DNA of 64,000 bases from Dulcicalothrix desertica PCC 7102 (lineage in GTDB: Bacteria; Cyanobacteriota; Cyanobacteriia; Cyanobacteriales; Nostocaceae): positions 397,934-461,933 of the forward strand of contig NZ_RSCL01000004.1 of the NCBI RefSeq assembly GCF_003991905.1, read 5' to 3'. This document shows, one piece after another, positions 1 to 64,000 of the stretch. Under the pieces are notes generated by a model. It saw only the letters and a program-made list of their open reading frames with translations, had not been told where the DNA came from and searched no databases. The translations under genes were made by a program, and so were the position numbers. The first letter of the stretch is position 1. Every line of letters begins with the position of its first letter.

Positions 1-2
1 CA

Positions 3-872
3 GATGCTGAGACATGGACATTTCTGGAAAGCTTCGCTCTGGGTAATTTACCACTGCGTATCTTAACTGTGAGGGTTACAGGGGTAATAGCAGCTATGAA
101 TTTAGGTCTTGATGCTGCTTTTGGTGACATAATTGCCTTTACCGATGATGATGCAGCACCTCACACTGATTGGCTTGAACGGATTGAAGCAACATTTCTT
201 TCAGATAGCCGTATTGGAGCAGTTGGTGGACGAGATTTTATGTATTATGGTTCAGTTCTGCAAGATTATAACACTCACCCAGGTGCAAGCGATATTGTCG
301 GACGTTTACAGTGGTTCGGACGAGTAATTGGCAATCATCACATCGGTTCGGGAGAAGCACGCGAGGCTGATGTACTTAAGGGAGTCAATGTAAGTTATCG
401 CGCGAATGCAATTAATAAATTACGTTTTGATGAAAGATTGTTAGGTACAGGCGCCCAAGTACATTTTGAGTTAGCATTCTGTTTAACATTAAAACGAGCA
501 GGATGGAAGTTGATATATGACCCATCAATAGCAGTAGACCACTTTCCGGCACAACGTTTTGATGAAGATAAACGCAATACATTCAACAAAATTGCTACTA
601 TTAATTTAGCGCACAACGAAACTCTGATTTTACTTGAACATTTATCACCCATCAGAAAATTGATATATCTTTTGTGGGCGGTGCTGATAGGAACAAGAGA
701 TGCGTATGGAATATTGCAGATTGCGAGATTCTTTAAAAGCGAAAAAAGCATAGCAATAGAAAAATTTATCGCGTCAATGAAAGGACGCTACCAGGGTTGG
801 CAAACGTGGCTTGAAAGCGATTTTAGTAATCAAACTCAGCCCAAAACTTTGAGTGTGGGTGATTTAGAATGA
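3..872 (+). CDS. Glycosyltransferase family 2 (5' partial)
   Basis: The frame is open from the window edge, so the true start lies upstream; the first in-window start codon is a GTG at 69. The protein transfers a sugar from an activated donor and is probably part of extracellular polysaccharide assembly at the inner membrane. The text visible near codon 45 has the GT-A metal-binding acidic triplet (TDDDA), followed by a conserved IGAVGGRD-like strand. A later histidine-containing stretch (DHFPAQRFDEDKR) sits where related GT2 enzymes end their catalytic domain. A hydrophobic segment near the C terminus (LIYLLWAVLIG) suggests membrane association. Its TGA overlaps the ATG of the next gene (ATGA), so the two are probably translationally coupled. 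Acceptor and donor cannot be deduced. Confidence 0.85.
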   Translation, partial: DAETWTFLESFALGNLPLRILTVRVTGVIAAMNLGLDAAFGDIIAFTDDDAAPHTDWLERIEATFLSDSRIGAVGGRDFMYYGSVLQDYNTHPGASDIVGRLQWFGRVIGNHHIGSGEAREADVLKGVNVSYRANAINKLRFDERLLGTGAQVHFELAFCLTLKRAGWKLIYDPSIAVDHFPAQRFDEDKRNTFNKIATINLAHNETLILLEHLSPIRKLIYLLWAVLIGTRDAYGILQIARFFKSEKSIAIEKFIASMKGRYQGWQTWLESDFSNQTQPKTLSVGDLE

Positions 873-2299
873 ACACTAACCAATCATTGTTACCTTATCC
901 TTTAAAGCATAATGCTCCGAAAGAAAATTCACCATTATTTGCATGGCTTGCTATCGGTTCGCTGATAGTATTTAGTGTTGTTTGCTACTTCGGCGCCGCT
1001 AGCTTATTAAGACAAGCTTTTCCTGCGTTATCCTTTTTTGTAGGTCTTTTTCTTTACTTTCGCTACCCAGCACTTTACATTGGTTTCAATTGGTGGCTAT
1101 GGTTTTTAATCGCGATAATTAGGCGCCTGATTGATTATAAAGCTGGTTGGGATACCAACGGCTTTATTTTAATTACACCATATTTAGTTACATTAATTAC
1201 ATTTTGGACATTTGTTAAGGAATTACCTCGGTCACTACGTATAGGCGGGTTTCCCTTTGTTGTAGCAATAATGTCAGTATTTTATGGAATGGCAGTCGGA
1301 TTAGTTAGTTACGACAAAGTAGTAGTATTTCGGACTGCACTCGATTGGTTGGCACCAGTACTTTATGGGTTCCATGTATTTGTAAAATGGCGTGATTATC
1401 CAAACTATCGCCAAAATATTCAAACAGTATTTCTTTGGTGTGTACTATTAACTGGTGCATATGGAATATATCAATATTTAGTGGCGCCTGAATGGGATAA
1501 GTTTTGGTTAATTCAAACCAAACTTGTTTCGATGGGAAGTCCTAGACCATTAGGGCTTCGGGTTTGGGGTACTATGCACTCTCCAGGTCCATTTGCAAAT
1601 ATAATAATGGTAGGTTTATTAATATTACTTAATAACGTTCGTCCTCTTGGTTTTGCCGCATCAATCGTAGGCTACGTATCATTTCTACTAACTGTTGTAC
1701 GTTCATCATGGGGTGGTTGGATAGTTGGGGTAGTTAGTTTAATAACTAATCTTAAACCCAAGTTACAAATGCGACTTGTTGTTACAGCAATTATACTTGT
1801 GCTTTGTGTCGTTCCGCTAGCAACAATCGAGCCATTTGGGAAAGTAATTACCGAACGTCTTGAATCTATAAGTAACCTTGAGAAAGACCAAAGTTTTAAC
1901 GACCGTTCAAACACTTACGACCGCAAATTAGGTATTGCGCTGTCTTCTGTACTTGGTCAAGGAATTGGTGGTACATGGGTAGTAGATAAAGATGGAAAGT
2001 TAGTAAACATAGTTCTCGATAGCGGTATTTTAGATTCTTTTTTTGCACTTGGCTGGTTTGGCGCCATTCCTTACCTTGGCTCCATGATATTGATTATAAT
2101 TCAAAGCTTCCAAGGTTCTGAAACTCGTAACGATGCCTTTGCTTGTACAGCGCGCTCAATTAGTCTGGGAATATTTTTTCAGATGATTTTTAGTAGTTTA
2201 ATGCTTGGACTATCAGGTATAACATTGTGGGGATTTATGGGATTAGCAATGGCAGCTAAGAAATATAACTCCTCACAAATTGTAGGTAGAATGTATTAA
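869..2299 (+). CDS. O-antigen ligase/polymerase-like polytopic membrane protein
   Basis: A 476-residue, very hydrophobic protein with about ten predicted membrane segments. It resembles the Wzy/WaaL-type polymerases of exopolysaccharide clusters. An R-S-S-W motif near residue 275 follows a membrane helix, and the large polar loop after it (about 330-375, ending in DRKLGIALSS) is typical of that fold. It overlaps the upstream glycosyltransferase by four bases, which fits an exopolysaccharide operon. The family is assigned from topology and short motifs only. It could be another multispanning carbohydrate-export protein. Confidence 0.65.
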   Translation: MNTNQSLLPYPLKHNAPKENSPLFAWLAIGSLIVFSVVCYFGAASLLRQAFPALSFFVGLFLYFRYPALYIGFNWWLWFLIAIIRRLIDYKAGWDTNGFILITPYLVTLITFWTFVKELPRSLRIGGFPFVVAIMSVFYGMAVGLVSYDKVVVFRTALDWLAPVLYGFHVFVKWRDYPNYRQNIQTVFLWCVLLTGAYGIYQYLVAPEWDKFWLIQTKLVSMGSPRPLGLRVWGTMHSPGPFANIIMVGLLILLNNVRPLGFAASIVGYVSFLLTVVRSSWGGWIVGVVSLITNLKPKLQMRLVVTAIILVLCVVPLATIEPFGKVITERLESISNLEKDQSFNDRSNTYDRKLGIALSSVLGQGIGGTWVVDKDGKLVNIVLDSGILDSFFALGWFGAIPYLGSMILIIIQSFQGSETRNDAFACTARSISLGIFFQMIFSSLMLGLSGITLWGFMGLAMAAKKYNSSQIVGRMY

Positions 2300-2381
2300 T
2301 TTATGTAATCTTAGTAAGGTGGGCATTGCGTATCTTACTACTCATATAATCAAATAAAAACCGGGCTTCTTCAAAGATAAA

Positions 2382-2409
2382 GTAGAGACGTAAAATTTTA
2401 CGTCTCTAC
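2382..2409. repeat. Palindromic repeat GTAGAGACGT, also a possible bidirectional terminator
   Basis: Inverted repeat with arms GTAGAGACGTA and TACGTCTCTAC around a short AT loop. It sits between two convergent genes. The same arm sequence recurs at 52804-52829 and, diverged, at 61018-61045, so it is a dispersed element rather than a one-off hairpin. Confidence 0.7.
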
Positions 2410-2428
2410 ATCTGTTTGTAAACAAAAA

Positions 2429-4633
2429 TTAATTGGAATCTGCTTTTTGTACCGGAATCTTTTTAGGTAATTGATACACAATCACCTTAGCTTTCCAGTC
2501 TTCTTCCGCAAACACTAGGTAATCACCATTTGTACGTTGAAATGCTCTAATCCCGTAAGGAATGTCAATCCAACCACTTTCATTTGCGACTTCTGGACCG
2601 GGTTTGAATTTTATAACAAAAGCTCCAGTTGCTTTATTGTAAATGTAAACTTCTGCGGCTCTACTTGTAATAATGAATAAGTAATCTCCTGCTACTGTCA
2701 TCGAAGCGGTGACAACTTCGGGATTAGCTTTAGTATCATAAGGAACTGCAACTCGCCACCGCTCTTTGCGGTTGCCTTTACTCCAGTTATCGTAGCGAAA
2801 AACTTCACTTCCAAATGCTTTGCCATCATCAGATCCAGCTGGGTATCTTTCTGTGAAGCCAGATAAATACATTGTATCGGTTTCTGGGAAATACTCGATT
2901 CGACGAATGTCTTTAATTTCTGCTGGGGTGGCAAACTTTTTCATCGAACTATAAGTGTAGATAGGATTTCCTTTACTATCAATACCTTGTAAAGGAAAAT
3001 GGCGAATTCCTTCAGACATCCGTAAAGTTTTCCACACATCACCTTTACTATCTACCCACCATCCACCTTGATAAGGATAATCACGCTTACTAGCATCAAA
3101 CTCACCTTGATCAAAGGCGCCATTACCGTTTTTATCTTGCCATATCCAATCTCCAATTTGTGATTGGTTGGGAGGCCAGCTATCAGATTGTAGTTTTTCT
3201 TCTTTTTCTGGAGTACCCTGAAACAATACTGACGGAATTGCAATTTCGCCATCCGTAGCAGGATTAAAACGATATGCTTGGAGAAACGAACCAAACATAT
3301 TAGTGAAGTACATAAAAGGTTTACCTTGGATACGACGAAAGAATACTGACCCGTGGGCAACACGCAAACGTATATCATCAGGGTATTTGAAGGGGTTAAA
3401 AGTATAACCAAAATAAGTCCATTGTTTTCCTGCAGGCTTACTATAATCCATTACGTAATGGTCGTGCATTGTATATACATGCGTACCATTCATTTTGGGG
3501 TCAGCATCAGCGTTATCTACAAATGGCAACCCAACAACTTGCCATTGTAAGGCGCCATTGGGAGAAAATTTTCTAATGTCAGTACCAGTTTTGATTCCTT
3601 GGGTATCCTTACCTAAATTAAAACCACTGCTGTTAACATATATATTTCCTTTCGCATCAACACCAACTCCAGTAATTCCGTAAAACTTTAAACCTTCAAT
3701 TTTGCCAGGTGTCCCTGCGTACACACCACCTTTTAAACCAAATGTACTAACTTGAACTGGTTTGTTTTTAATATCGTAAATTAAAATCTGTTGGTTTTTA
3801 CCATTATCACCTATCAATAGTCTATTTTGATTGTCAATTGCGATAGCATTGGCGCCAGGTATATTGTTAATAGCTTGCGGTAAACGATTTCCAGATTTTG
3901 AATAGTGTAATATTTGAGCAGAATTAGCGTCTTTCTGGTTTTGAATAATCCATAACGTGTTCTGTTTATCAACCGCAATTTTTGTAGGAGTCGGAACAGA
4001 AAAGCTACGAATTTCTTTTAAGGTTTGGGTATTGTAAACGCGGACTATATTTTCATCGCGTACTGCAACAAATAATTCCGACCCACTAATTGCTAATCCA
4101 GAAACCTCTGCTTTCTTACTAACAATTAACATGCTTTTATCCCAACCATTGCCACCTGTAAACGGTGCAGGTTTTCCAGATAGTGAGAAACGTCGAACAC
4201 AATACCAACTAGTATCTGCAGGAGGATAATCATTACCTTTGCCATCAATATGTCCTTGCAGCATCGACACATACATATACTTTTTATCTGTAGTGACTGC
4301 AATTCCACCAAACCTTCCCCATCCATGTAAATCTTCTGCTCTTGCAATAGCATCACCATTTTTATAGATTCCAGCTTCTCTACCTCCTTCATCCCAAGGA
4401 CTGTTTGTAAAAACCGTACCGTCCGGAGCAACATACATGTCTATAACTTGGTTTTGCACCCATTTTTCGCCACCACCAAAAGTATTACCAATCCAAGAGG
4501 TTCTATAAACTTTAGCTGCTGTATCACCTGCTACCCAATAAAATACTATTATCAAGACAGCTACTAACGCACCAACCAAGCCAAAAGGATATTTTGTGAT
4601 TCTAAGAATCCTATATTTGTTATTTATTATCAT
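2429..4633 (-). CDS. Membrane-anchored beta-propeller (NHL/YVTN-like repeat) protein
   Basis: A 734-residue protein with an N-terminal membrane anchor at about residues 17-35 (FGLVGALVAVLIIVFYWVAG) and a large exported part. Blades carry repeated patterns such as I-A-V-D-K-Q-N-T-L-W-I and IAIDNQNRLLIGD, typical of NHL/SMP-30-like propellers. The C-terminal half holds an acidic loop (DKNGNGAFDQGE) that resembles a calcium-binding EF-hand or dockerin loop. No catalytic residues are recognisable. It converges on the polymerase gene and is followed, after 719 bases, by another glycosyltransferase, so a surface-polysaccharide role is plausible but inferred. No clear ribosome binding site precedes the ATG. 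Confidence 0.6.
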   Translation of the reverse strand: MIINNKYRILRITKYPFGLVGALVAVLIIVFYWVAGDTAAKVYRTSWIGNTFGGGEKWVQNQVIDMYVAPDGTVFTNSPWDEGGREAGIYKNGDAIARAEDLHGWGRFGGIAVTTDKKYMYVSMLQGHIDGKGNDYPPADTSWYCVRRFSLSGKPAPFTGGNGWDKSMLIVSKKAEVSGLAISGSELFVAVRDENIVRVYNTQTLKEIRSFSVPTPTKIAVDKQNTLWIIQNQKDANSAQILHYSKSGNRLPQAINNIPGANAIAIDNQNRLLIGDNGKNQQILIYDIKNKPVQVSTFGLKGGVYAGTPGKIEGLKFYGITGVGVDAKGNIYVNSSGFNLGKDTQGIKTGTDIRKFSPNGALQWQVVGLPFVDNADADPKMNGTHVYTMHDHYVMDYSKPAGKQWTYFGYTFNPFKYPDDIRLRVAHGSVFFRRIQGKPFMYFTNMFGSFLQAYRFNPATDGEIAIPSVLFQGTPEKEEKLQSDSWPPNQSQIGDWIWQDKNGNGAFDQGEFDASKRDYPYQGGWWVDSKGDVWKTLRMSEGIRHFPLQGIDSKGNPIYTYSSMKKFATPAEIKDIRRIEYFPETDTMYLSGFTERYPAGSDDGKAFGSEVFRYDNWSKGNRKERWRVAVPYDTKANPEVVTASMTVAGDYLFIITSRAAEVYIYNKATGAFVIKFKPGPEVANESGWIDIPYGIRAFQRTNGDYLVFAEEDWKAKVIVYQLPKKIPVQKADSN

Positions 4634-5352
4634 TGTTGATATTTACTATTGGATTTACTCAACTCCTTAGACATATCCCATGATTATCAATAAACATAAT
4701 CTTGTTTTATTGTCAGAAGCTTAACATTAATTAACTCTTAATAATTAAGTTTAGGACTTACGCAAAGAAACCGGGTTTCTCAGATTTTTTCATAATCCTT
4801 TAATTTATGTATAAAAATACTCACAGTACGATAAATCAATTTTTGAAAAGAGATATTTGTATGTAAATTAGCAAATAGGTTAGGTTACTATACAAACTTT
4901 ATCAAAACTTTATATATTTCATACCAAAGCTTGAACTTTGATAAATTAAAATTACATTGGGTAGAAAAAATTTTATACGAAGTGGCTTCTGCTTTAAACT
5001 TGCGTTCAAAATTCTAGACGCTATACTTTTATTAATAATACTTATCTAGGCACCTATCGCGTTGAATGTTGCTGAATAAGCGAATTGTAAAATTGCAGGT
5101 TGAGTAAAGCGATTATGTACTTTTCGTAAGTGCCATTTGCCTGTAGCATTAGATATCTTAATACAAGTGTCCGTTTATTTTACTTCAACGCTAAAAATTT
5201 AACTATCAATAAGCAAACTTATTATCGTTTTTCGACATTAAAACGATAAAAGGCGCCTGATTAAGTTAAAAGCAATATGTAGTGGTTATAAAAGTAATCA
5301 TTGTTAATTCAATGTAAACAGTTAATCTTTAATTTCACCATTTGGGTCAATT
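4634..5352. other. 719-base intergenic region
   Basis: Lies between a divergent pair, so it should hold both promoters. I see no gene. It contains one copy of a small palindrome, AGAAACCGGGTTTCT (about 4769-4783), seen elsewhere in the window, and a GGCGCC site at about 5252. The rest is AT-rich sequence that I cannot assign. Confidence 0.5.
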
Positions 5353-6543
5353 ATGAACTTTTGTATAGTAACTCCATACGTTATTAAAGGTGATGGTCAA
5401 GGTCGGGTCAACTATGAAATCGTCTGGGAAGCTATTCGTCGTGGTCACGAAGTAACTTTAGTAGCAAGAAAAGTAGCTCCAGAGCTTCAGGAACAAGGCT
5501 TAGTCAAATTTATAAATTTTGACGTAGAGAAATTTCCCACTGCATTAATAAAAGAAATGATGTTTTCAAGTCAAAGCGCTGCATGGTTATATAAGCATCG
5601 CCAAGAGTTTGACCTAGTACAAATTTGCGGTGCAGTAACTTCATTCCCTGCCGACGTAAACACTTCGCACTTCGTCCATACATCATGGCGCCGTTCTCAC
5701 GTACATACTGCCCGTATGAATAAAAATTTCTATGGGCTTTATCATTGGCTTTATAGTACACTCAATGCTTACTGGGAAAAGCAAGCATATCAAAAAGCCA
5801 AGATATCAGTTGCTGTATCAAACAAAGTTAAACAAGAGTTAATCAATGACGTTAATATAAAACCCGAAAAGATTCACGTTATTCACAATGGCGTTGATGT
5901 GAATGAATTTTTTCCTGGAGTTAGCGACCGTCAGCAACTAGGATTACCAGTCGAGAAAAATTTAGCACTATTTGCAGGTGACATTCGCACAAATCGTAAA
6001 AACTTAGACACAGTACTCAAAGCTATTGTAAAAGTACCATCGTTGCATCTTGTTGTATTAGGAGATACATCCGATAGCCCGTACCCAAAAATGGCAGAAA
6101 ATTTGGGGTTGAGTGACCGCGTATATTTTGCTGGTTTCCGTCGTGATGTCGCCGAAATAATGAGAGCCGTCGATTTTTTTGTATTACCATCGCGCTACGA
6201 AGCATGTACTTTAGTATTACTTGAAGCAATGGCATCGGGTCTTCCCGTCATTACAGCAGAAAGTGCTGGAGGAGCAGAGCTAGTTACACCCGAATCTGGT
6301 TTTGTATTGGCATCAGATAATGTAAACGCATTAGCTACCGCGCTTAATACTTTAACTCTAGATAGCGAACTTAGAACTAAAATGGGTGAAACTGCTCGTA
6401 TAGTAGCCGAACAAAATACATGGGTCAGTAAGGCAGAACATTACATCAACTTATTTGAGAAATTTGTCAATGACGAACATTATCGTAATTGTCGCAATAT
6501 CTCATCACCCGTTGAACAGCGCGCCATACTTAAAGGCGCCTAA
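5353..6543 (+). CDS. Glycosyltransferase family 4 (GT-B fold)
   Basis: A 396-residue retaining glycosyltransferase. The N-terminal half has the glycine-containing acceptor-side loop (VIKGDGQGRVNYEI). Mid-protein there is the IHNGVDVNEFFPG motif common to GT4 enzymes. The nucleotide-sugar-binding signature lies near residue 280 (PSRYEACTLVLLEAMASG), with both glutamates of the E-x7-E motif, followed by GLPVI. No signal peptide is seen, so it acts on the cytoplasmic side of the membrane. It lies next to the polysaccharide genes at 3-2299, which suggests surface glycan synthesis, though it is not in the same operon. Donor and acceptor are unknown. Confidence 0.88.
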   Translation: MNFCIVTPYVIKGDGQGRVNYEIVWEAIRRGHEVTLVARKVAPELQEQGLVKFINFDVEKFPTALIKEMMFSSQSAAWLYKHRQEFDLVQICGAVTSFPADVNTSHFVHTSWRRSHVHTARMNKNFYGLYHWLYSTLNAYWEKQAYQKAKISVAVSNKVKQELINDVNIKPEKIHVIHNGVDVNEFFPGVSDRQQLGLPVEKNLALFAGDIRTNRKNLDTVLKAIVKVPSLHLVVLGDTSDSPYPKMAENLGLSDRVYFAGFRRDVAEIMRAVDFFVLPSRYEACTLVLLEAMASGLPVITAESAGGAELVTPESGFVLASDNVNALATALNTLTLDSELRTKMGETARIVAEQNTWVSKAEHYINLFEKFVNDEHYRNCRNISSPVEQRAILKGA

Positions 6544-6810
6544 TAGTAGTAGCGTGGTATCAGCATATTATCAGTAGCGAAGTAAAGGTAAGGTGGCTGA
6601 AGCCACCATACGATTTCCTAATAGTTAGTAGCTAACAGTTAACAAAGCCATTTTGAGATTAGCTTATAGTTTATTTCGCCTAGTTTGTTTCGCTTATAAG
6701 GGTGCATCATTATAAACCAGCAAGTAGATTGACTTCAAATGTCGCTACACCATGAAGTTAATTTCCATCAATTCTCCGCATATTGCTGATACACCCAACA
6801 CGCACCGTCT

Positions 6811-8370
6811 ATGAATCTATATCGATTTTTGCTGCATTCTTCTTGGGTTGCGATTGCTTTAGCTTTTTTGTTTCCCACTTCAATTAAAAATGCTGAAGCT
6901 AAAACTTTGACAGCAGAGCAAAAAAGTAAAGTTAGGGAAACGGATAGAGATAACATCAAGCTCAAAAAAGAAGTAGCTATTATTCCACAAGAAGCAGCAA
7001 AGCTAGGAGGAATCGTTTCTTTGTCTCCTGCTCCCTCCTCTCCTGATAACCTCCCTGTTCCCTCTACCCCTCCTCTCCCTGCTTCACCTCCAGAACTACT
7101 GTTTCCGACCAAAGCAGAAGAAGTTCAAATTCGACAAAACCAAGCAATAACGCTTCAACAAGCACTAGAAATTGCGCGTCGAAACAATCCCCAACTGCAA
7201 ACCTCGCTACTTGAACTTGAGCGCAGTCAAGCATTACTACGAGAGTCGCAAGCTGCACTGTATCCAACCATTGGTATAAACGGCAGCATTACAAACAGTA
7301 AATCTGCTAGTGACCAACTTTCTGTAGACTCAGGTGTGGCGCCTCCTCTTAGCGATAAAGCGAGAACTGCTTTTAACGGCAGAGCCGAAGTTAATTACAA
7401 CATTTATACTTCAGGCCGTAGAGCAGCGAGCATTCGTCAAGCAGAAGAACAGCTAAGAATTGACGAGTTGAGTGTAGAAACGCGGTATCAAGAAATTAAG
7501 CTGCAAGTAACTAGTCGTTACTATGATTTACAAGCTGCTGACGAACAAGTTCGTATTAGTAGTGCAGCAACAGAAAACGCTAGTGCGAGTTTACGTGATG
7601 CTCAAGCACTTGAACGTGCGGGTGTTGGTACAAGGTTTGACGTACTGCGTTCGCAGGTAAACTTTGCCAATGCTCAACAAGATTTAGCAAACGCACGTGC
7701 TAGACAGCAAATATCACAACGACAATTAGTTGCACTACTAAACATACCGCAAACGCTCAATATAACCACTGCTGACCGAGTAGAAATAGCGGGGTTATGG
7801 AACCAAAAACTAGAACAAACAATAATCCAAGCGTTTCAAAACAGACCTGAGTTACAGCAGCGTTTAGCAGAACGTAATATAGGTGAACAACGACGTAAAT
7901 TTGCTTTAGGACAACTTGGCCCACAAGTTGCCTTAGTTGCCAGTTACGACGTATTAGACCAGTACAACGACAATGTTGGCGCCACAGATGGATACTCAGT
8001 AGGAGTACGTGCAAATTGGAACTTATTCGATGGAGGAGCAGCAAGAGCGCAAGCAGCACAAGCAAAAGCAAATATTGCTATAGCAGAAAGCAACTTTGCA
8101 AACCAACGTAACCAAATACGCTTTGAAGTCGAACAATACTATGCCCAATTACAATCAAATTTAGACAACGTGCAAACCGCAACAGGAGCAGTAGACCAAG
8201 CTGTTGAAGCACTACGACTCGCACGTTTACGCTTTCAAGCTGGTGTTGGTACCCAAACCGACGTTATTGCAGCAGAAAACGACCTCACACGCGCACAAGG
8301 TAATCGCATCACTGCTATCTTAGATTACCAACCGCGCGTTCGCAAACCTACAACGTTCTGTCTCTGCTAA
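6811..8370 (+). CDS. TolC-family outer membrane efflux protein, C-terminal frameshift
   Basis: A 519-residue protein with an N-terminal signal peptide (cleavage near NAEA, about residue 30), a Pro/Ser-rich linker around residues 65-95, then two TolC-type repeats (ITLQQALEIARRNNPQL; NLFDGGAARAQAAQAKANI). It should form the outer membrane channel of a type I or RND export system. The last residues (QPRVRKPTTFCLC) are not TolC-like. After codon LDY near 8328 the +1 frame reads NRAFANLQRSVSAKT and stops at 8377, which is the usual family ending. One extra base at about 8329-8331 therefore explains the odd tail. No pump partner is adjacent. Confidence 0.85.
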   Translation: MNLYRFLLHSSWVAIALAFLFPTSIKNAEAKTLTAEQKSKVRETDRDNIKLKKEVAIIPQEAAKLGGIVSLSPAPSSPDNLPVPSTPPLPASPPELLFPTKAEEVQIRQNQAITLQQALEIARRNNPQLQTSLLELERSQALLRESQAALYPTIGINGSITNSKSASDQLSVDSGVAPPLSDKARTAFNGRAEVNYNIYTSGRRAASIRQAEEQLRIDELSVETRYQEIKLQVTSRYYDLQAADEQVRISSAATENASASLRDAQALERAGVGTRFDVLRSQVNFANAQQDLANARARQQISQRQLVALLNIPQTLNITTADRVEIAGLWNQKLEQTIIQAFQNRPELQQRLAERNIGEQRRKFALGQLGPQVALVASYDVLDQYNDNVGATDGYSVGVRANWNLFDGGAARAQAAQAKANIAIAESNFANQRNQIRFEVEQYYAQLQSNLDNVQTATGAVDQAVEALRLARLRFQAGVGTQTDVIAAENDLTRAQGNRITAILDYQPRVRKPTTFCLC

Positions 8371-8406
8371 AACCTAATAAATTAATATTGATAGCGAAGA
8401 AAGCGT

Positions 8407-8483
8407 TTGTCATTCTGAGCGAAGCGAAGAATCTTAAAAATTTCAATGAAAAACGAGATGCTTCACTACGTTCAGCATGACAA
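8407..8483. repeat. Inverted repeat element (GTCATTCTGAGCGAAG type)
   Basis: Two 28-base arms, beginning TTGTCATTCTGAGC on the plus strand and TTGTCATGCTGAAC on the minus strand, pair around a loop of about 21 bases. Related sequences occur at 30019-30095 and 46090-46130. It lies downstream of the TolC-like gene and may act as a terminator. Confidence 0.65.
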
Positions 8484-8608
8484 TGTTCATTCTTAACCTT
8501 TCTTTACATATGGATGAAATTTTGGTGCCGACTTCCGAGCATGAAGAGTAAAAGACGTCTTACGCTCTTATGTTAGATAATTTACATCAAATATGTTATT
8601 TATAAAAA

Positions 8609-8956
8609 TTAGCTGTTTAGTCTTGATTGTAATTCTTGTAATTGTTCTAATAATGGTGGTAAATCTCTTTGAATCGTCTCCCAAATGATTTCTATATTCA
8701 CCCTAAAATATTCGTGAATAACTATGTTTCGCAGACCTCGAATATCAACCCAAGGTATTTCCGGATAGTCCACTTCAGCTTCGGGCATAAGACTTGCTGC
8801 TGCCTCACCAATAACAGCAACATTATACAAAACTGCTTTTATTGTTCTTGTATCTTGTTGAAAATCAGTAAAACTCATATCTTGAGTAAACGCCTCAATC
8901 TCGGCGCCAATATCTAAAATGTCTTGAATTCTTTGCTTTAATTTTCTAGAAGGCAC
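8609..8956 (-). CDS. hepT: HepT-like toxin (HEPN RNase, DUF86)
   Basis: The C-terminal part carries the HEPN RNase motif R-x4-H followed by x-Y (RNIVIHEYF; Arg76, His81, Tyr83 when counted from the chosen start). Length (115 residues) fits the DUF86/HepT family. I chose the GTG at 8956, because translation from there (VPSRKLKQRI) gives the family N terminus and overlaps the upstream antitoxin stop by 11 bases; the longer open frame reaches back into mntA. Family knowledge: HepT is an mRNA- or tRNA-targeting RNase neutralised by poly-AMPylation by MntA. The pair is intact, so the module may be functional. Confidence 0.85.
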   Translation of the reverse strand: MPSRKLKQRIQDILDIGAEIEAFTQDMSFTDFQQDTRTIKAVLYNVAVIGEAAASLMPEAEVDYPEIPWVDIRGLRNIVIHEYFRVNIEIIWETIQRDLPPLLEQLQELQSRLNS

Positions 8957-9236
8957 GTACAGCTTCCCCCATAACTGTTTCACGTAAATAAGATTTGAGA
9001 GAGTCGGGCGTACCCAAATCGACAGAACGACCAAGAAGCGTTTCTAAATATCTCTGTAAGCGCACAAAAGTAAATAAGCCTACAGGCTTTTCAAATTCTA
9101 CGAGCAAATCAACATCACTTTCAGAGGTTGCTTCATCTCGTGCTACAGAACCAAACAAAGTCAAAGATTTTACACTAAAATCTTTCAGTTTTATTTGTTC
9201 ACTTCTAAGTATACTCAACACTTCGTCTCGTTTCAT
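8946..9236 (-). CDS. mntA: MntA-like nucleotidyltransferase antitoxin
   Basis: A 96-residue minimal nucleotidyltransferase. It has the catalytic motif GS-x10-D-x-D (GSVARDEATSESDVDL, residues 29-44), with both aspartates present; the usual RG is RD here. I chose the ATG at 9236 (MKRDEVLSIL) because upstream in-frame sequence has no family similarity and would run into the divergent SDR gene. It overlaps HepT by 11 bases, a typical coupling in these modules. Family knowledge: MntA transfers AMP residues to the tyrosine of the HepT motif and so inactivates the toxin. Confidence 0.85.
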   Translation of the reverse strand: MKRDEVLSILRSEQIKLKDFSVKSLTLFGSVARDEATSESDVDLLVEFEKPVGLFTFVRLQRYLETLLGRSVDLGTPDSLKSYLRETVMGEAVRAF

Positions 9237-9343
9237 AATGCAATTCCTGCATTTTGACTTTGTATCTATATAATACCCGCTATGTTGGCTCGTTAATGGA
9301 AAGCTAGGATATGTAAAATATTGAAAATAGATAAAATGAATAC

Positions 9344-10060
9344 ATGACTGAAAATATATTAATTGTCGGTGGTAGTCGTGGGATTGGTCTTGCAGTTGCG
9401 GATTATTACCATGATAAAGTTGATGGCTTAATGTGTGTTTCGAGAAGTCCATCAAAATTTGGAAAGTGGATTGAGGCAGATATTTCAAAACAGCAAGGTA
9501 TTGATAAAGTTTGTGCAACTTTTGATAATAAACCTTTAGATGCGCTTCTGTTTCTTGGAGGAACCTGGGAAAAAGGCGCCTTTACCAGTGATTATAATTT
9601 TATAAATAGTAGTTATGAAGAAATTGATCATGTAATTGCTGTGAATCTTATAGCACCTGTTAAACTAATTAAAGGATTAATATCGTCTTTGAAAAAATCT
9701 CAGGCGCCAAAGGTAATTTTTATCGGCTCATTATCAGGTTTAGATAATCAAGCAACAAGAGAAGTGGCAAATACAGCTTCTAAATTTGGATTACGTGGCG
9801 CCGCGCAAGCGTTGCAGATTGAACTCAGTAATACTGGTATTGCTTTTACAGTAATTAATCCTGGAAATATTGCGACACCTGAAGTATTAAATGATATTGC
9901 TAGTAGTACTTTTTCTGCTCAAGTTCCTATACCACTAAGCGATTTAATATGTGTTATTGATTGTTGTTTGAAACTTTCACGCGCATCGTGTATGTCAGAA
10001 ATTAATCTTACACAATTGAATCCCCTGGCAACGGATACAACGGATGTAACGGATAGTTGA
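9344..10060 (+). CDS. SDR-family protein lacking the catalytic tyrosine
   Basis: A 238-residue Rossmann protein of the short-chain dehydrogenase/reductase family. The cofactor loop GGSRGIG is at residues 9-15, the structural Asn (AVNL) near 101 and the catalytic Ser near 129 (IGS). The active-site lysine is at 147 (SK), but the position four before it, normally Tyr, is Asn143 (N-T-A-S-K; codon AAT, one base from TAT). Redox activity is therefore doubtful unless another residue substitutes. The final codons (repeats of Thr-Asp) are encoded by one arm of a large inverted repeat. It is divergent from the toxin-antitoxin pair. Confidence 0.8.
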   Translation: MTENILIVGGSRGIGLAVADYYHDKVDGLMCVSRSPSKFGKWIEADISKQQGIDKVCATFDNKPLDALLFLGGTWEKGAFTSDYNFINSSYEEIDHVIAVNLIAPVKLIKGLISSLKKSQAPKVIFIGSLSGLDNQATREVANTASKFGLRGAAQALQIELSNTGIAFTVINPGNIATPEVLNDIASSTFSAQVPIPLSDLICVIDCCLKLSRASCMSEINLTQLNPLATDTTDVTDS

Positions 10061-10133
10061 TTAGTTTTAGAGGCGCCTTAAAAAAAGTTGCTGTTTGAAT
10101 AAATTATCCGTTACATCCGCTACATCCGTTGCC
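10027..10133. repeat. Long inverted repeat with ACGGAT units
   Basis: The left arm (10027-10055) and right arm (10105-10133) match at 26 of 29 positions as reverse complements, around a 49-base loop. Each arm itself contains three copies of an ACGGAT-type unit. The left arm overlaps the last codons and stop of the SDR gene. It would form a very stable hairpin in the mRNA and may terminate or stabilise it. Confidence 0.75.
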
Positions 10134-10228
10134 AAATTTGACTGCACATCTGAGACAGATATACTACATGTCAATACAATTGTACCCAAGCAAATGCCTG
10201 GGTAAGAATGATTAATTAGTAGATAATG

Positions 10229-13200
10229 TTACATAGCAGGTACAGTGATAACTGCTGGTTTGAGTTGTTGTTCTTGGGTAGGTGTGTACGAAAAACTTGA
10301 TTTGTCGTTGCTGTCGGGCAGAATTGTAATATATTTGCCGTCGTCTTTGGGATTACGTGATACCAATTCTTTACGACCCTCATTAACTAAGAACGGAAGC
10401 ACTGCACTGGCGCCAATAACCACCATATCTACTAGGTTAATTGGTGCGATTTGCAACAATCCTTTGAGTCCAGGTACGGTTGCAGCGGCGATTTGTAGCG
10501 CGAACGAACCACCCAAGGCAATATTTAGATATTTGTTTTGTGGTAGTCTCTTACCGCTAAATATGCTGTGGGTTTGCGAACGGCAACTGAGCGCGTACAT
10601 TAACTGTGCCATTGTCAAGCTCATAAAGCCAATGGTGCTGGCAGTTGCTCCTATACCATAACGGTTAATAGCATAACCATAGGCGCCCAATGCACTTGCT
10701 GACATTATCGCTGACTCGCCAACAATGCGTCGAAAATCGGAATTTTTGATAATTGGTTCAGATGGGTCACGGGGTGGCGCCAGTAATACATCTGGTTCTG
10801 GAGCTTCCATCGCCAGTCCAAGCGCTGGGAAGATATCTGTTACTAAGTTCAACCATAGTAACTGCATGGCTGTCATTGGTTCGCCAATACCAGCAGCAGT
10901 TGCAGCGAGCATCACCATGATTTCACTGGTGTTGGTTGATAGTAAAAAGTGAACCGATTTGCGAATGTTGTTGTAAATTGTACGTCCATGACTAACCGCT
11001 ATAATCATGGTTTCGAGGTTGTCGTCTTCGAGGATAATATCCGCGACTTCACGGGCAACATCGGTGCCACTATGTCCCATTGCAATACCGACATTAGCAG
11101 CTTTGAGTGCGGGAGCATCATTAATTCCATCCCCCGTCATTGCTACTATTTTACCTATGCTTTGCTGTGCTTGGACGATTTGCAATTTGTTCGCAGGACT
11201 AATACGTGCAAAAACATTTACTCGGTCGCACAGTCCTTTAACAACTTCTGGGTCAACTTGTTCGAGGTGTGTTGAGTCAAGAATTTCTAGCTGTTTGCCT
11301 TGGCTAAGATTTAATTCTTTACCAATCGCATAAGCTGTTGGACTTTGATCCCCAGTAATCATTACGGTGTTGATACCTGCTGAGTGGAAATCTCCCATTA
11401 ATTCCTTCACACCTTTACGGATGGGGTCTGCCATTCCCACAAGTCCCAACCAAATTAATTCACTTTCAGTGTTAATTTCATCCGAATCTTGAATTAAATA
11501 AGCAACTCCAAGAACACGCAGTGCTTTACCTGCCATGTCCTCGTTATCGTTCTCAATTAACTGTCTATCAGCATTGGTTAAAGGTATTTGCTGACCGTTT
11601 TTGAGTTGATGACTACATAGCGCTAATACTTCAGATGGACTACCTTTGACTGCAACGAGTTTTTGATTGTTGTCAGGAGTATTATGTAGCGTCACCATGT
11701 AGTTACGCGCTTGCGAACGGTGACTAATTTTCTGCAACGGATAATTTTCGCGCAGACTATTTACATTCACTCCAGCATTTATTGCTAAGTCGATCAGCGC
11801 GTTCTCTGTTGAAGAACCTTTTACAGTGTAATTGTGTTCTTTGTTTTCCTTTTTCTCTTTAACCTTTTCCTTTTCTTCAATAATGCTTTCGTTGCAAAGT
11901 ACCAAGACATGCATTAACTTCAGCACTTGCTCGTTGCTATAAGGATTAATAGACTCATCCCCATCGCGCAACTTATCGTCTGCAACATCAATACATCGTC
12001 CATCAGCACACAACTCAACAACCGTCATGCGGTTAGCTGTAATAGTACCAGTCTTGTCCATACAGATAGTCTGTACCGAACCCAGTGTTTCCACTGCATC
12101 AAGGCGCCGGATTAATACGTTGTGCTTCCGCATGTTAGCAATACCAAGCGCTAACGTAGTAGTTGCTACCGTTGGTAGTCCTTCTGGTACTGCTGCTACA
12201 GCCAACGAAATTGTTGACTTAAGCATTTGCAGCACACTGTTACCGCGTAACAAACCAATACCAAATACAACAGCACAAATGGCGCCGCTAATTACAACAA
12301 GCTGACTTCCTGCTTGGTCGAGTTGTTTTTCCATCGGGGTTTCAGGTGTCGAAGCTTCACCAAGCATCGCCTGAATTTTACCCATCTCGCTATATTTACC
12401 TGTGGCGACAACTACCGCTTTCCCTTGTCCCCCTGTCACCAAAGTACCCATGTAAACCATGTTTACCCGGTCGCCCAAAGCTACATTCTCATCTTCGAGC
12501 GCTACAGTAGACTTACTAACGGGCATACTTTCACCCGTCAACGCCGACTCATCAATACTCAAACGCTCTGCTTCAATTAAGCGTGCGTCTGATGGTACAT
12601 AGCTACCAGGTTTGAGAACTATAATATCGCCTCGGACAATTTCAGTAGCGCTGATTTCAACACTATTGCCGTCGCGAATAACTACTGCCGTTGGCTTAAC
12701 TACATTTTGAAGCGAACGAATTATTTTTTCAGAATTACTCTCAGTAGCATATCCAATCCCCGCATTGATTACTACTACCCCCATAATGACAGCAGCATCA
12801 AGCAAACCACCTGTAGCAACTGACACTCCTGCCGCTACTGCTAAAAGTCCTACTGGCAGTGATTTAAACTGATCAACAAACATGCTTAACCCCGAACGCG
12901 GTTTTGCTTGCGGTAAGGTATTTAAGCCGTATTTCTTCAGTTTGCGAGCAGCAGAATCACTTGATAGTCCTAATACATTTGACGTTTGCAACTCATTAAT
13001 TACGGTCTCTACAGAACGTAAATGCCAAGGTGCAACGGATTGCGCTTTTGTTCCGACCAGATCGCGTGTTTTTTTTGCTTTTCTCTTAGCTTGGTGCTTG
13101 TTTTTTGTTACCAAATTTACAGAATTTTTGTTTTGCTTTTGGTAATCAAAAACCAGACTTTCAATCAGCGATGCAAGACCCGACGAACTGCGTGCTGGTT

Positions 13201-13411
13201 TATAAATTACCAGCATATTTCCTGTGACCGGGTTGGCAGAAACACAACATATATCGTTGTTTTCTGCCAATCTCAACTCTAGGTATTTCTTAAGAGTATC
13301 CGAACCCTGAAGACCATTTACTTTATACCTAGCCCTCCCGCTCACCGCCGTATGTACTTCCTTAACGATAGGAATTTGACGGTGCCGGGAGATGTTACAG
13401 CTTTTATTCAT
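10229..13411 (-). CDS. Cation-transporting P-type ATPase (P2-like) with N-terminal extension
   Basis: A 1060-residue integral membrane ion pump. The core has the actuator TGES motif near residue 290, the P2-type transmembrane signature PEGLP (AAVPEGLP, about residue 410), the phosphorylated Asp in DKTGTIT near 450, KGS, MITGDQ, and the hinge TGDGINDAP. The helix-6-like NLVTD segment and PPRDP follow. Ahead of the core lie about 120 residues that begin like a ferredoxin-fold HMA domain but have no CxxC; a basic linker (KRKAKKTRD) follows. PEGLP points to Ca2+ or similar non-transition-metal substrates, but the ion cannot be fixed from sequence alone. It converges with the SDR gene and is transcribed alone. 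Confidence 0.85.
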   Translation of the reverse strand: MNKSCNISRHRQIPIVKEVHTAVSGRARYKVNGLQGSDTLKKYLELRLAENNDICCVSANPVTGNMLVIYKPARSSSGLASLIESLVFDYQKQNKNSVNLVTKNKHQAKRKAKKTRDLVGTKAQSVAPWHLRSVETVINELQTSNVLGLSSDSAARKLKKYGLNTLPQAKPRSGLSMFVDQFKSLPVGLLAVAAGVSVATGGLLDAAVIMGVVVINAGIGYATESNSEKIIRSLQNVVKPTAVVIRDGNSVEISATEIVRGDIIVLKPGSYVPSDARLIEAERLSIDESALTGESMPVSKSTVALEDENVALGDRVNMVYMGTLVTGGQGKAVVVATGKYSEMGKIQAMLGEASTPETPMEKQLDQAGSQLVVISGAICAVVFGIGLLRGNSVLQMLKSTISLAVAAVPEGLPTVATTTLALGIANMRKHNVLIRRLDAVETLGSVQTICMDKTGTITANRMTVVELCADGRCIDVADDKLRDGDESINPYSNEQVLKLMHVLVLCNESIIEEKEKVKEKKENKEHNYTVKGSSTENALIDLAINAGVNVNSLRENYPLQKISHRSQARNYMVTLHNTPDNNQKLVAVKGSPSEVLALCSHQLKNGQQIPLTNADRQLIENDNEDMAGKALRVLGVAYLIQDSDEINTESELIWLGLVGMADPIRKGVKELMGDFHSAGINTVMITGDQSPTAYAIGKELNLSQGKQLEILDSTHLEQVDPEVVKGLCDRVNVFARISPANKLQIVQAQQSIGKIVAMTGDGINDAPALKAANVGIAMGHSGTDVAREVADIILEDDNLETMIIAVSHGRTIYNNIRKSVHFLLSTNTSEIMVMLAATAAGIGEPMTAMQLLWLNLVTDIFPALGLAMEAPEPDVLLAPPRDPSEPIIKNSDFRRIVGESAIMSASALGAYGYAINRYGIGATASTIGFMSLTMAQLMYALSCRSQTHSIFSGKRLPQNKYLNIALGGSFALQIAAATVPGLKGLLQIAPINLVDMVVIGASAVLPFLVNEGRKELVSRNPKDDGKYITILPDSNDKSSFSYTPTQEQQLKPAVITVPAM

Positions 13412-13642
13412 TTCATGCAGTTGTGAAAAATACTAACTTATTCAGAGTCTTTTATCGTACTGCATAAAATTAAACATTTTCTAATTCGTCAGGATTATCT
13501 TTAAATAACTTATTAAAACCCAAATACCTAATAAATCATACAAGGTTGGAAATCTTACCCTAAATGTACTGAAATACGAACCATACCGATGACATAAAAT
13601 TTTGCTAGAGTTTTAATAGGCTTGCTTTTTAATTTTGACTCA

Positions 13643-14308
13643 ATGTTGCAATTTGCACCTTTATTTCCCTTAATTTACCGTGTTCTCCAACCTAGTTTTC
13701 CAAACTGTCTATGGACAGGAAACACAAACTGTAAAAAAATCGCTCTAACGTTTGATGATGGACCTCACCGTCATCACACACCCCAGTTACTTGAAGTATT
13801 AGATTATTACAAAATTCCGGCTAGTTTCTTTTGGTTAGGTGTATGTGTACAACAGGCGCCACAAATTGCCAAAATGGTACATGCTCGTAACCACTGGATA
13901 GGTTTACACGGTTATGACCACCGAAACTTTCCTATGCTCTCGCCGCAAGAACTTAAAGACAGCTTAGAAAAAACTCAAGCAGCTATTGAAAGTGCCTGTA
14001 ATATACCCGGACAACTTATCCGCGATGTCAGACCCCCAAATGGGTTCTTTACCCCCAATACTTTAAAACTTTTGAAAAAGTGGGACTACCGTCCGGTTAT
14101 GTGGAGCGTTGTACCAGAAGACTGGGTACGACCGGGTGTTAACACAGTAACTCAACGAGTATTAAACCAAGTTCAAAATGGTTCCATCATAGTTTTGCAC
14201 GATGGCTACTTCGGTGGTGAAGATGTCGCCGAAACAACAGCAGCTTTAATACCCAAGTTACTAGAACAGCGTTACGAGTTCGTCACTATAAAAGATTTTA
14301 GATTTTAG
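13643..14308 (+). CDS. Polysaccharide deacetylase (NodB homology domain)
   Basis: A 221-residue carbohydrate esterase 4 protein. It has the motif TFDDGP with the catalytic base and metal-binding Asp, the H-x3-H metal ligands in HGYDH, R-P-P-N-G (motif 3), WSVVPEDW (motif 4) and LHDG with the catalytic His (motif 5). It would remove N-acetyl groups from peptidoglycan or an extracellular glycan. I prefer the ATG at 13643; the frame extends to a TTG at 13622. No clear signal peptide is visible, though the first residues are hydrophobic (LQFAPLFPLIYRVL). It converges with an XRE regulator gene. Confidence 0.88.
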   Translation: MLQFAPLFPLIYRVLQPSFPNCLWTGNTNCKKIALTFDDGPHRHHTPQLLEVLDYYKIPASFFWLGVCVQQAPQIAKMVHARNHWIGLHGYDHRNFPMLSPQELKDSLEKTQAAIESACNIPGQLIRDVRPPNGFFTPNTLKLLKKWDYRPVMWSVVPEDWVRPGVNTVTQRVLNQVQNGSIIVLHDGYFGGEDVAETTAALIPKLLEQRYEFVTIKDFRF

Positions 14309-14348
14309 ATTTGGGATTTTAGATTCAATCCAAAATCCAAAATCTAGA
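14293..14348. repeat. AGATTTTGGATTTTAGAT-type imperfect inverted repeat
   Basis: Runs of GATTTTAGATT and GGATTTTAGATT are followed by their reverse complements (ATCCAAAATCCAAAATCT) at the convergent 3' ends of the deacetylase and XRE genes. The element may work as a bidirectional transcription stop. Confidence 0.55.
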
Positions 14349-14361
14349 ATCCTAAATTTAT

Positions 14362-14709
14362 TTATTCCCTTGCCCCTAATTCCTCAGCAACATTTTCTTG
14401 CTTAGAAGTATCGGCGCCTATAGGCTGTTCTGTTCCTAAAAGAGTGCGGATGTCACTCAAAGAACTAGGTTTGCCCAGTTTCTCTTCTTCGGAGTCGCTT
14501 ACATACTCAATTAAATCCTCTACCTGGCAGCCAAGAGCCTTACAAAACTTTACTATACGTTCAATATGATCAGAGCCAGTTCTTCCGCTTTCCCAATTTT
14601 GAATGGTACTTTCGGTGACACCGACAAGACGTGATAACTCTAACTGGGTCAAACCAGCTCTTTCACGTAATATTGCTATCCTTGGTTTTGCTTTCCGTTT
14701 CACAGTCAC
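14362..14709 (-). CDS. XRE-family helix-turn-helix regulator
   Basis: A 115-residue protein. Residues 10-65 form a Cro/C1-type HTH (LRERAGLTQLELSRLVGV, then STIQNWESGR for the recognition helix). The acidic C-terminal tail (about 50 residues) has no recognised domain. It starts at a GTG (14709), with a second GTG two codons later. It is divergent from the small exported proteins at 14941 onward. A perfect palindrome in the shared upstream region (14833-14847) is a candidate operator for it, though this is inference. Confidence 0.82.
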   Translation of the reverse strand: MTVKRKAKPRIAILRERAGLTQLELSRLVGVTESTIQNWESGRTGSDHIERIVKFCKALGCQVEDLIEYVSDSEEEKLGKPSSLSDIRTLLGTEQPIGADTSKQENVAEELGARE

Positions 14710-14786
14710 AGCACTCCGACGGTCTAACTTATAGTCGTTTATCGTAACACCAAAAAAAAATTACGCCCAGATTTTTTAACCAAGAC

Positions 14787-14815
14787 TTGACACACTTAAA
14801 ATCTTTAGTTAAACT
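14787..14815 (+). promoter_or_regulatory. Sigma70-type promoter for 14941 gene
   Basis: A perfect -35 box TTGACA (14787-14792) is separated by exactly 17 bases from a -10 box TAAACT (14810-14815). Transcription would start near 14823 and read toward the exported protein at 14941. Confidence 0.6.
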
Positions 14816-14832
14816 ATCTAAGTATAGAGGTA

Positions 14833-14847
14833 GCACTTGCCAAGTGC
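14833..14847. promoter_or_regulatory. Operator-like palindrome GCACTTG-C-CAAGTGC
   Basis: A perfect 7-base inverted repeat with a one-base centre, about 18 bases after the -10 box. A repressor bound here would block transcription of the 14941 gene. The XRE regulator encoded next to it is the obvious candidate, but there is no direct evidence. Confidence 0.45.
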
Positions 14848-14940
14848 AAGTCAGTTATCTTTTTTTACCTATTAACACTTAAGTTATTGAGTTAAATATA
14901 TTAAAGGTTGATTAGACATGAGGTTATGGAGTTATAAATT

Positions 14941-15294
14941 ATGTTGAAAATTATGTTGAAAAAGTCTTTTGCTGTAGGTGTGTTAGCGGCTCTGGCAATG
15001 GCGCCTGTTGCACAAGCAGGTCAAACTCAAGCAAATAGTTCTAACATGCGAATTACAAGTGGTAGCTTGGGAACAAGAAACGTTAGTGATATAGACAGCA
15101 GCACTTATACAGACCAGTATCAAGGTAAAAATAGTAATCGATTCTGTGCGACTCGCAATCAGATCCAAGGGAATAGAGAGAACGTAAGTATTAGTAACGG
15201 GAATGTTGGCTTCGGTAATGATAGCAGTGTTTCCAATTCAGCTTTTACAAGACAGAGGCAAAATGCGAACTGCTCCTTCCCTGATTTACGTTAA
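14941..15294 (+). CDS. Small exported protein of unknown function
   Basis: A 117-residue protein with a clear signal peptide (LKKSFAVGVLAALAMAPVAQAG; cleavage after AQA). The mature part is rich in Asn, Ser, Gln and Gly, with loosely repeated SGSLG / SNGNVG units and two cysteines (FCATR and NCSF). A second ATG at 14953 would give a slightly shorter leader. It heads a series of small secreted proteins (15397, 15624, 16103) on the same strand. The repeat composition recalls surface or fibre-forming proteins, but I recognise no family. Confidence 0.7.
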   Translation: MLKIMLKKSFAVGVLAALAMAPVAQAGQTQANSSNMRITSGSLGTRNVSDIDSSTYTDQYQGKNSNRFCATRNQIQGNRENVSISNGNVGFGNDSSVSNSAFTRQRQNANCSFPDLR

Positions 15295-15396
15295 ATATAT
15301 AAATAGCTTAGTAATAGATAAAACTAAAAAGCTGGTTAATCGAGTTGTTGAACTAGATTAACCAGTAACACACAACTAATTAGGTCTAGAAAAATT

Positions 15397-15487
15397 ATGA
15401 AGATAAAAATCTACACATGCAAATTTTCTAGCTGCTGCTTTGATTATAGCTTCAAGTGCAGCGTTAGCAAGTCAAAAGAAGTGCTGA
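15397..15487 (+). pseudogene. Truncated signal-peptide gene fragment
   Basis: From the ATG at 15397 a one-base shift in the first few codons is needed to read a standard exported-protein leader (NFLAAALIIASSAALA, then SQ). It stops after about 29 codons, exactly where a TGCTGAG-type repeat begins. The mature protein is missing. It is probably a relative of the neighbouring small exported proteins cut by the repeat. Confidence 0.5.
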
Positions 15488-15596
15488 GTAGAAAGTGAGT
15501 CGTGCTAAGTAGAGATGCAATTAATCCCTGTGGGAAAACCTCCGGTTTACGTGTCTCGACACTCAGCACGACTCACTCAGTACTCAGTACTCAAAA
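15480..15596. repeat. Inverted STRR-type repeat (TGCTGAG/CTCAGCA)
   Basis: Begins with GTGCTGAGTAGAAAGTGAGTC and ends with the reverse-oriented units GACACTCAGCACGACTCAC and CTCAGTACTCAGTACTC. It joins the truncated leader gene to the promoter region of the 15624 gene. Confidence 0.6.
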
Positions 15597-15623
15597 CTAA
15601 CTACAAAGTTGAGGATGAACGCC

Positions 15624-15959
15624 ATGCCTGCCATAAAATTAATTTTTCCGCTGTTCTTGACTGCAATGATTGCATTACCTGCTTCAATTGCAAATGCTGG
15701 TGAATTAGATATTCAAACAAGTAATGTTCAAATGGAGCTTGATGAAGATGGCGACATTTATATTAGAACTATTAGAACGGCGCCAGTACCACGAGTAATT
15801 GTAAATCCCGCTGTAAATCAAAATATCTATAGAAATCGTCAGATGCGGGTTTTCAGAAGCAATAACAAAATGAAATGCCGTAATGTGACGCAGCGTAGAA
15901 ACTCAAGAAGAGGTGGTAACCAAATTTACACAAGTAATACTACAACCGTCTGTAGCTAA
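15624..15959 (+). CDS. Small exported basic protein of unknown function
   Basis: A 111-residue protein with a signal peptide (LIFPLFLTAMIALPASIANAG). The mature part begins with acidic strands (ELDIQTSNVQMELDEDGD) and ends Arg/Asn-rich (QRRNSRRGGNQ), with two cysteines (KCRN and the penultimate residue). I chose the ATG at 15624 because GAGG lies nine bases before it; an in-frame ATG at 15615 and a TTG at 15609 are alternatives. No known domain. It is one of a set of neighbouring small secreted proteins. Confidence 0.65.
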   Translation: MPAIKLIFPLFLTAMIALPASIANAGELDIQTSNVQMELDEDGDIYIRTIRTAPVPRVIVNPAVNQNIYRNRQMRVFRSNNKMKCRNVTQRRNSRRGGNQIYTSNTTTVCS

Positions 15960-16102
15960 TTCAGGGCATTACTTGTAGAATTCCTGTAATTGTGGAATGG
16001 GCATCCTTGCCCGTTCCCCCATATTACAACTATGACCGTAAACTAACCTTTCTGTTTTGTTTCTATATTTATAACCATACTTGTATTCATTGGTATAAAA
16101 AT

Positions 16103-16588
16103 ATGCAAAACCTCATCTTTTATGCGCTCTGTGTAGGACTTATTATCAGTCTAACTGCTGGATTAACTAACAATTTATCCTACAGTCAAATAAGTTCCGA
16201 AGCATCAAGCGATAGTGGCGCCACACATACATTCACATCCACCACAAGTACACAATCAAACTCTGCATCTATCCAAAGGAATAGTTTAAGTCTAAGTGCT
16301 GCAAATTTAAAACAACCCCAAATTCTAAAAATAAATGCCCCTAGCGCACGGTTACAAGGTGAAATATCCATTAACGGTAAAGTTGTACAGCGTTTAAACG
16401 ACAGCAGTAGTAAGCTAGATTTATCACCTTATTTATCTGTCGGTCAGCAAAAAATTGAAGTTTCAGCACAATATTCACCATCAACTGCTGCCGTCAGCGT
16501 AGAAGTACAAGGTTCAGGCAATAATATTTCGCAACAAACTAGCGGCAGCGGCACATTAAACTATACTCTAGATTTGGACATCCAGTAA
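16103..16588 (+). CDS. Exported Ser-rich protein of unknown function
   Basis: About 161 residues from the ATG at 16103; the frame stays open upstream to 15992 but that part crosses an intergenic repeat and is probably not coding. A hydrophobic leader (LIFYALCVGLIISLTAGL) is followed by a low-complexity Ser/Thr stretch. A compact, beta-rich C-terminal half follows (INGKVVQRLNDSSSKLDL, SVGQQKIEVSAQY). The last part looks like a PEGA-like or Ig-like strand domain, which I cannot confirm. It is probably periplasmic or surface-exposed. Confidence 0.6.
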   Translation: MQNLIFYALCVGLIISLTAGLTNNLSYSQISSEASSDSGATHTFTSTTSTQSNSASIQRNSLSLSAANLKQPQILKINAPSARLQGEISINGKVVQRLNDSSSKLDLSPYLSVGQQKIEVSAQYSPSTAAVSVEVQGSGNNISQQTSGSGTLNYTLDLDIQ

Positions 16589-16609
16589 AAGTTAGGTATC
16601 TAAATTTAC

Positions 16610-16690
16610 CATTATCTTGTAGGCTGAATAACATTATCTTGTGGAATGAATAACATTATCTTGTGGGATGGGCATCCCTGCCCGTCCCAA
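16610..16690. repeat. Direct repeats AACATTATCTTGTGG plus GGGCA-TCC-TGCCC palindrome
   Basis: Three near-identical copies of AATAACATTATCTTGT(A/G)G in a row lead into the short palindrome GGGCATCCCTGCCC. The palindrome family recurs at about 15997, 23305 and 40995. Confidence 0.6.
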
Positions 16691-16703
16691 TTTCAAATGA
16701 GTT

Positions 16704-16721
16704 TGTGAACCACGGTTCACA
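16704..16721. repeat. Palindrome TGTGAACC-AC-GGTTCACA, copy 1
   Basis: Eight-base perfect arms around AC. An identical core occurs at 58065-58082. Both are in non-coding DNA. Confidence 0.6.
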
Positions 16722-16748
16722 TTTACCCCACAAATTCCTCCATTGCCA

Positions 16749-17288
16749 TCAACAAGAATACCTTTCGGTTTTGCTGAAATTAACGGTCGCTTGAAATTGT
16801 GCTTCAAGCGATGTACGAGTTTGCAGGTCAGCCACAGACCAAATTAGAAATTGCTCTGGCGCCGTTACAAAATCTTGATAGCGATGAGTCACAACTGCGT
16901 AGAACTCTTGATACATGGCACACGCATATTCCACTGCTGACTCAAAATCTTGAATAGGTGATAAACGTGCTTGCTGAAGGACATTTTTATCAACTGTACA
17001 AACGTCAACTTTTTCTTTTAACCAATCAATCACAAGTTGAGCTATGTGTGAATTCTGGAATCTGTTTGCATAAGCGCATATTTTCTCCCATCCAAAATCT
17101 GTAACATACATTTTTATCAAGGGTTGCGCTTGGTCAAATAATTCACTAATATCTTCTAATAGCTGGTTTCTGTTCATTAGTAATTCGAGTATTAAATCAG
17201 CATCAACCAATATCCCAATCACAGTTAAATCCCCCGATTGAAAAACAAATACGTTTATTATGTCTATAGAAGCATTGATATTTCTCAA
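16749..17288 (-). CDS. PIN-domain protein (VapC-like fold)
   Basis: The conserved part starts near residue 22 (IGILVDADLILELL), with the first PIN aspartates. It continues with DKNVLQQARLSPIQDFESAVEY (central acidic residues) and VVTHRYQDF (last motif), so the PIN nuclease core appears complete. After it comes a 35-residue tail ending in FSKTERYSC. Translation may start at the GTG at 17222, just ahead of the PIN fold, rather than at 17288. No antitoxin gene is seen beside it. Solitary PIN proteins of this length are common in cyanobacteria. The target RNA is unknown. Confidence 0.7.
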   Translation of the reverse strand: MRNINASIDIINVFVFQSGDLTVIGILVDADLILELLMNRNQLLEDISELFDQAQPLIKMYVTDFGWEKICAYANRFQNSHIAQLVIDWLKEKVDVCTVDKNVLQQARLSPIQDFESAVEYACAMYQEFYAVVTHRYQDFVTAPEQFLIWSVADLQTRTSLEAQFQATVNFSKTERYSC

Positions 17289-17600
17289 TGCTTTCCTGCA
17301 TTCCTACATGTAAGTTATATACAAATCCAAAAGAACTTATTTCAGATTGGCGCCCACTAAAGGGTTACAATTTCACATCCAAGCATCTACATATTTATCG
17401 GCTTTTGTCAATCTGATACACAGTAATCACTTCACACTTTACCGCTGTTACTTGAAACGACGAAGCATATTTCCATCAGTTCCGAAACTCGCAATAATAA
17501 TTATGTTTAATTCAAGTTTTTATGCACTTGAATATCAATAAAAATGTGAAGAAATATATCATATATTTTTTTCTAGTACTAACAATGTTTGATTTTTTAC
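17289..17600. other. 312-base intergenic region
   Basis: AT-rich, with one GGCGCC site. A 64-codon frame here (17347-17541) has no recognisable features, so I do not call it. Confidence 0.4.
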
Positions 17601-18935
17601 CTAACTTTTTGGTTTAAGCATTAAATAAAATAGTTGTCCGTGACCAACAGTAACACCCGCACGTTCGGCTGCAACAAGACCTGCACCAACAAAGTAATCA
17701 ACTCTGCCAGCACCTTTAATGGCGCCACCTGCATCTTGGTCAAGTACATAGCGACTAACAACACGGTGTTCCATTTGACCTTGAGTATTAGGAAAAGGAA
17801 GGTATGCACGAATTAATGCTAGGGCGCCTGGTGGCATAAGTGATTTATCAGTAGCAATCGAACGGTCGGTCGTAAGAGTAGCTTGAGTGGAACCAGTTGC
17901 AGTAACACCATGATTTTCCTTAAAGAATACAAAACTAGGGTCACGCGGAATATAAATATTTAATTCCTGCGGATATTTATGAAAATAATCCAAAATTTTA
18001 GGCATCGTCATACCCTCCAAGGGTAATTTTCCATCGTCAGCAAGTGCTTTACCAATGCTTTTATAATTTTGAGCGATGCTGGCAGCATAACCCACCGTAG
18101 TCTCAGTACCATCAGTAAGATGAAGTCTCGCGGAACCTTGAATTTGCATCATGTAAGGTTCAAGACGGTCACGGAACCAAAATATTTCTAGTCCCCGTAA
18201 TTTACTTTTAGAAGCTTGTAAACCATCTGCACCTTCTAAGTCAACACGTTTAGGATGAGGTCTAGGCCAAGAGTCTAAGTCGGGTGGTTCACGATAAATA
18301 GGGTAACGAAATTCAGCGGTACGTGTGCGACTAGCTTCATATATAGGTTCATAATACGAAGTAAACAGTACCCCTCCTTTTTTATCGTGACCTATCGACT
18401 GGTAAAGCACAAACTCATTTTTTATTGCAGCATTAAGTTGTTTGGCTGATTTACTCGTTTGTACCAACTGCCGAAATCGTTGTAAGCTAGCGATTACACG
18501 AGCGCGAGTAATACCAGCTACTGGATAATTTTGATATGCAGCTTGAGCTTGCGGAGATTGTAAGTACTTTAAACTTTGGTCTATCGACGCTATCAAACCA
18601 ATAGAGTCTTTAATAGGTTCGTTTTCACCCCAAATTTGATTATCTAAACACGAAGCATCACCCTCGCAACAAGTAACATGTGGTCTAGCTACAAGTACAG
18701 GGCGCCGTTTTGATATATTTGGTTGACTTTTAACTTGTTTTGCAGCTTGAGGTAAATTCCACTTTTTTAACTGACATTGTTGTGGAGCAAGCGCTAAACG
18801 TCCCAAAGGTTGTATAAGTAATACATAAGTTAGTACAAAAACAGGCAAGCTTAAAGCAACAGCAACAAGTATTTTTGCTGACTTTGGGTTAACTAACTCT
18901 CGAAACTTCGCTTTAGATTCGCTCTTGATGCTCAT
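17601..18935 (-). CDS. mltA: Membrane-bound lytic murein transglycosylase A (MltA family)
   Basis: A 444-residue protein that cleaves the peptidoglycan glycan strand to 1,6-anhydromuropeptides. An N-terminal membrane segment (about 20-42) is followed by the MltA barrel: FTSYYEP, the conserved MQIQGSARL strand with GTETTVGYA, and SFVFFKE. The C-terminal 3D domain has DQDAGGAIKGAGRVDYFVG with the three conserved aspartates. A cysteine-containing segment (TCCEGDASCLDN, about residue 90) between anchor and catalytic domain could hold a disulfide. It sits divergent from a quinone-oxidoreductase-like gene. Confidence 0.88.
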   Translation of the reverse strand: MSIKSESKAKFRELVNPKSAKILVAVALSLPVFVLTYVLLIQPLGRLALAPQQCQLKKWNLPQAAKQVKSQPNISKRRPVLVARPHVTCCEGDASCLDNQIWGENEPIKDSIGLIASIDQSLKYLQSPQAQAAYQNYPVAGITRARVIASLQRFRQLVQTSKSAKQLNAAIKNEFVLYQSIGHDKKGGVLFTSYYEPIYEASRTRTAEFRYPIYREPPDLDSWPRPHPKRVDLEGADGLQASKSKLRGLEIFWFRDRLEPYMMQIQGSARLHLTDGTETTVGYAASIAQNYKSIGKALADDGKLPLEGMTMPKILDYFHKYPQELNIYIPRDPSFVFFKENHGVTATGSTQATLTTDRSIATDKSLMPPGALALIRAYLPFPNTQGQMEHRVVSRYVLDQDAGGAIKGAGRVDYFVGAGLVAAERAGVTVGHGQLFYLMLKPKS

Positions 18936-19472
18936 GAAAGGCTCTACTTCAAATATAAAATTTAAAATTCATTAAGAATTTTAAAGCCTTACAGTTAGAA
19001 AATCGACATTCTTTTACTCGATAATCATAGGTAGAACAGAGACAAAAAGAAACTGTATATCTATACACGATGGCGCCAAGCCTAATTATGCCTTCTTCAA
19101 CCAATCTTGTTATATTTCGTAATATTGTCATACTGAGGTACAAAGCATCTACACCCATGTCATGCGCTCGGTACGATGCATCTTGTCACCAGTTTCAAGG
19201 TAGTGGAAGAACATATTTCAATACGAATTTAGATTTATTGCGATAAATACCATACAAAAAGCCCAGCTTTAATTGACTGGGCTTTTCTGGAGTAAGTCTC
19301 CAAGGTTACATATAGAAGTTCAGTATAGTTTTGTTTAACTTAATTAGTACTACCATTGCTCTTGGCTTGGTTTCGGAAAAGAACCAAAATATTTTTTATC
19401 GTTGAATTAACTACTGCACAGGCTGGAAGCCTATGCTACATTTACGTGTGGTGTGCATTGTTAGGGAAAATT
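18936..19472. other. 537-base divergent intergenic region with an orphan terminator
   Basis: Lies between two divergent genes. It contains a strong intrinsic terminator (19256-19286) that belongs to neither flanking gene, so a short plus-strand transcript may end there. A 69-codon minus-strand frame at 18949-19158 shows no gene-like features. A CACAGGCTGGAAGCCTATG repeat lies at about 19415-19435. Confidence 0.5.
19256..19286 (+). terminator. Intrinsic terminator without an upstream gene
   Basis: Stem AAGCCCAG / CTGGGCTT with a 10-base loop and a T-run (GGGCTTTTC) on the plus strand; the A-run on the other side makes it potentially bidirectional. Nothing coding on the plus strand ends here, so it could mark the end of a small RNA. 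Confidence 0.7.
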
Positions 19473-20471
19473 ATGAAAGCTGTTGTGATGACTGCACCTG
19501 GTAATCCTGATGTGCTGCAATTACGAGATTTACCATTGCCTTCTCTTGGTAGTAGAGAACTGTTAGTTAAGTTAAAAGCTGCTGGTGTTAATCCTATTGA
19601 TACTAAGCTTAGGGGTCGCGGTACTTTTTTTCCTGATAAAATGCCTGCGGTTCTTGGTTGTGATGGTGCAGGTGTTGTGGAAGAATTCGGCGCCAACGTA
19701 ACTAAGTTTCGCGTCGGAGATGAGGTATATTTTTGTAATGGTGGATTAGGTGGGCATCAAGGTAATTATGCCGAATATACAACAGTAGATGAACGATTTG
19801 CCGCGCGTAAACCTAAATATACTAGTTTTGCAGAAGCTGCTGCGGCGCCTTTAGTATTAATTACAGCTTGGGAAGCTTTATATGAACGAGGAAGACTCTC
19901 GCCAAATGAACGGGTATTAATTCATGCTGGTGCTGGAGGTGTTGGACATGTGGCAATACAGCTTGCCAAACTTAAAGGCGCCAGCGTTTGCACTACAATA
20001 AGTTCACAAGAAAAAGCACGCTACACTCAAGAACTTGGCGCCGATTTAGCAATAAACTATAAGCAAAACGATTTTGTTAAAGCAGTATTAGACTGGACTA
20101 ACGGTGAAGGAGTTGACGTAGCATTTGACACTGTTGGTGGAGAAACTCTACAAAAATGTTTTCCAGCAGTACGAGTATATGGTGATGTAGTCACAATTTT
20201 GGAACCAGATAAAAATACTATATGGAAAGTCGCACGTAACCGGAACCTGCGTATTAGTTTAGAGTTGATGCTTACACCTATGTTACAAGGAATGATAGAA
20301 ACGCAGCAGCATCAAGCCGAAATATTAGAACAATGTGCAACTTGGATAGATGAAGGTAAGCTTAAAATTGACGCGCGTCATCAATATAAATTATCTGAAG
20401 CCGCAAAAGCTCATGATTTACTTGAAACAGGGTCAATCACAGGTAAAATTATCCTACTGACCGAATCATAG
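19473..20471 (+). CDS. MDR-family oxidoreductase (quinone oxidoreductase-like, zinc-independent)
   Basis: A 332-residue medium-chain dehydrogenase/reductase. The N-terminal GroES-like domain starts MKAVVMTAPGNPDVLQL. The NADPH-binding fold has the glycine motif AGAGGVGHVAIQLAK at about residue 150. The catalytic zinc cysteines of classical alcohol dehydrogenases are absent (the GCDGAG region has a single Cys), so it fits the quinone oxidoreductase branch. I chose the ATG at 19473, where the family alignment begins; the frame is open from 19356, but that part crosses an intergenic repeat. The substrate is unknown. The next gene follows 16 bases later. Confidence 0.85.
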   Translation: MKAVVMTAPGNPDVLQLRDLPLPSLGSRELLVKLKAAGVNPIDTKLRGRGTFFPDKMPAVLGCDGAGVVEEFGANVTKFRVGDEVYFCNGGLGGHQGNYAEYTTVDERFAARKPKYTSFAEAAAAPLVLITAWEALYERGRLSPNERVLIHAGAGGVGHVAIQLAKLKGASVCTTISSQEKARYTQELGADLAINYKQNDFVKAVLDWTNGEGVDVAFDTVGGETLQKCFPAVRVYGDVVTILEPDKNTIWKVARNRNLRISLELMLTPMLQGMIETQQHQAEILEQCATWIDEGKLKIDARHQYKLSEAAKAHDLLETGSITGKIILLTES

Positions 20472-20487
20472 AAGATTAGCATCGCAT

Positions 20488-22698
20488 TTGAGTAACTACA
20501 TAAGAGTCCAGCATCCAATAATAACAATATTATTAGCCAGCGCGCTTACCGCTACTTTCTGGTTTATTGGGTTATTTTATATACCTACTTCTCAAGCTCA
20601 ATCGCAATTAGAACGCACTTCCCTAACTTCAGAAATACTTCAACAGCGAGTTCATAACCCAATTCTACGCGAAGGTAATCCCACCGTAGATTTACGGGAA
20701 ATGACGATAGATTTACGACCAGATAATGCAGCTTTTCGCGATGAATTTTATCAAACGCTACGAAAGGAAATACAAAAAACAGGCGCCAAACCATTCGGTT
20801 TAGATTTAAGCAACTCATTAATTCAAGGTGATTTTATCGGTAGCGACTTGGGACTGCGAGCCACAATTTACCCCCAAGCAATTTCTCCAACTTTTACTCC
20901 GAGTGAGCAAGAACAACTGCAACAGCTACGCGAGGTATGTTTAAAATCACTGAGTATAGGATTCCCAAGTGCAAAAGATTGTCGTTCGTTATTACGTCAA
21001 GAACCAAATATATCTACTGTAGAGAGCGTTTTTCGCTCGGCACTCATTATGCAGCAAACGCGGTTTAATGGCGCTGTCCAGTTTGCTAATACATTTTTTC
21101 TTCAACCAGTTGATGCGAGTGGCGCCGTTTTTAACCAATCTGTAAATTTTACAGAAGCTCGGTTTGGTAGTACCGTCAGCTTTGCTAATGCTACTTTTCG
21201 TAAAGATATTCAGCTAACAAATAGTATCTTTTTTAACAAAGTAGACTTAAAGCAAGCGCAATTCCAGGAAGCTGTTTATTTTCAAGATAGTAGTTTTTCT
21301 CTTAGCGCTAACTTTAAAGATGCAATTTTTCGCTCTTTGGTAAGGTTTAACCGCGCACGCTTTGGAGGTAATGCTGATTTCTCAAGAGGTAGGTTTCTCG
21401 GTCAGGTACAGTTTACCGCAGCAGATTTTAATGAATTTCTTTTACTAACCGAAGCAGCATTCGAGCAAGCTGTAACCTTTCGCGAAGCTAGATTTAACCA
21501 ACCTGTGACACTAAGAGGCGCCAGCATTCTTAATATAGCTGACTTCAGCGATGCTATTTTTGCTCTTAATGCTTATTTAAACGTATCAGGACTAGCGTTC
21601 AACTCAAATAGCGCCAAAATTTTAGGAAATCCTGGTGAAATAGGGAAAATGCTCTATGTGTCATCTTTAATCGGAAATCAAAACGTATTGCGGAATTTAA
21701 TGCAAAATTTCCGCTCTTTGCAGCAAATTAGCGACATTAACCAGCTTGAATATACTAAGCAACAATTACGGTTTATAGAATTGGGTCGGCGATTATTTGG
21801 TACAAATATAAATAAAGCCTCTACAGAAAAATTAAAAAGCCTAGGTTTAACACAACTTCAAATTGAAGGAATTATTAATCATCGTAAAAAAGAACAATTT
21901 CGCAACCAAAGCGAACTGTTAGAACTACCTGAAATAGATTTTGAGACATATATTAGAATACGTGACCAAATAATCGTCGATGAACCTTTATTAATTGGTG
22001 GATGGATATTAACAGCATGGAGTTGGTTATTTATTGCTGTGCTGTTATTACTATCAGGTTACGGTACACAAGTTTGGTTAGTGTTTGGTGTTGGCGCCAT
22101 TGCAATAGCTTATTTTGGATTATTATATTGGCTTATCGATAAATATAGGCGCCTGCGTCCAGTTCCAATAGTTCCAACTTGTTATGAAACTAGCTGGATA
22201 TTAACATCCTATTGTATATTCACATCCATTGGATTACTTGCTATTTTTCGCAACGCCGAACAGCCTTGGTTTACACTAGGGTGTTTAGTATTAATCATTT
22301 TACCTATCCCTTTAATACTACTAGCTCGACTTTACCAAATAGGGCGTTTTCATAACAAAATGGACGTATCCTATTTTACAGAAGATGGCACATTACGTCA
22401 GTTACGCTTGCTAATTGGGCGCCTGCCCGTAATACCCAGAAACCCATCATTTCGCGAAAGATACATGCCTATATTATGGGAAAAACGCTGGAATTGGTTA
22501 AATTACTACGACTTTAGTTTAAATAATTTAATGCGATTAGGCTTTAATGATATTCGTCTACGCGATGAATGCCTCCCAGGAATTATATCAAGCTTGGCAT
22601 GGTTCCAATGGAGTTTAGGAGTACTTTATATAACTTTACTCTTATGGACACTATCACGCACAATCCCAGGACTAAATTTATTAATTTATTTGAAGTAA
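20488..22698 (+). CDS. Pentapeptide-repeat / helix-hairpin-helix / membrane fusion protein
   Basis: A 736-residue protein with three parts. After a leader or anchor (IITILLASALTATFWFIGLF) there is a pentapeptide-like beta-helix at about residues 190-370, recognisable from A-x-F recurring every ten residues (EARFGSTVSFANATF). Residues 430-490 carry a ComEA-like HhH (INKASTEKLKSLGLTQLQIEGI). The C-terminal part has at least five membrane helices. No in-frame ATG lies near the beginning, so it probably starts with TTG at 20488, 16 bases after the oxidoreductase stop. The combination of a DNA-binding-type HhH with an exported beta-helix and membrane domain is unusual. The function is unknown. Confidence 0.7.
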   Translation: MSNYIRVQHPIITILLASALTATFWFIGLFYIPTSQAQSQLERTSLTSEILQQRVHNPILREGNPTVDLREMTIDLRPDNAAFRDEFYQTLRKEIQKTGAKPFGLDLSNSLIQGDFIGSDLGLRATIYPQAISPTFTPSEQEQLQQLREVCLKSLSIGFPSAKDCRSLLRQEPNISTVESVFRSALIMQQTRFNGAVQFANTFFLQPVDASGAVFNQSVNFTEARFGSTVSFANATFRKDIQLTNSIFFNKVDLKQAQFQEAVYFQDSSFSLSANFKDAIFRSLVRFNRARFGGNADFSRGRFLGQVQFTAADFNEFLLLTEAAFEQAVTFREARFNQPVTLRGASILNIADFSDAIFALNAYLNVSGLAFNSNSAKILGNPGEIGKMLYVSSLIGNQNVLRNLMQNFRSLQQISDINQLEYTKQQLRFIELGRRLFGTNINKASTEKLKSLGLTQLQIEGIINHRKKEQFRNQSELLELPEIDFETYIRIRDQIIVDEPLLIGGWILTAWSWLFIAVLLLLSGYGTQVWLVFGVGAIAIAYFGLLYWLIDKYRRLRPVPIVPTCYETSWILTSYCIFTSIGLLAIFRNAEQPWFTLGCLVLIILPIPLILLARLYQIGRFHNKMDVSYFTEDGTLRQLRLLIGRLPVIPRNPSFRERYMPILWEKRWNWLNYYDFSLNNLMRLGFNDIRLRDECLPGIISSLAWFQWSLGVLYITLLLWTLSRTIPGLNLLIYLK

Positions 22699-22715
22699 AG
22701 AAACCTGGTTTCTGT
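22699..22715. repeat. Palindrome AGAAACC-TGGTTTCT
   Basis: A short palindrome just after the stop of the fusion gene. The same type occurs at about 4769 and 41592. Confidence 0.5.
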
Positions 22716-22748
22716 GGAAAATTGTTATTTTTATTATATACGGACTAG

Positions 22749-23222
22749 TGGAAACCAAGTTTTCCCAAGTTTTTAGAAGCAGTTAGGAATGATAGAATTA
22801 GTCAAGAGCCAGAAGCAAACGCTGGTAACAAAGCTAGGGAGTTAGCACAACAAACTAGGCAGCAAATAACATCCTATGAAACCCAAGATAAAATCTTGGA
22901 GCTAATCGATAAAATATTGGTATATAAATTTCCTCAACTGAGCAGGCAGGAGTTAGATCGTATGTTTACGTTGGATGACTTGAAACAAACACGGTACTTT
23001 CAGGATGTACAACAAGAAGCGAAGGTAGAAAATGCCCGCAAATATATTCTGGAAGTTTTGAAAGCTCGCTTTGCGAATGATATACCTTCTAAGATTGTAG
23101 AAAAGTTAAATCAAATCGAGGATTTATCTTGTCTTGATGAAATTCATAGAAAAGCTGCTACTGCTAAGAGTCTCGCTGAGTTTCGCTCATTCGTAAAACA
23201 ATTACCTGATAATCGTGCGTAA
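22749..23222 (+). pseudogene. Remnant of an Rpn/DUF2887-type nuclease gene (3' part)
   Basis: An open frame begins just after a TAG at 22746 and reads WKPSFPKFLEAVRNDRIS, then a Lys/Glu-rich helix, then YKFPQLSRQELDRMFTLDDL, the typical C-terminal block of cyanobacterial Rpn/DUF2887 proteins. The PD-(D/E)XK nuclease core, normally about 150 residues upstream, is missing. A TTG at 22896 could still start a 108-residue fragment. It follows a palindromic repeat, which may mark the deletion point. Confidence 0.6.
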
Positions 23223-23428
23223 CAGACCATTTATATAGAAAATCTTAAATGGTTCAAATTAATACGTAGGTTGGGTGTAGCGACTTTTCGCTTCCCAACA
23301 TTATGGAACGGGCAAGGATGCCCATTCCACAAGAGATGTTAATTTACATTCTGGGTTAATTTAATTTTTGGAAGTCCCTTAGATGACTTAAAACAAACAC
23401 GCTTCGTTAACTAACTAACAATAAAATC

Positions 23429-23902
23429 ATGCTTAAAAAAATCTTGAGTCCATGTAGAGGCGCCCACGCATCGCATTTACTAAATTTAACATTAGGGATT
23501 GGCGCCACATTAGCTGTAGCGTCTCCATCATTTGCCCAATCAACAATTATTTACCAACACACCACTACATACGATAATTACGCTTACCCCCATATTACTC
23601 CTTACCCTGTAAGCCCAATTGGGGGACGCAGTTTATTTCCACCCAAGACCAATTTATTTGATCAAAATCCCACAAATAGTTTATTCCCTAACAATCCTAG
23701 TAATAACGTTTATTTTCCGAAAGTTAGGGTACACAGGCGCCCACGTGACAGGCAGTATGTTAATGACTCTACTCTGGTTAATCCAGTGTTAGTAAACCCT
23801 AACATTCGGAACTCGACTATTATCAACCCAACTATAATTAATAATCCTTATTATCGGCGCCAGCCAAGAAAAGGCTCTGTGTTTATGTATAGTTTCCCGT
23901 AG
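23429..23902 (+). CDS. Exported Asn/Pro-rich protein of unknown function
   Basis: A 157-residue protein with a late signal peptide (LLNLTLGIGATLAVASPSFAQ, cleavage near residue 37). The mature chain is low in charge and rich in Asn, Pro and Tyr, with repeated hexamers of the kind VNP-VLVNPN, TIINPTIINNP, and a basic patch (VRVHRRPRDRQ). It converges with argB over a perfect hairpin. No domain known to me. Confidence 0.6.
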   Translation: MLKKILSPCRGAHASHLLNLTLGIGATLAVASPSFAQSTIIYQHTTTYDNYAYPHITPYPVSPIGGRSLFPPKTNLFDQNPTNSLFPNNPSNNVYFPKVRVHRRPRDRQYVNDSTLVNPVLVNPNIRNSTIINPTIINNPYYRRQPRKGSVFMYSFP

Positions 23903-23907
23903 GTAAT

Positions 23908-23928
23908 GCACAGGCAGGATGCCTGTGC
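23908..23928. repeat. Hairpin GCACAGGCA-GGA-TGCCTGTGC
   Basis: Perfect 9-base arms and a three-base loop between convergent genes; GCCACAAG follows. It is a member of the intergenic palindrome family described in the findings. It may stop transcription from both sides. Confidence 0.6.
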
Positions 23929-23935
23929 CACAAGA

Positions 23936-24829
23936 TTAAGGTGTAAAATGTGACCCAACGAGCATTGTGCCAATACCTACGTCGGTAAAAATTTCGAGAA
24001 GTAGGGAATGGGGTATGCGACCGTCTAGGATGTGCGCTGCTTTTACTCCTTGGGCAAGTGAACGAACACAACAATTAACTTTTGGTATCATTCCACCCGC
24101 TACTACTCCTGTTCCAATTAAGTCGCGCGCTTCTTGAATATCAAGTTTGGGAATTAGGGTTGATGGGTCTTTATAATTTTCGAGTATTCCACGTGTATCG
24201 GTTAGCAATATTAATTTTTCGGCGTTAAGTGCAGCAGCTATTTCTCCGGCGACGGTATCCGCGTTGATATTGTATGATTGCCCAGTTTCATCAGCAGCAA
24301 CGCTGGATACAACTGGAATATAACCATTCTCAACTAATGTGTTAAGTATTGTAACGTCAATACTACTTACATCTCCAACAAAACCAATTCCTTCCTGACC
24401 TTGAGGACGAGCTTTGATTAAGTTACCGTCTTTGCCGCATAATCCCACAGCTTTTCCACCTGCTTGATTAATTAAAGCAACAATTTCTTTGTTGACTCGT
24501 CCTACTAATACCATCTCGACAACATCCATTGTTGGTGCATCGGTAACACGTAACCCATTTTTAAACTGTGCTTCGATACCGAGCTTGTCTAACCAGCTAT
24601 TTATTTCTGGTCCACCACCGTGAACGACGATAGGACGTAGACCCACACAAGAGAGAAAAACTATGTCACGAATTACTGTATCCTTGAGTTCGCTGTCTTT
24701 CATTGCTGCGCCACCGTATTTGACAACTACAGTGCGACCTGCGAATTGCTGGATGTAAGGTAATGCTTCGCTAAGTACTCTAACGCGGGTTGCTTCGGCT
24801 TGTTTGATATATTCGGTATCGTTAACCAT
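23936..24829 (-). CDS. argB: Acetylglutamate kinase
   Basis: A 297-residue enzyme that phosphorylates N-acetylglutamate, the second step of arginine synthesis. The amino-acid-kinase motifs are complete: VVKYGGAAM (ATP-binding Lys), VHGGGPEIN, the NAG-binding [24 protein letters not shown] and [12 protein letters not shown]. In cyanobacteria this hexameric enzyme is relieved from arginine inhibition by PII; the N-terminal helix used for hexamer formation is present ([17 protein letters not shown]). The gene is monocistronic. Confidence 0.97.
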
Positions 24830-25034
24830 TGGGAGGAGCTATATTTTGAATGAGTTTAAGAAAGTTTTACACTTTCAACAATTTCTCACAAGACGGTATC
24901 AAACCTACACTCTTTGTGTTTAAAATTTGTAAAAAACGATAGTTATAGAGGGTAAGAAGGCGCCAATGAAGATAAAATTTTGCTGTCGTCAAACCCGTAG
25001 ATAGTTTAAGCTAGCTGAAGATTGTTTTGATTTT

Positions 25035-25934
25035 ATGGTAAAAAGAGGCGGTAGTGTGCCTAAAAAAACTGGTTTAATTTCTTTTCTAGTGGTTTGTAGC
25101 TTATGGTGTTTGCCTTCGAGCGCAAACGCACAAGCTTTGATACCCCATACATTGCAACTGGATGCAGCGAAGCTTGAAAAACAAGGGTTATCTTTAGCTC
25201 AAGAAGCAGCTTCGTTGGGACAGTTTCAGCAATATGAGCTTGCTTTACCACGCGCGCGCTTGGCATCGCAACTCGCACCGAAAAACGATAAAGTGTGGTT
25301 CCTTTTGGGCGGGTTGTATTTACAAACGAAAGATTATAATAATGCCATCAGTTCTTTAAGAAAGGCTCAGGGACTCAATCCTAAGAATGCTGACGTTCAG
25401 TTTGCTTTGGGTTCTGTCCACTTTCAACAACAAAAATATCAAGAAGCTGCCGGATTTTATCAAGCAGGTTTAAGATTAAAACCAAATGACCCCGAAGGAC
25501 TATTTGACTTGGGCAATGCTTTTTACATGCTTGGAAAATTGCCTGATGCCATAGCCCAATACAATAAGGCAGTTGCTCAAAATAAAAAATTCTGGCCTGC
25601 AATTAATAATATTGGTTTAATTAAGTACGAACAAGGTGATGCAACTGGCGCCATTAAGCAATGGCAAACTGCTGTGTCACTCGATAAACAAGCTGCTGAA
25701 CCTTTACTAGCACTAGCTGTAGCATTGCACGCTAGAGGAGACCGACAACAAGCACTTGCACTTGGAGTACAAGCACTTCGTATCGATAACCGTTATGCTG
25801 ACCTAGAATTTTTAAAGCAAAATCTCTGGGGTACACGCTTACTAGCTGACACGAAAAAATTCATTGAGTTACCTGGTGTTCAAGCAGCTATCGAACAACG
25901 CGAAAGTCAGTCATCGAGACAAAGACCACAGTAA
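25035..25934 (+). CDS. Exported TPR-repeat protein
   Basis: A 299-residue protein with a signal peptide (LISFLVVCSLWCLPSSANAQA). It has five to six tandem TPR units from about residue 60 (for example DYNNAISSLRKAQGLNPKN and YQEAAGFYQAGLRLKPNDP). This makes it a probable periplasmic protein-interaction scaffold. Its partner is unknown. It has its own promoter region and is not part of an operon. Confidence 0.8.
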   Translation: MVKRGGSVPKKTGLISFLVVCSLWCLPSSANAQALIPHTLQLDAAKLEKQGLSLAQEAASLGQFQQYELALPRARLASQLAPKNDKVWFLLGGLYLQTKDYNNAISSLRKAQGLNPKNADVQFALGSVHFQQQKYQEAAGFYQAGLRLKPNDPEGLFDLGNAFYMLGKLPDAIAQYNKAVAQNKKFWPAINNIGLIKYEQGDATGAIKQWQTAVSLDKQAAEPLLALAVALHARGDRQQALALGVQALRIDNRYADLEFLKQNLWGTRLLADTKKFIELPGVQAAIEQRESQSSRQRPQ

Positions 25935-26029
25935 ATTGTAGGATAGGCGCCTCGCCTGTCCCACAACCCTCTCCAAATTTTAAATTCCCTATTGCAAGAT
26001 TACGCACAATACAGTACATATATATTGTA

Positions 26030-26070
26030 AAGAATAAAAAGCAATAGCTCGACTCATAAAAGTCAAGCTA
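26030..26070 (-). terminator. Intrinsic terminator of the response-regulator gene
   Basis: On the minus strand the stem TAGCTTGACT / AGTCGAGCTA is followed by TTGCTTTTTATTC, about 95 bases after the stop of the receiver gene. Confidence 0.65.
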
Positions 26071-26164
26071 CTGTTCTTAAAAGGTGATATGCAAGGGATA
26101 GTTCTAACACGGCTTGTAAGATTTGTTGCTTTTGAGAGGGTTTTCCTTTTCAAGCGCAAGGTTT

Positions 26165-26572
26165 TCAAGCATTATCATCTTTGGGTAAGAGTGCCACTAT
26201 TTGGTCTACAAACTGTTGATGGTCAACGACAGGCTTAGAAATGTAGCCATCTGCACCACTCTGCTTAAGGAAATTCTCACGGTCACCTTCCATAGCATGT
26301 GCCGTTACCAAAATAATTGGTAAAGACGAAGTTTGTGGGTCAGATTTCAACATTTGTGTAATTTTGATACCATCAACAGACTTACCCTGGTAAACACTTC
26401 GAGATAGCGAAACATCCATCAGAATAATGTCGGCATCTCCTGATTGGGCAATTTTCATTACCTCTTCCACATTTTCCGTGTGTTTGACGTCTAAGCCGCC
26501 CCGCTTGGTCAAAATCTTGGAAAAAACGCGAGCGTTAATCAGATCGTCTTCGACAATCAATACAGTTTTCAT
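26165..26572 (-). CDS. Single-domain response regulator (CheY-like)
   Basis: A 135-residue receiver domain with no output domain. It has the acidic pocket (VEDD near residues 7-10), the phospho-acceptor Asp in ILMDVSLS, the conserved Thr in LVTAHA and the Lys in ISKPV. It would relay phosphate from a histidine kinase encoded elsewhere. An insertion after the phospho-acceptor (SRSVYQGKSVDG) is slightly longer than in CheY. The gene is alone, with its own terminator. Confidence 0.9.
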   Translation of the reverse strand: MKTVLIVEDDLINARVFSKILTKRGGLDVKHTENVEEVMKIAQSGDADIILMDVSLSRSVYQGKSVDGIKITQMLKSDPQTSSLPIILVTAHAMEGDRENFLKQSGADGYISKPVVDHQQFVDQIVALLPKDDNA

Positions 26573-26823
26573 GCGAATTTAACTTGTAGGGTGAAAGGGA
26601 TGACTACCTGACTTTTCAGTTATACGTCTCCTTGTTTATTAATCCATACGTTTCTCTATCATCAAGGATAATACTACTGTTTTTTATCCTGTCTTGTATC
26701 AAAATTGTGTTTCAATGTGCTGCCTTAACTGCGAATGCTTACGCATTAAACGACAGGCGCCTATCGGTGTTCAAAAACTAAAACTTTGTTTGTATAGATT
26801 AGATAGATATCAGGTAAAAACTC

Positions 26824-29328
26824 ATGGCAAAACAGTTAAACCTTCTCTCAGGGGGACAGGTAATCACCACAGCCTTGCACACCGAGATGCAACGGTCTTA
26901 TCTTGAATATGCCATGAGTGTGATTGTCGGGCGAGCGTTACCCGATGTCCGCGATGGCTTAAAACCCGTTCACCGTCGCATTTTATACGCGATGCATGAA
27001 TTAGGACTTACACCTGAGCGACCCTACCGAAAATGCGCGCGCGTAGTCGGCGACGTTCTCGGTAAATATCACCCACATGGCGACCAATCGGTTTATGATG
27101 CATTAGTTCGTTTGGTACAAGATTTTTCTAGTCGTTATCCTTTGCTCGCAGGTCACGGTAATTTTGGTAGCGTCGATAACGACCCTCCAGCAGCAATGCG
27201 GTACACAGAAACTCGTCTTGCTTCCCTTGGTCATGAGGGTATGTTGACCGAAATAGGCGAAGAAACAGTTGAGTTTATTGGCAACTTTGATAATTCGCAG
27301 CAAGAACCAACTGTTTTACCAGCGCAGTTACCATTTTTAATCCTCAATGGTTGTGCGGGTATTGCTGTGGGGATGGCGACTAATATACCCCCGCATAATT
27401 TAAATGAAATAGTCGATGGGTTGGTTGCGCTCATTGATAATCCAGAATTACCTGATAGCAAACTATTTGAATTAATACCTGGGCCAGATTTTCCAACGGG
27501 TGGGGAAATTGTTGGTGATTCGGGAATTCGCGAGGCTTATACTACTGGTCGGGGTAGTATTGTTTTACGTGGAATTGCCACAATTGAAGAAATCGCAGCA
27601 ACTAAAGGAACGAAGCGTAAAACGGCGATTATTGTAACTGAGTTACCTTATCAGGTAAATAAGGCGGGTTGGATTGAAAAAATTGCCGAACTTGTTAACC
27701 AAGGACGGATAAATGGCATTTCTGATATCCGTGATGAAAGTGACCGGGATGGGATGCGCGTTGTTATTGAACTTAAACGTGATATTAACCCGCATGAAAT
27801 TCTTCAAGCTTTATATCACCAGAGTGCTTTACAAAGTAACTTCGGCGCCATTTTGCTCGCTTTGGTTGACGGTCAGCCCAGGCAGTTGAGTTTACGTAAT
27901 TTATTACTGGAGTTTTTACGTTTCCGCGAGCAAACCTTAGTACGTCGCTATAGTTATGAATTGGGCAAGGCAGAAAATCGCTCGCATTTGGTAGAAGGTT
28001 TGCTCAAAGCTTTGTCAAATTTGGATGAACTTATTAGTATATTGCGACAGGCGCCTGATGGGAGTACGGCAAAAGTTCAAATTGCCAGCAGGTTAGAGTT
28101 GACCGAAGTTCAAGCTGATGCCATACTCGCTATGCCGTTAAGGCGCCTAACTGGTTTAGAACGACAAAATCTTGAACAAGAGTTTAACGAACTTAGAGAG
28201 CAAATTACTGATCTTCAACGATTATTGGGTGATCGCAAAGAGTTACTAAAATCTCTGAAAAAAGATTTTCGATCTTTGAAAAAAAAGTTTGGTGACGAGC
28301 GTCGAACTCGTATTGGTGCTGAAGCGAAGTTTGAGCCACCAAAGGGAGCGAAGAAAAATTCCGACGACGACACAAAATCAAATCCAACTTCAAAACCCGA
28401 AGTTAAAAGCGAAGAAACAATACTCGAATTAACTCATCGCGGTTATGTTCGACGTTCCCAACCCAACGGTAAAAAACCCAAGGGCGATAATAATTTATCT
28501 GAAAACGATTTTATTCTTCAAACGGTAGATACCAATACCGAAAAGGAATTACTTATCATTACTAGCGGCGCCAAAGTTTATCCAATACGAGTTGGTGATA
28601 TTCCAGTTTCAACCGGACGCTCCGGAACTCGTGGAACTCCATTAATTACTTTACTTAGTAACACCGCTCAAGGCGCCACTGAAGCAATTATCACTCGGTT
28701 CATGCAGCCAGAAAATCAAGACGGTGAAATGATTCTCTTGACTAAGCAAGGACGTATTAAACGATTATCGTTGATGGAGTTTAGCAACTTATCACGTCGC
28801 GGTATTACAATCACTAAACTTAAAGACGATGATGAACTGCTATCTACACAGTTTACAAATCCAGGCGCCTCTGTTGTGCTGGCTTCTTCGGGTGGGCGCC
28901 TGTTAAGGTTTGCAATAAATGACGAACAATTAGCAATAATGGGACGCACCGCAATGGGTGTACAAGCAATGCGTCTACGTTTGAACGAAACAATGGCGGG
29001 TTTCGTGAGCGTTAAAAATTCCACTAATATACTGCTGGTAACTCAAATGGGTTATGCCAAACAAATTTCACTCTCGAATTTACGACTAGCTAACCGAGGT
29101 GATATTGGCACTCAGTCGTGTAAATTTACAAATAAAACCGATGCTTTAGCTGGAATTACAAATGCAATACCACGAGGAGAAGTAGCGCTTATCACCAACC
29201 AACAGCGATTAGTCCGTGTGGCGATTGATACTGTTAAACTTTCAAACCGGGATAGTACGGGTGAAAGTATCCTCCAACTAAATCGTGACGAGAAAATAAT
29301 CTCAGTCGTTGAAATACGACAACCCTAA
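26824..29328 (+). CDS. gyrA: Type IIA topoisomerase subunit A (DNA gyrase A/ParC family)
   Basis: An 834-residue DNA-breaking subunit. The N-terminal domain is typical ([20 protein letters not shown]), the catalytic Tyr lies in [10 protein letters not shown] near residue 125, and six beta-propeller blades form the C-terminal domain. A charged insert ([16 protein letters not shown]) precedes the propeller. The canonical GyrA box (QRRGGKG-like) is replaced by [12 protein letters not shown], so its supercoiling ability is uncertain and a ParC-like role is possible. The quinolone-pocket segment reads [10 protein letters not shown]: Gln occupies the position of E. coli Ser83. It is monocistronic. 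Confidence 0.85.
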
Positions 29329-29527
29329 TTCCTTCAAAGGATATTCAAAAATTAAACTAACCATCCCATAAAAAAATTTCTGAATTTGATACGCATGGTG
29401 TAGTCTCTACATCATGCAATTTTTGTGTCTGGTTATACTTATACAAAATATATATATCAGTAATTTTTATCACATTCTGTCCCAGGTATGATTTTATTAA
29501 AGGTGTGTAACAGAAAAGAAAATATTT

Positions 29528-29545
29528 GTTATATTTATTTACATA
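29528..29545 (+). promoter_or_regulatory. HLR1-like RpaB site upstream of the Hlip gene
   Basis: GTTATATT-TA-TTTACATA fits the known HLR1 pattern of two (G/T)TTACA(A/T)(A/T) half-sites separated by two bases, with a single mismatch. It is 38 bases ahead of the Hlip ATG. RpaB at HLR1 elements controls high-light genes, so high-light induction is likely. Confidence 0.6.
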
Positions 29546-29583
29546 AGACCTTAAGCTTTTAATTCCAATTTGGAGTAGTAACC

Positions 29584-29769
29584 ATGCAAAATACAACAGC
29601 AACCAATATTAACGCACCAGTAATGCAAGACCGTAATGCTTGGCGTTGGGGATTTACTCCACAAGCAGAAATTTGGAATGGTCGTTTAGCAATGATTGGT
29701 TTTTTAGCAGCAGCTTTGATTGAAATTTTTTCTGGTAAAGGCTTTTTACACTTCTGGGGCATTTTTTAA
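29584..29769 (+). CDS. High-light-inducible chlorophyll-binding protein (Hlip/Scp)
   Basis: A 61-residue, single-helix thylakoid protein. It has the ExxNGRxAMIGF signature of the chlorophyll a/b-binding family (AEIWNGRLAMIGFLAAALIEI), which binds chlorophyll and carotenoid. Such proteins protect photosystem II assembly and chlorophyll recycling under strong light. GGAG lies nine bases before the ATG. A strong terminator follows at 29817. Confidence 0.95.
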   Translation: MQNTTATNINAPVMQDRNAWRWGFTPQAEIWNGRLAMIGFLAAALIEIFSGKGFLHFWGIF

Positions 29770-29816
29770 GTTCAAATATAACTGTCTTGAATTGATACCC
29801 TGTAGATGTTATATAA

Positions 29817-29852
29817 CCTGGGAAGATAAGTGCCTATCCTCCCAGGCTTTTT
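29817..29852 (+). terminator. Intrinsic terminator of the Hlip gene
   Basis: Stem CCTGGGA...TATC paired with ...TCCCAGG, with a T-run (GGCTTTTTAAATTTTT) about 50 bases after the Hlip stop. Confidence 0.75.
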
Positions 29853-29939
29853 AAATTTTTATATAATATTCTTTACATAAATCAATTTAAATTTACATTA
29901 CTTAACTTTTTGAGCAATTTTTTATATACAAATTAGACA

Positions 29940-29977
29940 TAAAAATCAAAACCTGGAAGTTATAAAACACCCAGGTT
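29940..29977 (-). terminator. Candidate terminator of the sigA gene
   Basis: Minus-strand stem AACCTGG / CCAGGTT with a 14-base loop, followed by TTGATTTTTATG, about 145 bases after the SigA stop. A GTCATTGTCAGCG-type repeat lies between. Confidence 0.5.
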
Positions 29978-30121
29978 CATATTATGACGCTAATTAAAAA
30001 GTTGACTAGAAGTTTAACTTGTCATTGTCAGCGCAGCGAAGAACCTAAGGTTTAACTATATATACCAGATGCTTCACCGGGCGTGACTCATGACAAACAG
30101 GGGGACATTTGAAAATATCCT

Positions 30122-31294
30122 TTAACGAATATACTCTTTCAAAACGCTATTGCGGTTAGGATGGCGCAACTTACGAAGTGCTTTAGCTTCGATTTGACGA
30201 ATTCGTTCGCGTGTGACGTTAAAGATTTGTCCAATTTCTTCTAAAGTTTTCATGCGACCGTCATCTAGTCCATATCTTAAACGCAGTACATCACGTTCAC
30301 GAGGGCTAAGACTATCAAGAACTTTTTCGAGGTCTTCGCGCAATAAATTCTTAGACACTTGGTCTTCGGGTGTTTCACCATCCGATTCAATAAAGTCGCC
30401 TAATCGAGAATCTTCTTCCTTACCGATAGGAGTTTCTAACGAAATAGGTAATTGCGCTGACTTAGCAATAAACCTTAACTTCTCAATAGTCATCTCCATG
30501 CGGGTAGCAATTTCTTCCTCAGTAGGTTTGCGACCCATTTCTTGAGAAAGTAACTTCGTTGTTTTCTTTATACGTGAAATGGTTTCGTAAAGGTGGACTG
30601 GTAAACGAATAGTACGTGATTGGTCGGCAATTGCGCGTGTAATAGCTTGACGAATCCACCATGTCGCATAAGTTGAGAATTTGTAACCTTTTTCATGGTC
30701 AAACTTCTCAGCCGCGCGAATCAAACCAAGACTTCCTTCTTGTATCAAATCTTGGAAAGACAGCCCACGATTCATATACTTCTTGGCAATTGAAACCACA
30801 AGACGCAGGTTGGACTGCACCATTTTATCTTTTGCCCGACGCCCGATGTGCAAACGATAGCGGAATTGTGGTAATGTTAATTGCACAGCCTCAGCCCACT
30901 CGCTATCTCTGGGGTCACGGTCTAATTGCTGGGACAATTTTTCTCGAATTCTTTCCAATTCGAGTAAATCAGCAATTTTACGCGCTAATTCGATTTCTTC
31001 ATCCGCACGAAGCAAACGAATTCGACCGATTTCTTGTAAGTAAAGACGGATCGAATCTTCGGTGTAATGCTTCTTCTTGGACTGTGCCCGACGACGCGAT
31101 TTAGCGGCTTTTCCAGACTTTGCGTCGTCCTCATCAGATGTCGGTTCTAGAAAATCATCGATTTCGCCATCATCGCCAAGTAGCAAGTCCTCTTCATCAT
31201 CTATTAAGAGTTCCTCTAACTCGAAATCAGGCTGATTTGTGACTACTAGATCAGGCTGAAATATATTTTCGAGTACGTTATTAGCCTGGTTCAT
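30122..31294 (-). CDS. rpoD: Primary RNA polymerase sigma factor SigA (group 1)
   Basis: A 390-residue principal sigma factor. The acidic N terminus and basic linker ([10 protein letters not shown]) precede region 1.2 ([12 protein letters not shown]). Region 2 is invariant ([35 protein letters not shown]). Region 3 and region 4 with the -35-recognising HTH ([20 protein letters not shown]) follow. The long Asp/Glu-rich leader and overall length are those of cyanobacterial SigA rather than the shorter group 2 factors. A 1.7-kb gene-poor region lies upstream. Confidence 0.96.
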
Positions 31295-32995
31295 GCCGCG
31301 TTCCTCATGCTCCTTGCAGAATCAATTACTCAAGACAAAATTGCAGTTGCTCGCGTGACGAGCTTTGAATATCATCCCTACAACTAGGGTAATGACTAAT
31401 TTAGCTAAAAAATGTTCAGACATGTTACATATTTCATCTAAAAAAATATGCAAACAAATTTCCGAAACTTAACCCACAGCAAGAATGCTTAAAAAGGGTT
31501 TTAAAGACATACTGCACACCATCCAATAGCTACTGCCGATTAAATACTCATACATTGAGCCTTTCTCAGAAATAGCAATTGAGTTTGGCATTGTTTATTA
31601 AGTGAAAAACACTTTATGTTGCTCACGCACATGCAGTTGCGATTGAATTACCTGTTACAGACCTTCAACCTAAATTACACCTTACAAAAAAACATCTTTA
31701 CTAATGGGATGAAGATATTTTTTTGTCAAGACTTTTTAGATTGTAGCCTGTTTCACAAAAATTGCACTTATTTTGTGTAATATCCGTGAAAGAACTTTAA
31801 TCAACAAAGCCTGTTATATCAAATAGAAATTTTGAGCGGCAACCGTACACTTGAACTTTACCCAAATCTTAACTATAACCACCAAGAAATTATTGTTAAT
31901 TTCTTTGAAGAGGCACGTCAAAATGCAGGAAAACTTTGCACGGATTTGCCAAAACCTCAATCATTTGGTAAGCAAGCGTTCTCGTAAGTGGTTTTGTTAC
32001 CAAAAACTATTTCTAACAGTTTTGCATTACACAACAAAAGCATATTTTTGAATGAAATACGGGTGAAAACACATTACTCGGTAACTACTACTTACTCTAA
32101 CTCGCTACGGGATACAGCAGAACAAGTAAGGGAAGTAACAACCATTTTCTTGCTGGAAGCGAGAAAACTCGATACTTAGACCCTAGACAAAACATAAATG
32201 CCTTTACCAAGCATCTATACTTAAAGGCGCCTTTTCCTATAGACAAGTGAAGCTTTGCAAGTTTAATGCCGCAATCACCGTTTTTTGAGATAAGCCAATA
32301 TTTTAATCAAGTGGCTTCGCTTGAAATTAAGGCAACCAGCAGCAAAATATCTGCGGGGTACAGTAAAAATTAGCCATACGTCGCTAATTAATTTAACTCT
32401 AGCTTATTTAATTTTAATCGCACGAGGACGTGCTACTGAAATGTCAACCCTGTGAGACTTGACAAACTGTTCTTATTGTATACAACGTATTTTAATCAAT
32501 TCAAAACGAGTTTGACACTCAGGACTAACAATATTAACCCACTTGATACAAAAATGCATAGTAAACCCAGAAAAATACTCACCTCACACACCTCATACCA
32601 CGCAAATTCTATCTACAACAGCTATTCACAGCAGTTAATGCAACACGTTTTTTGCGACAGTAGCTCGTTGTATTTATTAGAACAATTATACTGAGAAGCG
32701 CTCTTTCCCCTGTTTACTTAATACTTCCAACCAAATCACTATCTATATACTGAGATTTCCTAATTGTCAGCTTTTGATGACAATACTGTTCACTGTCCTG
32801 AGTACATCTACTTTTTATTACGAGATGTAAAGTTTTATGAAGATAGGTAAGTAGATTAAATTAGCATATCAGATTTTGGCAAATATGCACTATAAGTTAG
32901 TGCTATGCATAACTATGGTGAAGACTTATGCACAAAACTTTACAAAGTTTAGTAAGATAACCTCATAACAAAAATGAGTATTTTTTCTTATTGAC
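31295..32995. other. 1.7-kb gene-poor region between sigA and ndhD
   Basis: No convincing gene. A frame at 31790-32179 is interrupted once by TAA (31985-31987) and then resumes at a GTG; both halves have plausible composition but no recognised family. A frame at 32452-32694 also lacks support. A small inverted repeat (ACATCTT...AAGATATTTTTTT, about 31689-31723) has a T-run and could end a short RNA. It should hold the promoters of both flanking genes. Confidence 0.45.
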
Positions 32996-34681
32996 ATGGC
33001 GGAACATTTTCCCTGGCTAACCGCGATCATCTTCTTACCACTAGTTGCTTCGCTTGCAATTCCATTTTTACCTGATAAAGATGGCAAGCAAGTGCGGTGG
33101 TACGCTTTAGGAGTAGGTATCGCCGATTTAGTACTGATGTGCTATGCATTTTGGAAGCACTACGATGCAACTAGTGCGAAGTTTCAGCTTGCGGAGAATT
33201 ATGCCTGGGTACCCCAGATAGGTCTGAATTGGGCGGTTTCTGTTGATGGATTGTCAGTTCCGCTGGTACTGTTGGCTGGGTTTGTAACGACACTCGCTAT
33301 TTTCTCTGCATGGCAAGTAGACAGGCGCCCACGTTTATTTTATGCGCTGATGCTGGTTTTATATTCGGCGCAGATAGGCGTGTTCGTAGCGCAAGACTTG
33401 CTACTGTTTTTCATCATGTGGGAAGTCGAGTTGGTACCCGTTTACTTACTGGTTTCGATTTGGGGTGGACAAAGACGTCGCTATGCAGCAACAAAATTCA
33501 TACTATATACAGCGGCAGCATCTATATTTATTCTTGTAGCAGCTCTTGGAATGGGGCTTTATGGTGGTGGCGATTTAACTTTCGATATTGCTGCACTCGC
33601 TTTAAAAGATTATCCAATTGGTTTAGAACTTTTTTTGTATGCTGGGTTACTGATTGCATTTGGTGTCAAGCTAGCAATTTTCCCGTTACATACTTGGCTA
33701 CCTGATGCTCACGGTGAAGCTTCTGCTCCTGTATCAATGATTTTGGCGGGTGTACTCCTCAAAATGGGTGGATACGGGTTGATTCGCATCAATATGGAGC
33801 TTCTTGGTGATGCTCATATATATTTCGCTCCAGTTTTAGCAATACTTGGTGTCATCAATATTATCTACGGCGCCTTAAATTCGTTGGCTCAAAAAAACAT
33901 GAAGCGTCGGTTGGCGTATTCATCAGTATCGCACATGGGTTTTGTGTTGCTAGGTATCGCCTCGTTTACTGACCTGGGGATCAATGGCGCCATGCTACAA
34001 ATGATTTCTCACGGTTTGATAGCAGCAGTACTGTTCTTTTTAGCTGGAGTAACTTACGACCGAACCCACACAATGGCAATGGAAGAAATGGGTGGTGTTG
34101 GGCAGGTAATGCCAAAAGTATTTGCCCTGTTTACAATTGGCGCAATGGCTTCGTTAGCGTTACCTGGAATGAGTAGTTTTGCTAGCGAACTCGCTGTGTT
34201 TGTTGGTCTGACAAGCAGTGACATTTACAGTTCAACGTTCTGTACAGTGACCGTTTTCCTATCTGCTGTTGGCGTAATTCTTACCCCAATTTACCTATTA
34301 TCGTTACTCAAACAGGTATTTTATGGTAACGGCGCCGTACTCCAATGCGAAATAGGAAGCGGTGGTTTACAAGCTTTAGAAACAGAAGATGTAGTTTGTT
34401 TCGGTACCGACTGCGTTCTTCCTACCAAATCAGTTTACCGCGATGCTAGCGCCCGCGAAGTATTTATTGCTGCTAGCTTCCTAGTGCTGATTATCGGTAT
34501 AGGTTTGTATCCTAGATTTACGATGAAAATTTACGATGCAAAAACTGTTGCAATTAATACTCAAATACGCGCTTCTTATACACAAATAGCAAACAGCAAT
34601 CCTGGTATCTATGCTCAAGGATTATTAGCTCCTACAATCTCAGAAACAGAAACCGCGACTGTTTTAGGAACTTTTAAATAG
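32996..34681 (+). CDS. ndhD: NAD(P)H dehydrogenase subunit 4 (NdhD)
   Basis: A 561-residue antiporter-like proton-pumping subunit of the thylakoid NDH-1 complex, with about 14 membrane helices. The conserved Glu of helix 5 ([13 protein letters not shown]), the key Lys ([19 protein letters not shown]) and the lysine region of helix 12 are present. A short cysteine-containing insert (CEIGSGG, CFGTDC) in a loop near residue 465 is found in some cyanobacterial paralogues. No ndhF is adjacent, so the usual ndhF-ndhD pair is split here. A terminator follows. Confidence 0.93.
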
Positions 34682-34721
34682 ATATACCAGTTTGTGTTAA
34701 CCTCTACCTCTGAATCCTTAC

Positions 34722-34756
34722 GAGCAGTCGTCTATAGAAAGCGTCTGCTTTTTTTT
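34722..34756 (+). terminator. Intrinsic terminator of ndhD
   Basis: AGCAG-x-CG ... CG-x-CTGCT stem followed by TTTTTTTT, 40 bases after the NdhD stop. Confidence 0.65.
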
Positions 34757-34761
34757 GCGTG

Positions 34762-35490
34762 TTACATTACACATGGCACCAAACCTAAATAGCGAACACC
34801 AATGGGGGTAATTTCAAATCTACAAGGCAATATCTCAACACCCATAGCAAAAGCATTTCTCAGCAACTTACCGTATACAGGGTCAGTGCTGTCACCTGGA
34901 GCAAACTCCGTACAATCTGCTCGGTTAATAAAATAAAGCATTACCGCACGACTGTGAGGTAACAAAGCCGTTAACTCCCGCAAATGCTTTTGCCCACGTG
35001 TAGTCTCTGTATCAGGAAACAGCGCTAACCGACCCGATGCCAAAGTTGTATTTTTGACTTCAACATAAACAGGTAAGTCTGTATCATTCCCCGTCAACAA
35101 AAAATCAATACGACTCTTTTTGTCAATTCCGTAAGGTACTTCACCCTTAATAAAAGTGTAATTTCCCAATTCTGGAAATAAATGCTGTGCGAGGGCAAGC
35201 TTTATAATTCGATTGGGTAAAGCAGTATTAATGCCCACCCAAGTTGGTTCATTATCGTTGACTTGTATAAGTTCCAGGGTATAAGCTAGCTTGCGTGCTT
35301 CGTTGTCGCTTTTCGACAGCATAACCGGACTACCTGGTGTTGATACTCCCGTCATCGGGCCAGTATTGGGACAGTGTGCAGTGACTACTTCTCCTGAAGC
35401 AAGTTCGACATCCGCAAAAAACCGCTTGTAGCGTTTTACGAAAATTCCAGAGTATAAAGGTGGATAGTAGTATAAATAATCATCAGTCAT
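34762..35490 (-). CDS. sfsA: SfsA family protein (DNA/RNA nuclease SfsA)
   Basis: A 242-residue protein. The N-terminal OB-like part has the CPNTGPMTG motif and the C-terminal nuclease fold has RIDFLLT, VYVEVKNTTL (metal-binding E-x-K) and PDTETTRGQKHLREL, all diagnostic of SfsA. The original name (sugar fermentation stimulation) reflects an E. coli phenotype; the fold suggests a nuclease. It is divergent from the next gene, with 24 bases between start codons. Confidence 0.95.
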   Translation of the reverse strand: MTDDYLYYYPPLYSGIFVKRYKRFFADVELASGEVVTAHCPNTGPMTGVSTPGSPVMLSKSDNEARKLAYTLELIQVNDNEPTWVGINTALPNRIIKLALAQHLFPELGNYTFIKGEVPYGIDKKSRIDFLLTGNDTDLPVYVEVKNTTLASGRLALFPDTETTRGQKHLRELTALLPHSRAVMLYFINRADCTEFAPGDSTDPVYGKLLRNAFAMGVEILPCRFEITPIGVRYLGLVPCVM

Positions 35491-35514
35491 TGATTTGTGT
35501 ACTTTAACTAAACT

Positions 35515-36255
35515 ATGTTACATTCTGTAAAAATTTTAGAACCAACCGATTTGTGGTATCTACAAAACAATATCAACAAAGAAACAAACAAACACTATCA
35601 TCCCACCAAAAATATTCCGTTTGTCCAGCAATTAGAAATAAAACTTGAAAATTCAGGTGTAGTGGTTCAAAAAGGCGCCATGCACAGTTGTTTTGGTCTC
35701 CTTAGCTACGGAGTTTACAAAACCGATAATCGCCTTAAAGATGTTTGGGTATCGTTAATGACCGAGATTGATTATAATGCACCCGTTTATCGCGGTACAG
35801 GCGTAATCAAGCTTGAGCCGAAGCAGAAAGGTTCTTTTTTAGACTACACTGCAATTGATATTACAGACGATGAGCAATGGGAATTCGATGATGGTATATT
35901 CCAATTTTGCTCTGATAATGTGGTACTAGGCGCCAAAAAGTTAAATTGGCGGCAAATGGCAGGTTCAGCAGATGGTAGATGGAGAATTGCAATTAAAGCA
36001 TTACCAGGACAAAATGCGAAAGTTGTCACAGGAACATTGGCGCCAGCAAAAGTAATAGAGCTTAGAAAAGACGAAGTTTTAATCGCTGATTATGATATGG
36101 TTAAAGGCTTCACAAATGGAATTAAAGAAGAATACTCGAAGTTAGGATACTTTGGTAAAGGCGGTGGTGAAGGTTATGTGTGGACTTACACTGTAAGTAA
36201 CCGTTCAGGGGGGCGCCTATTAGTATCCGAAACGGATGGAATGGGTATTAGTTGA
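35515..36255 (+). CDS. Uncharacterised protein, possibly AIM24-like
   Basis: A 246-residue soluble beta-rich protein. The segment VQQLEIKLENSGVVVQKG and the C-terminal YFGKGGGEGYVWTYTVSN resemble the repeated strands of the AIM24/DUF124 fold (a GEG turn before a long strand). The similarity is weak and I could not align it. No signal peptide or membrane segment is seen. It starts 24 bases from sfsA on the opposite strand, so the two share one short promoter region. Confidence 0.5.
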   Translation: MLHSVKILEPTDLWYLQNNINKETNKHYHPTKNIPFVQQLEIKLENSGVVVQKGAMHSCFGLLSYGVYKTDNRLKDVWVSLMTEIDYNAPVYRGTGVIKLEPKQKGSFLDYTAIDITDDEQWEFDDGIFQFCSDNVVLGAKKLNWRQMAGSADGRWRIAIKALPGQNAKVVTGTLAPAKVIELRKDEVLIADYDMVKGFTNGIKEEYSKLGYFGKGGGEGYVWTYTVSNRSGGRLLVSETDGMGIS

Positions 36256-36533
36256 AATTAACTAATTATTAAATCTCCCAATCCTCTTAAAAAAGGAGGA
36301 TTTATAACAATAATTTTACTCTCAACGTCTTGAGGGTCAAAAAACATGTTTTTGCTAACAAGTATATTTCTTTGAGTATTATGACTTTAATATCATTTTA
36401 ATTCACAAATAATACTGTTTTAGTCAGGTTCTTTACACAGACTTTATTTCATTAATTAAATAAAAATTTAAATAGAAAAAGGATAGATATTTTTTAATAG
36501 TTCACTTGAAGCTGATAAGTAAAATAAAGAACA

Positions 36534-37472
36534 ATGAAAGAGTTTTTTCAAGGTTTTCATATCAAGTTAGCTCAATATATTAGCTATAACTCCAAAGAAT
36601 TAGTTACAAATCCTCAATGGTTCATAATGCGGCGAATGGGTAGGTTCAATGCTATTCGCAAATGGAAAGGTGAGAGTTTTACTTCTTATAAGGCGCCATC
36701 TATCCAACAGACAGAATCAAGTATTTTTACCAACATAAATATAGATAACGTCATTGCTAACTTAGAAAAATATGGATTGTATCAAGGGTTACAGTTACCT
36801 GAACATATAATAAATAATATACTGAAGTTTGCTTATAGCACAAACTGCTACGCGGGTAAAAATCCGAAACAGGGTTTTCATATTCACGAAAAAGATAAAG
36901 CACAAGCTTTTTGTAAACAAAAAATATTAGTAGGTAAATATTTTAATACTGCATTGCAATGCCAAGCTATTAACATGCTGCAAAATGATCTTATTTTACA
37001 GGAAATTGCAGCAAAATACCTTAAAACTAAACCAGTACATATATCAAACTCGCTTTTTTGGAGTTTTCCTAGTAATTCAACTTTTTTTGAACAGTCAAAA
37101 GCTGCACAAGTTTTTCACTGCGACCTTGATGACTATAAATTTCTGAAGTTTTTCTTCTATATAACCGATGTTGATTTGAATAGTGGTCCACATGTATATA
37201 TACTGGGTAGCCATAATCGAAAGAAACTTTTGTATCAGCTATTGCGAGGGCGCGCGACTGAGCAAGATTTGATAGATTACTATGGAAAAGAAAATATAGT
37301 TTCAATTACAGGTTCGCGCGGTTGGGGATTTGCCGAAGATACGTTCGGTTATCATAAAGGAAGCGCACCACTAACTCAACCTCGTTTAATGTTACAGGTT
37401 GAGTTTGCTAGTAAAGATTATGAAATGCAGCACGATTTAATCGAACCTCGCTATCTTAAATCTATTTTGTAA
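36534..37472 (+). CDS. Phytanoyl-CoA dioxygenase-like Fe(II)/2-oxoglutarate oxygenase
   Basis: A 312-residue protein. The iron-binding HxD is visible in VFHCDLDDYKFLKFFFY (near residue 198) and the distal His plus 2-oxoglutarate Arg in FGYHKGSAPLTQPRLMLQVEF (near 280). The GPHVYILGSH stretch between them is typical of PhyH proteins, which hydroxylate lipids or secondary metabolites. The N-terminal 80 residues carry no known domain. No biosynthetic cluster is adjacent, so the substrate is open. Confidence 0.75.
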   Translation: MKEFFQGFHIKLAQYISYNSKELVTNPQWFIMRRMGRFNAIRKWKGESFTSYKAPSIQQTESSIFTNINIDNVIANLEKYGLYQGLQLPEHIINNILKFAYSTNCYAGKNPKQGFHIHEKDKAQAFCKQKILVGKYFNTALQCQAINMLQNDLILQEIAAKYLKTKPVHISNSLFWSFPSNSTFFEQSKAAQVFHCDLDDYKFLKFFFYITDVDLNSGPHVYILGSHNRKKLLYQLLRGRATEQDLIDYYGKENIVSITGSRGWGFAEDTFGYHKGSAPLTQPRLMLQVEFASKDYEMQHDLIEPRYLKSIL

Positions 37473-37548
37473 ATGATTCTAAATTAATCACGTCTATTGC
37501 CAAGCGTTTATACTAGTAAGTTAGGATGAATATTTTTACGCCATAGCC

Positions 37549-38826
37549 ATGCAGCACGAAAACTTCAACCGGGGATTGGAAAAAGCTAAACAGAAAGACT
37601 ATACAGGTGCCATCGTAGATTTTACAGCGGAACTAGAGGTAAATCCTTATTTTGCTGAAGCCTACTTGCAGCGTGGCTTGGCTTATTATGATTTGGGTGA
37701 AGTATTGCGCGCCGTTTCAGACTATACCGAAGCTTTAAACCTAGATTCAAAGTTAATTCAAGCATATTACAGTCGGGCATTAGCGCGGATGGTACTAAAA
37801 AATTTGCCGAGTGCCATTGATGATATTGAACGCGCGATTCGTCTTGACTACAATTATGCGGCAGCACATAACTTACGCGGTACCCTGCTACGAAAAGCTG
37901 GAGATGTTCACGGCGCCATTGTCAGCTTCAAAAAAGCGGCAGAATTATATATAGTGCAGAAAGACGCAGAAAATTGTCGGTTGTGCATGGAGAAAATTAA
38001 GCAGCTTCAACCGAAACCTCAACCACAGCAGGTTGTAAGCATTAAGTCATCAACGAGCACATCACCTGTAATTATGCACGAAGGTGATTACTTTAAACAA
38101 TTAATCGAAAAAGCCGAACAAGGAGATATAAGAGAAGCGCTCGAAAGTTTGAACTGGGTTTTTCAAGTAGACCCACAAGATGGTAAGGCTTATTGCTGTA
38201 GAGGTGTGATACGCTGCAAGCAAGAAAGGTATATAGATGCCATTGCTGATTTTAACCAAGCTTTAAAATATAACTTTCAAGACGCCATTGTTTACCGTAA
38301 CCGAGGTAAAGCCAGATTACAACTCGGAGATAATACTGGCGCCATCGCTGATTTTAACAAAGCTTTAGAATTAGAACCAGATAATGCGATGCTTTTTATC
38401 GCCAGAGGTAACGCTTACCGAAGCATGGGCAATCACTACGGCGCCGTTCAAGACTATACTAAAGCTTTACAACTTGATCCCGAAGATGCCCACGCTTACT
38501 ATAATCGTGGTTTAGCATACACCCATATCGAAGAAATGCAGCAAGCAATTAATGATTATCAAAAAGCTGCGAGTATATTTTGTGAAAAAGAAGATTGGAA
38601 AAATTATCAGAAAGCCTTGGACAGCTTAAATAAAATAACTGTACCGAGTCAAGATTTAAACAAAGCTCAATCTACTATACTTCGTCAAAAATTATTAAGG
38701 CTTGTAGGCGGTTACTGGGAAATTGCCGAAAGGCTGATAGAAGACGCTAAGTATTATTATCCAGGTATGTCAGAAGATTGGTACATCGAAAAAGTCATTA
38801 GTGACATTGAACGTGATAGACGGTAG
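37549..38826 (+). CDS. Cytoplasmic TPR-repeat protein
   Basis: A 425-residue protein with two TPR blocks (residues 1-150 and about 175-370) linked by a Pro/Gln/Ser-rich segment (LQPKPQPQQVVSIKSSTS). Repeats such as GAIADFNKALELEPDNAM are near-consensus. The helical tail (YWEIAERLIEDAKYYYPG) is not TPR and may be a separate recognition element. No signal peptide, so it probably works as an intracellular scaffold. Confidence 0.8.
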   Translation: MQHENFNRGLEKAKQKDYTGAIVDFTAELEVNPYFAEAYLQRGLAYYDLGEVLRAVSDYTEALNLDSKLIQAYYSRALARMVLKNLPSAIDDIERAIRLDYNYAAAHNLRGTLLRKAGDVHGAIVSFKKAAELYIVQKDAENCRLCMEKIKQLQPKPQPQQVVSIKSSTSTSPVIMHEGDYFKQLIEKAEQGDIREALESLNWVFQVDPQDGKAYCCRGVIRCKQERYIDAIADFNQALKYNFQDAIVYRNRGKARLQLGDNTGAIADFNKALELEPDNAMLFIARGNAYRSMGNHYGAVQDYTKALQLDPEDAHAYYNRGLAYTHIEEMQQAINDYQKAASIFCEKEDWKNYQKALDSLNKITVPSQDLNKAQSTILRQKLLRLVGGYWEIAERLIEDAKYYYPGMSEDWYIEKVISDIERDRR

Positions 38827-38948
38827 GGGCAGGTTAACCCATATGCTACAAATGTTTTAACACTTCGTAAACCCGCCTCTTGGTAAACCCGCCCCCAAAA
38901 CCAGTGTATTTTATACAATGACCGTTCCGAGATGACATAACCCATATA

Positions 38949-40901
38949 ATGCGATTCTTTTCAAAATTCTTTGCTACCCTTTTAGCAGTAGTATTGCTAC
39001 CTGCTTTTATGGCTGTTGCTCAAACTCAAACTATTACACCGGGTGATAATCTAGTTGTGGAAGGAATTCCACCCATTCCGGTTAGCATCGTCCAAAGTGT
39101 TGAACGCTACACTAATTTTCGCGCTGCGAGTTTAGCCAGTTGGCACCCCAAAAGACGTGAAATGCTCATATCTACACGCTTTGCTGACACCCCACAAGTA
39201 CACCTCGTCAAATCTCCTCTCGGCGCCCGCAAGCAATTAACTTTTTTTCCTGAGCGTGTAGCAGGAGGAAGGTTTCAACCAACACAAGGCGAATATTTTG
39301 TTTTCAGTAAAGATATTGGTGGAAATGAGTTTAGCCAAAACTACCGTTATGACTTCGCGACAGGTGATATAACCTTACTCACCGACGGTAAGTCAAAAAA
39401 CAGTGGTGGTATATGGTCGAATAAAGGTGACAGAATAATTTACACCTCTACCCGTCGTACTGGTAAAGACAATGATTTTTATATTATTGACCCATTAGAC
39501 CCCAAAACTAATAAACTTATTACCCAAGTCGAAGGTGGTGGTTGGGGTCCATTAGACTGGGCGCCAGATGATAGTAAAATACTCGCAATCGAATACGTTT
39601 CTGTAAATGAAAGCTACTTATGGTTATTAGATGCAGCATCTGGAGAAAAGAAACTTATTACACCCAAAGGTGGTAAAGAAAAAGTTTCTTATGGTGGCGC
39701 CATATTTAGTAAAGACGGAAAAGGTTTATACGTTGTCACCGATAAAGAATCAGAATTTCAAAGATTGGCATATGTTGACCTAGCGACAATGCAGCCAACT
39801 TACCTTACTACGGATATCAAATGGGATGTCGAAGATATTGACCTTTCCGATGACGGTAAAAACTTAGCTTTCGTTACGAATGAAGATGGCACCAGTGTAT
39901 TACACCTTCTTGATACAGCAACACGTAAAGAAAAACCCCTACCTAAATTACCTGTAGGACAAGTACTAGGCACCAACTGGCATAAAAATAATGAGGACTT
40001 AGGATTTACATTAGTTTCTGCACGTTCCACAGCCGATGTATATTCATTAAATATTCGCACTAACAAAATAGAACGTTGGACAGAAAGCGAAACAGGTGGT
40101 ATCAACACAGCCAACTTCACCGATGCTCAATTAATTAGATGGAAAAGCTTTGACGGTAAAACAATTTCTGGGTTTATGTATCGTCCCCCATCGAAATTTA
40201 CAGGCAAACGTCCGGTAATAATTGATATTCATGGAGGCCCCGAAGCACAATCACGTCCTGGCTTTTTAGGGCGCCTTAATTACATAATAAATGAATTAGG
40301 TGTAACAGTAATATTTCCCAACGTCCGAGGTTCATCAGGGTACGGAAAAACATTTCTGCAACTTGACAACGGATTTAAACGTGAAGACTCAGTAAAAGAT
40401 ATAGGCGCCTTATTAGACTGGATATCAACACAACCCCAGCTAGATAAAGACCGAGTATTAGTAACAGGTGGAAGTTACGGAGGCTATATGTCTCTAGCAG
40501 TAGCAACCAACTATCCTGAAAGAATACGCGCTTCAATAAATATAGTCGGAATATCCAACTTTGTCACATTCTTAGAAAGAACCGAAGGTTATAGAAGAGA
40601 CTTACGAAGAGTAGAGTACGGGGACGAGCGAGACCCGAAAATGCGCGAATTTCTCTTAAAAATATCGCCCTTAAATAACGCCAGTCGTATCAAAAAACCA
40701 CTCTTTGTAATTCACGGAAAAAACGACCCGCGCGTACCATTAAACGAAGCCGAACAAATAGTAGCAACTGTGCGAAAAAACAACATCCCCGTCTGGTATC
40801 TCATGGCAAAAGATGAAGGACATGGTTTCAGTAAAAAAAGAAACATAGACTTTCAATTTTACGCAACAATCATGTTCATCCAAGAAAATCTCTTAAAGTA
40901 A
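38949..40901 (+). CDS. S9-family prolyl oligopeptidase-type peptidase, exported
   Basis: A 650-residue serine peptidase with a signal peptide (FFATLLAVVLLPAFMAVAQ). Residues about 60-370 form a WD40-like propeller (PD40 repeats such as WAPDDSKIL). The C-terminal alpha/beta hydrolase domain carries the catalytic Ser (GGSYGGYMS, near 509), Asp (HGKNDPRVP, near 592) and His (DEGHGFS, near 623). It should cleave small peptides in the periplasm. A heptamer tandem repeat starts directly after the stop codon. Confidence 0.9.
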   Translation: MRFFSKFFATLLAVVLLPAFMAVAQTQTITPGDNLVVEGIPPIPVSIVQSVERYTNFRAASLASWHPKRREMLISTRFADTPQVHLVKSPLGARKQLTFFPERVAGGRFQPTQGEYFVFSKDIGGNEFSQNYRYDFATGDITLLTDGKSKNSGGIWSNKGDRIIYTSTRRTGKDNDFYIIDPLDPKTNKLITQVEGGGWGPLDWAPDDSKILAIEYVSVNESYLWLLDAASGEKKLITPKGGKEKVSYGGAIFSKDGKGLYVVTDKESEFQRLAYVDLATMQPTYLTTDIKWDVEDIDLSDDGKNLAFVTNEDGTSVLHLLDTATRKEKPLPKLPVGQVLGTNWHKNNEDLGFTLVSARSTADVYSLNIRTNKIERWTESETGGINTANFTDAQLIRWKSFDGKTISGFMYRPPSKFTGKRPVIIDIHGGPEAQSRPGFLGRLNYIINELGVTVIFPNVRGSSGYGKTFLQLDNGFKREDSVKDIGALLDWISTQPQLDKDRVLVTGGSYGGYMSLAVATNYPERIRASINIVGISNFVTFLERTEGYRRDLRRVEYGDERDPKMREFLLKISPLNNASRIKKPLFVIHGKNDPRVPLNEAEQIVATVRKNNIPVWYLMAKDEGHGFSKKRNIDFQFYATIMFIQENLLK

Positions 40902-40905
40902 TAAA

Positions 40906-40980
40906 GTGCTGAGTGCTGAGTGCTGAGTGCTGAGTGCTGAGTTCTGAGTACTGAGTGCTGAGTACTGAGTGCTGAGTACT
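40906..40980. repeat. Heptamer STRR array (GTGCTGA)
   Basis: About 10-11 head-to-tail units of GTGCTGA with G/T and C/A variants (GTTCTGA, GTACTGA). This is the short tandemly repeated repetitive (STRR) type known from heterocystous cyanobacteria. Related units are at 15480-15596, 57403-57431 and 59727-59801. Confidence 0.85.
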
Positions 40981-41042
40981 AATTATAACTCTTGTGGAAC
41001 GGGCATCCCTGCCCGTCTCTTAATTATTTCTTAAAAATGTAA

Positions 41043-41504
41043 CTATTTAATCTTAGAATAACCAACTTTCCAATTAGTAGGTTCTTTCAATTCCTCACCC
41101 TTACCTTGAGAAATAACCCACAAAGCAATACGAGTATTTAACAAACCCTTCATTAAATAGTGTCCAGGTTTCGCGCGAACACCCTCAAATTCATTCGTCC
41201 CACCGTAAGCAAGAATTCCACAATAAGTTTTATCACCCTGAATATTCACAGTAAACTGCTTATCATTAAGATACCCACCGGGAACCATGAAAACAGCATA
41301 TACATGATGTTGTCCATGCCAAGGTTTAACAACTAGCTTTTCAGGATACGCATAGTATTTAGGAGTTTTATCTGAAAAGCCCCACCATTGACACCCTAAA
41401 ACAGGCGACTTTTCTGATAAATACGAGAAACCCATAACACCAATTAAAACAAGTGTAAATAAAATGTAAAATAAGTTACGCTTTCGCACGCTTTTAAAAA
41501 TCAT
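41043..41504 (-). CDS. Single-pass membrane protein of unknown function
   Basis: A 153-residue protein with one N-terminal membrane helix (NLFYILFTLVLIGVMGFSYL) and a periplasmic domain rich in Tyr and Trp (LGCQWWGFSDKTPKYYAY). Two or three cysteines (CQWW, YCGIL) could form a disulfide. No domain recognised. It lies between an S9 peptidase and an SLH glycoside hydrolase-like gene, both on the other strand. Confidence 0.6.
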   Translation of the reverse strand: MIFKSVRKRNLFYILFTLVLIGVMGFSYLSEKSPVLGCQWWGFSDKTPKYYAYPEKLVVKPWHGQHHVYAVFMVPGGYLNDKQFTVNIQGDKTYCGILAYGGTNEFEGVRAKPGHYLMKGLLNTRIALWVISQGKGEELKEPTNWKVGYSKIK

Positions 41505-41591
41505 TATTCATTAATCAAATTAACTTTAACTAATTGCAGTGAAAACAGTTGTAGCTTAAAAGTCAAGATAGGCAAAAATACAAAATTGTTT

Positions 41592-41618
41592 CAGAAACCC
41601 GGTTTTTAGGGTTTCTCT
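41592..41618. repeat. AGAAACCCGGTTT-type repeat
   Basis: Contains AGAAACCCGGTTT followed by a second GGTTTCT, in the upstream region of the SLH gene. Copies occur at 4769 and 22699. Confidence 0.45.
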
Positions 41619-41688
41619 TTTTTCTTGTGCCCAAAATAACAAAGCAGTCTACAATTTATCCCAGTAAACCGAATATACAACTTGAACA

Positions 41689-43737
41689 ATGGTATCAAAT
41701 CCTACAACGTTCTCTGATATACAAAATCATTGGGCACGTTTATTTATCGAACCATTGCTGCGACGTGGTGTAGTTGCAGGGCAAAATGGTGTCTTTCGTC
41801 CTGATAACTCAATCACACGTGCGGAGTATGCGGCAATTATAACTAAGGCATTTACAAAGATTCCGAAAAGGCGCCAATACATACCTTTTGTAGATGTACC
41901 TGCAAATTCTTGGGCTTTCTCAGCAATTCAAACAGCTTTTGAAACTGGCTTTCTGAATGGCTTCCCTGATAATCGTTTTCGTCCCGATAATCGAATTTCG
42001 CGTCTAGAAGTTTTATTATCCCTAGTCGCAGGTTTAGATATTGCGTCAAAAATAAGACCTGATTTACTTAATAGCTTACCGCAAATCTATGAAGACTCCG
42101 TACAAATTCCTGGCTATGCAAGAAATCAAGTAGCAATAGCAACTAGTGCAGAAATAGTATCAAGCCACCCAAATACAAGATTACTCAATCCGAATTTAGC
42201 GGCAATTCGCGCTGATGTTGCGGCATTTATCTATCAAGGCTTAGTGTACATTGGCGAAGTACCAAAAATTGCCTCCAACTTTTTAGTTTCACCTCGACAA
42301 ACTTCAACCCCACCACGTCCTACACCTACTCCTACTCCATCACCAGCACCAACAGGTACAGTTCGTGTGAGTCATCGTCGTGAATTTCGCGGCGCCTGGT
42401 TAACGTGTGTATGGAATATTGATTTTCCATCAAAACCAGGGTTATCTGCCGACCAGCAAAAAGCCGAACTAGTACAAATTATTACCCGACTTCAACAATT
42501 AAATTTCAACGCGCTTGTATTTCAAGTGCGTCCTGAAGGAGATGCAACTTATCAGTCGCAACTAGAACCTTGGAGTGCTTGGTTCTCTGGTACACAAGGT
42601 CAAGCACCCGGATATGACCCATTACAGTTTGCTATTGCTGAATGTCGTAAACGCAATATTGAATTACACGCATGGTTTAATCCTTACCGTGCGAGAACTT
42701 CTATTCGACAAGGTAATCTAGCTCGTCCTCATCTTGCTGTTACAAACCCTGATGTAGTATATCAATGGGGTAATCAATTATGGATGGATCCAGGCGCCAA
42801 AGTTGTGCAAGACCGCGCGTACAATGTAATTATGGACGTGCTACAACGCTATGACGTTGATGGTATCCACCTCGACGACTACTTTTACCCTTACCCTATT
42901 CAAGGACAAAACTTTCCTGATAATAAAACTTATGCAGCGTATCGTAGTGCTGGTGGTAATTTAAGTTTAGAAGACTGGCGCCGTGAAAATGTTAATCAAA
43001 TGGTATTACGGTTATCACAAGGAATTAGAGCAGCAAAACCCCACGTAAAATTTGGTATTAGTCCCTTTGGTATTTATAGACCAGGACAACCAGCAGGAAT
43101 TAGAGGTTTAGATGCTTTTGCAGTACTTTATGCCGACGCTAAAAAGTGGGTTGAACAAGGCTGGTTAGATTATATTGCTCCACAACTATATTGGCGTACC
43201 GACCAAACACAACAAAGTTACCCTACTTTACTCAAATGGTGGACAGAAATTAATACAAGGCAACGCCATATTTATGCAGGAAACAATCTTGGACAACTAG
43301 ATGGTAAAGCTTGGAAAGACGAAGAAATCGAAAAACAGGTAAAAATCAGTCGTAACCTAGTTAATGATTTATCTTTGGGCAACATCTTTTTTAGTATGAG
43401 TGGCATTAGCGAAAATCGCCAGGGTATCGCCGATAAATTCCGACAATCTCTATATAATACCCCCGCACTGGCGCCGACCATGCCTTGGCGTAATTCTAAC
43501 CTACCATCACCACCAACTCAACTCCAAGTAACATCGCGGCGCCTATCGTGGCAACCTGGAGATACGCGCGAAATTCGTTCTTGGACTTTATACAGACGTA
43601 GTGGAGACAACTGGACACTACAGCGTGTTCTAAGTCGCGGTACAAACTTCGCCACCGTAGAACCAGGACAATATGCTGTATGTGCTGTTGATAGATTAGC
43701 CAATGAAAGTTTAGGTGTAGTTATTACCGTAAGTTAA
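41689..43737 (+). CDS. SLH domain plus glycosyl hydrolase-like 10 (GHL10) protein
   Basis: A 682-residue protein. Residues 5-190 hold three S-layer-homology repeats (FSDIQNHWARLFIEPLL; FVDVPANSWAFSAIQ; RPDNRISRLEVL), which bind secondary cell wall polymers or peptidoglycan. A Pro/Thr linker (TPPRPTPTPTPSPAPTG) leads to the GHL10/DUF187 barrel (EFRGAWLTCVWNIDFPSK; FQVRPEGDATY; GIHLDDYFYPYP). A C-terminal Ig-like domain follows. No signal peptide is visible at this ATG and no better start is evident, although SLH proteins are normally exported. Confidence 0.85.
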   Translation: MVSNPTTFSDIQNHWARLFIEPLLRRGVVAGQNGVFRPDNSITRAEYAAIITKAFTKIPKRRQYIPFVDVPANSWAFSAIQTAFETGFLNGFPDNRFRPDNRISRLEVLLSLVAGLDIASKIRPDLLNSLPQIYEDSVQIPGYARNQVAIATSAEIVSSHPNTRLLNPNLAAIRADVAAFIYQGLVYIGEVPKIASNFLVSPRQTSTPPRPTPTPTPSPAPTGTVRVSHRREFRGAWLTCVWNIDFPSKPGLSADQQKAELVQIITRLQQLNFNALVFQVRPEGDATYQSQLEPWSAWFSGTQGQAPGYDPLQFAIAECRKRNIELHAWFNPYRARTSIRQGNLARPHLAVTNPDVVYQWGNQLWMDPGAKVVQDRAYNVIMDVLQRYDVDGIHLDDYFYPYPIQGQNFPDNKTYAAYRSAGGNLSLEDWRRENVNQMVLRLSQGIRAAKPHVKFGISPFGIYRPGQPAGIRGLDAFAVLYADAKKWVEQGWLDYIAPQLYWRTDQTQQSYPTLLKWWTEINTRQRHIYAGNNLGQLDGKAWKDEEIEKQVKISRNLVNDLSLGNIFFSMSGISENRQGIADKFRQSLYNTPALAPTMPWRNSNLPSPPTQLQVTSRRLSWQPGDTREIRSWTLYRRSGDNWTLQRVLSRGTNFATVEPGQYAVCAVDRLANESLGVVITVS

Positions 43738-43751
43738 ATTTACCATTTTGT

Positions 43752-43776
43752 GGGTTGGGTTGGGTTGGGTTGGGTT
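43752..43776 (+). repeat. (GGGTT)5 tandem repeat, potential G-quadruplex
   Basis: Five GGG runs separated by TT on the plus strand. It lies just after the SLH-GHL10 stop, 21 bases before the end of the methyltransferase gene. CCACCCAACCTAC, a reverse-oriented related repeat, follows at about 43787. Confidence 0.7.
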
Positions 43777-43796
43777 CCGCAAAGCCTCCACCCAAC

Positions 43797-44738
43797 CTAC
43801 AGTTGATCTTTTATGTGTTGGAGCAGGCATCTGGCGACAAATTCAGCTAATTTTACTGGTACTGCATTACCAATCATTTGTTCTAAATCAGTTTTAGATT
43901 GATTTTGTTCATCAAAAATAAAATGTTTGGGAAATGTTTGTATATAGCTTCGTTCTATAGTAGTTAATGGACGTAAATCAGAAGTGATAGGCGCCGCATC
44001 TCCAGGATGCCCTTTATAACTTTTGGGAACAGGACGATTTACACTTCTAATTGTAGGGCTTGGTTCATCGATACTAAATATACCTCGTCTTTGATAAGTT
44101 CTAGGATGCCTGTAGTAATATTCAATACCTAGGCTGTTTCCTAAATAATGCCTGATTGTAGTTGGTTCTTTGGATAAATTATAGTTTATATATGGAATTA
44201 ATGCGTTATCGATACCGTTTAATTCTCCTATACAGAAATATCTTTTTCGACTTTGAGGAACTCCACAGAATGCTGCATTAATTATCCTTTGTGTCAACCC
44301 GTAACCACTATTTTTAAATATATTTATAACTTGGTTATATTTCTGGCTTTTTTGAAACCTATCTACATTTTCCATTACAAACCATTGTGGTTTCACAGAC
44401 GCGATGATTTGGGCGAATGTAATACTCAAATCACCTCTTCCTAAATCTTCATTACGCTTACCAGCACTAGAAAAATCCTGGCAAGGTGGACCGCCTATAA
44501 TAACGTCAGGGTTGAGGCTAAGAAAAAAATTATAATTATCTACATTGCCAAGGTCACAACTGTAAATCTTATGCGAAAAGTTCTTTTTATAGACTTGTAC
44601 TGCTGGTTCCCATTTATCAAATGCTGCTACGACGGTCATACCAGCATTTTGAAAACCTAAAGATAATCCCCCACAGCCAGCAAAAAAGTCAATAATTCTT
44701 AAATTTGTATGTTTGGTTTGCTTATTTATTAATGCCAT
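43797..44738 (-). CDS. DNA cytosine-5 methyltransferase 1
   Basis: A 313-residue enzyme that transfers a methyl group from SAM to C5 of cytosine. All core motifs are present: FAGCGGLSLGF (motif I), the catalytic Cys86 in GGPPCQDFSSAG (IV), ENVDRF (VI), QSRKRYF (VIII), and GNAVPVKLAEF (X). The target-recognition region between VIII and IX is about 90 residues (GIEYYYRHPRTYQRRG part). It converges with the SLH gene. No nuclease is adjacent, so on its own it looks like a solitary enzyme. The recognition site is not readable from sequence. Confidence 0.93.
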   Translation of the reverse strand: MALINKQTKHTNLRIIDFFAGCGGLSLGFQNAGMTVVAAFDKWEPAVQVYKKNFSHKIYSCDLGNVDNYNFFLSLNPDVIIGGPPCQDFSSAGKRNEDLGRGDLSITFAQIIASVKPQWFVMENVDRFQKSQKYNQVINIFKNSGYGLTQRIINAAFCGVPQSRKRYFCIGELNGIDNALIPYINYNLSKEPTTIRHYLGNSLGIEYYYRHPRTYQRRGIFSIDEPSPTIRSVNRPVPKSYKGHPGDAAPITSDLRPLTTIERSYIQTFPKHFIFDEQNQSKTDLEQMIGNAVPVKLAEFVARCLLQHIKDQL

Positions 44739-44833
44739 ACAAATTCCTAAAAAGACCTATGGCAAATTGTCAACTATAGTTCCTTTGTTCGTCAACTATG
44801 CTTATGTTTATTTTTGTGTAGTACGTTTGTTGG

Positions 44834-46009
44834 CTACTTATGTGACCAAACACCCCATTTTTGAATTGCGCTCTTTAAGGCGCCATCTGGTAAGCTATCT
44901 AAATTCAAAGATTCACCTTTGTTCACACATTCAAGAGCTTCAAAAAATGCTTTGACACCGCTACCTGCGCCATCAGGGTGGTCCATAATGCCTGTACCAG
45001 CATTAAGAACAACATCTTGACCATAGTCAGATACAGCTTTGCTTACTACACCTGGGTGAATACCTGCTGATGGAACTGGCATGACATTTCTAGCTCTTAA
45101 AATATCGCGAATTTGGGCTTCAGTATTGGCATCAAATGGTAAATTACCATAATGGGCTGGATACAAAACAGCATCGGCGCCTGCGTAAGTCATTAATGTT
45201 CCTAAAGAAACCGAATAATCAAAACCATAGTCAGGAGCAGCAGAAAGGGCGCCTGCACCCGCTGGATGGGTAAAAATAGGCACATTCACTTCTGGGTCAA
45301 CAGCTAAAGCTTCTAAAACAGAAAATCCGTAGGAAAAGACATTTAATAATAAGGCATTGGCGCCATTACTTACTAAATCCCTAGCACGTTGTAATAATTG
45401 TGCAGCATTTCCTGTAACATTAACGGCATAAAGTACAGTGTTTCCAGTTTGTTGCTTGACTATATCAAGTACTTTACGGCAAGCTTTTAAGCGTTCTAAA
45501 GTGGGAGCAGAAGCAAGATTACCTAAAATCTCATCATCTTTGATAATATCTAAACCCGCAAAAGCAACTTCCTTTAAAATTGCAGCATGGTCTGCGGCAG
45601 AAAGTCCTAAAGCTGGTTTGAAAATTGCCATTATCAAAGGACGTGTACGCACGTTCAATAATTCACGTATACCCGATATACCATATTTAGGACGCAACCC
45701 GTAATTTTCGGGTAGTCTTAATGCAACAACTTTCGCGGCGCCTGCCATTGAGTACTTACCGAATATCATAGTAAGTAAACTACTCACATCATTTTCTACA
45801 TTCGATAAAGGAAAGCGTACCGTCGCAATACTATAATTATCAGGTTGCTTCACAACAGATACAACCTCACCCAAATGCGATGTTAAACTCGCTTCACGAT
45901 GGGCAAACCGCGCATCCCAAGTTCCAACAGTTTGCCCTATCGCAATAACTTTAGCTTGTTTCTCAGCATTTACATCCGGTGGAAAACGATAATCTACTTC
46001 GATAGCCAT
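44834..46009 (-). CDS. RuBisCO-like protein (form IV), possible DK-MTP-1-P enolase
   Basis: A 391-residue protein of the RuBisCO large-subunit superfamily. The metal-binding carbamylation site is intact (IIKDDE; Lys157, Asp159, Glu160), as is KPALG (Lys131). The substrate-binding loops differ from true RuBisCO: AHYGNLPFD replaces the usual loop-6 lysine region and IMDHPDGAGSG ends the barrel. This pattern fits form IV enzymes such as MtnW, which enolises a methylthiopentyl phosphate in methionine salvage. No other mtn gene is nearby. I chose the ATG at 46009, preceded by GGAAG; the frame also opens at a TTG 18 bases upstream. Confidence 0.85.
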   Translation of the reverse strand: MAIEVDYRFPPDVNAEKQAKVIAIGQTVGTWDARFAHREASLTSHLGEVVSVVKQPDNYSIATVRFPLSNVENDVSSLLTMIFGKYSMAGAAKVVALRLPENYGLRPKYGISGIRELLNVRTRPLIMAIFKPALGLSAADHAAILKEVAFAGLDIIKDDEILGNLASAPTLERLKACRKVLDIVKQQTGNTVLYAVNVTGNAAQLLQRARDLVSNGANALLLNVFSYGFSVLEALAVDPEVNVPIFTHPAGAGALSAAPDYGFDYSVSLGTLMTYAGADAVLYPAHYGNLPFDANTEAQIRDILRARNVMPVPSAGIHPGVVSKAVSDYGQDVVLNAGTGIMDHPDGAGSGVKAFFEALECVNKGESLNLDSLPDGALKSAIQKWGVWSHK

Positions 46010-46052
46010 CTTACAAAGCTTCCGCAAAATACCAAAATCCAGTATCCCAAAT

Positions 46053-46214
46053 CTAGTATGTCATACTTCGGAACGTTAACGCAGTTTTCCCGCAGGGTAG
46101 CATCTTTGTCATGCTGAGGAACGAAGCATCTTCACGATGTCTCAGAAAATACCGTCTTAATTCCTCATTTGACATAGCATCGTAATCAACATTACTCATA
46201 AAACGCTTCTCCAT
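46053..46214 (-). pseudogene. Truncated small gene (DUF6887-like N terminus fused to repeat)
   Basis: The frame begins MEKRF-MSNVDYDAMSNEE and continues LRRYFLRHRED, which resembles the start of a small cyanobacterial family I believe is DUF6887. From about codon 24 the coding sequence is the GCTTCGTTCCTCAGCATGACA repeat seen elsewhere, and it stops at 46053. The real C terminus is therefore lost. It could still be transcribed ahead of the RuBisCO-like gene (start 46009). Confidence 0.5.
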
Positions 46215-46232
46215 TATAAAAGTCAGAAGTTA

Positions 46233-47453
46233 CTACAGCTTTAAAATTTCATTTAGTGAAACCAGCCATTGATAACAAGGTTCATCAATTGGCGCCAAAT
46301 CTCGACGTAGTTGTGCTAAAGACTCAGTATAAGCTTTCAGCCATCGTGCTGCAAGTTCTTGTTCAACTATTAAATCTTCTAATGATGCCCTATTAAATTG
46401 TGCCTTAACCCACTCTTCAAACGTCAATATTTCAAGAGATATTCCAAATATTTCCTCAATTTCTTTACATCTAGATTCTAGTTCTTCAAGTCTTTCAGGT
46501 TTAATGCTTGTAACAAAGCCAGCTTTTATAACATCAGGATGGACTTCCAGTTTTTCTGATAATTCTTCAATTTCATCTCTTAAACACGATTTACCATATT
46601 TAGCATCCCAAGCTTCTATAATTTGCCTATCCTCTAAAAGTTATATGTCACCAATATTTCCATGTTTTTTATTAGCTGAACGCATTTGTGAGAGAGGTTT
46701 TAGCAAATAATTAGGAAAAATTTGGAATTCTTGCATAGCTTGCATTAAACTGTGCATTGCTATTTCCATCAATCGAGCAGCATAAGCCGAATTATTCATG
46801 TGCTGTAAAATAATATTGAATGCAATCTCCTTGTTAATTATGGTGGTTTCCAGATATGAAAGTAGTTTATCAGTAATTTGTACAGCTAATTCTCTAAAGT
46901 TATCTGCTTGATTGAATAATTGTGATAAAAGATAGAGCAATGCTAACTCAGGAACTATCTGATCTTCCTCAACTGCTTCAACAATATTTAACCATTCAGA
47001 ACGGGCGCCTCTCATATTAGCTTTATATACAGATGAGTATGGATAATTTTCTGCTAAACTGCGCGTCATCATAAAACCATCTGCATTTAGCCTAAGTAGT
47101 TCATATTTTCGCAGTGTTGGTGTAATGTACTGTTTGTCCAGCGAACGCATTGAAATACCATCATGCCAAGAAAAATCTCTCGAACTTGCGCTACCTTTAT
47201 GTAATCTAATATTTTGTTCTGGTTCAATAGACTTTACACATAGTTGTAAAATTGTCAAACCAACTAATGCTCTCCCAACCTCGCTAGTTACTGAACTAAC
47301 CAGCGTGCCTAAAAGAAGCTTATGCTCCTGTGATAGTTGTGAAAAATCAAGATTTGATGACGAATTACGACAAAGTAAAATTTGTCTCTCTAAATATCCA
47401 CTAGAAAGTTCCGTTGCTATTTTTTTATATCGTATTTTTGCAGTTTGATTCAT
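46233..47453 (-). pseudogene. Restriction endonuclease gene with an in-frame stop codon
   Basis: From the ATG at 47453 a 270-residue frame ends ...KHGNIGDI, then TAA (46641-46643). The same frame continues for 136 codons (LLEDRQIIEAWDAKYGKS ... to 46233) with no start codon before the very end. Joined, the text GDI-x-LLE ... EAWDAK looks like the catalytic core of a PD-(D/E)xK type II endonuclease, with D in GDI and D-x-K in WDAK. GAA to TAA is the simplest explanation, so the nuclease is split just inside its active site. The start overlaps the 29-codon ORF (ATGA) and lies downstream of methyltransferase 2, as expected of an R-M operon. Confidence 0.7.
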
Positions 47454-47539
47454 CCTCCTTCTAAAAATAACTCAACTGTACCATCTGGCAATACCAATTC
47501 ACTTCTGTTGTTGTATACTTTTAAGTGTAATTCATCCAT
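47450..47539 (-). CDS. 29-residue ORF between methyltransferase and nuclease genes
   Basis: It starts with ATG seven bases after the methyltransferase 2 stop and reads MDELHLKVYNNR, then SELVLPDGTVELF, ending LEGG. Its TGA overlaps the nuclease ATG. GGAGG, its own last codons, serves as the ribosome binding site for the nuclease start. It may be a true small protein or only a leader that couples translation. No similarity recognised. Confidence 0.45.
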   Translation of the reverse strand: MDELHLKVYNNRSELVLPDGTVELFLEGG

Positions 47540-47546
47540 TTTTTAT

Positions 47547-49523
47547 TTATAAAGTTTTACGAAGTTGTACGCTTTTAGGGTTTAATGTTGGAAAGGCATA
47601 AGGAATTAAATATTTATCTTTAGGAATTTGAGAGTTGGTATTATGGTTTCTCACTTCATAGCCTATACTTCGTAAAGATTGAAGGTAAGAAAATATATCT
47701 TCTGCTTTAACACCCCATTTCTCTGCAAGTTCTGCGGTTGAAAGTTGAGAAGCAGTACCAATATACCTTGTTACACATTGAATAACATGCCAAAGCCGAT
47801 TAATTTCTAATTTAGGATGAAAGGTCATTATGCCAACAATTTTTGGACTGTATTGATAATACCCTGATAACTGTACTAAGTCAGCTTTGCCTGTAATTTC
47901 AGTTAACTTTTCTTCAAAACATTTCCAAAGGGATGTAAGGATTTGTAAATCTAAATCTTGAGCGCAAAGCTTAACTAAGTTTGTGCCTATAACCCATTCT
48001 TCATTAGCGTAAGATGGATTAATTTCTATAGTAAACTTTTCATCGTCATCCCAATTTGGATTTAGACCTGCTTTAATTAACCAGCGAACGTCATCAAAAT
48101 TATAATTTATGTAAATTTTTCTAGCTCCAACAGTTGCTTCTTTCTTCCAAGCGAAATTAGGTGACAGAAATCTGATTATTTCTCCTTTGTCATGAGATTT
48201 GATGCTAGGAATATACAAAATTTTACCTTTTTCTTTTAAATCTGTTACGGCAGCTTTAGCTTTTTGTAAATAAATATCTGTTAATTCTTTTTTACGTTGT
48301 CGAAAGCTTAATTTTTTATTGTGTTGTAAATAACTTATTGAACTAGGTAATTGAACTTTCATGACTTGTTCTAGAATACTCAGCGCTAACATCCTGCCCA
48401 ATTGAGGAGGTACTGAGTTACCAATTTGTTCGATAGAAACTTGTCGGTTTCCAACTATTTCATACTCATCAGGAATTGTTTGTAGACGTTTTAACTCAGA
48501 AATAGAAAACTTTCGATTTTCCCAGCTAAAAGGGCCTGTATATTGCCCACCTTGCGCTTTAATAGTTCGTACTGGGGTTTCTGGGTCTGCTTTATATAAA
48601 AAATCTGAAAATTTTGATCTCCAGCTAAATACTGGATTGGGATATCCCATTTCCTTTGTATAAAAACTATAATTAAGTCCAGGTGGAATATGTTCAAGTA
48701 AATGTCCATATTTACCGTTTATTCCTATTTCAATATCTGAATAGTCGGCGCCTTCTACAGCTTGTGCTGCAAAGTAATATGGATTTTGATTAAGAGAGTC
48801 TAAACCGTGAGTAGGATATGGAAATAAAAATTCGCCTTCTTTTAACCCAATAATAAATAAACGCTCTCGATGTTGAGGTACTCCATAGTCTGCCGCATCT
48901 AAAATACGATAGTAAATTTTATACCCAACTTCTCTAAAAGCTTCTTGAATTTCTTGCCAAGCTTCACCTTTATTGGCGCCAGTAATTCCATAAACGTTTT
49001 CAAATAAAAAGCCTTTTGGTTGAAGTGTTTTAAGAATACGAACATATTCTTGAAACAATGTACCTCTAGCATCTGTAATTCCAGTTACTCCTGCTGCTCT
49101 ACGTCCAGCAGCTGAGAAAGTTTGGCAGGGTGGCCCTCCAATAATGAAATCGATTTTAAAGTTAAATGTAGGTGAATACTCTCTTATATCTATACATATG
49201 GGTTTGGCGCCTGACAACCATTTTCCTTGTGACGAATTATGCTCTAAGGTTTTGATATACTTAGGTTCAAGCTCTAGCATTTGAATTATTTCAAAACCAG
49301 CATCATGAAATGCGATGTCTAATCCTCCACCACCCGAAAATAAACTAAGTGTTTTAATAGGGGTGTGTCCCTGCTGTATTAACCATTTTCGGAGCGATTT
49401 GCCAAAGTTATCTGTCCATGCTGGTTCTTGTTTGACTTTAAGAGTTGTTAGTATTTCTTGAAACCAAGCTTTATTAATTGGTTCACAACCAGGTAATTCA
49501 AGAGGAAGAGACAACTGTTGCAT
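47547..49523 (-). CDS. DNA cytosine-5 methyltransferase 2 with C-terminal extension
   Basis: A 658-residue protein. The N-terminal 50 residues precede a standard m5C methyltransferase: SLFSGGGGLDIAF (motif I), catalytic Cys133 in GGPPCQTFSAAG (IV), FENVYGI (VI), QHRERLFIIG (VIII) and GNSVPPQLG (X, near 378). About 270 extra residues follow, including a basic helix (FRQRKKELTDIYLQK), a mixed domain and a possible winged helix near 600 (LSTAELAEKWGVKAEDIFSYL). They may serve target recognition or nuclease contact. It leads the small ORF and nuclease pseudogene. Its integrity suggests it still methylates the genome. Confidence 0.92.
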   Translation of the reverse strand: MQQLSLPLELPGCEPINKAWFQEILTTLKVKQEPAWTDNFGKSLRKWLIQQGHTPIKTLSLFSGGGGLDIAFHDAGFEIIQMLELEPKYIKTLEHNSSQGKWLSGAKPICIDIREYSPTFNFKIDFIIGGPPCQTFSAAGRRAAGVTGITDARGTLFQEYVRILKTLQPKGFLFENVYGITGANKGEAWQEIQEAFREVGYKIYYRILDAADYGVPQHRERLFIIGLKEGEFLFPYPTHGLDSLNQNPYYFAAQAVEGADYSDIEIGINGKYGHLLEHIPPGLNYSFYTKEMGYPNPVFSWRSKFSDFLYKADPETPVRTIKAQGGQYTGPFSWENRKFSISELKRLQTIPDEYEIVGNRQVSIEQIGNSVPPQLGRMLALSILEQVMKVQLPSSISYLQHNKKLSFRQRKKELTDIYLQKAKAAVTDLKEKGKILYIPSIKSHDKGEIIRFLSPNFAWKKEATVGARKIYINYNFDDVRWLIKAGLNPNWDDDEKFTIEINPSYANEEWVIGTNLVKLCAQDLDLQILTSLWKCFEEKLTEITGKADLVQLSGYYQYSPKIVGIMTFHPKLEINRLWHVIQCVTRYIGTASQLSTAELAEKWGVKAEDIFSYLQSLRSIGYEVRNHNTNSQIPKDKYLIPYAFPTLNPKSVQLRKTL

Positions 49524-49592
49524 TACTAAATTTTATGTATCATATGAAATAATCATACTATGTCAGTACTAAAATATTACATAATAAATAAT

Positions 49593-50864
49593 TTAACACC
49601 AAGTTTGTATAACTTTACCTTTTAATTGCTGCCCGTACCAAGGTGTGTTTGCTGAAAGTGTATGTAGGTTTGCTTGTTTGACTGTCCAAGTTTGTTGGGG
49701 GTCAAATAGTACTAGTTCGCAAGGTTGATTTGGTGTTATTTTACTGACTTTTTGTTGTAAGCATTGTGCTGGACTACTGCTTAATGGGCGCCATAATTGT
49801 AAGGGTGTGAATTCTCCGGTCTCTACTAAGTTTTGCCATAGTAAAGATAGTGCTAATTCATAGCCAATGGCTCCTGGTGGTGCGTCGGCAAATGCTACTG
49901 TTTTTTCTTCATATGTGTAAGCGTTATGGTCGATTGCAATTACGTCGATAATGCCTTCTAGAACTCCTTTTCGTAGAGCTATCATGTCACTATTGTTACC
50001 TAAAGGTGGGTCAAGTCGTAAACTTGGGTTATAGCTTTTTAGGGCAATTGTATCGAGCAATAAGTGCATCCATGTTGTGCTGGCTGTTACTGGTAAACCC
50101 CGTGATTTTGCGGCTGCTATTAATTCAATACTTCTAGCTGTAGAAACGCGCATGATATGCACGGGTGTTTCTGTTGCTGCTACTAATTCTAAAAGTGCGG
50201 CAATTGCTGATGTTTCTGCACTTTCTGGTATAAAAGGTAATCCCAGTCTTAGTGCATCTGCTCCTTCGCGTGCTATCCCGTTGCCTCGCAGTTGAGTGTT
50301 ACATGCCCAGAAAGCTACTGTTTTATTGAATGGTTGAAGATATTCGAGTACACGTTTCACCATTGCTAGGTTATCTAGAGGTTTGGCGTCGGTGAAACCA
50401 ACTACTTCTGTGGCAAAATCTGCAAATTCATTCAATTGCTGTGCTGCAAAGTCTTGGCTGATGGCGCCCCATATGTTGAGATTAGGAATGGGGAATGAGG
50501 AATCAAATATAGATATGTATTGGGCGATTTTTTGTAGTTGTGTGACTACAGCAGCGTTATCTATTGCTGGGTTGGTGTCGGGTAATATGTTGATTCGAGT
50601 GAAGCCACCATGTGCTGCTGATTGTAATAATGAATTTATGGTTTCGCGTTCTTCATATCCTGGTTCTCCTGAGTGGCTGTATAAATCAATTAATCCGGTT
50701 CCTAGAATTAATTCTTGGCAGTTGCGAATTTGTGCGTCAGGTGGATATTCTGAAATGCTGGCTGCAACGTTGATGATTTGACCGTTTTGAATTAGCACGT
50801 CTGCTAATTGGTCGGTTTCTGAAATGGGGTCTATTATCCTTACTTGTTTTAGTAGTTCAGCCAT
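49593..50864 (-). CDS. pyrC: Dihydroorotase homologue, probably non-catalytic
   Basis: A 423-residue amidohydrolase-fold protein of the cyanobacterial PyrC branch. The usual D-x-H-x-H metal motif reads DLYSH (Tyr62, only His64 remains) and the DHAPH motif reads DHNAY. At least two metal ligands are therefore missing. The barrel itself is recognisable (GEPGYEERET; LPDTNPA). In other bacteria inactive PyrC-like chains act as structural partners of aspartate transcarbamoylase (PyrX type). I suggest that role, but it is inference. The ATG at 50864 is preceded by GAGGAG, better placed than for the GTG at 50876. Confidence 0.85.
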   Translation of the reverse strand: MAELLKQVRIIDPISETDQLADVLIQNGQIINVAASISEYPPDAQIRNCQELILGTGLIDLYSHSGEPGYEERETINSLLQSAAHGGFTRINILPDTNPAIDNAAVVTQLQKIAQYISIFDSSFPIPNLNIWGAISQDFAAQQLNEFADFATEVVGFTDAKPLDNLAMVKRVLEYLQPFNKTVAFWACNTQLRGNGIAREGADALRLGLPFIPESAETSAIAALLELVAATETPVHIMRVSTARSIELIAAAKSRGLPVTASTTWMHLLLDTIALKSYNPSLRLDPPLGNNSDMIALRKGVLEGIIDVIAIDHNAYTYEEKTVAFADAPPGAIGYELALSLLWQNLVETGEFTPLQLWRPLSSSPAQCLQQKVSKITPNQPCELVLFDPQQTWTVKQANLHTLSANTPWYGQQLKGKVIQTWC

Positions 50865-50945
50865 TAATTTGTCCACTCCTCTGTTTTTTGTCTTTGGTCA
50901 TGTGCGTTTAAGAACTAATGACCAAAGAAATTGCTGAAGCAATTA

Positions 50946-52286
50946 TTACAAGGCTCCTGCTGCGGTTTTGTCTAGTACACCAGAACCTAGGTGTGTGGTG
51001 ATGTTCATCGCTTGCAATACTGGATGTCCATCTAAGCCAGAGGGATAATCTATAACGCTGACGGCGCCATTACCTTGACGGAAATTCCAGAAGCTTTCTG
51101 ATGATAATCCTAGGATATGACAAAGTAGGGTCTTATTTGTTGCGTCGTGGGCAACAATTAAACCGATGTTTCTCTGTTCATTTAAAGCTTGTTGTATAAT
51201 TAGTTGCCATGCTGCCGTGCTACGCTCACTAACTTGCTGTAGATTCTCACCTTCTGGCATTTGAACTTCAGCGGGTATTGTGCGCCACCTTTCTAGTTCT
51301 CCAGGATATTCTTGCTCGATTTCTCGCTCAAATTTTCCTTCCCATAGTCCGTGGCTAATTTCACGTAAGTCAGCGTTATATTTTAAGTCTATGTTTGGAT
51401 GGGATTGTAAAATAAGTTCGGCTGTTTCTTTAGGACGTGCCATTGGACTTGATACAGCAAAATCTATTTTGACTTCTTTTAAAAATTCGCCAGCTTTTTT
51501 GGCTTGTAGTCTGCCATTATCATTAAGGGGAACATCGATTTGACCTTGGAATCTACCTTGACGGTTCCACTCTGTTTCACCATGACGTACAAGTAATAAC
51601 CTTATACCGCTATGTCCTGGACGTACCGAAGGCATTGTCTCACCCATATGTTGCGTCTGGTTCATTGATTCGAGTTGGACATTTTCTCCCAAACCACCAG
51701 AAAAATTCAAGACGCTAATTCCACAATTTGATTGTTGAAGCGAATGATATCGAGCCGGAGAAATTGATAAAGCAGTACTAATTAATGCGCGGTTGATACC
51801 GTTATGTCCAATAATCAGTATTGTTTCACCTTTATGGCGCCGTAAAATCTCTTCCCAAAATTGCTTCGCTTGTTCGTATAAAGACAAAACTGGGAAGTGT
51901 TCACGTGTCCCTTCGGGTGTGGGAAGAAGCATCATAAACTTGTCAGGGCAGGAATGCCAAGCTGTATACTCTTCGGGAAATTTTTCTTTGACCTCAGTAG
52001 TTGTCATCCCAACCCACAAGGGTAAGTCAATCTCCATAAGATTATCACTGGTTTGGAGTGCTGTTGATTGACCAGAATCGCTACAAATAATATCTGCCGT
52101 CAACTTTGCACGCTGCAATGGGCTAGAGTAAATAGCGTTAAATGATATGTTGCTGAGGGCTTTTCCTACTTTGCCTGCATCATCACGACCTTTCTGTGTT
52201 AACTGCGACGCATCGGAACGTCCCTGAATTCGCCTCTCAGTATTGTATGTACTTTGACCGTGGCGCACAATGATGACACGAGTCAT
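50946..52286 (-). CDS. Two-domain histidine phosphatase (phosphoglycerate mutase-like)
   Basis: A 446-residue protein made of two tandem RHG-type domains. The first starts VIIVRHGQSTYN, the second LLLVRHGETEWN (near residue 230). Each has its own second His (ILIIGHNGIN; GLIVAHDATN). Both catalytic arginine-histidine sets are present, so both domains could be active. Family members act as phosphatases for sugar or serine phosphates, or as cofactor-dependent phosphoglycerate mutases. The gene is 69 bases upstream of the dihydroorotase-like ORF, so they may be cotranscribed. Confidence 0.88.
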   Translation of the reverse strand: MTRVIIVRHGQSTYNTERRIQGRSDASQLTQKGRDDAGKVGKALSNISFNAIYSSPLQRAKLTADIICSDSGQSTALQTSDNLMEIDLPLWVGMTTTEVKEKFPEEYTAWHSCPDKFMMLLPTPEGTREHFPVLSLYEQAKQFWEEILRRHKGETILIIGHNGINRALISTALSISPARYHSLQQSNCGISVLNFSGGLGENVQLESMNQTQHMGETMPSVRPGHSGIRLLLVRHGETEWNRQGRFQGQIDVPLNDNGRLQAKKAGEFLKEVKIDFAVSSPMARPKETAELILQSHPNIDLKYNADLREISHGLWEGKFEREIEQEYPGELERWRTIPAEVQMPEGENLQQVSERSTAAWQLIIQQALNEQRNIGLIVAHDATNKTLLCHILGLSSESFWNFRQGNGAVSVIDYPSGLDGHPVLQAMNITTHLGSGVLDKTAAGAL

Positions 52287-52501
52287 CTTAAACCCCTCCT
52301 CTATCTAAAGGTATAATCTTACTTTAAAGTGCGCGACTTCGTGACACAAGCAGATGTGTGAAATATTGTAAATTTTTTCTTTTTAAAACTCTAAATACTG
52401 CATAACTTGCCAATTTTATTCTCTACTAGTTTTAAGACCTGCATTAATTCGATGCATGGAACATCATATATTTTACTAGGTACTTAGTACTAGGGGGAAA
52501 A

Positions 52502-52789
52502 ATGTCAGAGCGAAGAAGAGACTTTCACCGTTTGAACGACTTAAATCTGTCCAGCTTTTGGTGGCACAGTGGCACAGAATGGACATCTATAATTAAAGAT
52601 GAAATTACTCCAGACAAAAACGACGCAGTAGAATCGCAATCAGTACCGCATAGACCAATAATATATAGTGCTGTCGCCATTTTAGTGTTGTTAGGCGCCG
52701 CAATTGTAACACGCACGGGCGAAATATCACAGAGACTCGAAACAGCACAAAATCAACCACAACAAATCATTTTCAGTAATAAATACTAA
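52502..52789 (+). CDS. Small single-pass membrane protein of unknown function
   Basis: A 95-residue protein with a charged N-terminal half (SERRRDFHRLNDLNL) and one membrane helix near residues 52-68 (IIYSAVAILVLLGAAIV), then a short polar tail. GGGGGA lies before the ATG. A perfect palindrome follows its stop. Unknown function. Confidence 0.6.
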   Translation: MSERRRDFHRLNDLNLSSFWWHSGTEWTSIIKDEITPDKNDAVESQSVPHRPIIYSAVAILVLLGAAIVTRTGEISQRLETAQNQPQQIIFSNKY

Positions 52790-52803
52790 TAATACACATA
52801 ACA

Positions 52804-52829
52804 TAGAGACGTGACATGTCACGTCTCTA
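52804..52829. repeat. Perfect palindrome of GTAGAGACGT type
   Basis: A 26-base perfect inverted repeat TAGAGACGTGACA / TGTCACGTCTCTA, just after the small membrane protein and before the next gene on the other strand. Member of the family at 2382 and 61018. Confidence 0.7.
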
Positions 52830-52866
52830 CATCTTATAAATATACATGTGTCGAAAGATACGCTTA

Positions 52867-53244
52867 CTAGTTATTCGCTGATCTATCCAAACCAGTTAAA
52901 TCAACCTGAACTTGTACTCCATCGTTACCACCCCCAATTGTTTGCTGTGCGGGTTGTAAAAATACAGGAGTATCAGGAAGCGTCAGAGTTTGGTTAAACT
53001 GAACAGGTGAAGCTGAATTAGGTTTCGCCGCACTTGGTTGACTATTTTCAGGATTAATTGCACCGAAGAAGTTAGCAAAATCATCTTGTGCGCTTCTATT
53101 GTCGATTCCCACTAATGAAGTTCCAGATAAAGAAGATGCTTCTCCTTGTGGGCTTGACGTTCTTGATGATTGTGCAATAGCGGGCATTCCAAAGCTGACA
53201 ATAGTCGCCGCTACTATTAAGGCGCCATAAGTTATAGCTTTCAT
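52867..53244 (-). CDS. Exported protein of unknown function
   Basis: A 125-residue protein with a signal peptide (AITYGALIVAATIVSFGMPAIA). The mature part is polar, with Ser/Gln-rich low complexity and a C-terminal strand (GVQVQVDLTGLDRSANN). No cysteine. No recognised domain. Confidence 0.6.
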   Translation of the reverse strand: MKAITYGALIVAATIVSFGMPAIAQSSRTSSPQGEASSLSGTSLVGIDNRSAQDDFANFFGAINPENSQPSAAKPNSASPVQFNQTLTLPDTPVFLQPAQQTIGGGNDGVQVQVDLTGLDRSANN

Positions 53245-53352
53245 TGTTTTGACCCAGATTAAACATGCGATTTGATATCCATTATACTAACCATCCAATT
53301 TTTGGCGAGGATATATTGTTGGGGCGGGTTTTGCCAAGTTTTTCAGTATCTA

Positions 53353-53751
53353 TCAGGATGGAGATAAACCTGCCCGTACTTTTTGTATTTGGTTCGGCGC
53401 CTGCATTTCGTGAAATAGCTGAATAGCAGTGTCAAAGTTTTCTTGAGATTTTTCTATATCACCTTTTTTAGCAAAAGTCAATGCTAACTGGTAATGAGCT
53501 TCGGCTAAATCTGATTTGGCGCCGATTTCAGATAGCATTTGGATTGCAACATAGTGAAGAGAAGTTGCAGCATCAAAATTCTGTTGATGTCGTTTTATTT
53601 CAGCCATGCAAATAATAGCTCTGGCGTGAATTTGTGTAAATTTATTACCTTCAGAATTCAGAATAGCTGTTTTGCAAATTTCCCAAGATTTATCAAAATA
53701 ACCCAAATTTTTATAAGAAGATGCAAGATTGACGCGCGTTATGTCCGGCAC
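53353..53751 (-). pseudogene. TPR fragment, 3' part of the broken STAND/TPR gene
   Basis: The frame carries TPR helices (KSWEICKTAILNSEGNK; AEAHYQLALTFAKKGDIEKS) but has no proper start. It is the out-of-frame continuation of the gene at 53711-54361. Removing one G from a G4 run (53751-53754, minus strand GGGG) joins WGA... and VPDITRVNLASSY into one TPR chain. Confidence 0.6.
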
Positions 53752-54361
53752 CCCATGAGTTTATACTTGTAGATAAAGTAAGAGAATTTATAGCTTTATC
53801 AGCCATAAATAATACATCTGTTTTACAATCCGTATAAGAATTAAGATAAATTAGACAAGATTGAGAATAAACTGTATAGTTATGATAGTTAATATTAGTC
53901 AAACTAAATTCATAAACTTTTGTCAGGTAAAATTTAGCCGCTTCAACTTCCCACAGTTCCATTTTACAAAGACCAATATTAAACCATGTACGCATTTCTA
54001 TATATTCTTGCTTGACTGCAACTCTATTAAAGACTTCGATGGATTTATCAAAGCATTGCAACGCTAATCCTAGACTACCAATGATGCGATATGTATACCC
54101 AAGAATATGGTATAAATGAATCAATCTATTATCGTCTTGAATTTTAGGAATAATCGGATTGATAACATCTACAACTTTTTGAAGTAATCCGAGCTGATAA
54201 AGCGACGAACCTAGTGTCAAACTTCGATAATTTCGATTACTTCTTTCGGTTAGTATCACATCACAAGCTTGTTCATAATCTTGAATCGCAACATAATGAT
54301 AATAAGCTTCTAAAGCGAAGCGAGCATCATTTACATCTATAATTGTATTAACTGTTGACAT
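53711..54361 (-). pseudogene. TPR middle part of the broken STAND/TPR gene
   Basis: Begins MSTVNTIIDVNDARF-ALEAYYHY and continues with TPR-like helices, ending in a frameshift at 53751-53754. It is in frame with the ATPase gene upstream (stop at 54395). Between them the frame reads through TAG with plausible family text (NRHAAEFW), so a single stop mutation separates the two parts. Confidence 0.6.
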
Positions 54362-54394
54362 CCAAAACTCTGCTGCATGTCGATTAGATACATT

Positions 54395-55684
54395 CTATTC
54401 ACTGGTAGACTTCAAACGTTGCTTGGCTTCAAGCATAATTATAGAATGTAACCAATATTTACCTTTATGGAACTCGATTAAAGATAAATCTTTTAAATCT
54501 CTAATTAAACGAATTCGCAAAGAATCTGGAACATCCCAAAGTAAACACAATAATCCTTCGATTGGAATTGAGGGAATATTTTTATAGCGATAGCACCCTA
54601 AGCGGCAAAGTAAATTATAAGCTGGTAAATTATTTTTCTTTAACCGTTCAAATTGACTTGCAACTAAATCTTTTAATTCTCTTTCTAATAATAAATCTCC
54701 AGATTTTTTGGTTTCATGCCAGTAAGTATCAATATCACCATAAAAATCTGTTATAATTGCACCGCTAAGTATTTGCATCGCTTTTGCATTTCCTCCATAT
54801 GCTCGCCACATTTCACTAATCAATGGAGAATTAGAATTAATATTGCGCCAACCAAAAAACTGGCGCCACGCATCCTCATCTAATCCTTTGAGTCGGTAGC
54901 GATAAACTGCTACACTTGGTTCATACAAAGGCTCTCTACTTGTTATTAATGTAACTGAATTTACATCGGGGTCAGATAATATCTCTAATAGTTGTAAATA
55001 GTGGCGCCTTTCTTCAATGAGTTTACCGTTTTTATCCAACGCTGTTTCTAAGCTATTTATAAATATTCCAATTTTTCGATGTTTTTCTTGTAGTTTACGT
55101 CGTAGTCGTTCCAAGTTAATATGAAAATCTCGTGCTGGTTGTTCATTAAATTCTCGCTGCAACCATTCTTCAACAACGCTCTCAACGGTAGAAATATTTT
55201 GTATTTCCTTACCTAGCCTTAACTGTAAGACATCAAAATTATATTTTTTAAAATAATTATATCCTAGAGTAGTTTTACCTACGCCCCCTTTTCCTTGTAT
55301 AAGTATAAATTTAGAACCCTGAAACACAATTTTATTCAACTCTTCAATTTCTACATCTCTTCCAATAAAGCTAAAGTTAACGCTATTAAGACTAACTTTT
55401 TCAGTTGCTAAATTTTGTTGATACCAGCAACGTTCTATTGCTACTTTAAATGTTTTCTTACTAACCTTTTGACCTATTAGTTTAGAAAGTTCGCTCCAGA
55501 GTCCGGCGCCAACTTCTTTTAAATAAGCCTCAGTATAATCATACTTTATTGCAATATCTAGGTATGTTTGTCTTTCATCATGCCATAATTCTTTTAAGAT
55601 AATCATTTGACATGAGTCTAAATACTTGCTATTTTTTTGAACGGTTAATTTTTCTAGATAATTTAAAACTTGTTCTATATTCAT
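54395..55684 (-). CDS. STAND/NB-ARC-type ATPase, truncated by a stop codon
   Basis: A 429-residue intracellular signalling ATPase. The N-terminal part (about 1-90) is a helical HTH-like domain of a cyanobacterial conflict-associated family. Then come Walker A GKGGVGKTT near residue 133, a Walker B-like strand IGIFINSLE (the usual Asp is Asn) and the sensor LITSREPL. The winged-helix part follows to RLKSTSE and TAG. Families of this kind normally continue into TPR or WD40 sensors; here that sensor continues in the same frame after the stop (53711-54361). The truncated ATPase lacks its ligand-sensing repeats, so it is likely non-functional or degenerate. Confidence 0.8.
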   Translation of the reverse strand: MNIEQVLNYLEKLTVQKNSKYLDSCQMIILKELWHDERQTYLDIAIKYDYTEAYLKEVGAGLWSELSKLIGQKVSKKTFKVAIERCWYQQNLATEKVSLNSVNFSFIGRDVEIEELNKIVFQGSKFILIQGKGGVGKTTLGYNYFKKYNFDVLQLRLGKEIQNISTVESVVEEWLQREFNEQPARDFHINLERLRRKLQEKHRKIGIFINSLETALDKNGKLIEERRHYLQLLEILSDPDVNSVTLITSREPLYEPSVAVYRYRLKGLDEDAWRQFFGWRNINSNSPLISEMWRAYGGNAKAMQILSGAIITDFYGDIDTYWHETKKSGDLLLERELKDLVASQFERLKKNNLPAYNLLCRLGCYRYKNIPSIPIEGLLCLLWDVPDSLRIRLIRDLKDLSLIEFHKGKYWLHSIIMLEAKQRLKSTSE

Positions 55685-56047
55685 TCGATACTCAGTACTA
55701 TTGTGATTCTACTTTAACAGTTTGATGAAAGGATTTACATACCTTAACCTACTTTTACCTACTTTTTTTGATATAAACTACCTACCTGAAACATACCAAT
55801 AAAGCAACTACTATTGATTACAATCGAGACATGAAGAACAAACAAATTAGAGCGTAAAGGCAAGTGGTGTGAGCAACATTATTTATAGAAAAAAGCTCAA
55901 CAACAATAAAAGTTAGTCTTAAACTGTATAAAACTGAATAGACAATATGTTCTTTAGTGTGCTGTCTGTAGCTAACAGTCTAACTAACTATTTTTGTAGA
56001 GCGCAAACGGGTTTGATAAGTAGTTTACACTCTACTGGAGGAATTTT
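55685..56047. other. 363-base region before the small Cys-rich protein
   Basis: Divergent spacer. A strong ribosome binding site, CTGGAGGAATTTT, ends it just ahead of the ATG at 56048. No further gene; a frame at 55947-56132 overlaps the next gene in another frame and is not supported. Confidence 0.5.
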
Positions 56048-56305
56048 ATGTCAGACAAACATTGTGATTGCGGTCGTTGCCATTGCTGTAATGGTTATGT
56101 ACAAGATGCAAAAAATCCAAATAGATATGTGAATTTAGAAACGGGACAAGAGCGTAAGTTAGATAAGAAAAAGTGGAAATTAGATTGGCTAATCTTATGG
56201 TTTTTGATTGCCTTGTTTTTTACACACTATGTTAAATTTGAGCCAGTTACAAATCCTAAAATTCCTAATCCACCTCGACAAAGTTCTCGCAGTTTAGTTA
56301 ATTAG
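56048..56305 (+). CDS. Small cysteine-rich membrane protein
   Basis: An 85-residue protein. The N-terminal cluster of five Cys (CDCGRCHCCNG) could bind zinc or iron, or be lipid- or metal-linked. One membrane helix (LDWLILWFLIALFFTHY) follows a basic stretch (KLDKKKWK), and the tail is polar. GGAGG is optimally placed ahead of the ATG. No family recognised. Confidence 0.65.
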   Translation: MSDKHCDCGRCHCCNGYVQDAKNPNRYVNLETGQERKLDKKKWKLDWLILWFLIALFFTHYVKFEPVTNPKIPNPPRQSSRSLVN

Positions 56306-56470
56306 AGGTTTGCATGGTTGGGTTAACACCCAACCTACGATAAAAAATTTCAAATTTATTTCGATATTTTAAACTTATATACTTTAAGCTAATCGATATC
56401 ATAAATAAATATTAGTTAAAGTTAATTTACCATAGTTTACAATTTATGATACATATACACTTAAACAAAA

Positions 56471-56872
56471 ATGGCTGACATTGTAGATATTGCTGTTGGT
56501 GCAGGTTCATTCTCGACTCTTGTTACAGCTGTTCAAGCAGCGGGTTTAGTAGAAACACTTAAGAGTCCTGGTCCATTCACTGTATTTGCACCTAATGATG
56601 ATGCTTTTGCCAAATTACCACCAGGGACTATAACGACTTTAGTGCAAAATATTCCTCAGTTAACACGTATTCTCAAGTATCACGTTGTACCAGGTAAATT
56701 GACGAAAGCGGACTTAGCTAATCTTGGAACCGTTACTTCCGTAGAAGGTTCAACAATCAATATTAATTGTGCTGACGGATTTGAGGTAAAAAATGCCACT
56801 GTATTAGCAGCAGATATTGATGCTGATAATGGTGTAATTCATGTTATAGATACAGTCATTCTCATGGGTTAA
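56471..56872 (+). CDS. Fasciclin-domain protein
   Basis: A 133-residue single fasciclin (FAS1) domain. The H1 and H2 motifs are clear: [15 protein letters not shown] and HVIDTVILM near the end, with the YH segment ([11 protein letters not shown]) between. FAS1 proteins are adhesion modules usually exported; this one has no signal peptide, a known variant in cyanobacteria. Intact and monocistronic. Confidence 0.92.
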
Positions 56873-57084
56873 TAAAGATTTATGTAGAGGAGCGTAGTAA
56901 TACTCTCCTCATTGTTTATATTGCGTTATAAAATGTGGAAGGCATGGTGATTTGCCTCGAAAGCATGTAAATTAAAATTTTAGAGAAACTTAAGTAAATT
57001 TTAATTATTACTAGTCTTTATTTGCATTGCTTTTGAACAAAACAACCGAAAACTTATAGTAATTTAAAACTACTGCAACAATTA

Positions 57085-57423
57085 ATGCTTGACTTAAACA
57101 CGTTATCTGAATTTTCTCGCGCGAATTGTATAAGTATTTGCGCGTTTCTAGTGCCAGCAAATCTCATTGCAACATCGCTGACAATGATTCTTGTTTTCAT
57201 ACATCGTCAACGTTTATCACAGCAAGTAGGACAAGCATGTGGAATTGCTAGCTTTTTTGCTGTAACCATGATACTACATGTATATACCTGGTTTGAAGTA
57301 GGTATAGTCAGACCGCAAACTTTTATACTGCTATTACTAGCTATTAGTTGTTTACTAACAAACATCGTCGCAGTTTGGTTACATCATCGCTTGGTGAAAG
57401 TAGTGCTGAGTGCTGAGTGCTGA
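57085..57423 (+). CDS. Small three-helix membrane protein with repeat-encoded tail
   Basis: A 112-residue protein with three hydrophobic helices (about 18-40, 52-70, 75-97). The last residues (VVLSAEC) and the stop are read from a TGCTGAG heptamer array, so the natural C terminus may have been longer or different. Unknown function. Confidence 0.55.
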   Translation: MLDLNTLSEFSRANCISICAFLVPANLIATSLTMILVFIHRQRLSQQVGQACGIASFFAVTMILHVYTWFEVGIVRPQTFILLLLAISCLLTNIVAVWLHHRLVKVVLSAEC

Positions 57424-57431
57424 GTAGTGAG
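57403..57431. repeat. STRR heptamer units (GTGCTGA) at the 3' end of the membrane-protein gene
   Basis: Three units of GTGCTGA, then GTAGTGA. They provide the stop codon of the 57085 gene. Confidence 0.7.
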
Positions 57432-57434
57432 TTT

Positions 57435-57781
57435 TTAGTGTTGGGAACATTGATAATGTTGTAATGCAGGTTGTGGAGTGGATACAGTATTAAAGGCAAT
57501 TAATTCGATTCCACCGTCTGCATCTACACCAAATCCTTGAGCTTCGATAAGTTGATGGGAATTTTGATAACAATTTCGATAATTCTGAGTGTAACTTCGA
57601 TTTTGGTTATTTTGACCTCGGCGCCTTGAGATATCACGCATATCATTCCAAGTGGTTTCGCTTCGGAGAGAGTTGCTAGGGTTTGCAGGTATTTCACCAC
57701 GTCCACTAACTATAAAGCGATTTTTTAATCATGATGCTGTACAAGCAGAAGCTATTGGTTGAAATTTAAAAACATATTCTG
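57435..57781 (-). pseudogene. Remnant of a filamentous-haemagglutinin-type exoprotein (3' end)
   Basis: The minus-strand frame ending at 57435 reads FIVSGRGEIPANPSN ... LIEAQGFGVDADGGIEL, the characteristic C-terminal end of cyanobacterial two-partner-secretion proteins. A TGA lies just upstream (57729-57731); before it the family text continues (QPIASACTAS). The rest of the large gene is gone. Its end lies next to a STRR array. Confidence 0.6.
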
Positions 57782-58064
57782 TATAGCAATGATGTATATG
57801 AATTAATTAGTTTTTATAAAATACTGATGATTTATTCTTGAGTAATAATAAATTATTGATTGAGTATTTTACTTTATATTAGCCTATAAGTTGAAGGAAG
57901 TTTTATCATACCTAGAGAAATTACTGAAAAACGTTTTTATCTCTTGTAGAACAGCCCTTCTTTGCCTGTGTTATCAGGCACTTGATACAACATTTGTCAG
58001 GCGGGACGCCTGACCCACAAGAATGGTGTCAGCATAATACAAAAATAATACTAAAAAATACAAA

Positions 58065-58082
58065 TGTGAACCACGGTTCACA
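58065..58082. repeat. Palindrome TGTGAACC-AC-GGTTCACA, copy 2
   Basis: Identical core to 16704-16721; here the arms extend to AAATGTGAACC / GGTTCACATTT. Confidence 0.6.
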
Positions 58083-58265
58083 TTTAGCAAAATAGTTTAA
58101 GTGTACTTTTCAGCCTAAAGGAATATTTTTATACCAAAATTATGTATATCGGGGTAACATTTCATAACTAGTTAAGTTTGCTGCTTTTCGGGCTAAACCT
58201 TAGTAAAAGGAAAGCGAGTGAGACTTACTCTGGTAAACATTAGGTGAAATGGTATTACTACTTAT

Positions 58266-58293
58266 ACCCCTGGTTAAAATACCAGGGGTTTTC
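58266..58293 (+). terminator. Intrinsic terminator without an upstream gene
   Basis: Stem ACCCCTGGT / ACCAGGGGT with a six-base loop and TTTTC on the plus strand. No plus-strand gene ends nearby, so it could close a small RNA. Confidence 0.65.
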
Positions 58294-58311
58294 ATATTGA
58301 CCGAAATTACC

Positions 58312-58992
58312 TTATTCTCTTTGTGGAACCGGAGCAGGTTGAATAGGAGTAGTCTCGAAAGTACGATTGAACTGATTTGGTTGATTAGGTGGCAGTACTG
58401 GCGTATTTACAGGAGTAGGATTCCCTGGTCCGAATGAAGGTAAAAGCCCACCGAGTCTATCGCTAGCATCGATACAGGTGTCCATTGCTTGAAGTGCTGA
58501 GTAATCAATTTCACGACGTATCCCAACTACGCAAGATGCAAACCTAACTGGTAGTAAGCTACGACTACAATAGTTGAAAACTGATGGGTCGAAAGAATCT
58601 CTTTTGCTCGTACTAATGTTAACAACGCAAGTTGCTAAATCTTCAGGACGACGTGCAGAGCGACAAGAAGGAAGAATATCAGTAGCAGCAACCTGAGTTT
58701 GTCGTTGAATTCGAGTCACACAATTAGAAAAGTCTCTTGGACGGAGTACCGCAGCGCAATTTTGTGAAGCAGCTTCGGGGGTAATACCCAGTCTCAGCAG
58801 TCTTCCTGCACAAGCACGGTAATCACTACCAAAAGTACTTGATTGTATTTGACCCATAGCTGGCAAAGTAAAAACAGAAGAAAACCAGCCAGTGATAGCT
58901 AGTACGCTTGCAAGACTGGTAGTATATTTACCTTTCTTCAATAATTTAAACATTTTAATAAATCCCCAAACACCCAACTTATGGTATCGCAT
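58312..58992 (-). CDS. Exported cysteine-repeat protein
   Basis: A protein of about 226 residues, probably starting at the second methionine (MFKLLKK, 58953), with a signal peptide (SVLAITGWFSSVFTLPAMGQ). The mature domain has eight evenly spaced cysteines in four pairs (CAGRLLRLGITPEAASQNC; CVTRIQR; CVVNIST; YCSRSL), each unit about 35-40 residues, suggesting a disulfide-rich repeat fold. A Pro-rich tail (PVNTPVLPPNQPNQF) ends it. The family is cyanobacterial and of unknown function. Confidence 0.7.
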   Translation of the reverse strand: MRYHKLGVWGFIKMFKLLKKGKYTTSLASVLAITGWFSSVFTLPAMGQIQSSTFGSDYRACAGRLLRLGITPEAASQNCAAVLRPRDFSNCVTRIQRQTQVAATDILPSCRSARRPEDLATCVVNISTSKRDSFDPSVFNYCSRSLLPVRFASCVVGIRREIDYSALQAMDTCIDASDRLGGLLPSFGPGNPTPVNTPVLPPNQPNQFNRTFETTPIQPAPVPQRE

Positions 58993-59108
58993 TTAGAGGA
59001 AGGGGGAGGGGTTTAAGGGCTAATTCATAATTCCCTATTCCCTATTTCCAATTTCCATTTATAATTAAATGTCTGAGTAAAATTTAAACAGGATTACAGT
59101 ACTGAACC

Positions 59109-59717
59109 ATGTCCCGATATAGAGGACCTCGTTTAAGAGTCACCCGCCGCTTAGGCGAATTGCCAGGATTAAGTCGTAAAAGTGCCCGTCGTGCTTATCC
59201 ACCTGGTCAGCACGGTCAGAACCGCAAGAAGCGTTCTGAATATGCTGTGCGTTTGGAAGAAAAGCAGAAGCTTCGTTTTAATTACGGTGTTACCGAAAAA
59301 CAGTTGTTGCGTTACGTGCGTAAAGCAAGACGTGTAACCGGTTCAACCGGACAAGTGCTACTGCAATTACTAGAAATGCGCTTGGATAATACAATATTCC
59401 GTTTAGGTATGGCGCCTACCATTCCTGCTGCTCGACAATTAGTTAATCACGGTCATGTATTAATCAATGGACGTGAAGTTAACATTGCCAGTTACCAGTG
59501 CCGTCCCGGTGAGGTTATTAGTGTCCGTAATAACGACCGCTCAAAGAAACTTGTGGAAGCTAATTTGCAATACCCAGGTTTGGCAAACCTCCCTAGCCAT
59601 TTGGAGTTTGACAAAAACAAACTTGAAGGCAAGGTCAATGCTGTTGTTGAGCGCGAATGGGTGGCGCTACAAATTAATGAACTACTGGTCGTTGAGTACT
59701 ACTCACGTCAAGCATAA
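59109..59717 (+). CDS. rpsD: 30S ribosomal protein S4
   Basis: A 202-residue protein with the typical start ([19 protein letters not shown]), the S4 RNA-binding fold ([29 protein letters not shown]) and VEYYSR at the end. Primary 16S rRNA binding protein. The gene stands alone here, not in the alpha operon. Confidence 0.98.
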
Positions 59718-59726
59718 AACAGTTAC

Positions 59727-59801
59727 GAGTGCTGAGTTCTGAGTGCTGAGTAGTAATATTGTATTTTACTCAGCACTCAGCACTTTCCACTCAGCACTGT
59801 T
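59727..59801. repeat. Inverted STRR heptamers between convergent rpsD and moaA
   Basis: GAGTGCTGAGTTCTGAGTG runs into CTCAGCACTCAGCACTTTCC on the other side of a short AT spacer. The opposing arrays can form a long hairpin and probably separate the two transcripts. Confidence 0.65.
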
Positions 59802-60824
59802 TTACCCTCCTATTTGCGACATGGTGCGGCTGTAATTGCCTGTCGCAGTTCCGGAATAACGTTGTTTAAAGTTTATTTCAGATTTTACCGTCAATAATTC
59901 TTGTAGCTGCTCTCGCAATTTGGTAATGCTGATACCGCTGCGGAGAGCAGTTTTTAAATCGATTTGACCCGTTTCGTTTAGTAAACAAGGACGTAACCAA
60001 CCGTCAGCAGAAAGTCTAACTCGGTTACATTTATCGCAAAAGCATTCTGACATTTGGCTAATAAATCCTAATGTACCTTTGGCGCCAGGTATTTGAAAGA
60101 CATCCGCAGGGCCATTACCACGAACTTGACTTTCGGTCAGTCCCCAACGTGCGCGAATTTGCTGACGTAATTCTTCAGAAGCTACCCAACCTTTATTTCC
60201 AAATAAATCACCATTCCCAACTGGCATAAATTCAATAAATCTGACATGCCATTGTTTGTCAAGAGTTAAGGCTGCTAAATCTAATACTTCGTGGTCATTA
60301 ACACCAGGTATTACCACTACATTTAACTTCAACGGGTCAAAGCCTACATTATACGCAGCTTGAATACCATCCCAAACTTGGCGCCACTTCGAGCGTCCAC
60401 GATTACCGATAATTTGGTTAAATGTATCTTCTTCTAAAGAATCTAAGCTAATATTAATCCTTCTTAAACCAGCATTATACAGGTCTTGAGCTATTGGTGC
60501 CAGTAAAAAACCATTAGTTGTCATCGATAAATCTTGCGTTTCTGGCAAAGAGGCAATTCTTTTTACAAGCTCAACAACGTGCGGACGCAATAAAGGTTCA
60601 CCACCAGTTAAACGAAAGCGGGTAAACCCAACTGGAATAAAAACTTCTTTAATCAGAATTAGTAACTCTTCATTCGTTAATAAATTTTGTTTAAGTATAT
60701 AATCTAACTCCGCTCCCTCCGGCATACAGTAATGACACCGGAAATTACAACGGTCAACCAAACTAATTCGCAAATAATCTACTTGATTCATCTTTAACAT
60801 TTTGCTTATACTGTCTATAGACAC
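59802..60824 (-). CDS. moaA: GTP 3',8-cyclase MoaA
   Basis: A 340-residue radical SAM enzyme of molybdenum cofactor biosynthesis. The N-terminal cluster C-x3-C-x2-C ([12 protein letters not shown]) and the C-terminal cluster ([10 protein letters not shown] ... RPCL) are complete, as is the GG C terminus (SQIGG). It converts GTP to 3',8-cH2GTP. Terminal motif intact; no neighbouring moa gene. Confidence 0.97.
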
Positions 60825-61017
60825 TTTGTACTTATTTTGTCAAGATATTAAACACTTATTTTTGGAGTCTCTATACTAATACTCTTTTAAGTTAGCGTGG
60901 AATTATCTAAAATCTCTCTTCAAAAAAGCATACATAGTGCAAATCAACTTCTGGGCAAGCAAAAATATTATGAATCAAAGTTAACTCATTTTTGAGTATT
61001 ATTTTTCACAAAGGCAA

Positions 61018-61045
61018 GTAGAGACCGAATTAATTCTGTCTCTAC
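61018..61045. repeat. GTAGAGAC-type palindrome
   Basis: GTAGAGACCGAAT / ATTCTGTCTCTAC type arms, just after the 3' end of the protease gene (minus strand). Probably its transcription stop. Confidence 0.55.
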
Positions 61046-61062
61046 GCGCAGAGAATTTGCTA

Positions 61063-61989
61063 TTATTTATTACTTAAAGACTCTTGAATGGTAGAAATCT
61101 TCACAGCAAAGTTGGTAATGTCTTGTCCTGTGCGAAGATTTTTAGCTTCAGCATTATTTAAAGCTACAATATAAGGGTCGCCGTTTATTACACCAATAAT
61201 GGCGCCACCACTGGAACCACCGGCTGTAGAACAATCGTGTAGTAAAAAGCCAGAATCTTCTTTAAGAATACTGCACCCTGCTTCATAAGAAGCTGTCCAA
61301 CCTTTACCAGCACTAAAATAATTTTTATATTTCTCAGTTGGGAAGTCACCTGAATAACCAACAAAAAAGAAAGCTTTCGGATTTTGAGTGAGTGTATTAG
61401 TAGGTATAGATTTTAATCCTAAATAACCATATTTACGACCTAAAGGCTGATTGATTTTCATTATCGCCCAGTCGTTAGAACTTATACCACTACCATCCTT
61501 AAAATTTGTACCGTAAATAACCTGCTCAACTTCTGCCACATCTTGAAATCTTTTATCAATCACATTGGGCATAAATAAAATTTGCTTACTTAATTCACCC
61601 GTTTCTGGATCAATTACACAGTGAGCGTTAGTTAAAACCAAATTCTCAGCAATTAAACTACCCGTACAATGATAGCTTTTAGCATCCGCAGTAGTTCCTT
61701 GAATTCGACCTATTGCCGACCAAGGGTATTTTCTACTTAACATTGGAATACGGTTATCAATACCTGTAGGAATTCCTCTAGAACCACCTTCATTCGGCTT
61801 TGTCGAACGTCCTAAATTTTGAGGTACAAAAGGTTTACTAGCTGCTTCTAAGGTAATATTACCTGCTTGTTTTGAACTAATAAACTGTGGTGTAATGCTT
61901 TGCTTAGTTTGTGCTTGTACTGATATTGCTGTCATCGCACTTATAATTCCAGTTAAAAACAGCGCAGTATATTTCTTGCTAATTATCAT
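61063..61989 (-). CDS. Trypsin-like serine protease, exported
   Basis: A 308-residue protein with a signal peptide (LFLTGIISAMTAISVQAQ) and an S1 domain: His in LTNAHC, Asp in SSNDWAIMK, Ser in GGSSGGA. Two disulfide-type Cys pairs (HCTG/HC; GC/DC) are visible. It resembles V8/glutamyl-endopeptidase-like S1B proteins. Its target is unknown. Confidence 0.85.
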   Translation of the reverse strand: MIISKKYTALFLTGIISAMTAISVQAQTKQSITPQFISSKQAGNITLEAASKPFVPQNLGRSTKPNEGGSRGIPTGIDNRIPMLSRKYPWSAIGRIQGTTADAKSYHCTGSLIAENLVLTNAHCVIDPETGELSKQILFMPNVIDKRFQDVAEVEQVIYGTNFKDGSGISSNDWAIMKINQPLGRKYGYLGLKSIPTNTLTQNPKAFFFVGYSGDFPTEKYKNYFSAGKGWTASYEAGCSILKEDSGFLLHDCSTAGGSSGGAIIGVINGDPYIVALNNAEAKNLRTGQDITNFAVKISTIQESLSNK

Positions 61990-62293
61990 CGTCCGCTCCG
62001 AAATTACACTAAGATTACAACAAAGCTAAAATAATCATAAACCAGGTTATTTATCACTAATACAGGCAATAATTAACACAAAATGTCTGTAATTTGATTT
62101 ATTAAAAACGTGATAAACATAACACTTTGGTCACGTATAGATTATTGCATCATTATCAGTACGATTATAAAAAATTTGTGATTATTTTATTTTTCACCCA
62201 TTAAGTCATTGAAACTCAACACTAAACTATATTTCAGGCGCCGGATTACTTATGCATATTAATACGACGCTCTGGCTCGCTTGAGCAATAACT
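61990..62293. other. 304-base region upstream of the protease gene
   Basis: AT-rich; one GGCGCCGG site near 62238. No gene recognised. Confidence 0.4.
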
Positions 62294-64000
62294 TTATTGC
62301 CATTCGCCTTGCACAGTAAAACCAGCCCAGTAATAAGGACTTCGCCATTCAGGGTTCTCCCATAATTTCTTCTGAGCCGCGCGCAGAGCATTTGCAGGCG
62401 TTTTATTTTGCTGTAGCATTTCCTTATAGAATTCCTGCATTAATACTGATGTGCCTTGATCATTAACATTCCATAGCGATACTACAAGACGCTTGCCACC
62501 AGCATACATTAACCCGCGCGTCAATCCTACCAAGCCTTCACCGCTAACATCTTTACCAAGTCCCGTTTCACAGGCACTTAAAACTATTAACTCTGCTGGA
62601 TAGTCAAGATTGAATAAATAACCTAAGCGCAAGTAACCAGGTATTGATTCACCTTTTTTATCAACTAAGGAAAGTACAATTCCTGATAACTCTGGATTTT
62701 CATAATTTACAAAGCCGTGGGTTGCGAAATGTATAATGCGAAATTGATTTACCTCACTGCTGGTTGCCCAAGTATAGTTAGCATCAAAGCCCATTGCCTG
62801 CATACGAGAAGATGCTGGTATCAGGTTTAATATTCCTTGTGCTTCTGTAAATGTACCTTGAAGTCTATCGAAACCGGAACGCTTTAGACTTTTGGTAGAT
62901 TTTTCAAGGTCTGAATTCTGTAGTACTAATTCTGGACCTAATTGATTATTATCAGGTTTTCCTGTAACTCGTTCGTCAGTGGGACTATATACAGGGTCGG
63001 CAAAAATAGCTAACGCTTTTGGTGCCAATGGACGTGTTGCGAGTTTTTGACGTTGGATAGCAAGCGTTGATGCTGAGGGCAAGTTGATGATTTCATGGTT
63101 AAGCATTAATGGTTGATAATTACGAATTTGGTTAGGGTCAGGTAATGCAGCAAACGGAACATCTTGTAATGCACCATCTCCTACAATTACTAATCGCTTT
63201 CCAGGCAATTTATCAGCAACAGGCGCCAGTATAATCTTGCTAAATTCGTTTGATGCTTGAATAACTTCTGGTGGTATGCTATCGGGTATTAGTACGCCAC
63301 TTCTGAATTTACTCGCTGCTGTTTCGATTTGTTGGCGCCCAGGTAATACATAACTAGAAAGTGAATTTTGAGTTACTGCCCACAAATAACTACGTTCTTC
63401 ACCCAAAGAATATTCGAGTAGAACAGTATCTTTATCAAGCAATTTTTGGATTTGCGGAAGTTGCAGAATGTCTCTTCCTAACTTTGGCTTAAGAACTTTT
63501 TCACGGTCTGGGTTTTGCGCGCGGATTTTGGCGTTAACTTCTTCTTGTTCTTTAATAATATTAGTAATTTCTTTTTGAGTTGCTGCAATAAGTTCTAGTG
63601 GTTGTTGCGGCTGGTTTAAATATTGTGATAATAGTGTTTCGGCATCATCGCGTTTGGAAACTAAACGCTCTTCAGCTTCTATAAGGGATGGGTCAATACC
63701 TTTACAAATATCTGCCTTAGCTTGCTTTAAAAGTTCAACTAAACCCCGCGCTTGAGAACGTTCGGAGGTGTAAAGTGCTAATGCATCATAACCTCTCGTA
63801 GGGTTCTTCTTATGCAGCTCCATTAATAAATCTATGTTAAATTTGTAATAATTTTGTACAGAAGCAAAATAAGCACTTTGGTCATCAGTATTAGTATAAG
63901 TTCTGCGTAAATCCTCAATTAACTTAATTGCGTACTGAATACTTTTATATGATTTGTCTAAATTGCCCTGACTGCGTTCTAACAAAGCAATATGACCAAG
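62294..64000 (-). CDS. CHAT-domain protein (5' partial)
   Basis: Open to the window end, so the start lies outside; the first codons seen are LGHIALLERSQGN, part of a TPR array. Residues to about 80 (in-window) are TPR, then a long coiled-coil linker and the CHAT caspase-like protease with catalytic His in IIHFATHGF and Cys in VLSACETGLG. The last block GLMYAGGKRLVVSLWNV completes the fold. Such TPR-CHAT proteins act in conflict and signalling, often activated by a neighbour; none is visible in the window. Confidence 0.9.
   Translation of the reverse strand, partial: LGHIALLERSQGNLDKSYKSIQYAIKLIEDLRRTYTNTDDQSAYFASVQNYYKFNIDLLMELHKKNPTRGYDALALYTSERSQARGLVELLKQAKADICKGIDPSLIEAEERLVSKRDDAETLLSQYLNQPQQPLELIAATQKEITNIIKEQEEVNAKIRAQNPDREKVLKPKLGRDILQLPQIQKLLDKDTVLLEYSLGEERSYLWAVTQNSLSSYVLPGRQQIETAASKFRSGVLIPDSIPPEVIQASNEFSKIILAPVADKLPGKRLVIVGDGALQDVPFAALPDPNQIRNYQPLMLNHEIINLPSASTLAIQRQKLATRPLAPKALAIFADPVYSPTDERVTGKPDNNQLGPELVLQNSDLEKSTKSLKRSGFDRLQGTFTEAQGILNLIPASSRMQAMGFDANYTWATSSEVNQFRIIHFATHGFVNYENPELSGIVLSLVDKKGESIPGYLRLGYLFNLDYPAELIVLSACETGLGKDVSGEGLVGLTRGLMYAGGKRLVVSLWNVNDQGTSVLMQEFYKEMLQQNKTPANALRAAQKKLWENPEWRSPYYWAGFTVQGEWQ

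What the first reader, a model, noticed from the sequence alone, without database searches (positions are those of the whole stretch)
1..64000. GGCGCC is massively over-represented while HIP1 (GCGATCGC) is absent
By hand I count about 110 GGCGCC in 64 kb. At roughly 39% GC, random expectation is about four. Copies occur in all three codon frames (encoding GA, AP or RR-type pairs) and in intergenic DNA, so the selection is on the DNA, not the protein. I saw no GCGATCGC. A different short palindrome seems to occupy the HIP1 niche in this genome. Whether this is already catalogued I cannot check.
Basis: partly seen in the sequence, partly recalled or inferred. Interest (0 to 1): 0.85.

Follow-up and report, generated by a model that had tools for sequence, protein, structure and literature searches.

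The report
Genus-wide GGCGCC replacement of HIP1
In one group of Calothrix cyanobacteria the genome-wide short palindrome that most relatives carry (HIP1) has been replaced by another one, GGCGCC, roughly every 600 bases, together with a lone DNA-methylating enzyme expected to mark it; the swap was published for one strain in 2015, and here it appears in all seven genomes examined of that genus, with signs that the sites are actively kept.

Summary
GGCGCC occurs 113 times in the window (3-6 expected) and 19,393 times in the 11.42-Mb genome; HIP1 is absent from the window and at background in the genome. It is already catalogued: Elhai 2015 (PMC4390886) described GGCGCC as an alternate HIP in Calothrix PCC 7103, a relative 6.75% diverged. 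New here: (1) all 7 held genomes of the genus are GGCGCC-rich and HIP1-poor; none of 185 other family genomes is GGCGCC-rich. This contradicts Elhai's view that alternate HIPs do not persist in clades. (2) The window holds the likely writer, an m5C methyltransferase (43797-44738, -) whose relatives often sit beside a HindVP-type (GRCGYC) endonuclease; the genus keeps the methylase (7/7) without the endonuclease (0/7), and lacks a methylase found in 178/185 relatives. (3) Sites are conserved above flanks in 4 of 5 relatives. At codon-matched positions outer transitions are 4-7-fold suppressed, but C3>T and G4>A run at the control rate, as expected of m5C at the central C. Products of that change lose the constraint. 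(4) Vsr repair and a looser GGYRCC motif are not supported. Selection and Elhai's repair ratchet are not separated.

The parts
450..63339 (.). 113 dispersed GGCGCC palindromes (first at 450, last at 63334), mean spacing 561 bp, in all three codon frames and non-coding DNA
43797..44738 (-). 313-aa m5C DNA methyltransferase, HindV/BsaHI-type (GRCGYC) as judged from the gene neighbours of its relatives and from site depletion there; no endonuclease beside it here; the likely writer of the GGCGCC mark
   Evidence: PF00145 E 7.9e-66; uninterrupted syntenic orthologs in 6 genus genomes, in the 7th (G076) the 94-95% identical copy is split over two contig ends and a second, 83% identical copy is whole; pairwise dN/dS 0.05-0.14 in the 15 pairs of the six; RE_HindVP-family neighbour in 17 of 23 non-genus loci examined, out of 54 non-genus genomes with a match
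44834..46027 (-). RuBisCO-like protein (PF00016), neighbour of the methyltransferase in 6 of the 7 genus loci examined, marking a fixed chromosomal address
41689..43737 (+). SLH + GHL10 glycosyl-hydrolase-like protein, neighbour on the other side; the same ORF family lies there in 4 of the 7 genus loci examined

Best explanation
GGCGCC is an alternate highly iterated palindrome (HIP) of this Calothrix genus. Shown: it is dense in all seven held genomes, HIP1 is at or near background, an m5C methyltransferase whose relatives are partnered with GRCGYC-type endonucleases is kept without such an endonuclease, and the sites are conserved above their flanks in four of five comparisons. Inferred: this solitary enzyme methylates the central cytosine, giving GG(m5C)GCC, so the genome carries a G-m5C-G mark about every 600 bp, as HIP1 genomes carry G-m5C-GATCGC about every 1000 bp. 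Inferred: an ancestor lost the HIP1 methyltransferase and HIP1 sites, lost the endonuclease that had kept GRCGYC sites rare, and the freed methyltransferase's site took over the HIP role. Sites are now held by a pressure on the intact methylated palindrome (purifying selection or site-directed conversion) and lost mainly by deamination of the methylated C to T, after which the remnant is unconstrained.
For: Distribution: GGCGCC 1150-1711 per Mb in 7 of 7 genus genomes; at most 111 per Mb, median 2.6, in 185 others of 55 genera. HIP1 31-163 copies in the 7, at least 535 in 184 of 185 others. Methyltransferase 7 of 7; RE_HindVP 0 of 7 against 42 of 185, several of these broken. A near-universal m5C methyltransferase: 178 of 185 elsewhere, 0 of 7 here at E <= 1e-80. 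Where the window's enzyme type occurs outside the genus GGCGCC is rarer (median 0.94 vs 4.55 per Mb, n = 54 and 131, p = 0.001); in named loci around such relatives GGCGCC is 0 in 16 of 19. Conservation against flanking hexamers: 315/349 vs 0.724 (G138), 282/347 vs 0.689 (G127), 172/231 vs 0.425 (G115), 23/37 vs 0.236 (G101). Codon-matched: position 6 C>T 9/483 vs 87/1224; position 5 C>T 2/198 vs 105/1539; position 4 transversions 0/237 vs 57/1467; but position 3 C>T 36/483 vs 80/1014 and position 4 G>A 17/237 vs 113/1467. GGTGCC/GGCACC show no excess conservation of the outer four bases. Apparent gains from one-off sequences 16 vs 2.7 expected in one trio of genomes and 9 vs 3.5 in another. 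Published: M.BsaHI methylates the central C of GRCGYC (PMC2413257, passages); in Synechocystis the first C of CGATCG in HIP1 is m5C (PMC6604393, passages).
Against: No methylation data for any genus member, and GRCGYC specificity is by association, not assay. One close relative (G030, a MAG) shows no significant excess conservation: 66/82 vs 0.742, p = 0.34. In non-coding DNA the excess is small or rests on few sites: 28/36 vs 0.729, 27/33 vs 0.694, 10/16 vs 0.333. In the wider trio (G000, G138, G115) C3>T and G4>A are also below the general background (0.0285 vs 0.0401; 0.0142 vs 0.0362), though far above most other changes. Position 6 transversions are only about 1.8-fold suppressed (10/483 vs 46/1224). 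On the three short branches losses exceed gains, 107 to 20 (60 to 5 in PCC 7103), so the set is eroding there. An orphan methyltransferase is not sufficient: of 14 non-genus genomes with a match and no RE_HindVP hit (10 look whole) none is GGCGCC-rich (0.3-42.6 per Mb). Loss of the near-universal methylase is not sufficient for HIP1 loss: the 7 non-genus genomes without it have 2878-6883 HIP1 copies. HIP1 is above its reversed control in G101 (147 vs 37), G127 (163 vs 58) and G115 (125 vs 75).
Confidence: 0.63

Rival explanations
1. Elhai's ratchet: a G-m5C-directed mismatch repair system preserves mutations that create G-m5C and so fills the genome with GGCGCC as a by-product, with no selection on the site itself.
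For: Gain excess from one-off precursors, 16 vs 2.7 and 9 vs 3.5 expected; all one-off hexamers are below expectation except GGTGCC and GTCGCC (and their complements); the internal C is the base the model needs (footprint; M.BsaHI); low HIP1 as the model requires.
Against: Gaps between sites are close to exponential, without a clear 1-kb saturation scale (1000-2000 bp: 117 vs 116.8 expected; over 3000 bp 8 vs 4.7), though 2000-3000 bp gaps are short of expectation (11 vs 21.2). The second methyltransferase copy that Elhai thought may have been critical is not needed: the window's genome and G101 each have one match at E <= 1e-30. The model does not predict genus-long persistence, and its author argued that alternate HIPs do not persist. 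The G-m5C nickase is hypothetical in the paper.
Confidence: 0.23
2. Uptake-sequence-like molecular drive: imported or recombined conspecific DNA is favoured when it carries (methylated) GGCGCC, so sites spread by transformation.
For: Density similar to known uptake sequences (recalled); about 50% lower conjugation efficiency in the Synechocystis mutant lacking m5C at CGATCG (PMC6604393 abstract passage); some gain bias.
Against: No uptake or competence data here; a 6-bp palindrome is unlike recalled uptake signals; net loss on current branches.
Confidence: 0.08
3. Very-short-patch (Vsr) T:G repair overcorrects GGTGCC to GGCGCC.
For: GGTGCC and GGCACC are the states most often converted to GGCGCC in the first trio (10 of 16 gains).
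Against: Vsr (PF03852) 0 of 7 in the genus and 1 of 192 in the family sample; GGTGCC is in excess, not depleted (100 vs 75.7); C3>T is the commonest loss on short branches.
Confidence: 0.02
4. Protein-level or codon-usage effect (Gly-Ala rich proteins, GC-rich codons).
For: About half of the sites are GGC|GCC (388 of 787); Gly-Ala dipeptides are 17% above expectation (856 vs 731).
Against: Independent codon choice gives 21.7, not 388; sites occur in all frames and in non-coding DNA; nearly all other codon pairs for Gly-Ala are below expectation.
Confidence: 0.01
5. The conserved unit is GGYRCC (a looser recognition sequence), so C3>T and G4>A are simply tolerated.
For: Position 3/4 transitions occur at the codon-matched control rate.
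Against: The outer four bases of GGTGCC/GGCACC are not conserved above flanks: 27/37 vs 0.730, 29/39 vs 0.803, 13/25 vs 0.625; GGTACC is not enriched (5 vs 7.0).
Confidence: 0.01

Closest known systems
GGCGCC alternate HIP of Calothrix PCC 7103 (Elhai 2015, PMC4390886)
   Different: Elhai treated it as a sporadic exception with two methyltransferase copies; here it is the state of a whole genus, with one copy in the window's genome, no HindVP-family endonuclease, and a site-level substitution footprint
HIP1 (GCGATCGC) with GATC and CGATCG methyltransferases
   Same: GC-rich palindrome at a density of the same order; conserved above flanks (HIP1 in genus g4: 47/50, 51/53, 38/41 and 25/28 kept, flanking 8-mers 0.64-0.68); G-m5C-G core if the methylation here is as inferred
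   Different: Different sequence and methyltransferase; GGCGCC is eroded by C3>T, and no such dominant class was seen among the few HIP1 losses
HindV / BsaHI / HgiDI restriction-modification systems (GRCGYC)
   Same: Relatives of the window's methyltransferase sit beside a HindVP-family endonuclease in 17 of 23 loci examined
   Different: In this genus the endonuclease is missing (0 of 7) and one of the four GRCGYC sequences is hugely over-represented instead of avoided
Alternate HIPs RCCGGY (Oscillatoria PCC 10802) and GCSGC (Cyanothece PCC 7822), from the same paper
   Same: Low HIP1, over-represented methylation site, matching methyltransferase (as reported there)
   Different: Different motifs and lineages; not examined here

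Membership tests
Alternate HIP (class proposed in PMC4390886) | GC-rich palindrome over-represented far beyond any other | tested here: met
   113 vs 5.5 in the window, next CGCGCG 22 vs 5.3; 787 vs 18 over 462 kb
Alternate HIP (class proposed in PMC4390886) | Seen only where HIP1 is low or absent | tested here: met
   7 of 7 genus genomes with 31-163 HIP1 copies, 0.6 to 4 times the reversed control
Alternate HIP (class proposed in PMC4390886) | A methyltransferase able to methylate the sequence is present | tested here: inconclusive
   Orphan GRCGYC-type methyltransferase in 7 of 7; specificity by neighbourhood of relatives and site depletion, not by assay
Alternate HIP (class proposed in PMC4390886) | Sporadic, not in clades (Elhai's statement) | tested here: not met
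   All 7 held genomes of the genus; this speaks against the statement rather than against membership
HIP1 itself | GCGATCGC at high frequency | tested here: not met
   0 in the window, 58 in the genome
HindV/BsaHI-type GRCGYC m5C methyltransferase | m5C methyltransferase family | tested here: met
   PF00145, profile positions 1-321 of 324
HindV/BsaHI-type GRCGYC m5C methyltransferase | Partnered with a HindVP-family endonuclease | tested here: not met
   Not in this genus, 0 of 7; met by relatives outside it in 17 of 23 loci examined, so it is at most an orphan of the family
HindV/BsaHI-type GRCGYC m5C methyltransferase | Methylates the central C of GRCGYC | not testable with these tools
   Only the C3>T/G4>A substitution footprint and the published M.BsaHI result
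DNA uptake sequence | Biased uptake of DNA bearing the motif | not testable with these tools
   none

The most novel reading that the evidence does not exclude
The HIP role lies in a dense G-m5C-G methyl mark, not in a particular sequence. This genus stably replaced the HIP1 mark with GG(m5C)GCC written by a methyltransferase captured from a decayed GRCGYC restriction system, and then built up and guarded about 7,500-20,400 sites per genome. It is a natural swap experiment that separates the mark from HIP1's GATC and CGATCG enzymes.
Probability: 0.4. Interest if true: 0.75.

Novelty: new member of a known kind. Interest (0 to 1): 0.52.

Why it matters
The function of HIP1 is still open. An alternate HIP fixed across a genus removes an argument that only HIP1 itself is selected, and ties HIP status to a specific orphan methyltransferase. 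It allows a test that HIP1 alone cannot give: what do GG(m5C)GCC and G(m5C)GATCGC share? The substitution footprint also gives a sequence-only way to infer which base a solitary m5C methyltransferase marks.

Tried and rejected
Chance or GC-rich composition: rejected. Codon or protein effect: rejected. Vsr very-short-patch repair: no PF03852 match in 7 of 7. GGYRCC as the real motif: not supported. Elhai's second methyltransferase copy as a requirement: not needed. A 1-kb spacing rule: not seen; the clearest departure from random spacing is few gaps under 30 bp (9 vs 39.2, of which about 8 of the shortfall is the hexamer's own length). Other lineages: among 386 genomes sampled from the phylum (143 genera; G000 the only genus member among them) no other exceeded 1000 GGCGCC per Mb with a reversed-pattern control below 200 per Mb. 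G259 (9,489 in 3.8 Mb, control 2,450) carries a 54% identical methyltransferase, but its 8-kb sample is 52% G+C with several GC palindromes elevated: left as a lead. G395 (2,493 vs control 38) has no match nearer than 37% identity. I chose nine outlier genomes; five had any match.

Literature: searches for highly iterated palindrome with methyltransferase, GGCGCC with cyanobacteria and overrepresented, HIP1 with palindrome and selection, GRCGYC, Calothrix with HIP1, methylome with CGATCG and HindV listed no later report of the genus-wide pattern in this library, which lacks most subscription papers; I judged from listings and read passages of four papers only.

Limits: the identity of the near-universal methyltransferase as the CGATCG enzyme is inferred from its ubiquity, not tested. 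Genus and family are the tool's labels. Counts were typed; genome sizes other than G000's are rounded in those calls. Only part of the 461,933 bases aligned: 190,007 columns for G127, 197,619 for G138, 130,604 for G115, so 347, 349 and 231 of 787 sites were compared; G030 and G101 were compared over the window only (82 and 37 of 113 sites). The last 25 kb of the contig were not used. Dropped: alignment pieces under 400 bp (under 300 bp) or overlapping better ones; columns where the three taxa all differ; losses with more than one change are counted apart from single losses.
Full report
What is there. The window is G000:C4:397934-461933 of an 11.42-Mb genome in 109 contigs. It holds 113 GGCGCC where 3.3 to 5.5 are expected, and no GCGATCGC or CGATCG. 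The motif is the hexamer itself: the flanking bases show only mild preferences. Genome-wide there are 19,393 copies, one per 589 bp, against 1 for the letters read backwards. HIP1 occurs 58 times, against 62 for its own reversed control.

Already in print. Elhai 2015 (PMC4390886; outline with abstract, passages, sections 12, 13 and 19, and part 1 of section 18 seen) reports GGCGCC as an alternate HIP of Calothrix PCC 7103 and of 19 kb of Calothrix D253, with HIP1 low and two GRCGYC methyltransferases, and proposes a G-m5C-directed mismatch-repair ratchet. The window's genome is a relative at 6.75% divergence over 190,007 aligned bases.

Genus-wide state. Of 192 family genomes searched, the 7 of the window's genus carry 7,475-20,380 GGCGCC (1150-1711 per Mb) and the other 185, from 55 genera, at most 1,053 (at most 111, median 2.6 per Mb). 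HIP1 is the mirror image: 31-163 in the 7, at least 535 in 184 of the 185; the exception, G082 with 30, is 88% complete. In the 7, HIP1 equals its reversed control within a factor of two except in G127 (163 vs 58) and G101 (147 vs 37). Elhai argued that exceptional HIPs occur sporadically, not in clades, and do not persist (section 18). Seven genomes, with synonymous divergence up to 0.88 between methyltransferase orthologs, contradict that.

The likely writer lies in the window. ORF 43797-44738 (-) is a 313-aa m5C methyltransferase. Uninterrupted orthologs lie beside a RuBisCO-like gene in G000, G127, G030, G138, G101 and G115; in G076 the 94-95% identical copy is split over two contig ends, and a second whole copy is 83% identical. 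Pairwise dN/dS among the six is 0.05-0.14, so it is under constraint. Outside the genus 54 of 185 genomes have a match at E <= 1e-30, some of them broken. In 17 of the 23 such loci that I had DNA for, a neighbour belongs to one ORF family; two members tested match PF09519 RE_HindVP at E 1e-156 and 2e-154. BsaHI, HgiDI and HgiGI recognise GRCGYC, and HindVP is among their putative homologues (PMC2413257 passages). The same paper reports that HindVP and a Crocosphaera homologue had no activity and lack the ExK motif; the five cyanobacterial proteins that I printed carry an E-I-K and the SPERRFD motif (my reading, not aligned). RE_HindVP is found in 42 of 185 non-genus genomes (41 over the family's cut-off) and 0 of 7 here. 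In 19 named non-genus loci around relatives of the methyltransferase (one of them a weak partial match), GGCGCC is 0 in 16 and the other GRCGYC sequences are 0 in 14; the clear exceptions are the Clostridia (2 and 11) and Olsenella (10 and 31) loci, and many loci are short enough that one or two sites would be expected anyway. So the genus seems to hold an orphan of a restriction system whose other carriers mostly avoid the site.

The HIP1 side is gone too. A 425-aa m5C methyltransferase found in 178 of 185 non-genus genomes is in 0 of 7 here (E <= 1e-80). Its ubiquity fits the CGATCG (HIP1) enzyme described by Elhai, but I did not test its specificity. Neither condition is sufficient: the 7 non-genus genomes without it keep 2878-6883 HIP1 copies, and the 14 non-genus genomes with a GRCGYC-type methylase match but no RE_HindVP hit, 10 of them apparently whole, have only 0.3-42.6 GGCGCC per Mb.

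Conservation. I aligned 461,933 bases of the window's contig with stretches of relatives. GGCGCC is kept more often than the hexamers beside it in G138 (315/349 vs 0.724), G127 (282/347 vs 0.689), G115 (172/231 vs 0.425) and G101 (23/37 vs 0.236), p from 1e-4 to 2e-15; in G030 it is not significantly better (66/82 vs 0.742, p = 0.34). In coding DNA the excess is clear; in non-coding DNA it is 27/33 vs 0.694 (G127), 28/36 vs 0.729 (G138) and 10/16 vs 0.333 (G115). In a HIP1 genus (g4), HIP1 is kept in 47/50, 51/53, 38/41 and 25/28 cases against flanking 8-mers at 0.64-0.68.

Footprint. With G000, G127 and G138 as a three-branch star, 335 node sites give 1,005 branch-sites: changes at positions 1, 2, 5 and 6 are far below background (for example G2>A 2 vs about 24 expected, C5>T 2 vs about 25) while C3>T (39, 0.0388 vs 0.0245) is above it and G4>A (18, 0.0179 vs 0.0240) a little below. 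In the wider trio G000, G138 and G115, C3>T (20 of 702) and G4>A (10) are below the general background (0.0285 vs 0.0401 and 0.0142 vs 0.0362), but G2>A and C5>T are 0. The codon-matched test on the first trio removes the protein effect. As Gly-Ala codons, position 6 C>T is 9/483 against 87/1224 for other GCC codons (p = 6e-6; transversions there 10/483 vs 46/1224), but position 3 C>T is 36/483 against 80/1014 for other GGC codons (p = 0.84). As CGC codons, position 5 C>T is 2/198 vs 105/1539 (p = 4e-4). As GCG codons, position 4 G>A is 17/237 vs 113/1467 (p = 0.90), while transversions there are 0/237 vs 57/1467 (p = 3e-4). GGTGCC and GGCACC are themselves not conserved at the outer four bases, so they look like dead sites, not tolerated variants. 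The simple reading is that the central C mutates to T several-fold faster, as m5C does, under a constraint that acts on nearly every change. M.BsaHI methylates exactly that base, which answers one gap that Elhai named (section 18); RIMS-seq lists GRCGYC as a methylated motif in Haemophilus influenzae Rd (PMC8565308, one passage). In Synechocystis the first C of CGATCG inside HIP1 is m5C (PMC6604393 passages), so both HIPs would carry G-m5C-G.

Gains, losses and spacing. In the first trio gains from one-off sequences are 16 against 2.7 expected, 10 of them from GGTGCC or GGCACC; parallel C>T losses could mimic about two (my estimate from the rates). In the second trio they are 9 against 3.5, 3 of them from those two. 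Losses outnumber gains 107 to 20 in the first trio, most in PCC 7103 (60 to 5). The set is therefore guarded but slowly shrinking on these branches. On the longer G115 branch single C3>T/G4>A losses are 10 of 57, partly because lost sites go on changing. Gaps between sites are close to exponential except for few below 30 bp (9 vs 39.2) and a shortfall at 2000-3000 bp (11 vs 21.2), which gives little support to a repair-reach scale of about 1 kb.

Verdict. A real, strong and already described kind of feature, here shown to be the state of a whole genus, with a likely writer and a substitution footprint. Whether the guard is selection for a function or a site-directed repair bias is open; the repair ratchet remains the main rival.

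Noticed in passing
window 46641-49523 (-): A 270-aa ORF with no Pfam match and a 658-aa m5C methyltransferase with a C-terminal extension lie in an alignment break in G030 and G115 and, but for its first 270 bases, in G138, while the stretch aligns in G127; G101 is not informative. It carries 4 GGCGCC sites, the usual density. Probably a mobile restriction or defence block.
   Followed up: partly
window 15480, 40905-40977, 57402-57425, 58493, 59728-59798: Dispersed short tandem repeat of a 7-bp unit (AGTGCTG and its complement).
   Followed up: no
window, whole: Many other six-base palindromes are absent: TTCGAA 0 vs 19.9, TGCGCA 0 vs 15.6, GCATGC 0 vs 14.3, TGGCCA 0 vs 12.2, AGATCT 0 vs 12.4 (order-1 expectation), as if many type II systems had acted; the genome has 13 PF00145 stretches.
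   Followed up: no
window, 22 sites: CGCGCG is the only other GC-only palindrome with more than a two-fold excess (22 vs 5.3), without the conservation of GGCGCC (0.71 of 73 vs 0.90 of 349 kept in G138).
   Followed up: partly
L298 (G259:C57): Another genome of the same order has 9,489 GGCGCC in 3.8 Mb while three genomes of its genus have about 300, and carries a 54% identical methyltransferase; its reversed control and local G+C are also high. Possible second origin.
   Followed up: partly
G127 (Calothrix PCC 7103): Loses GGCGCC 1.5 to 2.2 times as fast per unit divergence as its two sisters (60 losses at branch 0.036 vs 19 at 0.025 and 28 at 0.026, of 335).
   Followed up: no
window 44834-46027 (-): RuBisCO-like protein (PF00016) in a constant place beside the methyltransferase.
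   Followed up: no
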